A stretch of DNA of 64,000 bases from Polytrichum commune (Eukaryota > Streptophyta > Polytrichopsida > Polytrichales > Polytrichaceae). Location: the NCBI GenBank assembly GCA_950295325.1, contig OX485806.1, forward strand, positions 434,001-498,000. Reading direction: 5' to 3'. Position numbers and translations under genes: made by a program. This document shows positions 1 through 64,000 of this stretch, in pieces (within the stretch, counting starts at the first letter, position 1; the number at the start of each line of letters is the position of its first letter). The notes below the pieces were generated by a model, which saw only the letters and a program-made list of their open reading frames with translations, ran no database searches and was not told the DNA's origin.

Positions 1-325
1 CCTGTACCGTGATTACACAAGTCCTCAACAAAATTGGACCCGTAAAAGCACATGAAATTGTCTAGGTATGCCCAAAGTATAGATTCAAGATGAATATGGA
101 TGCTTGAGGGGATCCTAATTGTCAACTCACATATTGTAGCCTCAAGGTAGTAACGATTTTTACTTATATCAAATCATGGTCCGCTCTAAGTCTGATGAAG
201 CCACGGTAAATTGTAATGATGTGTAGCCGGCAATTGCTGCGCTAAGTAAATCAGGTGATGAATATTTTGTAGAACACTCAATGTGGCGTGTCAGTGGATG
301 TAGGTTCTCATCTTGACAGGTGTCA

Positions 326-533
326 TTAAACGAGCCCCCATGTGAGCATGTCGGTCATGGAACGAGCAAACAGAGCACCCAGGACAGCACCCAAACACGG
401 GGCAACCCACGAGTACCACCACTCCGAGGACCCCTTCCCAGGAATCGGGAAAAAGAAATGCACGATGCGAGGTGATAAATCGCGTGCCGGATTTAATGCA
501 GGCCCTGTTGTCCCACCTCCACAAAGCACAAGT
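326..533 (-). pseudogene. Last exon of a GlpF-like (GIP) aquaglyceroporin
   Basis: Translated on the minus strand, this exon begins at a clean acceptor (TGCAG at about 534-538). It encodes the second half-pore of a major intrinsic protein: GPALNPARDLSPR, then PIPGKGSSEWWYSWVAP and a last hydrophobic stretch ending in a stop at 326-328. The Asp directly after NPAR is the hallmark of glycerol-transporting members, and the PIPGKGSS loop resembles bacterial GlpF-like proteins. In land plants this subfamily (GIP) is known mainly from mosses. The rest of the gene (first NPA half, other helices) is not recognisable in 534-1080. This is therefore a 3' exon fragment, or a gene whose other exons lie outside what I can recognise. 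Confidence 0.62.
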
Positions 534-1612
534 CTGCACGAACACAGTTCCATGTTTCTCAGAAAATTAGGTCTTACATTTACTTTCCTAGAGAATGCAT
601 CCCCACAAATGAAGCGGCTCTGCAAGATCACCAGAAACGTGGGAATTTCGGTTGTTTCTCATGACACTCTATTGAATCTCTTAAAACAATCTGGGTTGTG
701 GAGTTGTGGAAATACATCCAACAAACATTTTGTGAAGTAGAAGCTGAGACAAACAGGATGTCATGTCGTCTCTGGGTAATAACCTTGATGCGCAGCAAGG
801 GTACCAAAAAACGTGCGAAATAGGTATCGACGTTTTGAATGATATCTTTTTGAAGCTCTTCATGACTCTGGGTTCTGGAGATGTGACGATGGAAATTTAA
901 TCCAGTTCGAAACCAGGACTAACATTGGGTACTGGTGTTTATGGTTAGTGACCGTGATGATCAGCAAGGTTACCGAAAGCATGTGAAAATGACGTTCTTT
1001 TTGTATTATCAAGTTGCAATATGTTCGTTTAAGTGTCCACAAAATACATGACAAGTGTGAAGGAATCATTATTAAAGGCACGATGTGGGCCTAGTGTGGC
1101 GCTCATCTGAATTGGTCACAGATGTTTGAGTGTATGGCAAGGCTTATAGCTAGTCAAGAACGAATTCTACGAAGATAATAATCACGGTGAGATTGGTTTA
1201 TGTGCTCAAAATTTAGATACCATGGTGAGTTCAATAGTTAACACAATTCAACTTCAGTGTAGGTGGTCACCTCACCCGTAAAGATAAAAGGGTGGTCTTT
1301 GAAAATTAAGCTGGTTTAATAAGATGAAAGGCCCTCTAAAATTCTCAAATGTAAATTACATGTACAAATCATGAAAAGGTTGCATTGCATGTAGTTGGTT
1401 CATTGTTAAATGTAATATTTTGCCTTGTATGCCCATAAGTCATGCATAAGGTTTTTTGGGCCATGCCCTAAGACCATGACTATGCTTCACTTGGTTTTAC
1501 GAGCTATTAAGGCTAGATGAAGCAATGACCTTAAGTTTAAGAAGTAGGTTGACATGATCCATTTCCATGAAAACACACATGTTAAAAAACTATAGTTTAG
1601 GATGGTAGGAAA
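534..1612. other. Non-coding stretch with a diverged direct repeat
   Basis: No convincing gene is visible. Positions about 769-825 and 943-1000 are diverged direct copies (shared core CAGCAAGG-TACC-AAA) about 172 bp apart. The short ORFs here show no family resemblance. Confidence 0.4.
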
Positions 1613-1614
1613 TA

Positions 1615-1969
1615 CATTAAATATGATATTTAGTCGCATATGGTTTTAATGTTATCATGGTAACTTTTTGGACGACACTTCTTAGAAATAAATGGACAAA
1701 TATTTCGTATGGATAATGGATGAGTTCATGCATTGTCCAAAACCCAACTTTCTCTTGTCAGCAAGTTGTGATGAAATATTGTCATGGATGATTGAATTTT
1801 GGATGAAACATCAATGGGTATGTGACAGTAATTGCAACATTGTAAACCTATAATCCCCCCAGAACATAACAAGAAATCATAACTAATGTTGGGTCAACAT
1901 TTAGTGTTGGTACTAATTAGTATTGAGCAAGATAATTAGAGTTGGTCACGGTAACCATCATATTTAGTG
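1615..1969. mobile_element. TA-flanked MITE, copy 1
   Basis: This 355-bp copy has terminal inverted repeats reading CAYTAAATATGATATTTAG and TA directly outside each end. It shares its whole length (blocks such as GATGAGTTCATGCATTG and TTGTGATGAAATATTGTCATGG) with copies at 46511-46873 and 54145-54517. It has no coding capacity. The TA flanks suggest mobilisation by a Tc1/mariner-type transposase. Confidence 0.75.
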
Positions 1970-1971
1970 TA

Positions 1972-2789
1972 GTTTAGGACACGAGCTCTACCGGTTAAAT
2001 TCAATACCGGATGATGTTGGTGGACAAATCATTATCTGGAACCATGAATATATAAATATACTTTTGGTGGAGTTTTGGTGTATACATAGTAAATCTATAT
2101 GGTGATTTTTTTATGTTGTTTTGTTGACATAAATTCAAGTTTGTCTTTGATGTTTGGAAATACTTATGATATACTTATTAGTTGACAAATGTATTTCATT
2201 TCAAAGGGTTTTAGGGTTTAGGATTTAGGGTCCGGTTTATCATACTTTAATGTATATTTCCATAGAATATATGTTGATAGATTTCATTATGTTATATACA
2301 TGTTATGATTCTTATAAATATAAATATTTATTGGAATCTTAACGTTAATTATGTGATACTCCAACAAATGGTTCGTTATCACTTTTAGGTTGGTGACTTT
2401 ATTTTTTTCAATTAAACCACATTATCTAGAATCCGAACAACAAAGAATTTGTATTTGTTGAATACACTTCAATTAATATAAAAAATTATATATATAGATA
2501 TATATAAACCCTTTCAAGTTTGACAAATTGGTCATCAATGAAATGGAAATACTCCAATGAATAGCTAAATATGAGTTTAGTATCCCTATCCTTAAACACC
2601 GCAAAGCAACATATGTCATTGTGCATTCCTTGAATACTCAATTTCTACAACAACATCATGTTAATATATTAAGAGATTGTAATCTTCAATTCTCCCACAT
2701 ACTATGCCTCAATGAGACTCGCATAAAGTCTCAACGAGATTCAACATGTTGGTCACAATTGATAAAGGTCAAAATAGATGAGATATTAT
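1972..2789. other. AT-rich intergenic DNA
   Basis: No gene is seen. A short telomere-like run of degenerate TTTAGGG units lies at about 2206-2234. The stretch ends at the TATG flank of the giant element. Confidence 0.5.
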
Positions 2790-2793
2790 TATG

Positions 2794-2821
2794 AACACTA
2801 TATTCGTTATTTGGAGACTTT
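2794..2821 (+). repeat. Left terminal inverted repeat of the giant element
   Basis: These 28 bases match the reverse complement of 36347-36374 exactly. TATG at 2790-2793 is the presumed target duplication. A second short similarity (GAGAC with AT-rich spacing) follows inside. Confidence 0.75.
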
Positions 2822-3127
2822 TTGTTAATTTTGAGACTATTTAAGGACGTGGCTTTCACATTTATAGGAATGAAAACACTACAAATATGCTATGTTCCCA
2901 ATATGGAAACAAATATGAAACTCAAATGCATGTAATTACACATATAAAAATAGGGAAATGGGACAATTACAACATTTGCATATAGGAAATCGATATCATA
3001 TTCATTGAAGAGGGTCAAAATACAAAATGCAAGTGGAATATCCACTATTAGGCCAAAGCCCTAGAAACACAAATCCACATCTATATGTATTTTAATATAG
3101 CCTATACATTTGGACCATGAATAGGCG

Positions 3128-3463
3128 TCACTCTTTTGTTTTTGAAATACTATTATTAGCCTTTGCGGCCGTTTCTTTTTCTTTTGCTTTCATGGCGTCT
3201 ATGGCTCTAAATATCTCGGCTCCGCGACTGTAACCTTGTTTATTCCCATTCCCAACCCTCGAATATATGCCATTTTCCCATATTGGCCGACCCCCTACCG
3301 AATAAGTGGAATACGAACGCGTTTGGGAAACCGAATGTCTTGCACTCTTTCGTAGGGCCAAACAACGATCAGACTCGCAAGTCGCAGTCTTCAGTGTTCG
3401 CCTATCCAATGACGGAGTGGAGGATTCACGTCCCACATCCATGTATATTGGGGTCTGAAACAA
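3128..3463 (-). CDS. Hypothetical protein near the left end of the giant element
   Basis: This open frame of about 111 codons on the minus strand ends in a Lys/Glu/Ala-rich, probably helical tail (AIDAMKAKEKETAAKANN). Its middle is Ser/Arg-rich with SVGGRPIWENGIYSRVGNG. I do not recognise a family. It lies downstream of, and on the same strand as, the FCP1-like exons, so it could be a final exon of that transcription unit or a small separate gene. The first ATG may not be the true start. A TTACGGATG motif related to the element's palindromes lies just upstream at about 3503. Confidence 0.35.
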   Translation of the reverse strand: MFQTPIYMDVGRESSTPSLDRRTLKTATCESDRCLALRKSARHSVSQTRSYSTYSVGGRPIWENGIYSRVGNGNKQGYSRGAEIFRAIDAMKAKEKETAAKANNSISKTKE

Positions 3464-3561
3464 TGACCATAAATATATATAACGACGTGGGTTAGTATAA
3501 GTTACGGATGTAAGTCCGAAAAACCCAAGAATTTGAAATGCACTAAATTAATATGCGGACA

Positions 3562-4859
3562 TCATGAACGAAAAACTTGAGAATGCCAATAGTGGGGCAC
3601 CTTGGCCTTCGGGGCGGCGGTTTGATCTTCAGGGACATCGAGGGGAGTAGACACAAGCACAACCAGGACGTTCGTAAAGGCCGGGACATCAATGTGGGGT
3701 TCATCCATGCAAAGACGCCTGGTCGACCGCGGGTTTCGAACGTGCTTCTCATTGCGGAGGGGAGATGGGGATAGAGCGTAATAATATTGAGCTTTGCAAC
3801 CTTTGGAGGAGGGCTATTGACAACTCCGTCTTCGAACCCCGAGTCTTTGGAGTAATCCACGGCAAAGGCGGCATCGACGGCCGAAAATTGAAATAGTGAA
3901 GGCATTGAAACGTCGGTCACACCAATGGAAGGGGAGCTGGGGCCCGGCTGAGATGTAGACATGCCATGTCTGAGACTTTGGGATGCTTGGTGAGGCAACT
4001 AAGGCACAAAAATACATTTACAAAATAAGGAGAGAAATGTTAGATATAAACATGGAGAGTCCAAGTACGGAGCCAAAAAGTATCAAAGTTCTCATACCAA
4101 TTTATTGAGTTCAGCAAAGCCGTACAACCTCCTAAATTCTGTATCTCTTGGGCCTAGAGATCTATTGCCAATACGATTTGAGAGGACAAAATCCGGGACA
4201 CTTACGGAGTGATGGGCAAGCCTTCTAATGTAGGGTCCTAATTCTAACTCTAGGAAGTTGTCGTTTCTATCGCCCTCCCAAGGGTTCAGGAAAATGCAGT
4301 TGCCCGGGGGGTTGAGAACGCTCTTCGCCGGGCTGTCGTCAATGAGGAGCGTGTTCTCCGGAGTGGGCCAATAACCTTGGGGGACCCCCTCCAACATCGG
4401 GACGCCCACCCAGAGGTTCTTCCTCAGCACCTTAAGGAATTGAGGTCCGCGGCCTCCTCCGACCTTGGGTACAATCTTGCCGCTACGGTCATAAAGGTCA
4501 TCGCAGTGTTCTTGACCGAGAAGCAAGCACGGCATTGCGAGTTCTCGGAAAAGGAAACTGACGACGGCCTTCGTGTTGTCCATCAGCATGGAGCTCCAGA
4601 TGATGACATGGGCCAAGCCGAGGACCTCACGAAGGAAGCACCTCAAGCCGGGCCGGACGCACACAACCTTCTTGTTAATTAGTGTATCGAAGCGCCCGCC
4701 GTAATCCATGTCTTGTGGAGTACGGTAGGGACCCTTGGACGCACTATTGGAGATATGTGTGGATTGACAAAGCACGCCATTGAGGTCAAATATTATGAAG
4801 TTTTTCCTCATGGGCTGGCTTGGTCTTTCGGCGGGGTTGCGACATATCTCCGACGGACC
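3562..4859 (-). CDS. FCP1/NIF-like HAD phosphatase domain (3' exons of the DGQH gene)
   Basis: Exon 4859-4098 encodes a HAD fold: motif I is FIIFDLNGVL, then CVRPGLRCFLREV, VIIWSSM (motif II Ser/Thr region) and the acidic motif ENTLLIDDSPAK. This order is that of FCP1/small CTD phosphatases. The second Asp of the usual DxD is Asn (DLNG), as in some plant relatives, so catalysis is doubtful. The exon follows an acceptor (ATCACAG) in phase 0. The upstream exon can end at a phase-0 donor (GAG/GTAATC, 5205), leaving an intron that holds one palindrome, so I favour one fused gene. A further exon starts at 3998 after TTAG and runs to about 3801. An acidic frame ending at 3562-3564 (DVPAFTNVLVVLVSTP) may be the last exon, but its splice site is uncertain. 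A separate downstream gene is the alternative. Confidence 0.6.
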
Positions 4860-5099
4860 CTGTGATGGCACATACTACCTAGGTGAATGGCACTACCCAA
4901 GAAAACCAAATGACAAGCATGCAAAAACGCAACAAAGAAATGCGAGGCAACAAGTATCCGAAGAACTATCCAGTTCAAAAAATTGTATTAATGTGTTTGG
5001 TGATATACATTTCGCGAATAATTTACATTGTCACTAAAGGTCTCTCCTAAGATTAATTGAGCCTACACTAGCAAAATTGGATCCGCCGCCGCGGGCGAA

Positions 5100-5150
5100 G
5101 TCGAGATTCGAACTCGAAAATATGCACACGCCACGAAAGCTGGCTGACTG
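5100..5150 (-). other. tRNA-like T-arm (possible SINE or tRNA relic)
   Basis: Read on the minus strand, TCGAG-TTCGAAT-CTCGA forms a perfect 5-bp stem with a seven-base TTCGAAT loop, the B-box/T-arm signature of a tRNA. I cannot fold a convincing D-arm or anticodon arm around it. It lies in the proposed intron between the two halves of the DGQH/FCP1 gene. Confidence 0.3.
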
Positions 5151-5154
5151 GGAA

Positions 5155-5177
5155 CTTACGGACGCACGTCCGTAAAG
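5155..5177. repeat. Palindrome copy near the 3' part of the DGQH gene
   Basis: This is a near-perfect copy of the 24-bp palindrome (CTTACGGACGCACGTCCGTAAAG). It lies within the proposed intron 5204-4860. Confidence 0.85.
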
Positions 5178-6593
5178 AGGGAGGCATGCTCAAAGGTTGA
5201 TTACCTCTTCAGCGGTGAGTTCCTCGCCGGCAGTGCCTCCCTCACCAGGCCCAGTTGCGGGGCCAGGTTCCGGATGCGCGTCCGTAAATTCGCCCTGCGT
5301 GTCTTCCACCACCAACAAATCGGCTCCACCTGCTTGCGACGCTTGCGTGCCGACGAAAGGTTGATCCTCATGCGAGGAGTCTTGGCCCCCCCGCATATGT
5401 ACATCTTCATCGGCGAGGGGGGCGTCGCCGATGTTGACATCTTCATCGTCTCCTATGGCGGGAGGGGAGGGCTCTGGAGCGGCAGCAACCTGGGGAGGGG
5501 GCGGGACAACCAACGCGGGGGCCGTATAGGTGTGCTCCGGTATGTACACCGTGTGGCTGCTAGAAGGAGGGCGCACCAGAACGGGGGGCACGGACATGGC
5601 GGGCTCGGGAGCTGCATACACCACCTGGGGTCTTGCCTACAAACTTGCCATCATGCTCATGAATTGTTGGCTTTGAGCCAAGAATTGTTGATTTTGAGCC
5701 ATGAGGTCGGCGTGCCTCCGAGCAGACTCCAACCTAGCTTGCTCCATCTCAGCTTGGATGGCGGCCATCTTCCTGGCATGCTCTTCGTTGGCCTCCCGGA
5801 GCCGCATGTCAAGCTCTTCCTTCATCCTCTTCTCCATCTTCTCGTCCAGCTCGGAGACGGACATGGGCTCTCTCTTCACCTTGCCTGGCTCAGAAGGCAA
5901 GGCGGAGATGGAAGCGTACAGCCTCACCTCATCCTCGTCTTCATCTGAGAGTTCCAAGACGGCGCCTTCGGGGTATTCGTTGTAAGGTGTCTTGTTCCTC
6001 TGCCGCCGGCTTGCACGGTAGGAGTCGATATCGGGCCTCGATATCAACTCTAGCATATCTCTACCTTCCATGGGCGGGAGCGCCGCCTGCTCACTGGGCT
6101 CTCCCCCACCAGAGGACGCCGTGCATCCGGTTTCTGCAGCAAGGTCCGCATCCCTCTCCGCCATAAGCCTTGCAGCACGAGATGGGCCCACAGTGGAAGG
6201 AAGCCCAACTCGAGAAGTGGGAGTCCCAAAGGGTGATAGACTAGGCGTATTATGAGGCACCCGAATTGGAGTGACGTTGGGCTGCGCCTCCTCTGCATCC
6301 ATGTTGTCTTCACCCAGGAGATACGCCACGCGATCCACTGGATGACGAGCAAGACCACGCAAGTCTTCCTGCCTGGAGGGCTGTCCCCTTGGAGACATTG
6401 GATCATCGTCTCCATCGCTACCCCACCCACCTGCATGAGAAGGCTCCTCTCTAGAGGCAAGAGGAACAGCAGGATGTGGGGTAATGATATCCAAGAAGTC
6501 ATTGAGATCCATTTTCTCTGCAAGCTTCCTGTGATCTTTGCACTCATCCATGTCGCCAGCCCCCACAAACGAGTTAACCTGCAACCCAAGCAT

Positions 6594-6865
6594 CTGCACC
6601 AAATAAAAAAAGTTAGTGGATTGTTGGTATCAAGATTGAATTGACGGGGCAAATGGACATACAAACATGATGCAGTGTGCATTTTACGGACGTACGTCCG
6701 TAAAATACACACTGGTTTAGGTTTGATAACTTTACGGCTGCGCGGCCGTAAATATGCATTGCAGCGCGGCCGCAAAGTTGAAATGAACTAGGTGGTTACA
6801 CTTTACGGTCGCGCGGCCATAAAGTTGCATCAGGTGGAGGCATGAAAGTTTTTTTAAGTACTTAC
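6594..6865. repeat. Intron packed with four variant palindromes
   Basis: Copies lie at 6681-6706 (a perfect 26-bp palindrome centred on GTAC), 6731-6752, 6761-6777 (half copy) and 6801-6824. In the last three the core drifts to GCGGCC. The stretch is bounded by a GTAAGT donor and a TGCAG acceptor of the DGQH gene. Confidence 0.8.
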
Positions 6866-8185
6866 CAATGCCGCATAAACAAATTTGGTCCCCCCGAAGA
6901 CGTTGTACACTGTCTCACTCATCACAGTCACAGCCTTCAATACTCCTATGTAAAAGTCCATTCGGAGCTCGGTTGCCGGGCAGATTGCGAACATCGCCTC
7001 GTCCATTAGCTCCTTGGGGTGTGGAGGCGGCAACTGGTAAATTTTCTTGAACACGCTCTTCGCCTTTATAGGCAAACGCCCACTTGGCGAAGACTTCCGT
7101 GTCAAGAAATAGATACATATAGCGCCGACCTGCTTTACCCCCCTTGCTTCTTCGATGACGGCGATGCCTTCCGTCTTCGCGGGGGCGTATGTGCTGTGGA
7201 AGATATTGTATTCGAGATCCATCGTCGAGTTGTATAGGTCGACGACCGCTGCGGATCTCTCTTGGTCCACAATCCACAGCCACACGTTTGGCTCCAGAAG
7301 TGCAGGGGACCGAAAGCTCTTGAAAGCTTTCAGGAAGCTGTCGTAGAAAGGGGTCCCCGGAGGAGGTTGTTTCCAAGAATTTGGAAATGCACGGAAATCA
7401 AAGATAGCAAAAGGACAACCCCGGGGGTCATCTCTCACAGTGGCCCGCGAAGCATGGGTGTCCCACTTGCCGAACTTCAATTGTGATGTCACAGCGCAAA
7501 ACCTCGCGACACCCTCGAATTTGGCATTCTTCTTTCTATCGAGGAAGTGTTTATACAAAGTTGTCTCCCTTTCGTCGATAGAACCTTTCTTCTCGTTCTT
7601 CCTTGAGCGCTGGGCCAAGAACGGAGATGTTGCTCTTATCAATGCCTTCATTGAGACGCCATTGATGTGGTATGCTATTTTCAATCCCCTCCAGTTGTCC
7701 CACACAATGTCACCATCTGCATCTGTAAGGTTGTAGGCGGGTACCAATTTGCCTATCTCCCTCATAGCCAATGTCTTCTTCTTCCTGTATTCGCACCATT
7801 CCTTAATATGGTACGTTGAAGGCTTCATAAACCTTGGTCGTTTGAGGAAGATTTTTGGATACGGCGCTGTCCTTCTCGGAGTCTCCTTAAGAAGGTGTTC
7901 TGCCGCCTTGTAAAGCTCGGCATCGAGCAACCCTTGGAGGGGACGGAAAAACTCTCTGAGGATTGGAGGCACCTTAATCTTCAGGTCCTCTTTGTACTTC
8001 TTCTCCGTCTCAAGGTTGATGAGTTCTCCGTTGCTGTGTGCATGGAAGACGCGCATTCAGATAGCCCAGGTCTTACCCAACGAAGTGATGAGCTTCAGTT
8101 CGCCCTTCAGATCTTGCACTGTCTTCATGCCGCTTTGCTTCATGTCAATGCTTGAGAACTTCGTCACAATCGCACTGCTGAATGC

Positions 8186-8339
8186 CTGCAAGTAGAGAAA
8201 CAAATGAGTTGTTGAAATGAGATTAAAAAATGGAATGAGAACAGTCTAGTTTACGGACGCGCGCCCGTAAACTTGGAGCACAGAAAGAGTGAAGGAGAAT
8301 TTACGGACGCGCGTCCGTAAATTCATTTGGGAATATTAC
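8186..8339. repeat. Intron with two palindromes
   Basis: Copies lie at 8249-8272 (one mismatch) and 8299-8322 (perfect). The intron donor is CAG/GTAATA and the acceptor is CTTGCAG/G. Confidence 0.8.
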
Positions 8340-8622
8340 CTGCCATTTGGGATTCTTGACGACTGCGTTGTCCCTCTCTTTTGGTGGACAGCCGTGCTCC
8401 TCCCACAAGGTCCTACCAGCCACGATGTTGGCTGCCCATGACGCCTCAAACGCTTTGATTTTGTTTGTCTGGTTGAGGAAGGCAGATATGGCGATGAGCT
8501 GATTGGAGTCCTCTGAATGCACGAGAAGTGCCTTCCAATATCGGATTGTGGGTTTCAGAGGGCTCTTCCGATTATCGTCTACGAGGAGAGCTTTTGCCGC
8601 TTCCACGCTATGCTGGCCGTCC

Positions 8623-8630
8623 ACGATGTA
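8623..8630. repeat. Left 8-bp target-site duplication of the hAT element
   Basis: ACGATGTA here is repeated exactly at 24113-24120, on the other side of the element. Eight-base duplications are diagnostic of hAT transposition. Confidence 0.95.
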
Positions 8631-8639
8631 CAGGGTTGT

Positions 8640-8715
8640 CTATTGTGTCGTGACGGAGGGTAATCCCGACATAATGTCGTGCCGTCACGACACGTATCCG
8701 TCACGACATTATGCC
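8640..8715. repeat. Subterminal inverted-repeat cluster at the hAT left end
   Basis: TGTCGTGACGG, CATAATGTCGTG, CCGTCACGACA and CGTCACGACATTATG occur within 75 bases and can pair into alternative hairpins. The same block is kept in the 531-bp copy at 55960-56035. Confidence 0.8.
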
Positions 8716-8865
8716 GGATGCTGTCTTTATCCTGACGGACTTGAATTTTACCGATTTTTTTGTGTAATTACATTAACCCATTTCTGACACGTAGGATTTA
8801 CAATGTCCACGTGTGATGACATGTCAGCAAAGTAAAGGTAAAGTGGGGAAAATTTTACTAGAGCC

Positions 8866-9571
8866 CGTCCGCCCCCCCGTCCGCCTCCGTTCCCAACCCC
8901 CGTTCGCCCCCGTTCCCCCCCGTTCACAATCCCATTCGCCACCGTTCCCCCCCGTCCGCTCCCGTTCCCAACCCCGTCCGCTCCCCCGTCCGCCCCACCC
9001 CCGTCCGCCCCCCCCCCCCCCCCCGTCCGGCCCCCCCCTCCCCCGTCCGTCCGCTCCCCCGTCCGCTCCCTTGTCCGTTCCCCCCCCCCTCCGTCCGCTT
9101 CCCCGTCCGCCCCCCCCGTCCGCTCCCCCCCCCGTCCGTCCGTTCCCCCTTCCGCTCCCCCGTCCGCTCCCCCGTCCGTCCGCTCCGTCCGCTCCCCCGT
9201 CCGTCCGCTCCGTCCGCTCCGTCCGCTCCCCCCCCCCCCCGTCCGTCCGCTCCCCCCCCCTCCGTCCGCTTCCCCGTCCGCCCCCCCGTCCGGTCCCCCC
9301 CGTCCGTCCGCTCCCCCGTCCGCTCCCCCGTCCGCTCCCTTGTCCGCTCCCCCGTCCGCTCCCTTGTCCGCTCCCCCCCCCCCCTCCGTCCGCTTCCCCG
9401 TCCGCCCCCCGTCCGCTCCCCCCCCCCCCCCCCCCCCCCCGTCCGCTCCCCCCCCCCCCCCCCCCCCCCCGTCCGCTCCCCCCCGTCCGTCCGCTCCCTC
9501 GTCCGCTCCCCCCCTCCGTCCGCCCCCCCGTCCGGTCCCCCCCCCCCCCCCCTTCCGTCCGCTCCCCCGTC
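8866..9571. repeat. GTCCGC/poly-C array, left end of the hAT element
   Basis: About 700 bases consist of repeated (C)n-GTCCGCT units with poly-C runs up to about 20. The array lies between the TIR and the transposase promoter. Long open frames on both strands here are low-complexity artefacts. Confidence 0.9.
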
Positions 9572-9577
9572 CGATTC

Positions 9578-9830
9578 GAATACTATAAATTGAGGGTTCA
9601 AGGTGCCATTTTTGCCTCCACTGACATAGTGTGTCTCAAGTCTTTTGATTCTCCTTTGAGGAGTGAGGAGTGAGGATTGAATGCGTGAGACCCGAATGCA
9701 GAGGATACTTTGTCCAATCTAGTGACTGTGAATTAGGGTTGCCCTTGTGGCACTCTTGAACAGGACCTAGTATGCGATCAAAGTTACTTGCTCTAACTTG
9801 TTTGTATTTGCAGGTTTTGTTGAAGTCATG
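9578..9830 (+). promoter_or_regulatory. Promoter and 5' leader of the hAT transposase gene
   Basis: ACTATAAATTG at about 9580 is a TATA-box candidate directly after the C-rich array. TTGTATTTGCAG ending at 9813 looks like the acceptor of a leader intron. The first ATG of the transposase frame is at 9828. Confidence 0.5.
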
Positions 9831-12800
9831 CCACGCCGAAATGATGCATGGGATCATTGGTACGAGGATAAGGGGATGGTTCCCGGTAAATCACAAAGGC
9901 AGGTTAAATGTAGGTTTTGCCCGTTCGTCATATCTTACCGAGGAAATAGAATGTTGGCCCACCTTGGTTATAGACCTCCTGTAGGGGGTGCTTGTGATGT
10001 TTCCACATGTAGGATGGTACCCCCGCATATTAGGGTCTTGTTTGAACATTGCGGAGGCATTGTGCCCTTACATGTAGGCATTGTAAATGAGGACTCTCCG
10101 GTGCCAGATATTGTACCTCTGGAGCCTATTATAGCGGACTCCGTAATTAGTGAAACAAAGCCTTTGCTTATGTCCCAATCCACTCAACATTCTGATGTTG
10201 TGATATATGGCACACCTCCTCGTGAACTACGTCAACTCAACATAACGGAGGGGTTCAATGTGTCAACAAAACAACTCCTTGATAGAGCATGGGCAACGGC
10301 TTTTTATGAAGCTAACATTCCTTTCAACATTGTGAGACATCCTGCATTTGTTCATGCTGTGCGTGAAACTGCCTGTCATCGAATGCCAGCCTACACACCA
10401 CCATCGTACAATGCCATCCGTACGAAGTTGTTAACTGATAAAAAGGTTGACCTAGATAGGCAAGTGAAGGAGAAGATGGGGAATTCCGTTGAAAAATACG
10501 GTGTTACAATATGTTGTGATGGATGGGACAACGTGCAAAACCGACCTCTCCTAAACGTTCTCCAATGCGGCACAAAGGGAGATGTTTTCTTGGGTACCAT
10601 TGATACCACGGGAAATCACAAGGATCATGTATACGTTGCTGCTCAAATTCAACCATTTGTGGAAAAGGTTGGTCGACATAATGTGGTCTAGATTTGCACC
10701 GACAATGCCCCAGTTATGGCCTCCGTTGCTCGCGACTTGATTCAAGCAAATCCCGATCTATATTTTCAAGGATGTGCTGCGCATTGCCTAGATCTCCTCT
10801 TAGAAGATTGGGGGAAGGAGGAATGGGTGAAAAAGTTGGTAAAAAAGGCGCGCCATATTTGTGTTTTTATCAAAAACCATCATGCTTCTCAAGCTATATT
10901 CCGGAGGTTGTCACCAAATCTCTCACTCCGCCTACTTGTAGAGACCCGTTTTGCAACGAACTTCATCATGATAGATCGTCTTCTTCAAGTACGCAATGCT
11001 TTGGAAAGAATGGTGGTTGATGAGGATTGGCCTACTCTAATGCGTGATATGAGGAGGAGATCTCGCACCTCTTACATGAAGGGCTCTGCTGTGCGAAGCT
11101 TTATACGTTCTGATGGATTCTGGAACACGTGCGAAAATTTCTTGTATATGGTGATCCCGGTTGTTAAAGCTCTTCGTGTATTTGATGGCAAGGCGCCTGC
11201 AATGGGAATGGCTTGGAGGGTCATGCATGATTTACAAACCCATATTCGTGGATTCAGTAAACCTCCATTTTGCTTAAGCCCTGAGCTTGCTGCAAATGCT
11301 ATGCTAATGTTTCAAAATAGATGGAGGTTGATGTTGAATGATCTACATTGGGCTGGAGCGATGTTAAATCCGCTTCTACGTGGTTGGGCCCCACTCCATG
11401 AGGATGAGAATTCGAGGACAATCCTAAATCGAGTTCTTCGCAGGCTTGCTCAAGATGAGGACACTTATGTCCAAATCCTCCACCAGTACCAAGATTTCCT
11501 TGAAAATCGAGGGCCTTTTGCTGATTCTACTGACCCGAACGTGCATGCCGCACCTCTCCATGAATGGTGGGATGCAATGGGAGGTGGAGCTAAAGCCCTC
11601 CAAACAATAGCAAGTATGTTCCGCATCCTTGCACAAGTATGTTCCGCATCCGCATGTGAACGCAATTGGAGCATGTACTCATATGTTCACAACAAGAGTC
11701 GCAATCGCTTGAAGCATAGTCGTGCCGAGGACCTCGTCTACATATATACCAATAGTAGGTTCATTCGACATCGGAGGGGCCCAAGACCTGCGCAATGGTA
11801 CGAATTGAATGAGGTCCATTCTGACGATGACCTTGACGAAGAAGATGACGTGGATCCAAATGATAGTGCCGGAAATGATGATGACAACAATGTTGATGAC
11901 ATCGACTTTGATTTGGATGACCTCAATTCCAAGAATCATGATTCAGAAGATGAGGATGGCAATGGTAGTGATGGAAACCTTGGGGTGTTTGATTTTGATG
12001 AACCGGATGTCCCCCAACATAACGACGGAATGCATGACGATCATGAGGGGTCTATTGGAGGACCGCCTTTTGAAACTCTCCACATTGGACAAGGGTTTCG
12101 CCCTGCCCATAATGTTGCTATGGGGGCAAGTGAGAATGTAGGAATTGAAGTAGATTCCTTGCAACCTCGGAGCGATTCTCTTTCTTTTGGTGAAGGTGAC
12201 AATGTACTACCCGCAAATGAGCCAACGCACGTTCAATAGGATCCATTTCCAGCCCGAGTACATTCTGAATCCATGGACGCCTCCCTCATATCCAACCATC
12301 GTATAGAAGATCAAACGCCCAATGTTCCTGAAATACCTACAACTCGATTCCGTGCTCTTCAAAGAACTGCATCAACCTCTACGGTGCAAGTGCATGCACA
12401 AGGTCAACGTCGTCCTCTCACTCGAAGTATTGCCAATACTTCTAGATTGGGTGTTTCACGTGCAACTGCGGTGGGTGCTACTTTGGTTGCTATACACAAT
12501 GTTTCAAGAAATGTTACTACAGAGGCGCCACGTCGTCATTCTGTTCGTCGACATGTTGTTGAGAACATACCAATTGCAATTCCATCCGCATCAGTTTCAC
12601 TTCCACACAGTCAATCCAATGGAACATGTGGCCTTGGAGTTGGAGGCGGAAGTACAACGGGGGATGTTTTTATAGATGGAAGTAGAGATGAAGTGCACTC
12701 AAGTCGTGGTACGGGTGGAGGGCGTCAGAGAACTACGAGAGGTGTCAAACGTACTAGGAAGAGGTATCAGGGAAGATCGCTTCCGTTTACTGCTGAAGAC

Positions 12801-13019
12801 TACAATGAAGATGAGGGTAGACCACATCTAGATGAAAATGGCATACAGGATGCAGAGGGCTCCCGGCCGACCAAGAAGATAATTTTCTCACAACGTGACC
12901 GAGAGTTGCATCTTCGGAGCGCGACTCCCCAAACGGATGATGATTGCAGCACAGACGAGTCTGAAGAGAACCCAAGATGTGTCGAAGCAAATGATCCCAC
13001 AGTACGGATTCGAACGTAA
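9828..13019 (+). pseudogene. hAT transposase (BED finger, DUF659-like core, hAT dimerisation domain)
   Basis: The N-terminus has a BED-type finger (CRFCPF followed by RMLAHLGY). The core shows ICCDGWDN (first catalytic Asp region) and CTDNAPVMA (second Asp region). The C-terminal dimerisation block is ACERNWSMYSYVHNKSRNRL followed by RAEDLVYI. Highly acidic and Ser/Arg-rich tails follow. Start 9828 follows a probable intron acceptor. The frame is open to 13019 except for TAG at 10689-10691 and at 12237-12239; both fit CAG mutated to TAG. The second could instead be the natural end, leaving 12240-13019 as readthrough, but that stretch keeps coding-like composition. The gene lies at the left end of its own element, after the C-rich array. 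Confidence 0.85.
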
Positions 13020-13718
13020 TGGTTTTGCACAAATGTGGTATTTCGGTGCTCCCACGTACTCCCATAATTTATTACTTACGTCAAAATTGATACAAGTTAC
13101 AACCTTAGGGCCTTCGGTAAGACATTTAGACCACAAAGCGAACGTTACCTTCGAAGTTGTAACATTTTATTATAGTAATAAAATTATTTATTGCATGTTT
13201 TTTAAAATTTTGAAAATACAATATGGTTGGCAACTCAGCATTGCAATTAATGTCCAATAACATGTTATGCCTTTATTAATTACTATTTTGTATAATTCTT
13301 ACTGTGAATGGAGTTTTATGTTTATTTATTGAGCTTCTTAAAGAATATGTTTTTATAAATATTGCAATTCCCTATTGCTCGATTGTACATGCTTCGTTGG
13401 TGACATCCTCTTTTTGAGGACTTTTCTATCCGTTTTATATAATTATATCTTTATGTGGTATTCAATATTAACTATGTAGTCAATAGTACTTTTGGTTAGA
13501 CTATCATATGAATTACTAATATTCAAGTAAGTTTTTACAAGTTTCAAATAACATTAAAACATGTGGCATCCATATGTTATCTTTTACACGATCTTAGAAA
13601 TGACAACTTGTCGGTAAATCCTCTTTATATTACATATACTTTGAACATGAAATATGCTCATTGTGTCCAAAGTCTTCATCCGTTCCTATACAACTTCCTA
13701 AACATGGTACAAAAATGC
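13020..13718. other. AT-rich spacer between convergent hAT-borne genes
   Basis: This spacer separates the plus-strand transposase from the minus-strand RING gene. It probably contains both 3' ends and polyadenylation signals. No gene is seen. Confidence 0.5.
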
Positions 13719-15992
13719 CTAATCCGAATCTGAATCGAGGTCTATTCTAACTGAAGTAGATCCTCGTCGTGCTCGTGATGATTCCCCCGCTTCCATGCTT
13801 CGCGTTATTCCACGGGTGAGGTATGGACGACTACTAGGAGACAATGGAACGGCATTACGTGGTCTAGGCCCACCATTTAGCCATCTCAATACCGCATCAT
13901 CCGCAACTCTATGCAAGAGTGCATCAATTGCAGCCAACTGCAGCATGTTCTTGTGGTACCCCACCTCTAACTGCAATTCATATCTCGGATCCCGTTCCGT
14001 AGGCATGTCATCTGCATCTTCTTCCAAATCATGCTCCGATACTGATTCGAGACCTGCTGCATTGTACCAAGGAGGATGAATGCCTCTCTTTAATTGTCTG
14101 CTGATTGAATCCCAATGCCATTCAAGAGTTTGGTACAAAAATCTTCTCAAGCCATGATCGGGGGGCTTGTTGGAATACAACTCGTCTGCAACATACAAAA
14201 TTTGACGTGCATTCCGTGTCCAGTCGCCATCTCTGTTCTCGTGCCATAGCTCAACCTTGACACAATTGTATAACCAACTCCATTCAACATTCTCCCCATC
14301 AAACTCTTGAAGATCGAAGGGAAAGTCCCATGGCTTTAATACCCAGTCGTTAGGCATGTAATCCCGAAGGCCAAATTGGAGGTACAAACGAGGGTGGAAG
14401 GGTGATCTGCAATGAGGACATTGGCGTTTCTTGATCATATTCTCTATTAGACATTGTGGATGGAATTGGGTCCCACATGATCCAACTTGATAGCATCCCT
14501 CTGGGCCAAATAGACATTGGCAAATCGCACATGCGGTTCCGTCGAAGACCATTGTATGTGGATTTGGCCATAACAACTCATCCCTCATGCGGAATGGATA
14601 TTCATGCACTTCGATCACATCCCAATGGTGATCTGGGTCGGTCACTTGACGCCAATCGATGCTCCCGCTTGGCAATGTCCACTCATTATCCCTATCCCAC
14701 CTACTAGGGTACATCTGCTCATCTTCTGGCCATGACGTGAGCATCATATTCCGCATTCTCTGATTGCGGTTCCATTCTTTCTGGATGCTCTCAAACTCAG
14801 CTTCAAATTGATGAGCCTTGGCCATAGCAAGCAATGTGCTTGTCCTCATATTTTTGCGCTCCACAATCGCATACAACAGAACTTTCTTCAACCTTGCATT
14901 CTGCTCCTCCAGTCCGCCAATCTTGGCTTCGTGATCAACAACCACTTCATTGACCACTTGAAGTTGTTGTTGCATGTCCACCACCTCCTTTTGCAAAGCC
15001 TCTATCTTTCCTCGCATTACTTCATTCCTCATACATACCTCCAAAGCTTGTGACTTTGCAATCTTGGCCTCCTGTAAAGTTGCGTCCCTCTCTGCTTCCA
15101 AAGACTGAAGGTTAATTGGTGTACTACTTGAACTTCTAGCCTCCCCCATCGTAAGTGTTGCAACTCGATTTTCCAACTCGAAAATCATCGTTTTATACTC
15201 ACGAATTTCCAACGCATGTTGCTTACACAATTCCTCCATTCTGCTCTCAGTCGGGTCCGCTCCATGTTCACCAAGGTTTACCTCGTCTAGGACCTCGTTA
15301 ACCACGTCGTTGATCAGGTTGTTGACCTCGACATTTGCCTCCATGCCCTCATCCATATGCTCAAACACCTCCTCGATGGCCATCTCCACGTCATTGGCTG
15401 GTCGTTTACGATTACGCGGTTTTTTTGGTTCCCGACCCTCTGGAATTGGGGCCCCAGGCTCGTCCACTAGTCGAGGATTCCTCCTGAACCACTCCGGAAC
15501 GGGAGTGTATGGAATATCTGGAACTGTGCATTTAGTGAATGCAATTCCAATACCCCCAAATTTTTGACCATGCAGGGTAGCCAAACTTGACCAATCCACC
15601 CTAACTCGCAACACGTGCTCCGCATACATCATACACGCCACCGACTTTGGAATTGCACTTTTGGGCCATCTATCCAAATTGGAGATACTTCTAAGTATCG
15701 TTAGGAATCTCCATTTTGCCTCCACATCATCAAGCTGCATATAACTCGCACTGATGGCCTTGCAGTGTCGCTCGTGACAAGGTCTTGGCCATAACCGATC
15801 AAAGTGAGGGAAGCCCACGTACTGCATTGCAGTCTTCACTGACCACGGTTGTGGTACATTCTCCCAACCTGCCCTGGCTTTTTGGGTGTTGTCATCATAA
15901 ACATCCCACTCCAACCCAGCAGCCTTGCGTACATGTGATCTGTGACAACCTAATCCCCCACTTGCCATGTCTCCAGATCCTCCACTTGCCAT
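13719..15992 (-). CDS. RING-finger coiled-coil protein carried by the hAT element
   Basis: This is an intact frame of about 757 codons from the first ATG (MASGGSGDMASGG), with no internal stops. A Lys/Arg patch (KKPRNRKRP) lies about a quarter of the way in. A long coiled coil follows in the middle (ALQKEVVDMQQQLQVVNEVV and flanking heptads). Then comes a RING-type zinc-binding block: CAIC, GSCGTQFHPQC, QCPHC. The C-terminus is Trp/acidic, then Ser/Arg-rich. RING proteins usually act as E3 ubiquitin ligases; whether this one targets transposase or host proteins is unknown. The frame also extends upstream to 16022 without an ATG. It is the best-preserved gene in the element. The middle GTCCGC array (16445-17035) lies upstream. 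Confidence 0.72.
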   Translation of the reverse strand: MASGGSGDMASGGLGCHRSHVRKAAGLEWDVYDDNTQKARAGWENVPQPWSVKTAMQYVGFPHFDRLWPRPCHERHCKAISASYMQLDDVEAKWRFLTILRSISNLDRWPKSAIPKSVACMMYAEHVLRVRVDWSSLATLHGQKFGGIGIAFTKCTVPDIPYTPVPEWFRRNPRLVDEPGAPIPEGREPKKPRNRKRPANDVEMAIEEVFEHMDEGMEANVEVNNLINDVVNEVLDEVNLGEHGADPTESRMEELCKQHALEIREYKTMIFELENRVATLTMGEARSSSSTPINLQSLEAERDATLQEAKIAKSQALEVCMRNEVMRGKIEALQKEVVDMQQQLQVVNEVVVDHEAKIGGLEEQNARLKKVLLYAIVERKNMRTSTLLAMAKAHQFEAEFESIQKEWNRNQRMRNMMLTSWPEDEQMYPSRWDRDNEWTLPSGSIDWRQVTDPDHHWDVIEVHEYPFRMRDELLWPNPHTMVFDGTACAICQCLFGPEGCYQVGSCGTQFHPQCLIENMIKKRQCPHCRSPFHPRLYLQFGLRDYMPNDWVLKPWDFPFDLQEFDGENVEWSWLYNCVKVELWHENRDGDWTRNARQILYVADELYSNKPPDHGLRRFLYQTLEWHWDSISRQLKRGIHPPWYNAAGLESVSEHDLEEDADDMPTERDPRYELQLEVGYHKNMLQLAAIDALLHRVADDAVLRWLNGGPRPRNAVPLSPSSRPYLTRGITRSMEAGESSRARRGSTSVRIDLDSDSD

Positions 15993-16299
15993 GTCTGGAA
16001 ATCCTTCACTTGCCGGATCCACCCAAATTGTAGTTTCTAATTCTAATCTAGAACTCTAATTTTTAAATTACTAATTGCACTTCATAATAGTGCTACAAAA
16101 CATCCAAGCATACACTTCAAAATAGTATTGCTGTGGAATTAGTTCAAAAATGTCGTTAAAAATTAAAATACAAAAATTCAACACACCCTTCGAGCACCCC
16201 GCTACCAGCGCTCACGCAGAGGCCAGTTGACTGGGCGCGTCACAAGGAATATGCCAAAAAGGCAATATGCCACGTCACAAGGGAACGGGTCCACGTGGA

Positions 16300-16400
16300 T
16301 CACACCCACAAACAGGTCAGTAAAAAAAGTATAAAATGATCCCAAAAAAGGGATCCTTAACTCCTCCGAGCACCCCGCTAAACCCCGCACTCTGTAGTAG
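16300..16400 (-). promoter_or_regulatory. Putative promoter of the RING gene
   Basis: On the minus strand an ATTTTATACTTTTTTT stretch (about 16325-16342) is a weak TATA candidate. It lies between the C-rich array and the coding start, matching the layout at the transposase and kinase genes. Confidence 0.3.
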
Positions 16401-16444
16401 AGGAGGGTCGTCCGGGCGCCCACAAGGAGTGGAGTGGGGTATGT

Positions 16445-17035
16445 AAGTGGTCCCCTCCACTTATATACCCCTCCATTCGCTCCCCGTTCCCACCCGTTAC
16501 CACCCTGTTCGCACCCGTTCCCTCCCGTCCGCGCCCGTTCCCCTCCCAGTCCGCACCCGTTCCCGCCCCCGTCCGCACTCGTTCCCGCCCCCGTCCGCAC
16601 TTGTTCCCCTAAGTCCGCCCCCCGCGTTCCCCCCAGTCCGTACCCGTTCCCAAACGTCCGCACCCGTTCCCAAACGTCCGCATCCGTTCCCAAACGTCCC
16701 CTACGTCCGCCCCCCGCGTTCCCCCCAGTCCGCACCCGTTCCCTCCCCTGTCCGCACCCGTTCCCAAACATCCGCCCCCTCGTTCCCTACGTCCGCTCCC
16801 TCGTTCCCTACGTCCGCCCCCTAGTTCCCTACGTCCGCCCCCTCGTTCCCTACGTCCGCCCCCTCGTTCCCTACGTCCGCTCCCGCGTTCCCCCCGTCCG
16901 CTCCAACCCGCCCCCCCCCCCCCCTTCCGCTCCCCCCGTCCGCTCCAACGTTCCTATAAGTCCGCCCCATGTTCCCCTACGTCCGCTTTAGAGTTCCCCT
17001 GCGTCCGCTCTAGCGTTCCCATACGTCCGCTCCCG
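16445..17035. repeat. GTCCGC/GTTCCC array, centre of the hAT element
   Basis: Repeated units alternate (T/C)GTTCC-C with GTCCGC, for example TCGTTCCCTACGTCCGCCCC in tandem near 16785-16880. Units become sparser after 17000. The open frames across it are artefacts of the repeat. Confidence 0.9.
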
Positions 17036-17496
17036 AGTTCCTTTGAATCTGCACTTTTTAACTTTTTTTGGAAGTTTGGACATAGTCTCGGTTTTTTGGC
17101 TCTCAAAAATTCATATGAAGTCCAAAAAATGATTTCTTGGTATCCATGGATAGGTTATGAAGTCCTCTACATGAATATGCAATAATATTTCTACTGCACA
17201 TTCCCGCGTTCCTCCATCCGCACCCCATCTAACTTAGGCCCTTTGCAAATAATATATGTGACACTAAATATCATTACCGGTGTACTTATCCACACAAAAC
17301 TAATGAAGGATCCCTCAAGCAACAAAGTAACCAATGTAGTATGATGACCAACAAATTATCACCCTTATGGAGACAACGATGTACAAGTAATGACTTTATT
17401 ATTGCGACGACGGTACAAATGCCCTTTATAAATCACATACATGAACAAACCATGCACGATTTAATATTCCACTTCATTCCGTCAACTTGACCTCCG
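17036..17496. other. Spacer after the central array
   Basis: Degraded array units (CATTCCCGCGTTCCTCCATCCGC at about 17200) are followed by AT-rich DNA. No gene is seen. Confidence 0.5.
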
Positions 17497-18057
17497 TCAT
17501 GGCAACCTCGTAGATGCTTGTGGCTTCCGTCGAGGGTCCATTTTTGGGAGAGGATTCGGTCGAAGTAAATCAACATAGCTAATCGTTCGGTCTTTCATCC
17601 GTTCCTTCAATGGTAGCCGATGAGGCGATAATCCTCTCATCTTCTTACGAAAAAACAAAGTCCTTGAAGATTCTTCCGCTACCTTGACATCTTCAATGTC
17701 GATTGAAGTCTCCTCCACATCCACATCCCCGGGCTTCTCCAAAATATCCGCACACAAATCAATCAGATCATTTAGATCTCCACCCACGCATTGTGTGTTG
17801 TCATTCTCTACCGCATCGATCTCAAAGTTGTCCGCATATCGTCGTTGGTCCTCCTCCGCCCTCATCCTCCAAGCTTGTGTAGATTGTGAGAAGAGAGTCA
17901 TGACATACTCATCACGAAATCGATCCCTAGCACATCTCTCATCTCTCTCATGCTCGGTTGATGGATTGATTGGAATATCGGGTTCACCTAAATTTTCTAT
18001 CTCCTCATCACATCCTAGACCCTCAAACATGTCTCTCTTCTCTCCCATCCTATCCAT
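17497..18057 (-). CDS. Acidic hypothetical protein in the hAT element
   Basis: This intact 186-codon frame starts MDRMGEKRDMFEG. It is rich in Asp, Glu and Arg (RDEYVMTLFSQSTQAWRMRA; DLNDLIDLCADILEKPGDVD) and ends with a basic Pro/Lys tail. I recognise no domain. It has the same orientation as the RING and kinase genes. A CATATAA-like sequence lies just upstream of the ATG. It could be an accessory transposition protein or a captured exon. Confidence 0.45.
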   Translation of the reverse strand: MDRMGEKRDMFEGLGCDEEIENLGEPDIPINPSTEHERDERCARDRFRDEYVMTLFSQSTQAWRMRAEEDQRRYADNFEIDAVENDNTQCVGGDLNDLIDLCADILEKPGDVDVEETSIDIEDVKVAEESSRTLFFRKKMRGLSPHRLPLKERMKDRTISYVDLLRPNPLPKMDPRRKPQASTRLP

Positions 18058-18315
18058 GATACTCTACCCTCGTTATATGTATGAGTCTAAATGCTCTACT
18101 TATATATTGAGCTCAAAGGACTTTATGAAATATACAATATTTGATGTAATCCAAGATGTAGAGGATCCAATTCTCGTTGGTAGGATAAAGACAACACAAT
18201 AGGAATAAAAAGAAAGTTGGTGAACTCAAAAAGTTAGTTGCACTTTTTGAAAAAGTCCCCCGACACCCGCATTGGAAATCTCTTTGAAGCTTCTATATTT
18301 GATGGGTTGTCCTTT

Positions 18316-18600
18316 CATTCAACAATTTACATATTTGAGCTTCAACCTTAGTGGTTCGTATAGTTTCACAACCCACACGCATTCGAATGTCATATTAATT
18401 CAACAAAGTACATATTTGTGCTTCAACCTTTGTGGTCCATATGGTTTCACAACGCATATTAGGCATCCGAATGCCATCTTCATTCAACAATTCACATATT
18501 TGAGCTTCAACCTTAGTGGTTCGTATGGTTTCACAACCCACACGCATCCCCTTGCCCTTTCATTCGACAATTCACATATTTGTGCTTCAACCTTTGTGGT
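18316..18600. repeat. Four-copy tandem repeat, about 83-bp unit
   Basis: Units begin near 18316, 18398, 18482 and 18561, each with ATTCAACAA-T-ACATATTTG and GCTTCAACCTT-GTGGT. The array ends in telomere-like CCCTAAA units (18604-18640). Confidence 0.8.
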
Positions 18601-18649
18601 TCATAAACCCTAAACCCTAAACCCCTAAACCCTAAACCCTACGTCATTC

Positions 18650-19328
18650 CAAATTGCTACCACATATGTGCCGTTGTTTTGTTCTCTCACTCATGTAGAA
18701 GTGTTTCCATACATGGTTTGAGGGTTTAGGTTCCCAGCTTTCCAACGAACCCACCCGTTTTTTTTTACGATGCCTACAACGAAAGTTAAACGTTCGCAAA
18801 TCGCGAGGACTACTTCAAGTTGGCACAATCTCTACTTAGACATATAACTTATGGTATACATTGGGGTTTTTAGAAGGGGTCATGAACGCACGTGATTCTC
18901 AAACATAATGTAGAGTGCATCCGCCGAGTTCCTATAGGCTTCATAAAGATATCTTACCAACACCTTACACAAATTAGAACATTCTAGAAAAGCAAATTAA
19001 TATGGTCCACATTGATATTAAACTAGGGATTTGGTGTGGGCTTAAATTTAATGTGGCCCACATTAGTGATCATTTGGGGGGGGTGCACTATACTAAATCC
19101 GTATGAGTATATGTGAGTGTACAAAAGAGGTATTGATTTGAACTTTGTTGTATTATGTATTATTCATCACAAAATTATAAGTTGTAGTTATGTAAATATA
19201 TAGAATAATTTTAAAAAATATACAACATCTCTACTAACTTGTATGGTAGTGTCATTAGATTTTATAGAATAAGGTTTATTTTATTTTAGTATTGGCTTAA
19301 ACTGGTACATAAAAAGAACCAACCACAA
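18650..19328. other. AT-rich DNA in the hAT interior
   Basis: I see no gene or clear repeat. Confidence 0.4.
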
Positions 19329-19673
19329 GTGAACATACGATCTTACATATCATTTGATGGTAGACTTCAAAACAATAATTGCATTAGCTTTTATGACATG
19401 TATTACAAATCAGAGTATGGGAGGATTGAATGGAAACAGATGCTTAGGGACTTGGAAAAAGCCCCGGACGTGGCCTACTATGACATTCTTAACAAATTTG
19501 ATTTGATTTGGGGGGTCAAAGGTCTTATTGTGACCCGTAGCAACTTAGTCCCTACTTGGAAGGATAGGCCTCAAATGAGCATTATTTCTAGATTTCCACT
19601 TAGGCTGCGCTGTTTCGACTGGGTTGGTTGTATTTTCAATTTGAATTTTCAATTTGTGCCAAAAAAAGAATAA
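19329..19673 (+). CDS. Unassigned open frame
   Basis: This 114-codon frame (SFYDMYYKSEYGRIEWKQML; FDLIWGVKGLIVTRSNLVP) has fairly protein-like composition but no family I recognise. It ends at the border of the nested MITE. It may be a captured or decayed exon, or chance. Confidence 0.2.
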   Translation: MNIRSYISFDGRLQNNNCISFYDMYYKSEYGRIEWKQMLRDLEKAPDVAYYDILNKFDLIWGVKGLIVTRSNLVPTWKDRPQMSIISRFPLRLRCFDWVGCIFNLNFQFVPKKE

Positions 19674-19693
19674 GACATGTATTGCAAATATAA

Positions 19694-20282
19694 GGGCCGG
19701 TTCACAATATGGCCAAACTTTGAGAGGTTCAACATTTGGACCAATGAAAATGCTGAAATGCCCAAAGTCCGTCCTCTCGGCCTTCACACTAGAGGCCGAA
19801 GTCCAAAGGACGTGGCCTCCAAAAGAGCCTAGGTGGCAACACTTTTAGGAAGTTATGGCGCCAAGAGTTCGGCCTCTCGAGCAAAGATTGGGTATAGCAA
19901 AATGCTCAGCCCAAACTTCCGTCGAGAGGCCAAACTTTTTTTTCATTAAAATAATCAATCATTGACAAGATCTTGGCCGTTAGATTGGAGGGGTTATTTT
20001 GAGCAAGGAATAAAGTGGCATGCTCCTTTGAGTTTGGACTTTGGGATTGGCCTTTGGAGGCTTCACACTTTGGCCATCCAAGCCGAGAGGCCGTGGGAGT
20101 TCATGGCCAAAGGTTTGGACTTTGCGCTTGGCCTTTGGAGGCTTCACACTATGCCCAACTAAGGCTACCTTTACTATATTTTCTTCGCTATTTTCAGTTC
20201 ATTTCTTTGGACTATCAACAAAGTTGGGCCACTCAATCGCACGGCCTCTCAACTTGGACGGCCAAGAATATGTCCAAACTTC
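19694..20282. mobile_element. GGGCCGCTTCACA-type MITE, copy A (nested in the hAT)
   Basis: It starts GGGCCGGTTCACAATATGG and is built of repeated GAGAGGCC, GGCCTTTGGAGGCTTCACAC and GTCCAAAG motifs. It shares most of its length with the better-preserved copy at 57955-58516. Its right end is degraded. It has no coding capacity. Confidence 0.7.
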
Positions 20283-21024
20283 CAAAAAAAAGTGATTGTG
20301 AATTATATAAATATAAATATAAGCAATTGTGAAGATTCCTTGTGAGAGAATACCATTCATAAAATTGCACACCCAATCAAAAATTTATTCAATATCAAGT
20401 TTACAAATCACGAGTGAATATGAATCAATGTAACTGGATGTGTAGTTTTTATCATCCATATTATGGTTGTATTTCATCCGTTAACGTTTATAGAGTCAGA
20501 TTTACAAAGAAGGGAGTACCATTTTGTTAACTGTTAACACGTTTAACATTTATAGTGTGCAATATGTGGGGAGTAGAAGAAATATAACATTTAGAGATGT
20601 TTTGGATCACGTGTACAACCGATATAACTATTGCAATATTGTGCTCAACTTTAGTTAACTAGATATAATTATAGTTGACTACATTTTGTGGCATACCAAA
20701 ATTAGAATAAATATAGGTAACTGCATTTTTTCAAGACATATCACAAACAACTATAGTTAACTTGAACTTAGCACATGGATGTGATAACAACGATGTGAAA
20801 GAAGGATGTGGCCTCACGAGAGGCGAGAACCTTGGTTAGCCTCCCATAGACTTCTTCTCGATTATGGAGCAAAGGCCTCATGAAGTAGTATGAACATTGC
20901 ACTAAGATCCATAAACCTCATACAATATACAAGTTTTGTATGAAAAAATGATGGCTTTATTTACATCTCCAACGGTTACAAAATTGGTATGATTCAAAAT
21001 TACTGCAAAAAAAACAAAAAAAAT
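20283..21024. other. Spacer upstream of the kinase 3' end
   Basis: AT-rich DNA with several TTAAC/GTTAAC motifs (20520-20770). No gene is seen. Confidence 0.4.
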
Positions 21025-22958
21025 CTATTTTGCAGTGTCACGGAAGCACATTGTCGGGTTAACCATGTTGTATGGAGGGGACTTCAAAATGTTCACTACG
21101 TGTGTGATGGTTGACCTTTCCGCTGGATTGGTCTTCGTCAATGAATCCAATGCTAACTCAAATCGCATATTCAAGCCATTTGGATCACTGTTTAGCTGAA
21201 ACAAGGGGGAAGTCGCATCCCTGGCATAAATCTTCTTTGCCAACGCACCCACTGAGAAGGACTCCGATAGAAACGTGTGCCTATGTTTCCGAGCCATCCT
21301 CACCGGAGAGGTGGATGTTCCACGCTGCCCTCGTACATGGAATAATCTGGACCAGCACAGTTGTATTTTGCTTTGTGCTTGTTCATCTCATCCACTGAAT
21401 TTTTTCCATAGTTGGAGGGTGCGTCTTCACCTCCCCAGGATGCCATGCCCCAATCACACACACCAATGTAAACCGTGTTCTCACGGTCTTGTGGGAAATG
21501 CAGCATGACATTGTTGGGATTAAGGTCATTGTGCAACACGTCATGCTTGTGCACTACATCCACAATGCACATTAGAGCCCATGCCAAATAAGCTCGATGC
21601 CTTCGATATACAACCAACCGTTTCCGTGCTTCAAAGTCTGCCCCATGCATGTGAAGGATTGTGCGCTCGTGGGTTTCCGGAACGCTGAAGTCATAGATCC
21701 TCATGTTTTTCAAGGAGCCTCCATTCCACCACATCGAATAGGATTCGTATGTTTTCATATTGAGGTATTGTAGCTTGATTACCCCAGGATGATCTACTGG
21801 ACACGCCAATGCTTCAACTGAACGTTCCTTTCGATTCTCCAAACTATTCGTGGCCTTCATGGTCTTCCCAGCCCACTCTATCCAGCTAGGGATGAATGAT
21901 GCTCCATGAATTGCGACTCTCCGCACCACTCCGAAGGTCCCTTGGAAGATTTCCTTATCCAAGGCTTTGATCTCCGCATTCCTAGGCAACCATATGACAC
22001 CCTGCCGGCCCTGAGTGGCAATGTTGTCTGCCATCTGCCTGTCAATAAAAATGGGAAGGTTGCGGGCGGATGTTCCTTTTGCTGCTATTACGCCTCTTTT
22101 CCAATTCTCTAGCTTCATGTACAGCTCGGACTTCCTGCCACTACTACTTCCCTCGCTAGGATGCACAGCATCATATGCCATTGTTGGATTGTAGATTGCT
22201 TCCACGGCTTGTTGTTCAATCCAGGTGCCCCAATTGCTCATGCCCCTAGCATCTTCAAACTCCGCTCCAGCCGTGGCTTCCGTGAGAATAAGAATCAAAT
22301 CGTTCCTCACCAAATCCAACCCCTTTGTACCATCATTGAGGTATTTTTTTTCCAAATAAACCATGCTGTTATTTCTAAACCACTCCAACAGCACGACCCT
22401 ACAATGGTTTCGAGCCTCATCGATCCGCGGGTCGCGTTTGCCTCTATTTTTCCTTTTCCTCGATTGCGAACCTGAAACCCCGGACCCCTCCTCCGTCCCT
22501 TCCGAAATTGCTGGGCGTTTTTGTCCCCGTCTTTCACCATGCTCCGAACCTTGAGGTACATCACGTGCAGGGCTCTCCGGTCTTGATGTCCGCCGTGTCG
22601 GAGATCGTGGTGGCACGGACTCTCCATGAGTGGCTGCATTTATATCGGTGGAACTGCCTAAGCTTGGTCCCCTTCCTGTTCTCCCTCTATGTCCACTGTT
22701 TCCCCGACTCCCACGTGTTCCACGGCTTCCACGTGTTCCACGACTTCCACGTGTTTGGTTGCCTCCTGAATGGCCAACTGCAAAGAACTCTTCGTCAAAC
22801 CGAAAAGGATCTGGATGTGGGGGACGTGCTGCAGTGCTTCCACTTCCGGCCTCGCTTCCCGTACCCTCTCCAGTATGCGCAAGTGCAGTGCTTTGGAGCC
22901 AAGCACGGTGCAGCCTCGTATCCTCGTCTTGGTAAGGAGCAATGTCCTCCCCCTCCAT
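21025..22958 (-). pseudogene. Protein kinase carried by the hAT element
   Basis: The start is MEGEDIAPYQDED. The N-terminal third is disordered, with tandem RGSRGT repeats and basic patches (KRKNRGKRDPR). The kinase core shows a glycine loop (IFQGTFGVVRRVAI), a WAGKTMK lysine, the catalytic loop HNDLNPNNVM (Asp and Asn in place), DWG in the DFG position, and a C-lobe block (FLSESFSVGALAKKIYAR). The frame shifts at about 21295-21305, just before that block, with a stop at 21301. A tiny unrecognised intron is less likely. Most catalytic residues are intact, so a related intact copy would be an active Ser/Thr kinase. A TATATAA sequence lies upstream at about 23188. Confidence 0.75.
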
Positions 22959-23179
22959 CGTGAAAAAAACCGCGTGAGTGAGTGAATGTAAAAAGGAGTG
23001 AGTGAATGTAGAAATGAGTGCGTGAATCTGGAAAAAAAATTGCGAGGGTTCCCCCACAATTTGCCCTGCCCTCCCAAACCCCCTGAGACCCGCGCGGTGC
23101 CGCTGTCCTTGGGACGACAACAAGGTCTCGGGTCCCTTTGTGGTGGGAGGAGAGGAAAGTGAGGGGAACTAAAACCCCA

Positions 23180-23200
23180 CGGCTTTATATAGGCAAAGGG
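23180..23200 (-). promoter_or_regulatory. TATA box of the hAT-borne kinase gene
   Basis: On the minus strand CCTATATAAAGCC reads as a strong plant TATA box between the right-end array and the kinase leader. Confidence 0.6.
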
Positions 23201-23254
23201 GAGCACAATCATTATGGGATCCCGGTCGGATTTGACATGGGGCACGAAAAGGAC

Positions 23255-24100
23255 GTATGGGGAACGTGGGAACGTGGGGGCGGACGGAGGGAACGAGGGG
23301 GCGGACGGAAGGGAACGGAGCGCGGACGGGAGGGAACGTACGGGAACATGGGGCGGACGGGAGGGGAACGTGGGGCGGACTGGAGGGGAACGCGGGCGGA
23401 CGGGAGGGGAACGTAGCGCGGACGGGAGGGAACATGGGACGGACGGGAGGGAACATGGGGCGGACGGGAGGGAACGTGGGGCGGACTGGAGGGGAACGCG
23501 GGCGGACGGGAGGGGAACGTAGCGCGGACGGGAGGGAACATGGGACGGACGGGAGGGAACATGGGGCGGACGGGAGGGAACGTGGGGCGGACGGGAGGGA
23601 ACGTGGGGCGGACGGGAGGGAACGTGGGCGGACGGGAAGGGACGGGAAGGGAACGGGTGCGGACTGGGGGGGAACGGGAGGGAACGGGTGCGGACTGGGG
23701 GGAACGCGGTAGGGAACGGGTGCGGACGTTAGGAAACGTGTGGGAACGTGAACGCACGGCGGGGGAACGTGGGGCGGACGTGAGGGAACTTGGGGCGGAC
23801 GGAGCCCTCCGCGTTCCCCCCGTCCGCCCCCGCGTTCCCGTCCGCTCCAGCGTTCTCCCCCCCGTTCCCAACCCCCTTCCGCCCCACCCCCGTCCGCTCC
23901 ACCCCCTCCACCGTCCACTCCACCCCCCTCCCCCGTCCGCTCCACCCCCTCCCCCGTCCGCTCCACCCCCCTCCGTCCGCCCCACCCCCCTCCCCCGTCC
24001 GCGCCACCCCCCTCCGTCCGCCCCACCCCCGTCCGCTCCACCCCCCTCCCCCGTCCGCTCCACCCCCTCCCCCGTCCGCTCCACCCCCCTCCGTCCGCGA
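23255..24100. repeat. GCGGAC/GTCCGC array, right end of the hAT element
   Basis: From about 23270 to 23800 the units read GCGGACGGGAGGGAACGT. After about 23810 the orientation flips to CCCCGTCCGCTCCACC up to the right TIR. Open frames on both strands here are repeat artefacts. Confidence 0.9.
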
Positions 24101-24112
24101 TAGACAACCCTG

Positions 24113-24120
24113 ACGATGTA
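24113..24120. repeat. Right 8-bp target-site duplication of the hAT element
   Basis: ACGATGTA, identical to 8623-8630. Confidence 0.95.
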
Positions 24121-25119
24121 GAATTCCCCTTGCTTAATAATTGGCCAATGTTCTGCTGTGACCTCCACGATTGGATCCTTTGGGGTCACACATATGGTCT
24201 GCCGGTCAGCTTTCGGGTTGTTCATGATGTTGTTCATCTGCCACCAGACGCCGCTCTCTTCTTGCACCAGAGTATTCATACTCTCGGTGCCCTGGTGGCA
24301 TTTATAAACATCCACGTCAAATGTGAAATACCTGCCCATTGGCCAGCAGGCTTTCATTTTTTCGTCGAACTCTTGTTGAATTTTTGTTGATAGATCAGAG
24401 TTCGGGCGTTCTCCTTTCTTCAGAAGTGGTGCGACAGTAAGGGTGGAGCTGACATCTGGACCTTCGGTAAGTCCAGATGACTCCATCTGTGAATGGGAGC
24501 GTTTACTGGATGGTCTGCTCCCTCTCGATGCTCCACTTTGAGACGGTCTTTATCCTTCCGGGACTCTCTGTGGAACACGCGGTTGTCGTTCAGAAACGAC
24601 TTTCTTCTTCCCTTTCCCCTTTCTGGACTCCAGGACTGCCCCATTCACTCTCGTGACATTGTTGAGGAGTCTTCCAAGCCGCTTACCCGTCCAAGGTGCA
24701 TTGTATGCATAGTCTTGGAATTCAGTTGCCAGATTGAAGCAACCCGCATCCGGGCTGCCATTTTCGCATTCAGCCTTGTGGAATGGATGTTTGTGCTCAT
24801 GAAGAAGAATTGTGACTCTGTCATCTTGTTTTTCAAGATCTATGACGACATAGTCACCTTGGGCCACTGCACACTCTACTGACCAATTTTTAACTCTAAC
24901 TCATTTATCTACATTTATATCTTTCGTCTTCATTTGATACCCAAATCTAAGTACGAATATGTCATTCTCAAGTTTCTCTACGTAAACTGTCCAGTTGTCT
25001 ACTGTGTCTTCGACTGGCTTGTAGTGATCGTTGTGGCTTATATCTTTGATGGCGGGTGGAAGTGGAGGCGGAAGAAACTCAAATGCCTGGTCAATTGCAG
25101 GTCTTTTTGTAGATGTCAT
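24113..25119 (-). pseudogene. DGQH gene, 5' portion right of the hAT insertion
   Basis: The frame starts at ATG 25119-25117 (MTSTKRPAIDQAFEFLPP), directly after a TTTGCAG acceptor. It runs in one frame to GEFYIV at 24113, where the hAT element interrupts it. It resumes at 8630 with DGQHSVEAAK once one copy of the duplication is removed. Two in-frame stops are present: TGA at 24901-24903 (likely CGA) and TAA at 24550-24552 (likely CAA). No other domain is recognised. A basic patch (ESRKGKGKKK) and a Ser/Arg stretch precede the DGQH region. The palindrome cluster begins about 45 bases upstream of the ATG, within the presumed leader and promoter. Confidence 0.65.
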
Positions 25120-25162
25120 CTGCAAATGCAAAAACAATGCTTAGCATCATGATCAATGTCCA

Positions 25163-25796
25163 GTTTACGGACGCGCGTCCGTAAACTTTCCACAGGTTGT
25201 TTTGAATTATAGTGTCAGAATGAACTATCCGAAAAGATTTTGCATATGTCAATACGAAATTTCACATGTAGTTTACGGACGCGCGTCTGTAAACTATCAA
25301 CGGGTAGTTGGGGATGAGAATCTCAACTATGAACAAAGATAAGATTTAATAAGAAAGTTCTAGTTTACAAACGCACGTCCGTAAACTAGTAGTTGGGTTT
25401 ACGGGGTTAGCACTAATTTACGGACGTGCGTCCGGAAACTAGGAATGGGGTTTACTTGGATGTCACTAGTTTACGGACGCGCGTCCGTAAACTAGGAATG
25501 GGGTTTACTCGGATGTCACTAGTTTACGGACGCGCGTCCGTAAACTAGGAATGGGGTTTCCTCGGATGTCACTAGTTTACGGACGCGCGTCCGTAATCTA
25601 GGAGTGGGGTTTACTTGGATGTCACTAGTTTACGGACGCGCGTCTGTAAACTAGGAAAATATACTGTCCATTAGTAATAATATTGTTTTTTAAATATATC
25701 CAGAACTTACGGACGCGCGTCCGTAAGTTCTGGATATATGTTGCATGCTTCACCCACATGGTGCGTCAAAGTTTACGGACGCGCGTCCGTAAACTT
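25163..25796. repeat. Palindrome cluster upstream of the DGQH gene (10 copies)
   Basis: Copies lie at 25163, 25271, 25363, 25416, 25469, 25522, 25575, 25628, 25694-25739 and 25769. Five of them (25416-25651) form a tandem array of about 53-bp period with spacer CTAGGAATGGGGTTTAC. The copy at 25694-25739 is a perfect 46-bp palindrome, and that at 25769-25796 is a perfect 28-bp one. The common core is GTTTACGGACGC plus its reverse complement. Confidence 0.95.
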
Positions 25797-25949
25797 CAAG
25801 CCCTACATTGGTTAATCTGGTCCTTGTTGAGAGGGTTCCGGAATTTCAGGAAGGTGGTTTTGTATTTCCCAAGGATCTGCAGAATGCAATTGCATTGATC
25901 TACAGACTGCAATTGCAGTGTTCTAGAAATCTTTCATGATGCATATGAT

Positions 25950-26640
25950 GCAAAATACAAGCAAACCAGCAAAGAACAAAAAAAACCAAGCAATCAAACA
26001 ATCAAACCAGCAAGTAAAAAAATAAGAAATAAACTAAAACACAATCAAACAAGCAATCTATGTACTTATGCAAGAGGCCAGCAAGTAAACAAGCAACCAC
26101 GCCAGCAAGCAAAGCAAAGCAAAGCAGCAAGCACAAGCAAATCAAACAACTGTAAGCAAGCAAGCACACAAGCAAAAGAGAGAAAAAACAATCACAAGCA
26201 AGCACATAAACAAAAGATAAAAAAACAATCACAAGTAAGCACAAGCAAGCACAACCAGCTAGCAAGCACAAACAATGATACAAGCAGCAGGCAATCAAAC
26301 AATTAAACAAGCAAGTAAAACCAAGAAATTAACTAAAACACAATCAAACAAGCAACCTATGTCATTATGCAAGAGGCTAGCAATCAAACAAGCAACCAAG
26401 CCAGCACAACAAAGCACAAGCAAGCACAACCAGCAAGCACAAGCAATGCAAAACAAAGAAAAGCAAAGCAAATCAGCAAAGCAAAGCAAAGCAAAGTAAA
26501 GCACAAGCCAAGAAAGCACAAGCAAAGCAAAGCAAAGCAAAGCAAAGCAAAAGCAAAGCAAAGCACAAAGCACAAAGCAAAGCAAAGCAAACCAGCAAGC
26601 ACAAGAACAAACACAAACACAAACAACAAATAACCTTGTG
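25950..26640. repeat. AGCAA/AAGC-rich low-complexity tract
   Basis: Imperfect microsatellite of AAGCA/AGCAA units. It contains two related blocks (about 25975-26060 and 26280-26375, sharing CAATCAAACAAGCAA.CTATGT). Open frames across it are artefacts. Confidence 0.85.
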
Positions 26641-26878
26641 AGGTGACCAGGAGCGCCAACAGCAAGAGGAGCAATGCCACCAGCAAGAGGAGCGCGGAGA
26701 GCAAGAGGAGCGCCAACAGCAAGAGGAGAGCAAGAGAAACGCCAACAACAAGAGGAGAGGAGCGCGGAGAGAAGCGCCAACAACAAGAAGAACGCGGGGA
26801 GGAGAGGGTTTAGGGTGACAACAACAAACCCTAGAGAAGCAAGAGAGGAGCGTGAAAAGAATGTGAGGAAGGAGAGCG
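26641..26878. repeat. GCAAGAGGAGCGCC minisatellite
   Basis: About 25-30 bp units (CAACAGCAAGAGGAGCGC and variants) run up to about 26800. They continue across the CACTA-like insertion as GAGAGAGGGGAGGCGGAG at 27962, showing that the MITE split this tract. Confidence 0.6.
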
Positions 26879-27957
26879 CACTACAAGAAAAAACGGTTCC
26901 GTTCCAACAGAGTTCCAACAAAATTCTGTTGATTCTACCTGTTGATTCGGAACTCTTGATTCGGAACAATTTTAACACATATCTCTTGATTGAGGCATTG
27001 GTTAAATGTCCAAGTTATACTAGTAAAAAAGATAAAAAATCTGTAATTCCGCTACTCACATTCCAAGCCTATACACCTACTACCAAGGACCGCCTTGCCT
27101 AGGACCTAGCCACCTACCTAACCTAGACTAGGGGCAAGGGTGAAGGCCAAGGGTATTGATCCTTAAACCTCTTGGCTACCGCAAGGAGGCCTTAGCCACT
27201 AAGCCACCACTCATCACATGATGTACAATGAGTATGTAAGACACTTGTATAAAGAGGCCGTAAAATTTATAATTACATAGATTACATAATTACATAATTA
27301 CATAGATTACATAATTACATAGATTACATAATTACATAATTATAGTAATTACTGTAATTACTGTAATTGTTTTTATTACTATAATTAGTTTAATTTCTGT
27401 AATTAGTTTAATTAGTCATTTCTGTAAATATTTTAATTAGTAATTTCTGTAATTACTTTAATTAGTAATTTCTGTAATTAGTTTAATTAGTATTTTCTGT
27501 AATTATTATTTCTGTAATTAGTAATTATTGTAATTACTTTAATTACTTTAATGAATAAGTACAATAATTAGAGTAATTGCTAATTAGTAATTACAGCTAC
27601 TATAAATAGAACAAAATTACAATCATTCACAATTTACTATAATTTTAAATTTAAGTAATTAAATAATTAAATATTGCAAATTAATCAAACTATTTAATTA
27701 TTGTAAATTATAGGAATCATAGTAATTGATTACTTTAACATAATTAGTGTTATTTAAAAATTAAAATACAATAATTAAAATTCCTCTGTTGAAATCAACA
27801 GATAAATGATCTTCCTCTGTTGAAATCAACAAATAAATGTTCCCTCTGTTGATTTGTGTCGCACAATGGATCCATTTCAACATTGTTTTTCCCAAATCTG
27901 TTGAAATCAACAGAAATTAGTTGATTTTATGTTGATTCGGACTGCGATTTCTTGTAG
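26879..27957. mobile_element. CACTA-like non-autonomous element
   Basis: The left end is CACTACAAGAAAAAACGG and the right end TTTCTTGTAG (the last two bases of the expected TTGTAGTG are missing). GCG flanks both sides (26876-26878 and 27958-27960), fitting a 3-bp duplication. Inside are several CTGTTGAAATCAACAG palindromes and a TAATTACATAATTACATAGA microsatellite (27270-27360). It has no coding capacity. Confidence 0.65.
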
Positions 27958-28141
27958 GCGCGAGAGAGGGGAGGCGGAGAAATGAGAGGGTGAAAATGGG
28001 CGAATGAAACCCTAAAACCCTTAAGTACTCAAGAGGAGCCCCCCAAACGCCCCGACTCCCAACGTCCCATCCACCCCGCACCCCATCGCCACGTGGCAGA
28101 ACCCTATAGGTTCATATTGGAGAGGTATGTGGCACACCTCT

Positions 28142-29817
28142 CCCTCTTTAGTAAGACACGTTTGGAAATCACAAAAAATGTCGTATTATCGACATGTTGT
28201 CTTCTCGTTAATATGACAAACGCTGTAAAATTGTCGTACTATTGAGCGAATCAAAAAATAAAAAAAATATGAGCTTCAAAACACACACAACGGATGTAAG
28301 CAATTATTATATATATTGTATGAAATAATAACGTATAACTTCAAACAAATACAAGCGTTCTCAATAATTATTGAAATAAGAGTTCAGTGATCTGAGTCTA
28401 GTGTTGCCTACCTAAGTGAAACAAGTTGTCTAATAAAAAATTAGACAACAATGATGCATAACGTTGACGCTTTAATATTGTACGTGAAAAAACATCATCC
28501 AAATGAACCAAATGCAAATTAACATTAAAATCAAAGCCTTCTGCATTATTGATTCCCAAAACGGCATCCACCAACTCAACAACCATTATACACACTTCTT
28601 GCTCAATATCATATGCATATAAGTATTAGTTGACATGTCACCATCATCCAGTCGCAACATCCAATTACACTAAATATCACTAACCCTATGAAAGTAAGGT
28701 ACTTTTAACTGTGAACTCAAACACTAAATTTCAACTATTAATGGTAATAAGTGGAAGTGACATATAATGTGTACCATTAATTATATGATTAAAATTTAAC
28801 AATGACAAAAGGAGAAGGGACATGGTAGTAACCTAGCATGTAAGATACAAATTGTAAAAACATAGCACCAGTGACAATTGGGTTCTGCACCTTGTACTCG
28901 AATATAGTCTTTGTTTAAAATAATCTCTTGAAACCCTTATTTTCATTAAATAGTGGCAGGCTCTTGGTCTGAAACCTAAATATCACCCTTATTTCATTTT
29001 TTCCATGTCGACATAAATATTTATATATTTCACATTTTCATTCGTAGGTTTATTTGGGAATTGTTGTTCTGCCAACCGACTATCGTGCTAACCCAACTCA
29101 CACCATATTACTTCATAACTCCACATGATAGATTGTTTGATATTAGTCCTTCAATGTAGCATCATATTTATGACAAAGCCCAACTAACATAAGGTGAAGA
29201 TGCATGACCTGGAGTCATATTAGTCACCTTTCATTTATTAATACCCTAACCAAACCCATTCTACAATACAAATCCTAATGTTTATTAAGTTCACAATGAT
29301 AAGCCTAGGGAAGTTTTTGGTATTGAAACTATAGGACAATATGAGGTTGAGTAACTCAAGTGTAACATTTTTTTGTGGAGTTGTTGCAATATGAAGGTAA
29401 GTGGACTTTAAATGACTAGTACACTAACTATCGCTTATTATTACGAATTATGATATGCTACAACTATTTATTGTATGATAATATATCATTGTCCACAATT
29501 AAATTACATCAAGAAATTTTTTTTAAAGGTTAAGCATTTTGTAAATACAAACATCGACATATGCCACTCTTTGGACTCCTCTATCAAGAGTTTTTGAAAA
29601 TATTTGTATTTGTTTGGAGTTATTAGCTCTTATTTCATATCATCTATATTGCCTATTAAACTTGTTGTATATATATCTTTGCGCTTATTTTTATTATGAT
29701 AATTTCGTATTCCCTCAATAATATGACAACTTTACGCCACTTGTCATATGAATGAGAAGACGACACCTAGATAACATGACCTTTTTGTGTTTCTCACACT
29801 TGTCATACTAAAGAGGG
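28142..29817. mobile_element. Long-TIR (MULE-like) element
   Basis: The ends CCCTCTTTAGTA are followed by inverted arms of about 110 bp (28142-28255 and 29705-29817; shared GTTGTCTTCTC and TTGTC(A/G)TA(C/T)TATTGAG). No clear target duplication is seen. The long arms suggest a Mutator-like element or a derivative. Confidence 0.6.
28398..28595 (-). CDS. Exon-like frame inside the long-TIR element
   Basis: This 65-codon frame (VVELVDAVLGINNAEGFDFN, then RTILKRQRYASLLSNFLLDN) has coding-like composition but no recognised family. It may be a remnant exon of the element's transposase or a captured gene piece. Confidence 0.25.
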   Translation of the reverse strand: MCIMVVELVDAVLGINNAEGFDFNVNLHLVHLDDVFSRTILKRQRYASLLSNFLLDNLFHLGRQH

Positions 29818-31836
29818 TGAACAATAATGACATTCATGTTCGGTTTGGATGAATTTGCATGTTAATCTCTTTAATTCTTGGAGGACATAACTCTCGTTCG
29901 TCACTTGAGGTCATCCTAAGCCGGTATCAATAACATAACCTCGAAGTGCGAGGCTTGGAAGAAATTTCACCATATTTTGAGAAGAACGACATAATACTAT
30001 GGGTTGAGGGTTTAGGATTTAAGGGGTTTAGCATGAATGCAAGTCTAGAACCTAGGGTGAGCATTCAACTACCCTACTTCTTGTAATCATGAGGCCAAAT
30101 TGCTTGCCTCTCATTTGAGAGTTTTAATGATAAAATGAGGTAGTGGGGGATGTCAATCCAACTACACTCTTTGGAATCTTGTGTCAAGAGTTCTTGAAAA
30201 TGTTTGTATTTGTTTGGAGTTATAAGCTCTTATTTCATACCATCTAATAGGGTTGAAGTCATATGCCTATGATATTATCTTGCACAACATTACGAATTAA
30301 TTCAATCCCTTTGAACATAGGTCTAGTAAGCTTGTATTAAAAGTGCACGCAAGGGTATGTATTGAATTTACATCCCTCTTGTACATTAAACAACCATCGG
30401 GATTCATTGAATCCTTCCACGAGCTTGTATATCACCTACATCAAGTACTAGCAAACTGTTTTTTATTCTAGAGTTTTGTTTCCATGGTGACATGGATTGA
30501 TGTGTTAAGTACTCCATTAAAGAATACCAATTAATATATATGATCTTCAAAACCTTTCATCAAAAGTATATGTTAAGAGCAAATGGCTAAAGCTGGCTTG
30601 GAACATAAATATTATAATGATCTTCAATGTTTCGAAGCCTTAATTGTTTTCATATTTGTATCCCTTCATTTCATTTTAAACTTGGGGTCACATCAAAGGA
30701 TAACAAGTCCCAGCTAAATCTTTTACTTGCATGTAAGGGGTACATTTCACCCAAAAAAAGTAAGATTCAAAAAAATGAAAGTTAGGGTTACACAACCCAA
30801 GTTTTATGGCTCTCATTGAAGGATACCAAATGAAGATTTTGTACATGACAATTAGAATTGTTATTGACAGTTTCATGAATATTTATTCAATGTCATATAC
30901 TTTTTCACCACTTACACCATCTTGCAAAATAATTGGTGTTGTTCAATAACTAAGAATGCTTGCAACCAAACCCTAAACCCTAAACCCTACCTAGGTCCAT
31001 AGATGTTCTACTTTCATGGCCTTACGGAAATCAAAGTTTCTGTATGTATTAATAATATTATGTGTAGGTGGGGAAATTAAAAGGGTTGGATGGTAGGGTG
31101 GTGGCCGATTGTATTACAATATTAAATGCAAGATGAGAGGAGAGAACATGATATTCTAATATCATAAGATTGTATGCAAAACAATTAAATAGTTGCTAGA
31201 TTATTTCCGAAGCACATATATTTTTATAGTCCATGGACTACAAATGTTGTTGTGGTGGTTGATTTTTTATACGATTCTATAATTTTTTGTCCACAAATTC
31301 TACAATGAACTCTTAATATTGGGTACTCCAATAATATAAACCCCCCCTCAACAATGTTTATTGCTCATATAATATTAACCAACTTGCTTTGTTGTACACC
31401 ATAAATATATAGATGCCTTTTGCTTTGTCATTATGTGGAGTCATGGTCAAATGCATGTTGGCCGCCATGAATACACATTCCATTGCAAGGCTGGCATTCT
31501 CCATGTTGGAATATTAGGTTTTTGTTTTTAGGAAATAGTTGGCGGCTAGTATCCTATGTTGAAGAAATGATCCAAGGGAAGACGACGAATACTTAAGGGA
31601 AATCCCCCCACCAAGAGACTCTTTTTGCATCTCAGATGTGGGTTGCGCTCTTGAGACCCTTGTAGTGTGGTGGATACTTGTTTCGCGCAGGTATAGATCC
31701 TATTGCAATGAACCTATTATACCCTAAACCCATATTCGATTTGCACTATCTGGATCTCTGAATGCGATGGATTCTATTTCTGACAGGTATTGTTCGCGCT
31801 GCAAGGGTCCTATTATGACGCCGCAAATTACGGAAC
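29818..31836. other. AT-rich DNA, degraded repeats
   Basis: No gene is seen. Positions 30162-30246 repeat 29563-29645 (TTTGTATTTGTTTGGAGTTAT core), so part of this DNA is a duplicated fragment of the neighbouring element. 30530-30660 resembles 63740-63860. A short telomere-like CCCTAAA run lies at about 30968-30988. Confidence 0.45.
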
Positions 31837-32575
31837 TTTATGGACGCGCGTCCGTAAACATTACATCTCTTGACTTATTTTCTTATTGAATATCTCATAT
31901 CTTATTGAATCTCTCAGTGGCTCGTTGCATCATTGAGTATCTCAATCTATTTTCATTGGCTCATTGAGCATTTACAAGTAGGTTTACGGACGCGCGTCCG
32001 TAAACATGCATCCTTTTGGTGTCACATGGTGGTATGTCATCTACAATGTGGGCTGTGAATTATTATCTATTTTGATAGTATGCATATTTGTTCTGATGAA
32101 TATTTACGGACGAGCGTACGTAAATCTTGAACCTTTTGCATCTGTTCTAGTAATGAGGTAAAGGTAGGTTTACGGACGCGCGTCCGTAAACATACAAACC
32201 TCTTGCATCTGTTCAAGTAATGAGGTAAAGGTAGGTTTATGGACGCGCGTCCGTAAACATACAAACCTCTTGCATCTATTTAGTAATGAGGTAAAGGTAT
32301 GTTTACGGACGCGCGTCCGTAAACAGACAAACCGTTGGTACACATTCAAATACATTACTGGTAAGGCCAGGAAGTAAAATTTAGTGTAAATGTAAATGGG
32401 GTTGGGACTTCTTGGTTCCTTGCAACCCTATTTGTTTTGGACACAATTATCATTTGACATAGGGATGTTTACGGACGGGCGTCCGTAAACATACATTGTC
32501 TAATTTGCCAAGACGTTTGCACCTAACCCTGACATCTCTTATCAGATAATGATTTGCGGATGGGCGTCCGTAAAC
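31837..32575. repeat. Palindrome cluster upstream of the DUF7869-like gene (8 copies)
   Basis: Copies lie at 31837, 31982, 32102, 32168, 32235, 32301, 32467 and 32552. The four from 32102 to 32324 are tandem with a period of about 66 bp and spacer AAACCTCTTGCATCTGTTC. The last copy is about 50 bases before the ATG. The layout mirrors the cluster in front of the divergent DGQH gene. Confidence 0.95.
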
Positions 32576-32627
32576 ATACACTGCTTATGTTTTATCTCAT
32601 TCTTCATTTGGCTCTCTTGTAGTGGCC

Positions 32628-35600
32628 ATGGATTCCGACGTCGGTGATAGTGCGTCCGATTTCTCCTCGGAACCGTCAAGCTATGCTAGCGAGTTTGAAG
32701 ATGTCGTGGAACATGAAGCTACAAATGGTGTGGCCGATGCAGATGATGAAATCATACCACCATGTGAGGGTTATTCGCGGGAGCAGTGGGTTGATCTTGA
32801 TGTTGTACTACTTAATGCATGTGCCGTTCCCGTGGCCAACGGTGTTTGTAGGAACTCGAATCCAACGGATTGTATTGATGCAAAACCCTTCGGGGAGGAC
32901 GATGTTGGGGTGTGCATATTGAACTCCTTACTTCCATTGGAAGTGCCTCCTGGTTGGAGGTTCTCTCTCCGTCGATGGCCTTTGCGAAGTGTTCATCACG
33001 ATGGTGTGAGCTTCTGGGATCAATCCCGCCGATTTGAGCAACTGCAACAGTCTTTGTTCGCCACAATGCGTCCCAGACAAGGTCGTCGTAAATATGATTC
33101 CGTTCGTGTGCCTCGTGAACCCACGCAGCGTCGTCGAGATCATACATTGGGAGACACATCTATTAGGTCCGTAGCCACGAAGGATTGTTGTGCGAAGAAG
33201 TGCTGCCAACTATTTCCCCGTGACAAAATCAAATCTTTGAGGCAAGAGATGTGGCTTGCCGACTTTCGTATGCGGTCTGCCAAGAAACTTGAAGTACATC
33301 GCAACATGCACTTGGATGCCGGAGGTTGTAAGGTTGTGACCTTGGAAAATATAGAAGTTTGTTGCCGGGCATGGTACATTATTCATGCCGTTTCAAAGGC
33401 AGATTTTTATAGGTTCCGGAACTACTCGCTGCAAGGAAGGCGTTCTCGGTTCCATGGCAACTCAGGTACAAAGAAGCCCAAGGAGGCAACACTGCAAGCG
33501 GCTGCAACTTTGTCAACCATCATTATGCCATTAGCGGATGCAATGCCACACAAGACACGCACTTTGCCGTCGGGGGAAAAGGTTGTTCAGATGGTTTTAT
33601 CCACAAGGACAAAATGGAAGAACATACTCGTGGATGTTAATGAAGTTGGTGAAAATGTTGGATGTGGGCCGATTTCGTTGTCAAAATTGAGTGTGATCAA
33701 GAATCAACAGTTCACTGAATACATTACGAAGAGACCCGGGGATAAGTTTGCTAGGTGTTCTACTTGTGAAAAATATAAAGGCCTTCGAGACGTACATCCA
33801 ATAAGGACCGAGTCGCACACCAGACATCAACAGAAATACATTGAGCATGTCAACAACCAGGAGGCACACCGTCAAGACTACTACAAGAATCGCGCCTTAT
33901 CAATAATGAGGCCGAACGAGGTGTTGACAATCATTCATGACAAAATGGACCATGCGAAGACCGCTTGCCCTTGTTATGTTCGGAAAATAAAGGCCACATA
34001 TGGATATTTCAAGCTGCCAATATCTGTCACAGGTTCGTTGGTTTTCATTTTTTTGGCGTGCCCACATACTCATTTTTAAGAGTTACGGATGCGCATCCGT
34101 AACTCGTCTGTGCATGGTTGTTCCTTACTTGCGGCAATATCATATTTCCTTCATATATATGATATTGGAATGTACTTCTCATTTGTATGTCTTAATTCAG
34201 GTATGATTGCACATGGCCATGTGGACGTCAAGTATGCACATTATGGTTTGGATTTCTATCCAGACGACGCCAATCATACCGTAGGGTCTTTTGCAAAACT
34301 TCTACGAGATCTTGAGAGTCCGCCAACATCATCCTCGCGTGCTCTTTTTGTTGGATGTGGAACAACTCCAATTTATGAGGCTGTGCTAGAGGGGAAGGAA
34401 GTTTGTCTATCTTCACTTCAAGAACCGCCTGAACAATCCGTTCTTGCTAAACCTTTGCCTCGAACTCTACACGTGCAACTTGACAATTGTGCCAAAGATA
34501 ACAAATGTCGATACGTGTTTTGTTTTTAGTCATTGCTGGTAGCCAAGGGCATTTTCAAAGAAGTGTTTGTGTCTTTTTTGATGGTTGGCCACACGCACGA
34601 TGACATCGACGCTTCATTTGGACGTTGGAGTATGAAGTTGCACGAGGAGGATTTTCCGACAATTCCTCTTCTCATGAAATCATATATGGATTTGGACAAT
34701 GTGCCAGTCATTCCACATTTGATTGAAGAAGTGCCCGATTTCAAATAGTTTATAAAACCATTAATTCTTAAGGGGTTTGACCGACTAGTGGGCCACACCA
34801 AGGCTCAACAATTCCGATTTTATATGCGTGATGATGGTCTGCCCGCCATGCAATTCAAAGTTTTGTGCACTTCCCCGAATTGGGGTCCGGAGGAAGGGAT
34901 ACTCATTTGGCGCAAAAACGAAGATGGCAAATGTGTGCTACCTGATGGTGAGCCGAAGCCTTGCACACCCAGCCCCATGAGGAATGGGCCAGAAATCATC
35001 AAAGGTATATCCGGATTTATTGAGTATTGGAAAGAATTGTGCGAGGAAAACATCACAAGACGTGTTAGGGATACCCACGAACCATTGATTGCGTATTGGG
35101 ATCGCATTCGCACGGCATTGATAGCACCCGATGTTGATACACATTCATGTTAGACATAAGGGTTTTGGCCACAAAGTCGAGTGACAGTCGTGGAATCTGA
35201 GGCCATGTTGTTCAACAATGGGGACGTTCGTGAAGAGTTCGCTGCGGACGATCATTACGTTGGCCATGCTCGCAATCGACCGGAGCCGTCGTTTCGTGTT
35301 GGGGTTGATTGCCACGAAGGTTATTTGCTGCTCGTACGTGCTGGGGATGAGGAGCATCCCAAGCCAATTTGGTTGGTGAAAGCATTGTCATCACCAAACT
35401 TTGTTCCAACTAGTCCAAATTTTTGCCAAATTGAGGTGGAATATTGCCGTCCAAGCACCAAAGATCAAAATGTGCTCCGGACATATTTAGGGTGGGACAC
35501 CAAAAAAGGTTTCAAATGGACAATGGACTCATCATACGAACCGGTTTGGATAAACACAGATACCATACTTTGTGCTTGGAAACCACGCAAAGGTTCGAAA

Positions 35601-35729
35601 TCAAAGACAATGACCATCCTGCAAAAACATATAGATTTTGCCAAAGACAACTTGGCACGTATCGCAGCTGCAGAAAACGATCTTGAAAATGGAAATGAAG
35701 TTGAAGATGAAGATGAAGAGGGGGAATGA
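32628..35729 (+). pseudogene. DUF7869-like protein, candidate transposase of the giant element
   Basis: The start ATG at 32628 sits in a good context (GCCATGG). The N-terminus is acidic and Ser-rich. A Cys-rich block follows (DCCAKKCCQLFPRDKI), then FARCSTCEKYKGLR. The C-terminal core carries IIHDKMDHAKT, LHVQLDNCAKDNK and MVGHTHDDIDASFGRW. This is the spaced Asp pattern seen in DUF7869 proteins and compatible with an RNase H-like DDE fold. One phase-compatible intron (34033-34200, CAG/GTTCG to TTCAG/GT) holds a palindrome. All exonic sequence is in one frame, interrupted only by TAG 34527, TAG 34746, TAG 35151 and TAA 35157. The tail is acidic. Calling it a transposase is inference from position and motif pattern. 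Confidence 0.7.
34080..34105. repeat. Palindrome in the intron of the DUF7869-like gene
   Basis: A perfect 26-bp palindrome with the variant half-site GAGTTACGGATGC. Confidence 0.9.
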
Positions 35730-36346
35730 TATTGATGTACGTCGGGACCAAAGTTAGTTGAAATGTGTATTTGTTTGTCATTAATATATGACATTGGGGT
35801 TGAATATTATATTAGACACATTTTATAGATTACAACTAGTATAATATTATTGCATGACTGTATTGATTTACGGATGTGGAATCACCCTTCCCATGCGCTA
35901 TCAAATGTTTTCTAGTATATGTTTATATTTACGGATGTGGAATCCAAACTATTTAATATTGCATATTATGTTAATTTGTAAATTCTAATTAACATTGTCA
36001 ATTTATTTTAAGTATTGTTGCAATTGGGATGTGCCATTCAATTCAACCACAATAGGCCAAGAGCTTTATGTTTCGGATGCGCATCCAAGAGTCAATACAT
36101 ATAAAATTAGATGGCTATTTATGGATTCATTACTTTTGTTCAACACAATCCCAAAAAAACCAAATAATCGTGTAATTGTGTCATTTGATTCTCATCCCCA
36201 TACTTACTATATTTAGTAATATATAGTTCCATCGCATATGGATTTCTAAAACATTATGATGTAATTGTTCCCGATGTTCCCGATGTTCCCTACGTTCACA
36301 ATATTCGCATCCGAAACTATGGGTCCAATTTATTTTGAGACTTTCC
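35730..36346. other. Right subterminal region of the giant element
   Basis: AT-rich with no gene. TTTACGGATGTGGAATC occurs twice (about 35868 and 35929) and CGGATGCGCATCC once (about 36075); these are relatives of the palindrome half-site. A GATGTTCCC triplet run lies at about 36270. Confidence 0.6.
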
Positions 36347-36374
36347 AAAGTCTCCAAATAACGAATATAGTGTT
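36347..36374 (-). repeat. Right terminal inverted repeat of the giant element
   Basis: Exact reverse complement of 2794-2821, followed by TATG at 36375-36378. Confidence 0.75.
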
Positions 36375-36424
36375 TATGTTACAATAATCATAATCCAATG
36401 ATGATGTATGAAAAAACTATGGTC

Positions 36425-37285
36425 TTATTTATTATACTTTTTCTTTAATTTTAAGAATTATGAGTTCAAAATAATGTTTTTTCCTCTCATGGCATTAAAG
36501 TGGAGCTCTTCATTTGGTAATGTTTGTCAACGGCACCACGGGCCTTGGCTTGGTGGTTAGGGCTCATGGCCCCCAATGAGGAGGTTGTGGGTTCTATTCC
36601 CCATGCCGGCGTGGTGCTCACCACCTTAGTCCACCCAACTATGGTGGGGGGTCCTTGGACCTTGTTGTATGGGTACCTCAAAGTCCTTTGGGGGGATACC
36701 ATGTCCGGTATCTTCAAGGCACTAGTGGCTAGCTAGGAACTAGTATAGTGTGTCACTATAGTGTCCATCCTCGAAAGGGGAGAGTAGTATTGCCCCAATG
36801 TCCCCTTGTCCAGTGGGCATCGGGTCATTGACATTATGAACGGACACTTTATTCACGCCGGCCCCTTGCTAAAAAGGGACCGGAGTTTCTATCTATTCTA
36901 TCTATCTAATGTTTGTCAAGTAGGATAACATAGCATTGGGAAGAATAAAACTAACATATATACAAATACCATTTAACCACATCACAATGAGGACAAGACA
37001 TCAAGGTTGTGGGCAAATGCAAGGATTGTGGTTTTTAAAGTCTAGAGTATATAGTAGTTGATTATTCAAAGAGTTTCCCTTTACAAATAATGTATGTGAG
37101 GCATACAGTAGATAAGATAGTTCAATGAAAAACCAAAACAATTCTCCATGGAATGTGAATACTATATTTGCGATTGTGCTAGAAAACACACATTCAAATC
37201 AAAAAAATACTTTGAATGTGCAGCTCACACCTGCAAGTCTTGGTGGCCCCTTCAAAATATATCGCATTGTATAAACATGATGAAA
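36425..37285. repeat. Dispersed repeat, copy 1 (host of the SINE)
   Basis: Apart from the SINE inserted at 36530-36906, this matches 59670-60140 closely (GATAACATAGCATTGGGAAGAAT, GGTTGTGGGCAAATGCAAGGATT and further blocks). It has no coding capacity and is probably part of an old transposon. Confidence 0.75.
36530..36906 (+). mobile_element. tRNA-derived SINE with 12-bp target duplication
   Basis: TAATGTTTGTCA occurs on both sides (36518-36529 and 36907-36918). The 5' part has a pol III A box (TTGGCTTGGTGGTTAGG) and a B box (GGGTTCTATTCCC) at tRNA-like spacing. The 3' end is a TCTATTCTATC repeat. The related sequence at about 59747-59758 has a single, uninterrupted copy of the site. Confidence 0.85.
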
Positions 37286-37586
37286 CTTGCTAAAACAGTT
37301 GAACATGCAAACAAAACAAAAAAAGAAAACCACATGTTCCCAAAACAACTCTAGCCTACTCCGACGTCTTCAAATTGTGCTCCTTTGGGTCACCCAATAC
37401 TTGTATGCAACTTAGAAAGTGGTTATCCCTCGCATATATTTTTTGAATGTTGCATGATGAGGTTTTTGAACTTAATATCTTGATATTTAAGCGAATAAAT
37501 AATAATAAAGAATGATGGGAATTCTTTTGAAATAGCAGGCCCACATATATCCACAAAATTTCGCAAATAAATTATTTTTCTTCTGA

Positions 37587-38162
37587 TTATTTGTTGGAAG
37601 TGCGCCTCCTCAAATTTGCACTTCTTTTTTTTGTTACGAAAGTGAAACCCAAAGTGCCACATATACCTCTTTTTCTTTTTGATTCTCTGCTATTTTCGTT
37701 TTCAGTTTCGCCTTGATTTCCGTCCTTCAATACCAACTCTCCAAATTGCTTTTCCAATTCTCGGGATGCATCCTCGCTTAACAACTCCGAGTTTACCTCC
37801 AAAAGCAAGTGCCCGTCTCCATTATACACAACACATAAATTTGTGTCCGGCGTAGAGATAGCCAATGGAAATAACCCACCCGATTCAAAGAACACAAGAA
37901 GTCTGTCTCCGGGTTGTACTGCCTTCATAACATGGTGCTTCCTCCTCAATGTAACGCAATATGTAATCCCCTGACTTGTCAAACATTCAAGATATTGGAG
38001 AGAAAATTTAGATTCCTCAGCCAACTCGCCACCCCTATATACACACAACCTCATGCTAGGTGGACCTCCCAAGAAGGATGCGAATCCCATGCTGTATATG
38101 TGTGTGAGCCCAAAAGGGTGCCCACATTTAGTCTTAGACCCTTGAAACGTTAGTTGATGCAC
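37587..38162 (-). CDS. Unassigned coding fragment, possible receptor C-terminal exon
   Basis: This open frame of about 190 codons has clearly protein-like composition: GFASFLGGPPSMRLCVYRGG, YCVTLRRKHHVMKAVQPGDR, then STPDTNLCVVYNGDG and a basic Ser/Lys tail. The beta-rich pattern ending in CVVY recalls the post-LRR domain of plant TIR receptors, but I cannot assign it firmly. The first ATG in frame is near 38093; upstream codons may belong to an exon beginning after an AG. It lies about 3 kb downstream of the TNL gene on the same strand, so it could be a distant last exon or a relic of a neighbouring receptor. Confidence 0.35.
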   Translation of the reverse strand: MHQLTFQGSKTKCGHPFGLTHIYSMGFASFLGGPPSMRLCVYRGGELAEESKFSLQYLECLTSQGITYCVTLRRKHHVMKAVQPGDRLLVFFESGGLFPLAISTPDTNLCVVYNGDGHLLLEVNSELLSEDASRELEKQFGELVLKDGNQGETENENSRESKRKRGICGTLGFTFVTKKRSANLRRRTSNK

Positions 38163-38164
38163 TT

Positions 38165-39320
38165 TGAAGTAGCATGTTACTTCACAAAAATATAAAAAGA
38201 GTGAAATGTTAGTCTTAGAAGTACCATGTTGTAAGAGGCTAGGATGTGAGTTGTTATTGTGTTTTTACCTTCGGAAGGATTTGAGTGAATGAGGATAGGT
38301 AAGGAGAACTTGGATTGAGTAGTTAGTGAGTAGGCTAGTACAAATGGATGGAGACAACCAAAGTGACTCAAGAGGCAAGTGCATTCGAATTGGGATGAAT
38401 GGAGGATCACATGGAGCGCACAAGTGGACCACCTCATCATGGCCACTTAATGGGGAAGGCCCAAGGAAGAATGCAAGGTGGAGGATAAGCAAATTCTCAA
38501 AGCACCAATCAAATCACGAGTTAAGCATCGTGGTTTGAATTAAGTGGTGAGCGACGATTTGGGAAAGTAAGGGGAGAAAGTTATGGCGGCGGAAAGCGAA
38601 GGAGGCTAAGTTTGGGTTGAAGCATCCCAAGTTTGGTAAAGTGTGGTAGGTAGAAAGCCAAGGCTAGTTAAATGTTCGAATTAGGATCCTTGTTGATCAT
38701 TTGAGGGAGGAAGGCTTAGAAGATAGAATTGGCGCCTACTAAGTAGGAGGAAATCTCAAGGGCTTATCGTGAGCCTTGAGGGTGCTCACCCCCTCAAGCT
38801 TACTATATAATCCCTCATTCTTCCCTCACTCATCCTCTCTTTCCTTTGTGCTCCAAGGCACCCCACGAGTTATAAGTGTGGGTGTGGGAAGCCATATTGG
38901 AGCACATGTGTGTGCTTAGTTTTTAGTTTGAGAGCCAAGGCTTGTTAGCCTTGAAGAGGGCTTGACCTCTTGGTAGAATTAGTGTTGACGTGAAGGATTT
39001 TAAAGTTAATTCATGATTCCAATTTGTGGTACTTAAAGTTCATGTTTTGAATACACGTGGTTGCAAGTTCCATGTTTAAGAGTTGAGCACTTGATGTTGT
39101 GATGAGTGCAAAAATGTACTTGTGTGGATTAGTTAGTCTTAGTGAAGTTAGGAAATTCTCTCTCCCCCTCTCCTCTCTAGGATTTTAGGATTTTAGGATT
39201 AGAGAAGAATTGTGTGGTTAGAAAGGGGTTGTTAGTAGAATTAGGGAAATTAGGTAGGAAGATTAGTTAAGGGCTTGAATAATTAGTGAGGTAGTTGGGG
39301 ATTACAACTACAAAGTTGTG
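38165..39320. other. Intergenic DNA, no gene seen
   Basis: CT-rich leader-like sequence with a TATATAA at about 38803 could be a promoter or LTR piece, but no coding region follows convincingly. Confidence 0.35.
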
Positions 39321-39324
39321 GGTT

Positions 39325-39570
39325 CATGAAGGAGCTGGGTTTATGAAGGAGCTGGGTTTGTTTAGTTAGAAAGTAAAGAGCTGGGTTTATGAAGGACCTG
39401 GGTTTGTTTAGTTAGAAGCTAAGGAGCTGGGTTCATGAAGGAGCTGGGTTTATGAAGGAGCTGGGTTTGTTTAGTTAGAAGCTAAGAAGCTGGGTTTATG
39501 AAGGAGCTGGGTTTATGAAGGAGCTAGGTTTATGCAATTAGAAAGTAAAGAGATGGGTTCATGAAGGAGC
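39325..39570. repeat. GGAGCTGGGTTTATGAA minisatellite
   Basis: Ten or so units of GAGCTGGGTT(T/C)ATGAA are interspersed with TTGTTTAGTTAGAAGCTAA, forming a higher-order tandem repeat. Confidence 0.85.
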
Positions 39571-41131
39571 TTAGTAGATAGCCTACCTAATTAGCTCATA
39601 GACAAGTAGTTAGTTACATTATGGTAGTTAGTGTTATGTGTGGCTTTCACAAGTAAATGTATTTGAGATTGACTATAGAGAATAGTGTTTTTTTAACACT
39701 TGCATCCTCTCTTTAAAAATAAACCACGTGCACAACTTAATGGAGAATGTGGAGCACTCTCGCGATGGCAAGACAAAGGAAGCAAAGACCAAAGGTGCGA
39801 GGGAGAGATTGACATAAGTCATATAAGTATTTCTTAATACTTAAAGGCTTATGTACGGTATGGAGACACCAATTAAATCCAAGACCACTTGAAGGGTGAA
39901 CCTTGTACTATGGACTCATCCAAGTCCAAATCCAATACCGCGGAGGAATGTGAGCCCAAACCCACTACTCGGACTACGGACGCTTAAGGGTGGGGGGTTT
40001 GGCCTCACAATGTGCTCGAATATTGAGCAGCACGTGATGACAATGCACTCTGCCTTCCTCGAAATGGTTGCCTCTGCTACCAGGAATCGGTCTCTAGCAG
40101 AACACCCGGCCATTCTACCTTTTGGAAGGAATGATGGAAGTCTATCCCCCAAATAGCTGATTATTTGTGCACAAGGTTCATCCTGCAAAAACTTCCATTT
40201 CTCATATGTACTTCATTCCCTTATTTATCATACGCTTTCATGAATCTCTCCACAACAAGAATATTGTATGTAGCAAGCCTCAAATATCATGGCCAATTAT
40301 TAATTATAAGACGTATGCACTACATGTATGTGACTACACATGTCTCCTTCAATATTAATAATCCATGATGAAGTGAGAGATCCATGGTTGTGTTTGAATA
40401 TTTCAAATCCACCTCTATGCCAACTAGGGTCTCTAGAGGTTTGGGATGTTAAGTACAACAACGCATATTGTATCGGTATTGAAAATTTTACTTTTCACAA
40501 CAAAAAAATTATAAAAAAAAATAAAAAAAATATTCAAGTCCAATTGATCCTATTCTCACTGCATAACAAGTTCAACAAATGATGAGGAATGTTATTTCAT
40601 GAGCCTACTCATCAAACAAAGATGGATAATGATTACACTTTTAGTTATTCTTAAGGACTAATATCTTGACTCACCATATATCCACCGATATGTTTTTTAT
40701 CACATGTATTTATAAACAATTCATAGCACATTTTCATTTACTAAAATTGCCTACAAACTTCCCAACATACTTCAAGAGTAACAAAAATACAATCGCATGT
40801 GCAATTAATGGGTACTACATATTGCATAGAAGCATCCCAAGTTAGTAGGCAACCCCTTTTGTACGTTCAAGAGTTAAACCACTATGAATTATAAAACTCT
40901 ACATTTATACCATTAGATTTGAATTCTCCACAAAACCACAATATTTTGTCCAATCTCTCTATAAATAAATATATTTCCATAAAATAGGCTGACACCCAAA
41001 CCCTTAAATGTAAGGAAAATAAGTACTACATTCATAGCAATTGTGGATTGCTCATAGAAGAAGAGGAGACAATATTTATCATTTGGCCACGGTGGGTTCC
41101 GGTGAATGTAACAATTCTAAGTATTTATTGT
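39571..41131. other. Intergenic DNA downstream of the TNL gene
   Basis: No supported gene. The short frames at 39896-40160 lack family resemblance. Confidence 0.4.
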
Positions 41132-41260
41132 CTACATAAAACTAGAAAATGAACACAATCTATGGAATTGGAATTGACACCCAACACTTGCCACCATCCT
41201 ATTTAGGGGTTCAATATCAAGAAAAACACTAAAACAAAACTTAAGTGATAGAAGCCTTAC

Positions 41261-44200
41261 CTCCAACCATCCATTGTTGTATGCCACGCCAACTTTGCTA
41301 CCCGTCAAATCACATTTGCACAATGTTTTGTTGTCCTTACTGACGTTAACTCCATCATCCTCTATCGAAGCACAACCGTGCAGATTGATGACCTCCAAAG
41401 TGGTGAGGCGTTCCAAGCCGTGTATATGCGTCAATCGTTTGCACCCCTCCAAGTTCAAGTGCACCAATGATGTCATTGGCATTAAGGATGGAATGTTAGT
41501 GAGATTCCAACAACCCCATAGGTCTAGGTGCTCCAAGCACTGTGGCAATGCTTCAATAATCAACAAATCCCTGCAATCATTGATTTGCACCTTGCGCAAA
41601 CACTTAAGCTCCCCCAAACTTCGGGGAATGCAGGAGATCTTCTGCACCTTATACATGTGAAGAGATTGTAAAGCGGTAAACGCTCCTAAAGAATCCTTGA
41701 ATCGCATGGACACATCTTCACCTTGTTCTACATATAGATGAGTCAGTGCTTTTAGTCTGTCAAATCCCACAGGGACACCTGTACAAATCCCCATGGATAA
41801 TGAGGTGAAGGATGTGAGCAACCCAAGGTCCGTTGGAAGGGGCCACACTCCTACTCCTTCCATTTCCAACTTCTTCAACTTCTTGAGCCCAACATCAGGT
41901 TCTTCAGGGTTGACCAATCTTCCCGATTCCATTGGCATTTCCTTCAGCTTATTGCAGACCCTCAAATTCAATGTTTCTAGGCCTACCAAATTCCCAAAGG
42001 TATTTGGTAAGGTAATCAATTTACCACACTTGAATAGATCCAAGTGTTCTAATTCCGTCAAGAGACCAATAGAGTTCGGTAGCGTCTTCAAACTCGTACA
42101 CCACCTCATTATCAAACTCTTCAATTTTGGTACGCTCCCGCCAAAATTATTCGGAAGTCCAACCAAGCAATCGCACCACTCTAGTTCCAACACTTCGAGC
42201 CGCGGGAGCTACAAGAACACATGTCATAATCAAAATGTAAGCATATTCTCCATTTGTGAAACATTACCTTAATTAAATACTAGTTCAAGTAACTAGAGAA
42301 AAATTGTTTATTTTTTGACTCATGTTTGACGCCATCAATGGTATTTGCAGCTTTAATTTCTATAAATCTTATTATTCATTTCCTATTACCTATTCCTGGG
42401 GAGCCACAATAACAAGCAGTTGTTTAGACCTAAAACCATCATCCTGAAAAGTATGCAAACATACCATGGTCCTCTTCCCAATGTAAATGAGTCCGCACTC
42501 CATAATAAACTAGTCCACATTTGATTAAACCCACTCTTTTGGTTGTTAATTGATCATTATGTACCATATGCCATACATACTCCAACTCCTACAAGAATAT
42601 TATTTTGAAGTTTTCCATAATTTGGTCTTATGAACGTGTGGACCCATAAATGTGGTCATCAAATGCCCATCACACCATGCCATGTGTACGTCATGGCAAG
42701 TCGCCAAGTCACGCACCATGGCAACTTAGCATGTCTAATTTCAAGATGTGGCACCCTATTATTACATAACAATTGGGAATCAATATTGACCACACTATTT
42801 AAACTTGTGTACAAAGTAAAAAAGTTTCAAAAGAAATGAGGATTTATATTTATGTGTCACTAATCCATTACAAAAGAAAAGGCTCTTTTACCTGAATATT
42901 GGCATCGTTCTCCCAAAGACAAGTCAGGTTTCGACAAGACAACAGGTCCAATACAACAAGGTGTGCCAATGTCACCTGGGAAGGTAAAAATGAAATCAAT
43001 GTGAACACCGATATCTCTTGCGCAACTGCCTTGGTGGGTGGGTGATAACAACTAGAATCAAACTTGGCCTACTAAGGGTGATAACCATTACAACAAAAAT
43101 TTTGAAATCCAAATTTCAATTTAAGCTTTATCCAATCATATCAGTTGGGAAAAATTCAGTAACACTTACCATGACATGGACATCTCTCTTCCAAAGACAA
43201 TCCAGGTGGCAACTCCTGCTGAGATCTAGGACAACCAGGTGTGGCAACTTCAACTGCGGAGGAAAACTTGTCAATTGGTTCCGCCTCCATTGGAGCCATC
43301 TTAGTTGTTGGGACCAACTAGAGAAGTCGTCATGCACCACATTGCAACCATCTAGTCTAAGCAAGTGCAACTCCTCCATTCTTCCCAATTTACTGGCTTC
43401 ACAAGAATGAGTAGATTTCTGAAACTTATAATGCACATCTGGATTTCCTACTGTTAAACAGATCCCCCGAGTCTTGGTATTCACCTACACACGATATAAT
43501 GCACATCAATCAAATTAATTCCAAATCTTATTCATTTCTCACACAGAATGTCAAAACATAACATCAAAATCCCTCAAGAATGTAGAAGTCAATCCACGAC
43601 AAATATACCCTCCTACAGGCCCCACAGTACTCATTGGAGAGTTTGTCTACATTCCAGGACTAGTCTAAACTCCAAACAAACCAACAGCAAAGCAGATACC
43701 CGTCATGTCTGCATGTCCATCAAAAGATCGTCAATACTTTTGTCTCTTTTCATTTAAATTTGTCGTAGAATAGTCTCACATAATCCTGCCTTACTTGTCC
43801 GTAAACTACCAAGTCAAATCTGCAGTCAGAAATCATGATACCTTGACACTTACCTTCCCACGCCTCAATTCTTTCTCGGCTATGGCCGGATCCCACAAGT
43901 GTGTCCATTTTTTTGTTGGTTGTCGCCCTTCCTTCTTACCATCCGTCTCTACTATTTTTCTTCCCATGTCACGAAGGACATCATGCATTCTCAATGTGTC
44001 ATCCTCGTCCAATTTTACCAGTGACCTGTCTTTCAGAGTCCGTAAGGATGAGGCGGCAGTTTTTGAACAACTGCAACTACAATTGCTACACGACTTCCAA
44101 ATTCTCATTGCTACTTCTTGCTTCACGCCGATTAGCATGCATGCAATATCTCGGAACATTGCCCTGTTCCCATCTGTGGGCAACCCATCATAACAGATTC

Positions 44201-45763
44201 GCAGCTTGTCCATAATGTCCCCATTCTCTTTTAGCATTTTCATTGATTCCACCCATATTTCCTTATCCTTCTCCTCAAACAAGTAACTGCCCATCACTAT
44301 AAGAGCCAATGGAAGTCCGTCACAAGCGTCTGAAATGGTCTCTGCCAATTCAACAAAGCCTTCGCTTGGTGTCTCACTCCCAAATGCATGGATGTTGAAC
44401 AGACGTTGTGAGTAAGATTTGTCCAACTCTTTCACAATATACACGGCCTTGGAGGACGCAGGTAGAGATTTCATCGCATCCTTCAACACATCCTGTGCCC
44501 GTGATGTGATCACAATCCGAGACTTCAATCCAAACTCATTAATCTCAGGGATAAGAGCTTTGAATTGATTCGAGTCACTTATATCATCAACAATGACCAA
44601 CACACTCCGATCCTTCAAAGCACCACGTAATATGCGTGTATAATCACCCTGATCCATACAGTGCGACTCCAACCCAACGCCCAAATCATGTAGAACTTTA
44701 TTCTGCAGCACGGAAGTTTGACTTGACCGCACATCCTCTACAAAACAACAACGCTCAAAACGTTGACATGAAACAAAGTGGTTGTATACTTCCATGCCAA
44801 GGGTCGTCTTGCCAATACCGCCCATCCCAACTAGACCAATAACACTCACACTCTCAAGTTTCTTCACCACATCCTTCCTGGAGTTCTCCAACCCAATTCG
44901 TCTTCCTGGTAGCAAATCAGGGGGCAGTGCATTTCGAACTTCCACCACGATCCTACTTATCAGTTCGTGCTCATTTCTGGAGTCCACAAACACCAACAAA
45001 CACAATGTCATGGCTCATCAGTCTCTGGAATCAAGGCAAGTGGCCATAAGCCAAATTGCAGCAACATGTACGTTATGATTTTGGGTCAACTTATACAACT
45101 TTATTGGGCTAACCGTTGCGTAACTTCGACGTTGTAATCGTGGAAGGCAGTTTAAGTTCCACTCTTCTGAACGGGAGGTCCTAGACAACAACATGCTTCC
45201 TAGAAACTTTTCATCAAATGTGGTAATTAATATCAGCACACACTGAAGAAACATCAGTACAAAAGAGAGTCTCACCCATTCACTTCATCCATTCGAAAAG
45301 CCCTGTAATCAGCAACTTCGTGAAGAGCTTTCTTCCATATCGGGATCTTCTCTGTCCTGCCACGCTCTCTGTGCTTTTTGAAGGCCTCCTTGTACGGCCC
45401 ATCCTCGGGTCTTCGCAAGTTTCCTGCCTCCACGTCATAAAATACGGGAATTATCCGTCGCTTGCTCTTCAACATCGCACACAACTCGTCCAGACAATAT
45501 ATAGATTCTGCATAACCCTTGGTAAAGATGGCCACGTGAACACAAGCACCTTTAAGTGCTTTGTCAATTTCTTCAAAAACCGGCAGCGTATGAGGAATGT
45601 CCTTTGCATCCAGAAATGGTCGAATTCCATATCTCCTCAGAGCAGCATAGAGATGAGCCACAAATGTCTTCTTCACGTCCGGCCCCCGGTGATTTATAAA
45701 CACGTCATATTCATGAGACTTCCATGTTGTTGCTCCAGCACCAGTAGCAGCAGACATTTCCAT
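41261..45763 (-). CDS. TIR-NB-ARC-LRR (TNL) immune receptor
   Basis: Five exons are inferred with GT/AG sites: 45763-45276, 44976-43854, 43484-43170, 42975-42892 and 42208-41261. Exon 1 is the TIR domain (VFINHRGPDVKKTF; SIYCLDELCAML carries the Glu used by NADase TIRs). Exon 2 is NB-ARC: P-loop GMGGIGKTT, kinase-2 LVIVDDI, RNBS-B SRIVITSRA, CDGLPLAL and MHD LRMHDVLRDMG. Exons 3-5 are LRRs (HLVVLDL, LKSLIMRW, LEHLDLF and similar). The small fourth exon is a single repeat. Motifs are intact and I see no stops, so the gene looks functional. It is a cytoplasmic receptor that triggers defence or cell death. A GTAAGG donor at 41260 suggests at least one more 3' exon, not identified. The NHRGPDVKK box resembles non-flowering-plant TNLs. 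Confidence 0.85.
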
Positions 45764-46076
45764 TAGATATAGATTCCTACAATCTTCAGAATGAGTAGGT
45801 ACCTGTCTTCGATTCCTGCTTCAATCAAACTACGTATGGTAGTGCGAAAGAACTTTCTGCACAACAAGCAGGTTACACCATTCTCTAACAGTTACTACAC
45901 TAACAACGTCCCCATGTGCATGCTATAGTACAAGCCAAAATCCCTGACTCATTCGGACATTACATGTTTAGAGCCCTGGCCATGTCCTAGGTACACCAGG
46001 TTGCACAGACTCCTTCAATACTTCCTCCTCACCGTGTTGCAACTCCAAATCTACACTGCCCTCAACTGCCACTGGA

Positions 46077-46359
46077 TCATTGGGAGCTAGAAAGTTCCAA
46101 ACAGAGAAGTCTTCCAGGCCAATTACGATCCATTTCACTACATTCGAACAGGAAGTCCTTACACCTCCACTCTCTCAGGGTGATTTCAAAGCTCATATCA
46201 CTGAACATAGCGTTGCCACGACAATTCTTCATGTCATCTTCGCACTTGAAATGGAAGACCAAGCGCTTTCTTGTAACTGGAACGTGTGTTCTTCGTGCTA
46301 CACTGATCAGAGTGTTACTCCAAGAACCATAAAATTTCACATCCACAACCTATGTGAGA
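46077..46359 (-). CDS. Probable 3' exon of a receptor-type gene
   Basis: The frame follows an ACATAG acceptor and encodes VDVKFYGSWSNTLISVARRT, then a hydrophobic/charged segment ending WPGRLLCLELSSSQ and a stop. It could be a post-LRR C-terminal exon. It lies just upstream of the TNL on the same strand and may belong with 46911-47576 as a shortened gene interrupted by the MITE at 46511. Confidence 0.35.
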
Positions 46360-46510
46360 TGCGTTGCACATAAGTCTTTTGCGTGAAAAAATCAATAATT
46401 GAAGGGAATACCATTGTTGACACCAAGGAAAATCATTGGGCACAAAGGAAATAATATGTCACACGACAAGGCTACCTTGCTTGTTCCCAGAGATCACAAC
46501 TGCAGAGCTA

Positions 46511-46873
46511 CACTAAATATGACATTTAGTGTCATATGGTGTTCAATGTCACTATGGTAACTTTCGGATGGTGCTTCTCATGAACAAGTGACCAATTATT
46601 GTCATGGATGATGGATGAGTTCATCCATTGGCCAAATCCCTGCCTTCTCTTGTCCGCAACCTGTGATGAAATATAATCATGGATGATTCAAATTAGGATG
46701 AAAATTACATGGTAAGCGACTGTAATTGTAAATCTATGACCCCCCAAATATTTGACAAGAATCGACAAAATAATCTTGCCATAACATTCCGTCGTGGCAA
46801 CACTACACTGCGGTTTACAATTAGTTTTGAGTATGAGAATTAGAATTGCTGACACAAAATATTATATTTAGTG
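46511..46873. mobile_element. TA-flanked MITE, copy 2
   Basis: Ends CACTAAATATGACATTTAG and its degenerate complement, TA on both sides. The body matches copies 1 and 3. Confidence 0.75.
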
Positions 46874-46904
46874 TACTATCGGTCCCCTCTCCAACACTGT
46901 CCAA

Positions 46905-46934
46905 AAATGATCAGTTATAAACGCCTCTACTATA
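46905..46934. repeat. Solo end of the fold-back MITE family
   Basis: AAATGATCAGTTATAAACGC followed by CTCTACTATA is identical to the right end of the element at 50822-51587. No partner end is seen nearby. Confidence 0.7.
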
Positions 46935-47576
46935 ATGTAAATAATCATTAATTGTGCCGATTGTCAAATGCTTTGAGAGTCTTTTATGTAGTGAAGTTTC
47001 GTCCTCTTCAACTTCATCAATGGATGCTGGATAGAATGTGGTACAACGTTGAGTTTGAAGAATACTTTGGCTTTGACCTCGATAACACAGTCGAGATATG
47101 TCACACATTGTATGAAAACAACATTCCAAGTCCAAAAGAAGCTCTCTAAAAGTCTCTTTGTTGTTTATTTGCAACACTGCACCATGGCACCAATCTTCCT
47201 TGCAGCATTCGTCACCCACATTTTTTGCTTTGTCCACAATCCGAACTAAATCTTGTTCAACGTCACTGAACACATTCCCTCGGGAGCCTTTCTTGATCTT
47301 TTGAGTTGCTTCCACACCCTTTCGGAAGTTTGCCACCAAATTGTTGCATTGTTTTTTATTCAATAGAATCGAACTTGACAATCTCCTCATATCTTCTACG
47401 ATCTCAAAAGCTTTCTTTACGTTGTTTGACATTTTGAAAGTCTTACAACAAGAAAATTCGTTGTTTTGATATTTGACTTTCCATGTGAAGATTTGTGATG
47501 ATAATGTCAAGGTTTGCAGCACAATCCCTATGAATCCACAAACTTTCGTATTAATGCAATATAAGAGGCAACCCAT
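46911..47576 (-). CDS. Alpha-helical N-terminal domain protein, receptor- or MLKL-like
   Basis: This 221-codon frame's core (MSNNVKKAFEIVEDMRRLSS; ILLNKKQCNNLVANF) resembles the four-helix-bundle N-terminal domains of plant MLKL-like and RPW8-type proteins, especially the NKKQC heptad. A Cys-rich helical middle follows (CCKEDWCHG; LLLDLECCFHTMC). The true start may be the internal Met at MSNNVKK. The end overlaps the solo fold-back repeat at 46911-46934, so the C-terminus is probably truncated. Assignment to a cell-death domain is tentative. Confidence 0.4.
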   Translation of the reverse strand: MGCLLYCINTKVCGFIGIVLQTLTLSSQIFTWKVKYQNNEFSCCKTFKMSNNVKKAFEIVEDMRRLSSSILLNKKQCNNLVANFRKGVEATQKIKKGSRGNVFSDVEQDLVRIVDKAKNVGDECCKEDWCHGAVLQINNKETFRELLLDLECCFHTMCDISRLCYRGQSQSILQTQRCTTFYPASIDEVEEDETSLHKRLSKHLTIGTINDYLHYSRGVYN

Positions 47577-48936
47577 TTTTTTATTATGAGGTGCTCAATA
47601 CTCTTCTGTGTAGACATTGGTATCAAACCATACACGATCGAAATCATATTGGAACTTGTATTAATCATATGTAGAAATCAATTAATTAACATACAATAAA
47701 TTAAAATATATTGAATAGGTCGGGACATAATGTCCTCCACTCGATCGCAACTATAATATATATTCCTTACAAACATTTGCCATCCATTGTGAATACGCTC
47801 TCAAATTCTATAAACATGTGTTAAGACTTACCAAATTTAAGCAACAACACTTTAATAAATGTTTCAAATTTGTACATTTCTTAATAAGTGTATGTATTTC
47901 GTGCGTAGGTAACAAATTGTGAGTTTTTTTGAAACTAATTGGTAGTGCACACCTCCTCAACTACGTATTTCACATTCTTTACTAACTTTTTGTAGATGGT
48001 TGTGCATAGTATTGCACAACCATTCCATATTGATGAATCCAATCCTCACAAACAATGTAATATCCCCGCCGACAATGACTCGTGTGGGGTCAACAAAAAG
48101 ACTTGTTCAATTTATTATTACTTTGAAGTGAAAGGAAATGAAAAATAGAATCATTGACCACTATATACCCAAAGAAATCAAAATTTGAAATGTCACAACT
48201 AACAACCTTGGTGTTGAGAAAGTTATGGACATCTTGGAATAGATCAAAAATACCTGTGAAGATGGTGTTTATGTTTCAATATTGATCTTCAAATTCACCT
48301 CCAACCTTTGATGGCCTGCCATCATTCTTCACGAAGTCCCTATAATTTCTATAACAAATGTTCTCGTTTCCTCCAGCAAAAGCTCTCTGGGAACAACCAC
48401 TACCCAACTTAGAGCAACAACCAAGTTCCTGCAGCCACAAGACCACCACCGACAAAATTGGGAGTTTGCAATCCGAGGGGTGCTTCCTCAAAGTCCTTTC
48501 AGCTTTAGCTTCAGCTTAATATACCAAATCATGGATCCAACTAATCGAAGCAACTTTTGAAACGTGCAATAGAGTTGATGTTCTTTCCCTCTAACCTATG
48601 TTCATCAATCCGGAATGGAATAACAACTCCTCCAATAGAAAGAGAACCCAAAGAAATCCACAACACCATGCATGACTCCAAGCACCGGAACAATGAACCC
48701 CCACCTCTCACTAAGGTATGTGGGTGTCATTCAGTTACGTTTCTTGATATTTGATTGGTGTGTGGTTCGGGGAGATCAAAGAAGAACTACCATAAAACAA
48801 ACACATGCTTAAAAGAGATTGGACTAGTACGACTTCGGATTTTATTAACTACAACACACTCAATAGTGGACACAACTGGGAGGATCTAATATGTCACTCA
48901 CGAAATCAAGAAACATGCACTGCCAGTAACCATGAT
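47577..48936. other. Intergenic DNA, no gene supported
   Basis: AT-rich with short unrelated frames. Nothing is recognised. Confidence 0.4.
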
Positions 48937-49495
48937 GAAATCAGGGGGAGGTCCGATTTTCATTCCGAGCTTTTGCTGATGCTTCGTCGTAGATATGCTC
49001 ATGCAACACAGGTTGCGTTGTGTAAATCTAAACGGCAGAAGCTGAACGAATCAAATAGCATACGTTAGGAGGCGTGAAGAGGTGGCAGCAGCAGGAAGAA
49101 GAGATCGTCCACCGACAGACAACGAGAGGCAGCAAGCAGCAGCCGGACTCAGGAGAGCCGTGGCTATGGCAGGGGGACAAGGAGAAAGAAGGAGGAGGAG
49201 GAGGAGGAGGAAGAAGAAATCAGGGGGAGGTCCGATTTTCGTTCCGAGCTTTTGCTGATGCTTCGTCGTAGCTGTGCTCATGCAACACAAGTTGCATTGT
49301 GTGAATCTAAACGGCAGAAGCTGAACGAACCAAACAACACCCACATACCTTAGGAGGCGTGAAGAGGTGGCAGCAGCAGGAAGAAGAGATCGTCCACCAA
49401 CAGACGACAAGAGGCAGCAAGCAGCAGCCGGACTCAGGAGAGCCGTGGCTATGGGAGAAAGGAGGAGGAGGAGGAAGACGAAGAAGACGAAGAAG
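48937..49495. repeat. Tandem duplication of about 279 bp
   Basis: The unit starts GAAATCAGGGGGAGGTCCG at 48937 and again at 49216. The copies are about 95% alike and each ends in a GGAGGA/GAAGAA purine run. The minus-strand open frame (Leu/Ala/Ser-rich) exists only because the unit lacks stops on that strand. Confidence 0.9.
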
Positions 49496-49599
49496 AAGAA
49501 GGGAGGGGGGGCAAAGGTGGGTTTCCTCCGCACCATCGTGGTTCGCCAAGTCCCCGTTCCCAATGCCCAGAACCTGGAGAGTGGAGTCACCTATTTTTT

Positions 49600-50821
49600 G
49601 GGTTTCTTCCCTGATGGTAGCTTAGTTTGAACACTGGCACACATGAGACTTTGCCTCGCTTGACCTCGTCTTGAGAAATACAGACACTTTCTAAGGACAC
49701 GTGTCTCCAAGTCACGTGAGGTTCATCCGTGCATTCTCAACCGTTGATAGCATGGAAGTTGCAACTTACCACTTCACACAGTGTCCCAAGACCTATGTCC
49801 CGAGTATGACATGGATGTCTACATGGCAATATTTCTTGAAGGTGAGGCTTGGGAGATGTGTTTGAGTGTTGGGTCGATCAAAAAGCTAGACCCTTTTCTC
49901 AATTCAAGTCTTGCAAATGTTTTTTTTATAAATAATCATGATCCAACTCTAATGATAATTAACCATATTTTAACGATTTCTTGAAGCTCAAAAGTTGGGA
50001 CTTGGTCTCCATGTTGGGACTTTCTAACATGAGTGGGACTTGGGACCCCATGTGAAATGGCTCTTAATGTAATGAGGGAGGGGAGGTTTCGGAGCAAAGG
50101 TCTGTAAAACTATTTGCAAACATCATGTGAAGTCACTCCTCTTTAAGGGACACTAACATTTAAGTGGTATACAAATTTATATACCAAAAATGACATATGT
50201 CATGATGGAGTGTGTGCTTGACACATAGACATTCTCTTAGATGCAACATTTAACACATTCGGATAGACCTATGTCATCAGTAAAAGAGAGTGAGATTCTT
50301 CACTATGACATTTCAAATTTGGTTGTGAAATTTGAAACGACAATCTTCATGACTTGCAATTGCTAACATGATGAGACACTTCTTAGTTTAAAGCAACTAT
50401 TGACTTTTTATGTGGAGTGGGAAGTGCCCACAATAAGACCATATAGTTTATGTTCATATACTTTTAGTACGTTCATGCTAATTATGTATCCGTTCTTTAT
50501 ATTAGATGATACAAAATATTTATCAAACCCCTACCAAGTTACTTCACATGTCCAAGTATCATGAAGAATAGATAATCTTGCAAAACAACAAGCTCTCATT
50601 AGTATCCATAAGAAGCCCAAATCGGACTTTCATCATGTGTAAGGGTTATTCGATGAAAATTTAAAACATGGAGGAGCCTCAATCTCACATGAGTTGAGCA
50701 ATGCTTTATACTCTCAATTACAGCCGATACTCATCCCCCAGTGATGTGGCAAAAAGCAGGCCCCACCTCGTAACCAACACCTAACTTAGACATATAGATG
50801 TCCCACATATTCTCCATTGAC
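49600..50821. other. Intergenic DNA, no gene seen
   Basis: Nothing recognised beyond short frames. Confidence 0.4.
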
Positions 50822-51587
50822 TAGAGTAGAGGCACCCATAACCGATCATTTACAAAATTATGTGACAGATTTGGAGAAGTATAAAGGCGGTGTAATTTTT
50901 GCCGTGTAGGAAGATAGAAATCGGGAGCATTTCAAAAATTTCGGTAACATCATTCCTTAAACTAAAATTATTGTAGTTTTTTTATGCCAAAAGTTGGCTT
51001 GAACAAATTATCGAATGTACAAAGTTTGTCATAACTGTTCATTCTTCCTTAGTTTAGCACTCAAAACCAAGACACGTGTTTCGGCATGATCGAAATTGAG
51101 ACCCAGCTTGATCGAAATTGAGTCCCAACGTGATCGAAATTACAGTACCCTGTAGATTGCTAATGGGCACCTGACTGGAAATAGGCGCCTCTACTATACA
51201 CTAACTTGTCCTATTAGAGTCGAACCACCTATTCCCGACCAAAACCTTATTGGTAATCTATAGGATACTGATATTTGTATCATGTTGGAACTAAATTTTG
51301 CTTAGACCATAACTAATACTGCCATGACACAGGTCCCTAGTTGTGAGTGTTGAAGCTCCTCACAAAATGAGCAATTATGGCAGACTTTAGACATTGGTAA
51401 TATGTTCGGGCCAACTTCTAACTTAAAAAATCCATAATGACTTCAATTTAAAGAAAAAAATTACCAAAAAAAATTGCAGTCCTCATGATTTTTATTTTCC
51501 TACACGGGAAATATTTGCACCACCTTATACCTCTCCAGGTTCGGCGCATAATATCTTAAATGATCAGTTATAAACGCCTCTACTATA
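50822..51587. mobile_element. Fold-back MITE (family FB1)
   Basis: Nearly the whole 766 bp is an inverted repeat centred at about 51210. The ends read TAGAGTAGAGGC and GCCTCTACTATA; arms share GATCATTTA, TGGAGARGTATAA, CCGTGTAGGAA and TTGGCYYGAACA blocks. It has no coding capacity. Confidence 0.8.
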
Positions 51588-51853
51588 ATGTGAGTTACCA
51601 TTTGGATTTACATAGTGCTATAACTTTTTATCAACATTTTTTTTACCAATTAAGTTACATCATATTCTTAGATGTGCATAATAACTATTTATGTTATCTG
51701 TGTGAAAAGTGATATTGTCGGTAAAATGCTATGACGATGTGTAACTCGGAATGGGAACCCACACGAATAGGGCAATCTAGTGTTTTAAGAGAATCGTTGG
51801 ATTAAAATACTAAAATGACTCCCCATTTTGCAACCATCCTCCACGGGCATCAA

Positions 51854-52373
51854 TGATCGGGGAGAACCGGCAGTTAGTTACAGATGAACCGGTTGAGTTT
51901 GAGAAATAACCAGTTGAAGTTCAAGACTGCAGGAAAATTACCGATCATTTTAGAGGAATTTATGGAATATACCCCGATTTAATAAAGGAAAACCGGAGGA
52001 TGTCAAGATGTAACCGGTTGGACTTGCAAACACTAGGATCTCAACCGATTATGCCCAAAAATCTCCCCAACCACTGACGGGCATTCGGAAATTGGGCTAT
52101 CTTTGGGCCGACATGGGCCCACCAAGCCCAACTTCAACTTATGGTGTGGATCAGTGCCCGGGAAGTTGTTGGGCACATATAGTCGGTCAAGATCCTACTG
52201 ATTCTAAATCCAACCGGTTACATGTTGAAATCATCTTCCAGTTTTGCTTTATTCATTTGAGGTATATTCTTCTTTAGATTCCTTTAAAATGATCCGGAAG
52301 TTTCCAACTTCAACAGGTTATTTTTCAAACTCAACCGGTTCATTTGCAACTAACTTTCGGTTCTCCCCGAGCA
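51854..52373. mobile_element. Fold-back MITE (family FB2, AACCGGTT-rich)
   Basis: The ends TCGGGGAGAACCG are inverted. The arms of about 240 bp share GAACCGGTTGAGTTTGA, GATCATTTTA and ATGTAACCGGTTGGA. AACCGGTTGA-type motifs recur along both arms. It has no coding capacity. Confidence 0.75.
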
Positions 52374-52605
52374 GTGGTGTGGATTAGTGTTCAAGTTCGA
52401 AGTGTGCACATGCATTTCAATGTGAAGGGCTTTCAAATAATCACACTTCACCCAAACTTTCAAACTTTTTTGCAACACTTCACAAAAACAAAAACTTGAT
52501 ATTGGCCGTTTTGTATTGAATATAATATGATGTCTCACTATATTGAAGAAATACATGCAATAAAATGATGCACTATAATTATTTCGATTCCCCTACATAA
52601 TGCAC

Positions 52606-52875
52606 TTAATCATCATCCCACTCCAAAGGCCAAGCCCTCCGGTTTTTGGGCGATTTCCAAGTGTCAAAAATTCTAGCCCACTCGATTTTATCCATCGGAA
52701 GACCGCATAAATATGACACTCGCATCAATGCATCCAATGTTTCAAGTCTCAATCGACTTTTGCGATCTCTCTTCACCCAATTCTGTTTGGAAAATCCGCG
52801 CTCACATATAGTTGTGCTTGCCAAGCTGAAGTTGCAGTCACTCCCGAGTCGAAGTTGCAAAGTTGAAATTACAAG
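52606..52875 (-). pseudogene. hAT transposase C-terminal fragment
   Basis: The frame encodes the dimerisation block STTICERGFSKQNWVKRD, then SRLRLETLDALMRVSYLCGL and a final Trp/Arg/Asp-rich tail. This fits the C-terminus of plant hAT (ZNF862-like) transposases, a different lineage from the 15.5-kb element's transposase. No upstream catalytic core is found, so it is a truncated relic or captured exon. Confidence 0.7.
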
Positions 52876-52879
52876 AATT

Positions 52880-54140
52880 ATTGAAATTTGGAAGTGTCTG
52901 TTAGAATGCTAAGATTGAAGTCCAACCATGTTCCTATAATTTGCAAATTGCAGCCACCCTATTTCATGATAGGTAGTTTTTGGAGAGGCCTTCACTATGA
53001 AGGGTGAAAACTTCGCAGAGCAAATTTTTGAGAAGTGCCACCCCCAACCAAAAACAATTACGGCCAAAATTGCATTTGACAGGTGTTGAAGTCTTCAATA
53101 TCGAACACTGGTGCTCAATCATTCCATTGAAAATGCTATGGTGCATTTAGCAAGCTTGAAGAATACCAGCCTACCTGCGTGGTTGCTTCGAATCCGATAA
53201 AACAACAAAAATTACAGAAATCCTATTTTAAACAATCTAGCAGCGGAAAGTATTAAAGATTTGAGAACAATTGACTTTTTTCAAGTTTGCTGAAATCTGT
53301 TTTGGGAAATAAAATAGACCTTCGATTCTTTAGGTTTGAAACTGTCTAGGTAGGACGGTATACAGACTTGAAAGATAGGAAACTGTGACACCCACACATG
53401 TATCATATTTCTACCCCTATGTGATATGTACACTAAGATAGAGGGTGCTTAAACCAACACTTTAAGCTATTGCACATACATATTGCTACATGGTTGATCT
53501 CACTCTCACACACACACATTAGCCTTTGTTCTAAAAATGGGTATCAAGAAAGAAAAAATATTTTTAGCCTCAATTAGATATTTGATGAATATTCAAAGTC
53601 AAAACCACTAGCTTCCTTAAACCAATATATAGGTCCTGTGTATGACGACCTTGGATATGATGAGGACCCCCACCCTCATTGCCTAGAATCAACACAACAT
53701 AGTTGGGTACTAGAACCAAGCTAGATCAAAGACCAACTAGTAACGGTGCGCAAAGCCACATGGCCACCTCCATGATCCCACCTAGTTCGCTTGCAAAACC
53801 ATCACCTTGCATCCTGGGTACCAACCCCCTTTGTGCTTTGTGGGCTTACCTTCGTGACTTTGTGAATAGAATGGCAACAACCCCTCCCCCTTCAATGTAT
53901 AGAATGGCTAGAATAGGCATTGACAAGCCACCTTAAAGCCACCTTGAACCAACTTGAGATAGAGTGGAGCCCATTACGTACCCTACATGAAGGTAGTGGA
54001 GGTCGCTATGAGGTGGTGCCACTAATAGCACCTAAAAACGTCACTCCATGGGCCCAAATACTCCTACACCATGGGGAAGGCTTCAAGGTAGTAGAATCTC
54101 GGTGATTGGGAGGTATTGATAGGTGTTGGTTTTAGCACCC
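52880..54140. other. Intergenic DNA
   Basis: No gene supported. 52960-53150 on the minus strand has a short frame without recognisable motifs. Confidence 0.35.
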
Positions 54141-54144
54141 TCTA

Positions 54145-54517
54145 CCTTAAATATGATATTTAATGTCATATGGTATGTTATGTCACTATGGTAACTTATC
54201 ATATGACACTTCTTATGAATAAGTGAACAAATATTGTAATTGATGATGAATGTGTTCATCCATTGGCCAAAACCCGACCTCCTATTGTCAACAACTTGTG
54301 ATGAAATATTGTCATGAGTGATTGAAAGTTGGAAGAAAAATCACTTGGTAAGTGACGGTAACTGCAACACTTGTAAGTCTATAATTTACCGGAAAATTGA
54401 CAAGGAATGACAAATGATGTTGGGTTAACATTTAGTGTTTGTGACGCTATACCGCGGTTTACAATTAGTGTCAAGCAAGACAATTAGATTTGGTGACACT
54501 AAATATCATATTTAATG
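54145..54517. mobile_element. TA-flanked MITE, copy 3
   Basis: Best-preserved internal ends: TTAAATATGATATTTAATG on the left and GACACTAAATATCATATTTA on the right, TA outside both. Same family as 1615-1969 and 46511-46873. Confidence 0.8.
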
Positions 54518-54724
54518 TATCTTGGTGTGGCTTTAAGAATGGATACTAAAAAGGTATGTATGAAAAAGATTGGGCTACGTGTTTAAAATTTGACAACCAT
54601 TTTAGGTTCAATATTCAACATAATCGGGGAAGAGACTTATATGACCATTTAATGAGTACAAGAATCTTCACTATGATAATGAACAATATGTTTGTATGAG
54701 CTTCAAGAATTCTGAGGAAAGTGG

Positions 54725-55024
54725 CTATGGCCTCAATTTGGATTTCCTAACCATTTCATAATAAGTGTGTGTTTCATATCCTAGAAGAAGTGGGCAGTCA
54801 CAAAATATGACCGTTCTAGACCCATCTACCTTGCATGGCCTAAGAAACCACGGTAAAGTGGTTGCAAGTATTTCAAAGTAAATGTGTCTCAATCCAAAAT
54901 CATTGTTTTCTTTTTCTTTTCTTTTTTCACTTGAAGCTACACTAATTATGGTAAGTAAGTTGGTACAATAGTTCTTACCCTTCACAACTCTATAGCGTGG
55001 CCCACAATGTACACCATCATACAA
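54725..55024 (-). pseudogene. Possible transposon-derived exon
   Basis: The frame MYDGVHCGPRYRVVKGKNYC followed by a Lys/Glu stretch and SRTVIFCDCPLLLGYETHTY looks coding-like. It faintly recalls plant CACTA-associated proteins. Assignment is weak. Confidence 0.25.
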
Positions 55025-55251
55025 CGCTAATTACACTTGAATCTTCAACCACTCACTATGTTCTCACTCTTGCACTTCTAGTTGTGGGTGAACTACCAAC
55101 TAAAAACTATTGAGATTGCGAATCCAAAGAGCATAATCTCATTACCTACCTTCAAGAATCGAGGTAGAAATTCCAAAAGTCGACATAAATAGTGGAATGA
55201 TCTTCAAATGTTCACTAAGCCCAATTGGCTAGGAATTGGAAGGCTACCTTG

Positions 55252-55735
55252 GCTTCTACAAAAAAGAGCATGAGAACCTTTACAATATAGATTGTGGGTG
55301 TTGTGAAAAACGTGCAAGATTTGAAGCAAATGTCATTGTTCAAAGCAATTGGAGGTGTTTCTTGATGGTAGGTTTTGTAGTCACTGCACCCAAAGCTAAG
55401 AGTTAGGATGTGATCTTGGTGTCTATGGAAACAAGATAATAAGCTTTACAAGATAGATTGTTTGTATATGGAAATTGAGCAAGATTTGAAGGAGATATCA
55501 TCATTTGAAGCAACCATAGGTGTTTCTTGAAGCTAGGTTTTGGTGATTTGCCGAAATGGCTAAGAGTTACTATGGCAACATTGGTGGTGTATGTAGAAAG
55601 AGCACAAGAAGGCTCTCTACAAGACAACTCATTTGGTTGTTGATAAATATCAAGATTAGAAGGAGATTTGATTGTTTGTAGGATTTGAAGCAATTGGAGG
55701 TGTTTCTTGAAGCTAGGTTTTGATGAAGAACACCA
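55252..55735. repeat. Three-copy diverged tandem repeat, about 160-bp unit
   Basis: Each unit contains ACAAGA.AGATTG or ACAAGAC, AGATTTGAAG, GAAGCAA..GGAGGTGTTTCTTGA and AGCTAGGTTTTG. Similar minus-strand short frames arise from the repeats. Confidence 0.7.
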
Positions 55736-55950
55736 CCTCGACTAGGTATGAAACATAAAGGGTTCCCATGTTGGTTCCCAACACATGACATATTCCACAC
55801 AAGTTATCATCAACTAATCTATGCAGACCAACATATTTTCTCAAGTTCCAAAGCTCTTTTGGTTAAGCTCTCTTCAAATATGATGGTTCCACATACTAGT
55901 GGAATATCTCATCAACCTTCTTAACTTTTCCGCCTTCATTTCTATGGAAT

Positions 55951-56481
55951 CAGGGTTGTCTATTGTGTCGTGACGGAGGCTAATCTCGGCATAATGTCGT
56001 GCCGTCACGACACGTATCCGTCACGACATTATGCCGGATGATGTCTTTATCCTGACGGACTTGAATTTTACCGAATTCTGTGTGTAATTACATTACCCCA
56101 TTTCGGACACGTAGGATGTAAGATGTCCACGTGTGATGACATGTCAGCAAAGTAGAGGTAAAGTGGGGAAAAAATTACTAGCGCCCGTCCGCCCCGTTCC
56201 CCCCCCCCCCCGGTCCGCCCCACACCCTCCTTAGTCATATTTTATTACTTTGATTTTAACAAAATGATAAACATAATGGCAAAATGGTTTACCTGGCGCT
56301 AGGCATATCCACGTCCACGTCGGCCTTTTCTGCCACATAGGACGCCACCTTGGCAAGAAGGTAAGTATTTTACCCACCCTACTAGCTTCCCCCTAGGTTG
56401 ACCCTACGTGGACCCTATTGTGTCATGACGGAGGGGTCCGTCATGACACGACACGTCATGACGTCGGGATAGACAACCCTG
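55951..56481. mobile_element. 531-bp deletion derivative of the hAT family
   Basis: The ends CAGGGTTGTCTAT/ATAGACAACCCTG are identical to the 15.5-kb element. TATGGAAT is duplicated exactly (55943-55950 and 56482-56489). The first 250 bp matches 8631-8880 closely, including the CGTCACGACA hairpins and a stub of the GTCCGC array. The interior is otherwise missing, so it can only be moved in trans. Confidence 0.92.
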
Positions 56482-56526
56482 TATGGAATACATTCATACC
56501 GTGTAAGGGCGTTACTTTTTCTTTTC

Positions 56527-57165
56527 TTGAAATACATTCCGTTTGTGGACTTTGATGACATATTTGGAACAAACATGGATGATGTAATCTTGCAAGAGTT
56601 AGAGGAAGAAATTTTGTTGATGTGCACCATGATGATGGCTACATGCAACACCCACAACTTGTTCAATCCAAATGAGTTGGAGGAAGGTGGCCAATCAATT
56701 GTCAATCCCAATGTGGGAGTTATGGATGTGTTCAGCCACATCCGCGAGGTGCCTACATTGTTCAAGGTTTTGACTAATTTTGAGGATCCCAAATTTGATG
56801 AATTTGCTTCCCTTGTGTGTCCTACAATTTGCGACAATGCCCGTAGCACAACTTGTGAGAGAATCATGAGTGGCAAGCCCATGAAGTTGACACTTGAGCA
56901 ACATTTGCTTGACTTTATCATGTATTTGAAGCATGATAATGTAATTAGCGATGAGTTTTTTCAATGAAATGTCACGCGGTCGACTTTGTATGACAATGTG
57001 ATTTTCATTGCTTTGCGCATCAACAAAGCACTTGCTGAATAGATATCTTGGCCCAATGCAGTCAATGCAGTCAAGCGGTGGCGGTTGTCTTATTTGAACC
57101 CTCATTTTCCAGGTTGCATCGGACTTATTGACGGTACACTCGTTGAGATTCGGAAACCATTGACA
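56527..57165 (+). pseudogene. PIF/Harbinger transposase fragment
   Basis: The frame carries the Harbinger N-terminal domain (FASLVCPTICDNARSTTCER; LEQHLLDFIMYLKHDN) and the first catalytic motif (HFPGCIGLIDGTLVEIRKP). It is broken by TGA at about 56965 (fits CGA) and TAG at about 57040 (fits CAG) but keeps one frame. It stops abruptly at about 57165, where an unrelated 51-bp tandem repeat begins; the rest of the DDE core is absent. The hAT derivative lies immediately upstream. It is a decayed 5' portion of a Harbinger gene. Confidence 0.8.
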
Positions 57166-57420
57166 AAAATTTCCAGCCCTTTGGGGTTCTTGCTGGAACT
57201 CACACAACCACTGAATAATTTTGCCAGCCCTTCAGGGCTCATCCTGGAACTCACATAATTTTCCAAAAAAATTGCCAGGCCTTCGGGACTCACACTGGAA
57301 CTCAAGACGTCGCCTCAGATTTTCGTCAGCCCATCAGGACTTTGATGGAACTCACAAAATCGACCTACTAAATGCGCTGGCCCTTTGAGGCTTAATCTGG
57401 AATTCGAGAAGTCGCCCAAG
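57166..57420 (-). repeat. 51-bp tandem repeat that encodes a 17-residue repeat on the minus strand
   Basis: Five units begin GAGTTCCAG (minus strand) with core GAGCCCTGAAGGGCTGGCAA. Three consecutive units keep frame and read SSSVSPEGLAIFLENYV, SSRMSPEGLAKLFSGCV and SSSKNPKGLEIFVNGFR. The outer units are frame-broken. It could be a coding-repeat relic or a minisatellite with a period divisible by three. Confidence 0.7.
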
Positions 57421-57954
57421 TTTTTTGCTAGCAGGGCTCTCACATTCACTTGCAGAATCCCCTAAACACCTGGATCAACACCGGCGATCATTCACTCGGA
57501 TCAAGAAGTTGTTGAATGTGAGGTCCAAGAAGCATACCTGAAGCTAAATTGTCCAGCATATTCTTAACGCAATTGCCAAAGCTCTTGTCTTGTAGATCCA
57601 TAACACACTTTGCGTTCCAACGATCCATCTCACGCACTCAATCCACGCTTCCTCCGGATCCCCAATGCAAGGTCGAGGTAAACGACGCTCCCAACTGCAT
57701 CGCCAAAATTCCCCTCCTGTAGATCCACATCTCTCCTAATTAAACCAGCACGCTCCGCAGTTCTATGATCCGGTTCGCGTTCAACCCAAGCTACCTCCAG
57801 TTCCTCAGCGAAAGTTTGAGCTAACTCTAGCTCCCAACGCGATCACCGAAGCTACGGAGATTCAAGCGCTTGGGAAGGGAATGAGGATGCGTTTCGGAAG
57901 GAGAAGAAGGGGGTAGGTCCCCATCAAAACCTTGGAGACAGGATCGAATGCTCA
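57421..57954. other. Intergenic DNA
   Basis: GC-richer, with no open frame and no recognised gene. Confidence 0.4.
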
Positions 57955-58516
57955 GGGGCGCTTCACACTATGGCCGAATGTCGAGAGGCCGTCAATTTCC
58001 ACCAATCAGATTGTAAAGAAACCATGAGTTTGGCCTCTCGACCTTTCACACTAGAGGCCAAAGTCCAAAGGCAGTCGCAATTTTAAATGTTTACTTTTTG
58101 AAGAAGGCGATGGATTCTCGAAGGAAGTTTGGGTGGGAATGGAAACCCAAACTATGGTCGAGAGGCCGTCGGTTTTTTTCATAAAAATATCAATCATTGG
58201 CAAGATCTTGGCCGTTAAATTGGAGGGGTTGTTTTGGGCAAGGAATAAAGTGGGATGCTCCTTTGGGTTTGGACTTTGGGCTCGGCCTTTGGAGACTTCA
58301 CACTATGGTTGTCCAAGTTGAGAGGCCGTGGGAGTTCATGGCCAAAGGTTTGGACTTTGGGCTTGGCCTTTGGAGGCTTCACACCATGCCCGGCCGAAGA
58401 CTCCACTTACTATATTTTATTGGCTATTTTCAGCCCATTTCTTTGGACTCTCAATAAAGTTTGGCCACTCAATCCCATGGCCTCTCGACTTGGATGGCCA
58501 TAGTGTGAAGCGGCCC
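57955..58516. mobile_element. GGGCCGCTTCACA-type MITE, copy B
   Basis: 562 bp with inverted ends (GGGGCGCTTCACACTATGGCC and its complement, extending to GAGAGGCC). TCA lies on both sides (57952-57954, 58517-58519), a 3-bp duplication compatible with PIF/Harbinger. Same family as 19694-20282. Confidence 0.8.
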
Positions 58517-58860
58517 TCAAACGATCCTGAGCTCGGGCTACCCGGAGTTGGACACCGTGTTTATGTTTAGGGGCTTGGCACATGGGTATCTTGCTGTCAA
58601 ATTTAGACCGGGAGCTTAAACCCATGGTGGAAACCCTGGGTATGACCCCGCATCTAGTTAGTTTAAGGATAAATTGAATGTTTAACGTGCAATGTGGGAA
58701 TGAGGTGCTAAAATGAGTTTGACCCTCAATTCCTTGATATAGAATGTTATTGGTTCAAACCTCCACACGACCTCCGACGCATGCACCTCAAGCTTGCCAA
58801 GCATGGAAGGTTTTGTAAGAAACTCCCTACCAAACTCCTTTGAATTAAAGGATAACTCTA

Positions 58861-59418
58861 TTGCCTACAAAGTGGAATGCAGATATCAACAATTTTGATG
58901 AACGTATGAAGTCCAAAATGGAGGAAGCAGCTTTGGAATTGGGCAATCTCATCGCCGCATTGAATTTGGGTTTGGATGTCGAAGGCAAGCCTGTAGAAAA
59001 GCTTTGTCCTTTGGAGTACATAAACATGGAAGGTGAAGATGATTTTGAGGTGGAAAATTCTACTGAGGAGCTTGTGCAATTAGTGCAAGATGGCGAACAA
59101 GTTCTTGATTCCATGGAAGTAGACCCATTGATTGTCGATAGCAGTGATGATGAGTCTAAAGTAGTGAAGCTAAGCGATGCACAAAAATATGCTAAAGATG
59201 TTTTGAATTTTATGGCTAGCCAAGGTTCTCATATTTTCAACACTCTGGAGTTGTTAGGAATGGAAAAAATCCATGACAAACTCATTAGAATTGGTGTTGC
59301 ACATTTAACATCAACAAATGTGACATTAGAAGCTTCTTTGTCTCCAGTGAGAGGTCTTTACCTGATCTCAATGACACACTATGATGTGCTCTTGTTGTTA
59401 TTCACAATTTTGAATTAG
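58861..59418 (+). CDS. Hypothetical protein, possible transposase C-terminus
   Basis: This intact 185-codon frame is acidic and helical: NADINNFDERMKSKMEEAAL, then VDSSDDESKVVKLSDAQKYA and KDVLNFMASQGSHIF. The last part recalls the C-terminal region of CENP-B/Tigger-like (pogo) transposases, but no DDE core is present upstream. The last 25 residues are hydrophobic and may not be native. It could be a domesticated or relic exon. Confidence 0.3.
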   Translation: MPTKWNADINNFDERMKSKMEEAALELGNLIAALNLGLDVEGKPVEKLCPLEYINMEGEDDFEVENSTEELVQLVQDGEQVLDSMEVDPLIVDSSDDESKVVKLSDAQKYAKDVLNFMASQGSHIFNTLELLGMEKIHDKLIRIGVAHLTSTNVTLEASLSPVRGLYLISMTHYDVLLLLFTILN

Positions 59419-59669
59419 ATTTTACATTCAAAAACATTGAAGTCTCGTATTTGTTATTTTCTTTTTTACATTGTAATTTTATTTTGATTTTCTACCTATT
59501 TTTTTGATAATATCACATTATGCACAAATCTTCAAAATGTGACATTATCAAATATGTCACACCTTGTTTATATCACTCTTTTTAGTGAAACGGATGGTGT
59601 GACATTATCAAGGTTAGACTGTAAACCCAATTTGACTTTGTGTTGACTTTCCAAGGATAAAAGACATGC

Positions 59670-60140
59670 AATTTATTTTATTTATAAAAATTATGACTTC
59701 AATTTTTTATTTCTTCTCGTGGTATTGAAGTGGAGTTCTTCGTTTGCTAATGTTTGTCATGTAAGATAACATAGCATTGGGAAGAATCGAACTAACAATT
59801 ACATTTACACTTTTAATTACATCACAATGGGTACAAGACATCAAAGTTGTGGGCAAATGCAAGGATTATGGTTTTTAAAGTTTAGAGTATATAATAGTTG
59901 ATTACAAGGTTTTCATATACTATCCTTTTACAAACAATGTATATGAGGCTCACAATAGATAAGGTGGTTCAATGAGAAACGAAAACAATTCCCCATAAAA
60001 TGTGAATACTATATTTGTGCTTGTGCTAGAAAACACACATTCAAATCAAAACAATACTTTAAATGTGTAGGTCACACCTCCAATTCTTGGTGGCCCCATA
60101 AAAAATATAATTACATTGTATAAACATGATGAAACTTGTT
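59670..60140. repeat. Dispersed repeat, copy 2 (empty SINE site)
   Basis: Matches 36425-37285 without the 377-bp SINE. TAATGTTTGTCA occurs once, at about 59747-59758, and the flanks continue directly. Confidence 0.8.
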
Positions 60141-61635
60141 GTAAGTTGATGCATTGTGGAGCCATAAATTTGCCAGGCATTATGCCCTCATTTACTTTGG
60201 GCTACCCTTGTGAAATGAATATTGTTCAACCTCAATGGTGTCCATTGCACGCCTCTGTAATGACTACATTGATTGTCCCAATTATACTATTCGGGTTTAC
60301 ACAATGCTATAACTATTTATTAAAAATATATTCTTCTACAAAGCAAAGTCATTTATGGTCTATAATATCTAACAACCTAAAGAACGTTCAATAGTAATAT
60401 TGAGCTCTTGAGTAAGACATTAGTGCATTGCGTAACTCCGAATAGTAACACACGCTAATTGGGACAAACACTTATAAGGCCAAGTTAGTGTGCATGCAAT
60501 GCTATTACTTTGGGCTTCCCTTGTGCTCAGGGGGTTCACTCCTTCTTATATTTTGCGTACACGTGCGTTCGGGACCTATTTATTGGGGGGCTATTTACCT
60601 TGCAGAAAAGATTATAAGGTATGGTATTTTTCAAAATAAAGGTGTGATGGTATTTTACATGTATTCTTTTTTCATTATATTAAACCCCCCTATATTATAT
60701 GTAAGTTTTTTACAAAATTTATCTACAATGAATATATTAGACCCTATTTTTTATCACACGTTGTTCTACGATTTTCGCCAGCGAACCCCTCGAGCCCTTG
60801 TGAAATGAATATTGTTCAATTTGTAAGGCACACTAACTACTAGTAACACACACTAATTGGGACATTTGAGTAATATCCTAGCCTTATATATATATATATA
60901 TTGAAATTAATAAATGAGTAGCTAAAATGCTCATTATTATTGTAGATTTTGGGGACAACTTGTTGGTTCTAATGAAAAGAATTTTAAAAATGGGGTTGAA
61001 AACTCCAAATTAGTCTAATGAACTTAGATTGGGATGAATCACCAACAAATTTACATATAACATGTTTTTATGATCCCCCTTAGTAGGTGTTGTGAATCGA
61101 AATTCATTGTGACCTTTACGTAAGAGTGGTACTTCTGATGAGTGATTCTTGTAGGTTCCTGTGTAAAATGAACTTGCTTTGAACATGAAAACAGGTCTTT
61201 GGGTTAGATTTGGACAAACATGTATCCAACAATTTGAATATTCATACTTTAATCATGTAATGTCCAAAGTGATATGCTAAGATGTGTTTTAGCCCCCTTT
61301 CAATCACCATTGACAAGACCCAATAGAATTAAGTTGTCATAATAATAGCAATAAAGTGGATGAGTTGATTAAGAGAATTGCAAAATCGATTCAAAAGCAT
61401 TCTCTTCTTAGTGCATGTTCACATGTTGTACACCAAATGTAAACACAAATGGGGTGCTAAATCAAGTAACATTAATATAGAGGGGAGTAGTCTCACCATA
61501 TGTCCCATGCATTCACTCTATATGAGCTTCATAAATGTGGGTCCCATAATTAAAACCAATATCTTCAAGTTCACAGGGCTTTACATAGAAACAACTGAGG
61601 ATTTTATTTGGTCACAAAATGTGAGGTATTGATAG
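60141..61635. other. Intergenic DNA with short direct repeats
   Basis: CCCTTGTGAAATGAATATTG recurs about 590 bp apart (about 60207 and 60796). No gene is supported. Confidence 0.4.
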
Positions 61636-61699
61636 TTGATTCTCTCATAGGGGAGTTGAAAGTGGCGGACGCTAAATCTTCCCCTACGAGCTTTCAAGG

Positions 61700-62580
61700 C
61701 GAAGTGGATAGAGGTCGGGCTTGCCAGTTGGAACCTCCGGGCAAACCCACAAAAAAAATTCCAAATTTTTAGATTCCGACCGAAATTTGTTACATGCTTT
61801 GCCTGACTATTTACCTGGATCAATCTATGTAAATATTACCACCCTTCTTACCATATCAACTATGGCATTACTTGACGAGGTTAAAGAATGGGCAACTACT
61901 ACTATTAAATGATACAACAATTTTCTTAATGTAGATACGTCAATGTATTGGATAATTGATTCAATTATTGATTTTACACTAAACATCTCTACAATGATCA
62001 ACAACGTATATGTTGTTGATATAACTAGATGTTTTTAATCCATTCCCATAGCAGGTAATGATACACTATATGATGCAATGGAGTTCATCACTGATCTTGG
62101 TATGACCAACTTAAGACGCAAACACCCTAGATCTGAACAACTTACTTTGGGTCAGAATCAATGACAAAGGAGTTATAACTAAAGCTCTATGGACATCTAC
62201 ATGTTCTAAATATGGTGAATGGTTCCCGATACCAATCATAATTTTTTACAAATTCATAAATGGTTGATTACGAACTGTTATGTACGTTTGGGTAACCAAG
62301 TATGGAAACAAATACTTGGTATATCCATGGGATTTTCATGCTCATCACTTTGGTGTAACTCATATCTCTCATCGTACGAGATAAAGTTTATCCAAAGATT
62401 GGCTAGATTAGGAAAAATCGAGATCATGTCCAAATTCAAATATGCATTTAGGTAAATTGATGATTTATGTTGGTTGAATGTGGTGGAGGCTAATAAATTC
62501 CTCAACCCGACACAACCTAGATATAAGGATAATCCATTATAGATTTATCCATTGGACATGATCGAGATCAAAACAGAGGT
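61700..62580 (+). pseudogene. Reverse transcriptase pseudogene (Penelope/non-LTR-like)
   Basis: Across frame breaks the strand encodes RT-like blocks in order: a motif-A-like VVDITRCF (about 62010), a motif-B-like GISMGFSCSSLWCNSYLSSY (about 62315) and IDDLCWLNV (about 62456; the expected Tyr before IDD is a stop codon, TAA). NPLWIYPLDMIEIKTEV follows. Stops and frame changes show decay. The motif spacing fits a reverse transcriptase; a Penelope-like affiliation is a guess. Confidence 0.6.
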
Positions 62581-62599
62581 CTCTCAATTCTCAGAATTG

Positions 62600-64000
62600 T
62601 CACGGTATGCGGCGTCGGCGGCGGCTACATCTTATCCGTTGGGATTCATCCATTTAAATTCGCATGAATGAATCTTAGATGTGGAGAGGAAGGCTCTTAA
62701 GTGAGGAGCCTCCTCCTTGGCTTGGCATTCATGTCAAGTCAAGTCTTGTGAGAGAGATTGTGTGAGGTGAAGATTGTATGTGGTTGCAATAAATCTTGAG
62801 TTCTTCTCTCCTTTCTTACACTCTTGGATTCTCCCGTTGTGGAGTGAGAGATAGTTTGACTCATTGTGTGCATTTGAAGAGAGATTAGAGTTCTTATGAG
62901 TGTTTGACTCTCTTCCTTCTCACTTGACAAGAATGCATTATTCATTCTCTTTTCTTCAAATCTTGAGCTACAACACTCAAGAAAAAGTGTGAGGACAAGT
63001 GATGGCGGGATTGTGAAGTGAAGGATGACAAACATCGCGGATTAGCGGAGCAACAAGAAGAAAAAAATTTGCTTATGAAGTTTATACATCACTTTGAATT
63101 ATGGTGAGATATCTCTAAATACTACACGGAATTTCTTGTCATGAGTTGCCCACAAGCATGAATTTGTGAAGTGGAAGGCGTAAGAGCATTCTTGATTCTA
63201 AAAAAGAATCAAATTTTTAACAAAAAAAGAGTTGGAGTTACTACATAAGGTTGTGTACTATGTAACTACTATGCATTGTACAAAGGCAATTTTTCTTATT
63301 CAAATCCTATAAACATAGCTTGAATGCTCACAACTTGTTGAAAAACTATACAAACACCAAGATTCAAGCAAATTTACAAACACTTTCTTTTGTCTCCCCT
63401 CCATGATGCATTCTCATGTCTAATTGTTGTGAGGACTTTTCTATGATCCCATTTGGGTTTACACTACTTGGGCTCATGACCTCCAAAAGACTTTGGGCTA
63501 GAGTCCATGGACTTCTTTATGCTCTCATCCAAGAAGTAGGTATCATGGTCATTCAAGAGCCATGGCCTAATGCATTTAGGGAGCAAGCATGGTCAACTTT
63601 ATGAAAAAAATGGTCCAATATACTGAAACCATAAATTTTTTTGGTCAAATGCCTAAAGTATAGTAGTAGCAAAGTGTTGTTTGAAATGGATTTGTTTCAT
63701 GACGCCCTCTATTTTTGTGTTATGTGCTCAATTATAGAATATCAAGATGAGATCTTCAAAACTTATCATCCAAAGTAATGCTCAAAAGGTAATGGCTAAA
63801 TTTGGTTTTGGATGTAGATTTCATGACCTTAAATATTTTGAAGTTGGATTTTTTTCATATTTTGTGAATTCCTTATAAATTTGAGGGCATCATTACAAAA
63901 AACTATAGAGCACATTTATTTAATGTAATTTTATCATGTTTTAAGCAAATACAATACAATTATGTGTTCAATATATTTACTTGCACACTACTTGCACCGT
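62600..64000. other. Intergenic DNA to the right edge
   Basis: No gene supported. 63740-63860 is a diverged copy of 30530-30660. A GCGGCGTCGGCGGCGGC microsatellite lies at about 62610. Confidence 0.4.

Follow-up and report, generated by a model that had tools for sequence, protein, structure and literature searches.

The window, i.e., the whole 64-kb stretch of Polytrichum commune DNA that was analysed, contains a 33.6-kb interval with inverted ends and at least three genes (Table 1). The DUF7869 gene is located on the plus strand, and the DGQH gene and a gene for a NIF/FCP1-type phosphatase are on the minus strand. The first-pass annotation had described a two-gene unit; the DUF7869, DGQH and FCP1/NIF-like genes are indeed inside, the count of two being too low. 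A TIR-NB-LRR type gene is also present within the window.

Table 1. Features of the 33.6-kb interval (positions in the window).
Feature	Position	Strand	Remarks
Left 4-bp target duplication, TATG	2790..2793		single TATG in paralogous empty site
Left terminal inverted repeat, 28 bp, AACACTATATTCGTTATTTGGAGACTTT	2794..2821	+	exact match to right end
NIF/FCP1-type phosphatase gene	4092..4871	-	259-codon open frame in window copy; Pfam NIF 3.6e-14
DGQH gene, last exon	5190..6602	-	approximate limits; stop-split in window copy
DGQH gene, second exon	6866..8185	-	440 codons, one stop in window copy; C4:440866-442185, 98% to copy L039
DGQH gene, first exon, 3' part	8340..8630	-	VDGQHSVEAAK motif; mapped from copy L039
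8-bp duplication of nested hAT, ACGATGTA	8623..8630		second copy 24113-24120
Nested 15.5-kb hAT, TIR CAGGGTTGTCTAT	8631..24112	+	foreign to unit element; DUF659 and hAT dimerisation domains
DGQH gene, first exon, 5' part	24121..25119	-	mapped from copy L039
Palindrome cluster, TTACGGACGCGCGTCCGTAA	25160..25796		in part 53-bp tandem array
Nested 1.08-kb CACTA-type insert, CACTACAAGAAA end	26879..27957		foreign to unit element; GCG both sides
Second palindrome cluster	31833..32577		in part 67-bp tandem array; upstream of DUF7869 gene
DUF7869 gene, first exon	32622..34032	+	IIHDKMD motif; limits by eye
DUF7869 gene, intron	34033..34200	+	palindrome inside at 34080-34105
DUF7869 gene, second exon	34201..35729	+	VQLDNC and VGHTHDDID motifs
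Right terminal inverted repeat, 28 bp	36347..36374	-	exact reverse complement of left
Right 4-bp target duplication, TATG	36375..36378		single TATG in paralogous empty site

The perfect 28-bp inverted ends with TATG on both sides, which the first-pass annotation reported and considered far beyond chance, are exact. In the 408-Mb genome, 83 exact matches to the 28-mer were counted (39 on the plus and 44 on the minus strand) vs. 0 for the reversed 28-mer used as a control, and allowing up to three mismatches in 25 bp yields 2,031 ends genome-wide, again with 0 for the control. The annotation further proposed a single DNA transposon between these ends and suggested searching for other copies, for 4-bp duplications at several loci and for empty sites; all three were found. 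Neighbouring ends in plus-then-minus orientation less than 60 kb apart form 21 pairs spanning 16.5-43 kb, 15 of which measure 16.5-18.4 kb. All 21 were examined for 4-bp flanking duplications, which are identical in 20 pairs and do not match in the remaining one, with no evident preference for a target site. A paralogous empty site is present on the same contig (C4:518230-518719). Read base by base, it is 92% identical, continuous over the joint and contains one TATG. Inverted ends, duplications of constant length at many loci and this one paralogous empty site, which corresponds to the whole interval, together identify a class II element.

The size of 33.6 kb originally given to the element does not hold, since about half of the interval consists of nested hAT and CACTA-type DNA. 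The unit element itself measures approximately 17.0 kb, a size shared by most other copies. Elements of the hAT superfamily have CAGGG ends as a hallmark, and within the interval it is the 15.5-kb nested element alone that combines such ends with an 8-bp duplication and a hAT dimerisation domain. This hAT is missing from all four other copies compared, the internal sequence of which is approximately 98% alike to that of the window copy. In the right halves of five copies, identity ranges from 97.8 to 99.2% in all ten comparisons (aligned pieces >700 bp).

The second exon of the DUF7869 gene has in-frame stops in the window copy and is open in copy L040, the protein of which matches the Pfam DUF7869 model at 6.2e-38. 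Three acidic motifs are conserved in this protein, i.e., IIxDxMD, DN and GHTHxDxD, the last one being Asp-rich (GHTHEDID). Its AlphaFold model is poor (mean pLDDT 42.9, pTM 0.37), and Foldseek with this poor model gave no match at E <=0.001, the RNase H-like fold of D-D-D/E transposases included. A profile search of PDB sequences with DUF7869 gave no match either, and a scan of viral contigs gave 66 pattern matches and 0 relatives.

DGQH is a multi-exon gene, the first exon of which is interrupted by the hAT in the window copy. A ParB-like nature of its protein is suggested, with a question mark, by its motif and by two weak matches to PHROG 1033 (ParB-like): for the family-1 protein (the family of the window element) this is the only match (E 0.05), and for the protein of the second family, family 3, it ranks second (E 0.25). 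Neither Pfam nor NCBIfam detects a ParB domain in DGQH, a profile search of PDB sequences returned chance-level rows only, and the AlphaFold model is unusable (pLDDT 30.7). A methyltransferase-like reading of exons 2-3 (NVFGGTKFVYAEL...LGLQVNSFVG, with a degenerate DPPY site), made by eye, found no support in Pfam, NCBIfam or PDB sequences and is kept as a lead. The NIF protein alone has no match among PDB sequences at 0.001, and PADLOC reported nothing for three proteins.

The coding sequences appear to be under purifying selection where this is measurable, as dN/dS lies between 0.08 and 0.31 in seven of eight comparisons, the eighth being saturated; the value is 0.31 for DGQH, measured on other copies, and 0.19 for the NIF gene against the 85% subfamily. 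Among the copies examined in full, none was found with all genes open, L039/L040 having stops in DGQH and NIF. The window copy is probably inactive, because stops interrupt both its DGQH and its DUF7869 gene and the hAT splits DGQH.

A second family (family 3) has ends ATGGGGATATTAAC... that start with ATGGGG and are unrelated to those of family 1. With at most one mismatch they occur 89 times. Ten pairs, 22-28 kb long, were examined; seven have exact 4-bp duplications and three do not. The family-3 DUF7869 protein is 46-49% identical to that of family 1 (four rows). In the one family-3 element that was read, the gene order equals that of family 1, with a NIF homolog (tblastn 1e-26, Pfam NIF 1.9e-10) and a DGQH homolog (BLASTP 2e-6, a single comparison). 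Since DUF7869 accompanies the ends and the duplications in both families, it is inferred to be the probable transposase.

Both families also repeat a GC-rich palindrome of their own, mostly in non-coding parts. That of family 1 is found 1,026 times genome-wide as an exact match. The first-pass annotation regarded the palindromes as private to the unit, and this is largely so. In copy A, 18 of the 19 dyads lie outside annotated exons, which cover 46% of it, and one lies inside an exon. Family 3 has a different palindrome (CCCACGGGTGTTCACCCGTGGG), with ten copies in L108, one of them in an open frame. No GC-rich palindrome was found in L109, L086 or the mostly coding loci L079-L082, L084 and L085.

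Altogether, the element belongs to a numerous plant family with a probable mobility gene and conserved helper genes. The preferred reading, to which a probability of roughly 80% is assigned, is that of a large cut-and-paste DNA transposon with several genes, which has spread recently in a land plant and carries a DUF7869 transposase together with helper genes. In the most likely mechanism, DUF7869 would act through an acid triad (D-D-D/E), cleaving the element at its ends and inserting these into target DNA at a cut staggered by 4 bp. DGQH (possibly ParB-like) and the NIF-type phosphatase are observed to be conserved and may act as helpers. The dyad-symmetric, family-specific motif, which recurs in introns and between genes, is a probable binding site of an element protein, which by analogy could exert a VANC-like anti-silencing function.

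As to classification, there are two options. The element is a giant relative of Sola, which is compared here by description, or it belongs to an unnamed superfamily. The first option, in which the element is a giant multi-gene branch of Sola, with DUF7869 as a second name for the Sola transposase domain, is given slightly less than even odds. The description of Sola includes a DDD transposase, 4-bp duplications, very variable ends, lengths that sometimes exceed 15 kb and an occurrence in the moss Physcomitrella (PMC10741241), and for Sola2 the 4-bp duplications are AT-rich (PMC3627910). The acidic motifs of DUF7869 and the 4-bp duplications in 20 of 21 family-1 and seven of ten family-3 pairs agree with this description. 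However, most Sola elements measure 2-9 kb, and neither NIF-type or ParB-like genes nor family palindromes are mentioned in the descriptions of Sola consulted.

The second option is held more tentatively. As the first-pass annotation had considered, the class would be an undescribed one, here a superfamily of giant plant elements of 17-25 kb that have DUF7869 as transposase, make 4-bp duplications and depend on a helper module, which would comprise the ParB-like protein, the NIF/FCP1-type phosphatase and family-specific, parS-like non-coding palindromes that the element's own protein may read for anti-silencing or transposition control. Within the open-licence literature searched, 'DUF7869' is absent, and a multi-term search including PF25273 also gave no match, which proves little for so strict a search; any statement that the element is new to print extends no further than this literature.

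A divergent CACTA/EnSpm element of the CMCT clade is improbable. The large size and the short inverted ends, in which CACTA follows two As, fit such a plant element, and CMCT lineages have 2-5-bp duplications and mostly CA..TG ends as described in PMC12730594. However, the ends, which the first-pass annotation called near-CACTA, are not canonical: the AA belongs to the element, since counting it in leaves duplications of 4 bp that agree exactly in all but one pair, whereas those of CACTA/EnSpm are 3 bp (PMC10741241). Family 3 has ATGGGG ends, and a separate CACTACAAGAAA element is inserted inside the window copy. Moreover, DUF7869 takes the place of Transposase_21 (PF02992), for which six L039/L040 stretches scanned gave no match; the same genome has 643 Transposase_21 candidates, and all 150 that were scored exceeded the cut-off. 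CACTA membership was rejected on the AACACTA ends, the duplications and this missing match. Ginger does not fit either: its 4-6-bp duplications (PMC10741241) include the length found here, but such an element should end in TG...CA, have inverted repeats 40-270 bp long and encode a Gypsy-like integrase, whereas the element has 28-bp AACACT ends and no integrase match (Pfam, main ORFs). That two separate small elements face each other by chance is barely credible, for although other elements sit between the two ends, the paired copies, their shared internal sequence and the empty site refute it.

Returning to the multi-gene cut-and-paste transposon, its palindromes recall the VANDAL/VANC system, in which family-specific short motifs, partly in tandem, occupy introns, intergenic and terminal non-coding DNA and in which an extra conserved gene is present (PMC5735166). 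The motifs here are long palindromes, unlike those of VANDAL, and the likeness rests on motif placement. A non-transposase enzyme is likewise carried by transposons with TET/JBP genes, KDZ among them (PMC12730594), but the enzyme is another one and the KDZ groups have 7-8-bp duplications (PMC12730594). If the preferred reading is true, DUF7869 gains a function, namely to mobilise an abundant plant element as its transposase. It would also mean that a transposon carries a CTD-type phosphatase and a ParB-like protein along with it under selection, and element-specific motif arrays would have another case besides VANDAL/VANC. Genome-wide, there are 1,491 candidate places for DUF7869, and all 150 of those scored exceeded the cut-off. 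Because of this number, the family as a whole possibly accounts for several percent of the 408-Mb genome, as an estimate rather than a measurement.

The ends of the window element, claimed by the first-pass annotation to be perfect 28-bp inverted repeats flanked by TATG, are indeed reverse complements at all 28 positions (2794-2821 and 36347-36374), with TATG outside each end. In the 408-Mb genome of 64 contigs from which the window was taken (contig C4), there are 83 exact copies of the 28-mer (39 on the + strand, 44 on the - strand) and 0 of the reversed 28-mer used as a control; a relaxed search, allowing up to 3 mismatches in 25 bp, returned 2,031 ends versus 0 for its control. When a + end followed by a neighbouring - end less than 60 kb away is counted as a pair, there are 21 pairs spanning 16.5-43 kb, 15 of which fall within 16.5-18.4 kb. 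Every pair was inspected, the window included, and 20 of the 21 carry matching 4-bp duplications: TAAG, GTGT, AGGA, CTGG, ATTA, ATTG, CCTA, CTTT and ATTT in nine pairs read by eye, identical duplications in nine of a further ten, GAAT in one more pair and TATG in the window copy. No common sequence is evident among these 20, and the sole pair without a match is C4:8945685-8967844. The other copies and the duplications at several loci that the annotation had proposed looking for are both present.

A query consisting of both window flanks joined with a single TATG matches C4:518230-518719 over query positions 28-494 at 92% identity. At the joint, all 61 bp printed on the left are identical, as are 58 of 59 on the right. 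Nine other places (71-81% identity) also cross the joint among the 40 scored of 871 candidates; two of the nine were read and are more divergent, one being gapped just past the joint. Because the joined-flank sequence exists unbroken elsewhere on C4, the entire interval was inserted at one point, as a single unit that was enlarged afterwards.

The size of this unit is approximately 17.0 kb and not the 33.6 kb first claimed, because a 15.5-kb hAT element and a 1.08-kb insert nested inside it are additions missing from other copies (see table). In four other copies (L039-L046), the sequence matching window 2794-8630 runs straight on into that matching 24113 and beyond, the two alignments overlapping by 8 bp. 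All four lack the 1.08-kb insert, the aligned gap of L043 being longer there. Ten comparisons among the right halves of five copies gave identities of 97.8-99.2%, from which we infer that this family (family 1) spread fairly recently. C-rich arrays of CCCGTCCGC / CCCGTTCCC are found within the nested hAT and close to its ends.

Features of the window outside the three genes of the element
Feature	Position	Ends and flanks	Content
Nested hAT, 15.5 kb	8631-24112	ends CAGGGTTGTCTAT, duplication ACGATGTA	DUF659 and hAT dimerisation domains
RING-finger-like protein in nested hAT	13719-16022		Pfam E 4.7e-5, below cut-off
Protein-kinase-like protein in nested hAT	21300-23123		Pkinase 4.4e-6, below cut-off
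Arrays in nested hAT	8861-9573, 16458-17041, 23268-24092		repeat unit CGTCCG
Nested 1.08-kb insert, CACTA type	26879-27957	begins CACTACAAGAAA, finishes TTTCTTGTAG, without the usual final TG; GCG either side	
Disease-resistance gene, - strand	41132-45763		TIR-NB-ARC-LRR type, in three open frames
Short element, probable non-autonomous derivative of nested hAT	55951-56481	identical to those of nested hAT, CAGGGTTGTCTAT...ATAGACAACCCTG	93% identical to nested hAT over first 245 bp

The unit, initially described as containing two genes, carries at least three. On the + strand, the DUF7869 gene has two exons in L040, open throughout (approximately 980 codons), the second of which matches DUF7869 (PF25273) at 6.2e-38; the window copy has in-frame stops. 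On the - strand, the DGQH gene of L039, the other part of the same copy, has three exons (430, 440 and approximately 464 codons, with one stop in the first) and contains the motif VDGQHSVEAAK. Its first exon is interrupted by the nested hAT in the window. A NIF/FCP1-type phosphatase is encoded on the same strand, closer to the left end; its frame is open in the window copy (Pfam NIF 3.6e-14) and has one stop in L039. The active-site motif is DLNG in family 1 and DVNG in family 3, discussed below, not DxDG; plant NIF-like proteins of this DLNG/DVNG kind, lacking DxDG, exist. Between more distant copies, dN/dS is 0.19 for NIF, 0.09, 0.13 and 0.31 for DGQH exons 1, 2 and 3, and 0.08, 0.16 and 0.11 for DUF7869, where one additional comparison was saturated. 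These low pairwise values make all three genes look kept by selection. Divergence between two subfamilies (L047 and L049 versus L045, L039 and the window) varies over the length of the element, with a dS of 0.38 for NIF and 0.87-1.47 for the DGQH exons, the copies compared differing between these genes; this suggests recombination between the subfamilies.

The putative acid triad of DUF7869, the probable transposase, rests on three conserved motifs, i.e., IIxDxMD, DN and GHTHxDxD. Loss of the second (DN) in the family-2 copy L073 is taken as decay. The lineage of this copy (L070-L076), the third for DUF7869, occurs at few places among those scored, and in L074 a single open frame contains the acidic motifs. 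AlphaFold modelled the DUF7869 protein with a mean pLDDT of 42.9 and a pTM of 0.37, and a Foldseek search with this low-confidence model returned 243 matches with E values of 10 or less, none of them reaching 0.001; the DGQH model (pLDDT 30.7) is unusable. Candidate places for DUF7869 number 1,491 in the genome (150 scored, all above the cut-off), and the profile gave a signal in 0 of 14 control genomes.

Another DUF7869 lineage, 46-49% identical to that of the window family (four rows), is carried by elements with the ends ATGGGGATATTAACTAAAATGAG[A/C]CA (family 3). Ten pairs of such ends, spanning 22.0-27.7 kb, were inspected; the 4-bp duplication is exact in seven, differs by one base in another and has no match in two. 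In the element read for genes (C3:7181164-7206209), the NIF protein is 33% identical to that of family 1 (1e-26), a VVNGQHTLAAC protein matches the family-1 DGQH protein (BLASTP, 2e-6), and the order and orientation of NIF, VVNGQHTLAAC protein and DUF7869 are those of family 1. The main argument that DUF7869 accompanies the 4-bp integration, and that the helper genes belong to the system, is that duplications of equal length and the same three genes recur in two families with unrelated ends.

As outlined in a review, Sola elements have 4-bp duplications, a DDD transposase and variable ends, sometimes exceed 15 kb and are present in the moss Physcomitrella (PMC10741241). Judged by this description, the main element may belong to that superfamily, and the probability that it represents a new one is put at roughly one in three. 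The superfamily table of Repbase 2015 has no superfamily named after DUF7869, which does not settle novelty (PMC4455052). CACTA membership is ruled out by the ends, the duplication length and the transposase family. CACTA transposases are plentiful elsewhere in the genome (643 candidates; 150 scored, all above the cut-off).

A scan of copy A for CGGACGCGCGTCCG-type dyads, allowing one mismatch, found 19 palindromes, 18 outside the exons as drawn (46% of the element) and one in an exon. The longest perfect dyads measure 46 bp; in 20 single-base shuffles of this 17-kb sequence, perfect dyads of at least 16 bp number 0.25 on average. Genome-wide, TTACGGACGCGCGTCCGTAA is present at 1,026 places; of the first 50, at least 41 are found on the inner side of an end (up to one mismatch) and no more than 17 kb from it, 8 at 20-29 kb from an end and 1 without an end, among the ends listed. 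Family 3 has a different palindrome, CCCACGGGTG(TT/AA)CACCCGTGGG, with 10 copies in locus L108; one palindrome of this family falls in an open frame, and a variant lies between the DUF7869 exons of L078. No GC-rich palindrome is present in L109 and L086, or in the mostly coding family-1-type loci L079, L080, L082, L084 and L085. Arabidopsis VANC21, as summarized in PMC5735166, reduces methylation and binds motifs specific to its family, which are located in introns and between genes and are frequently arrayed in tandem. The placement of these motifs is like that of the main element's palindromes, which by analogy may have a role in a VANC21-like system. CGTCCG, a motif in the core of these palindromes, is also repeated as the unit of the nested hAT's arrays, which may reflect coincidence or a common host factor.
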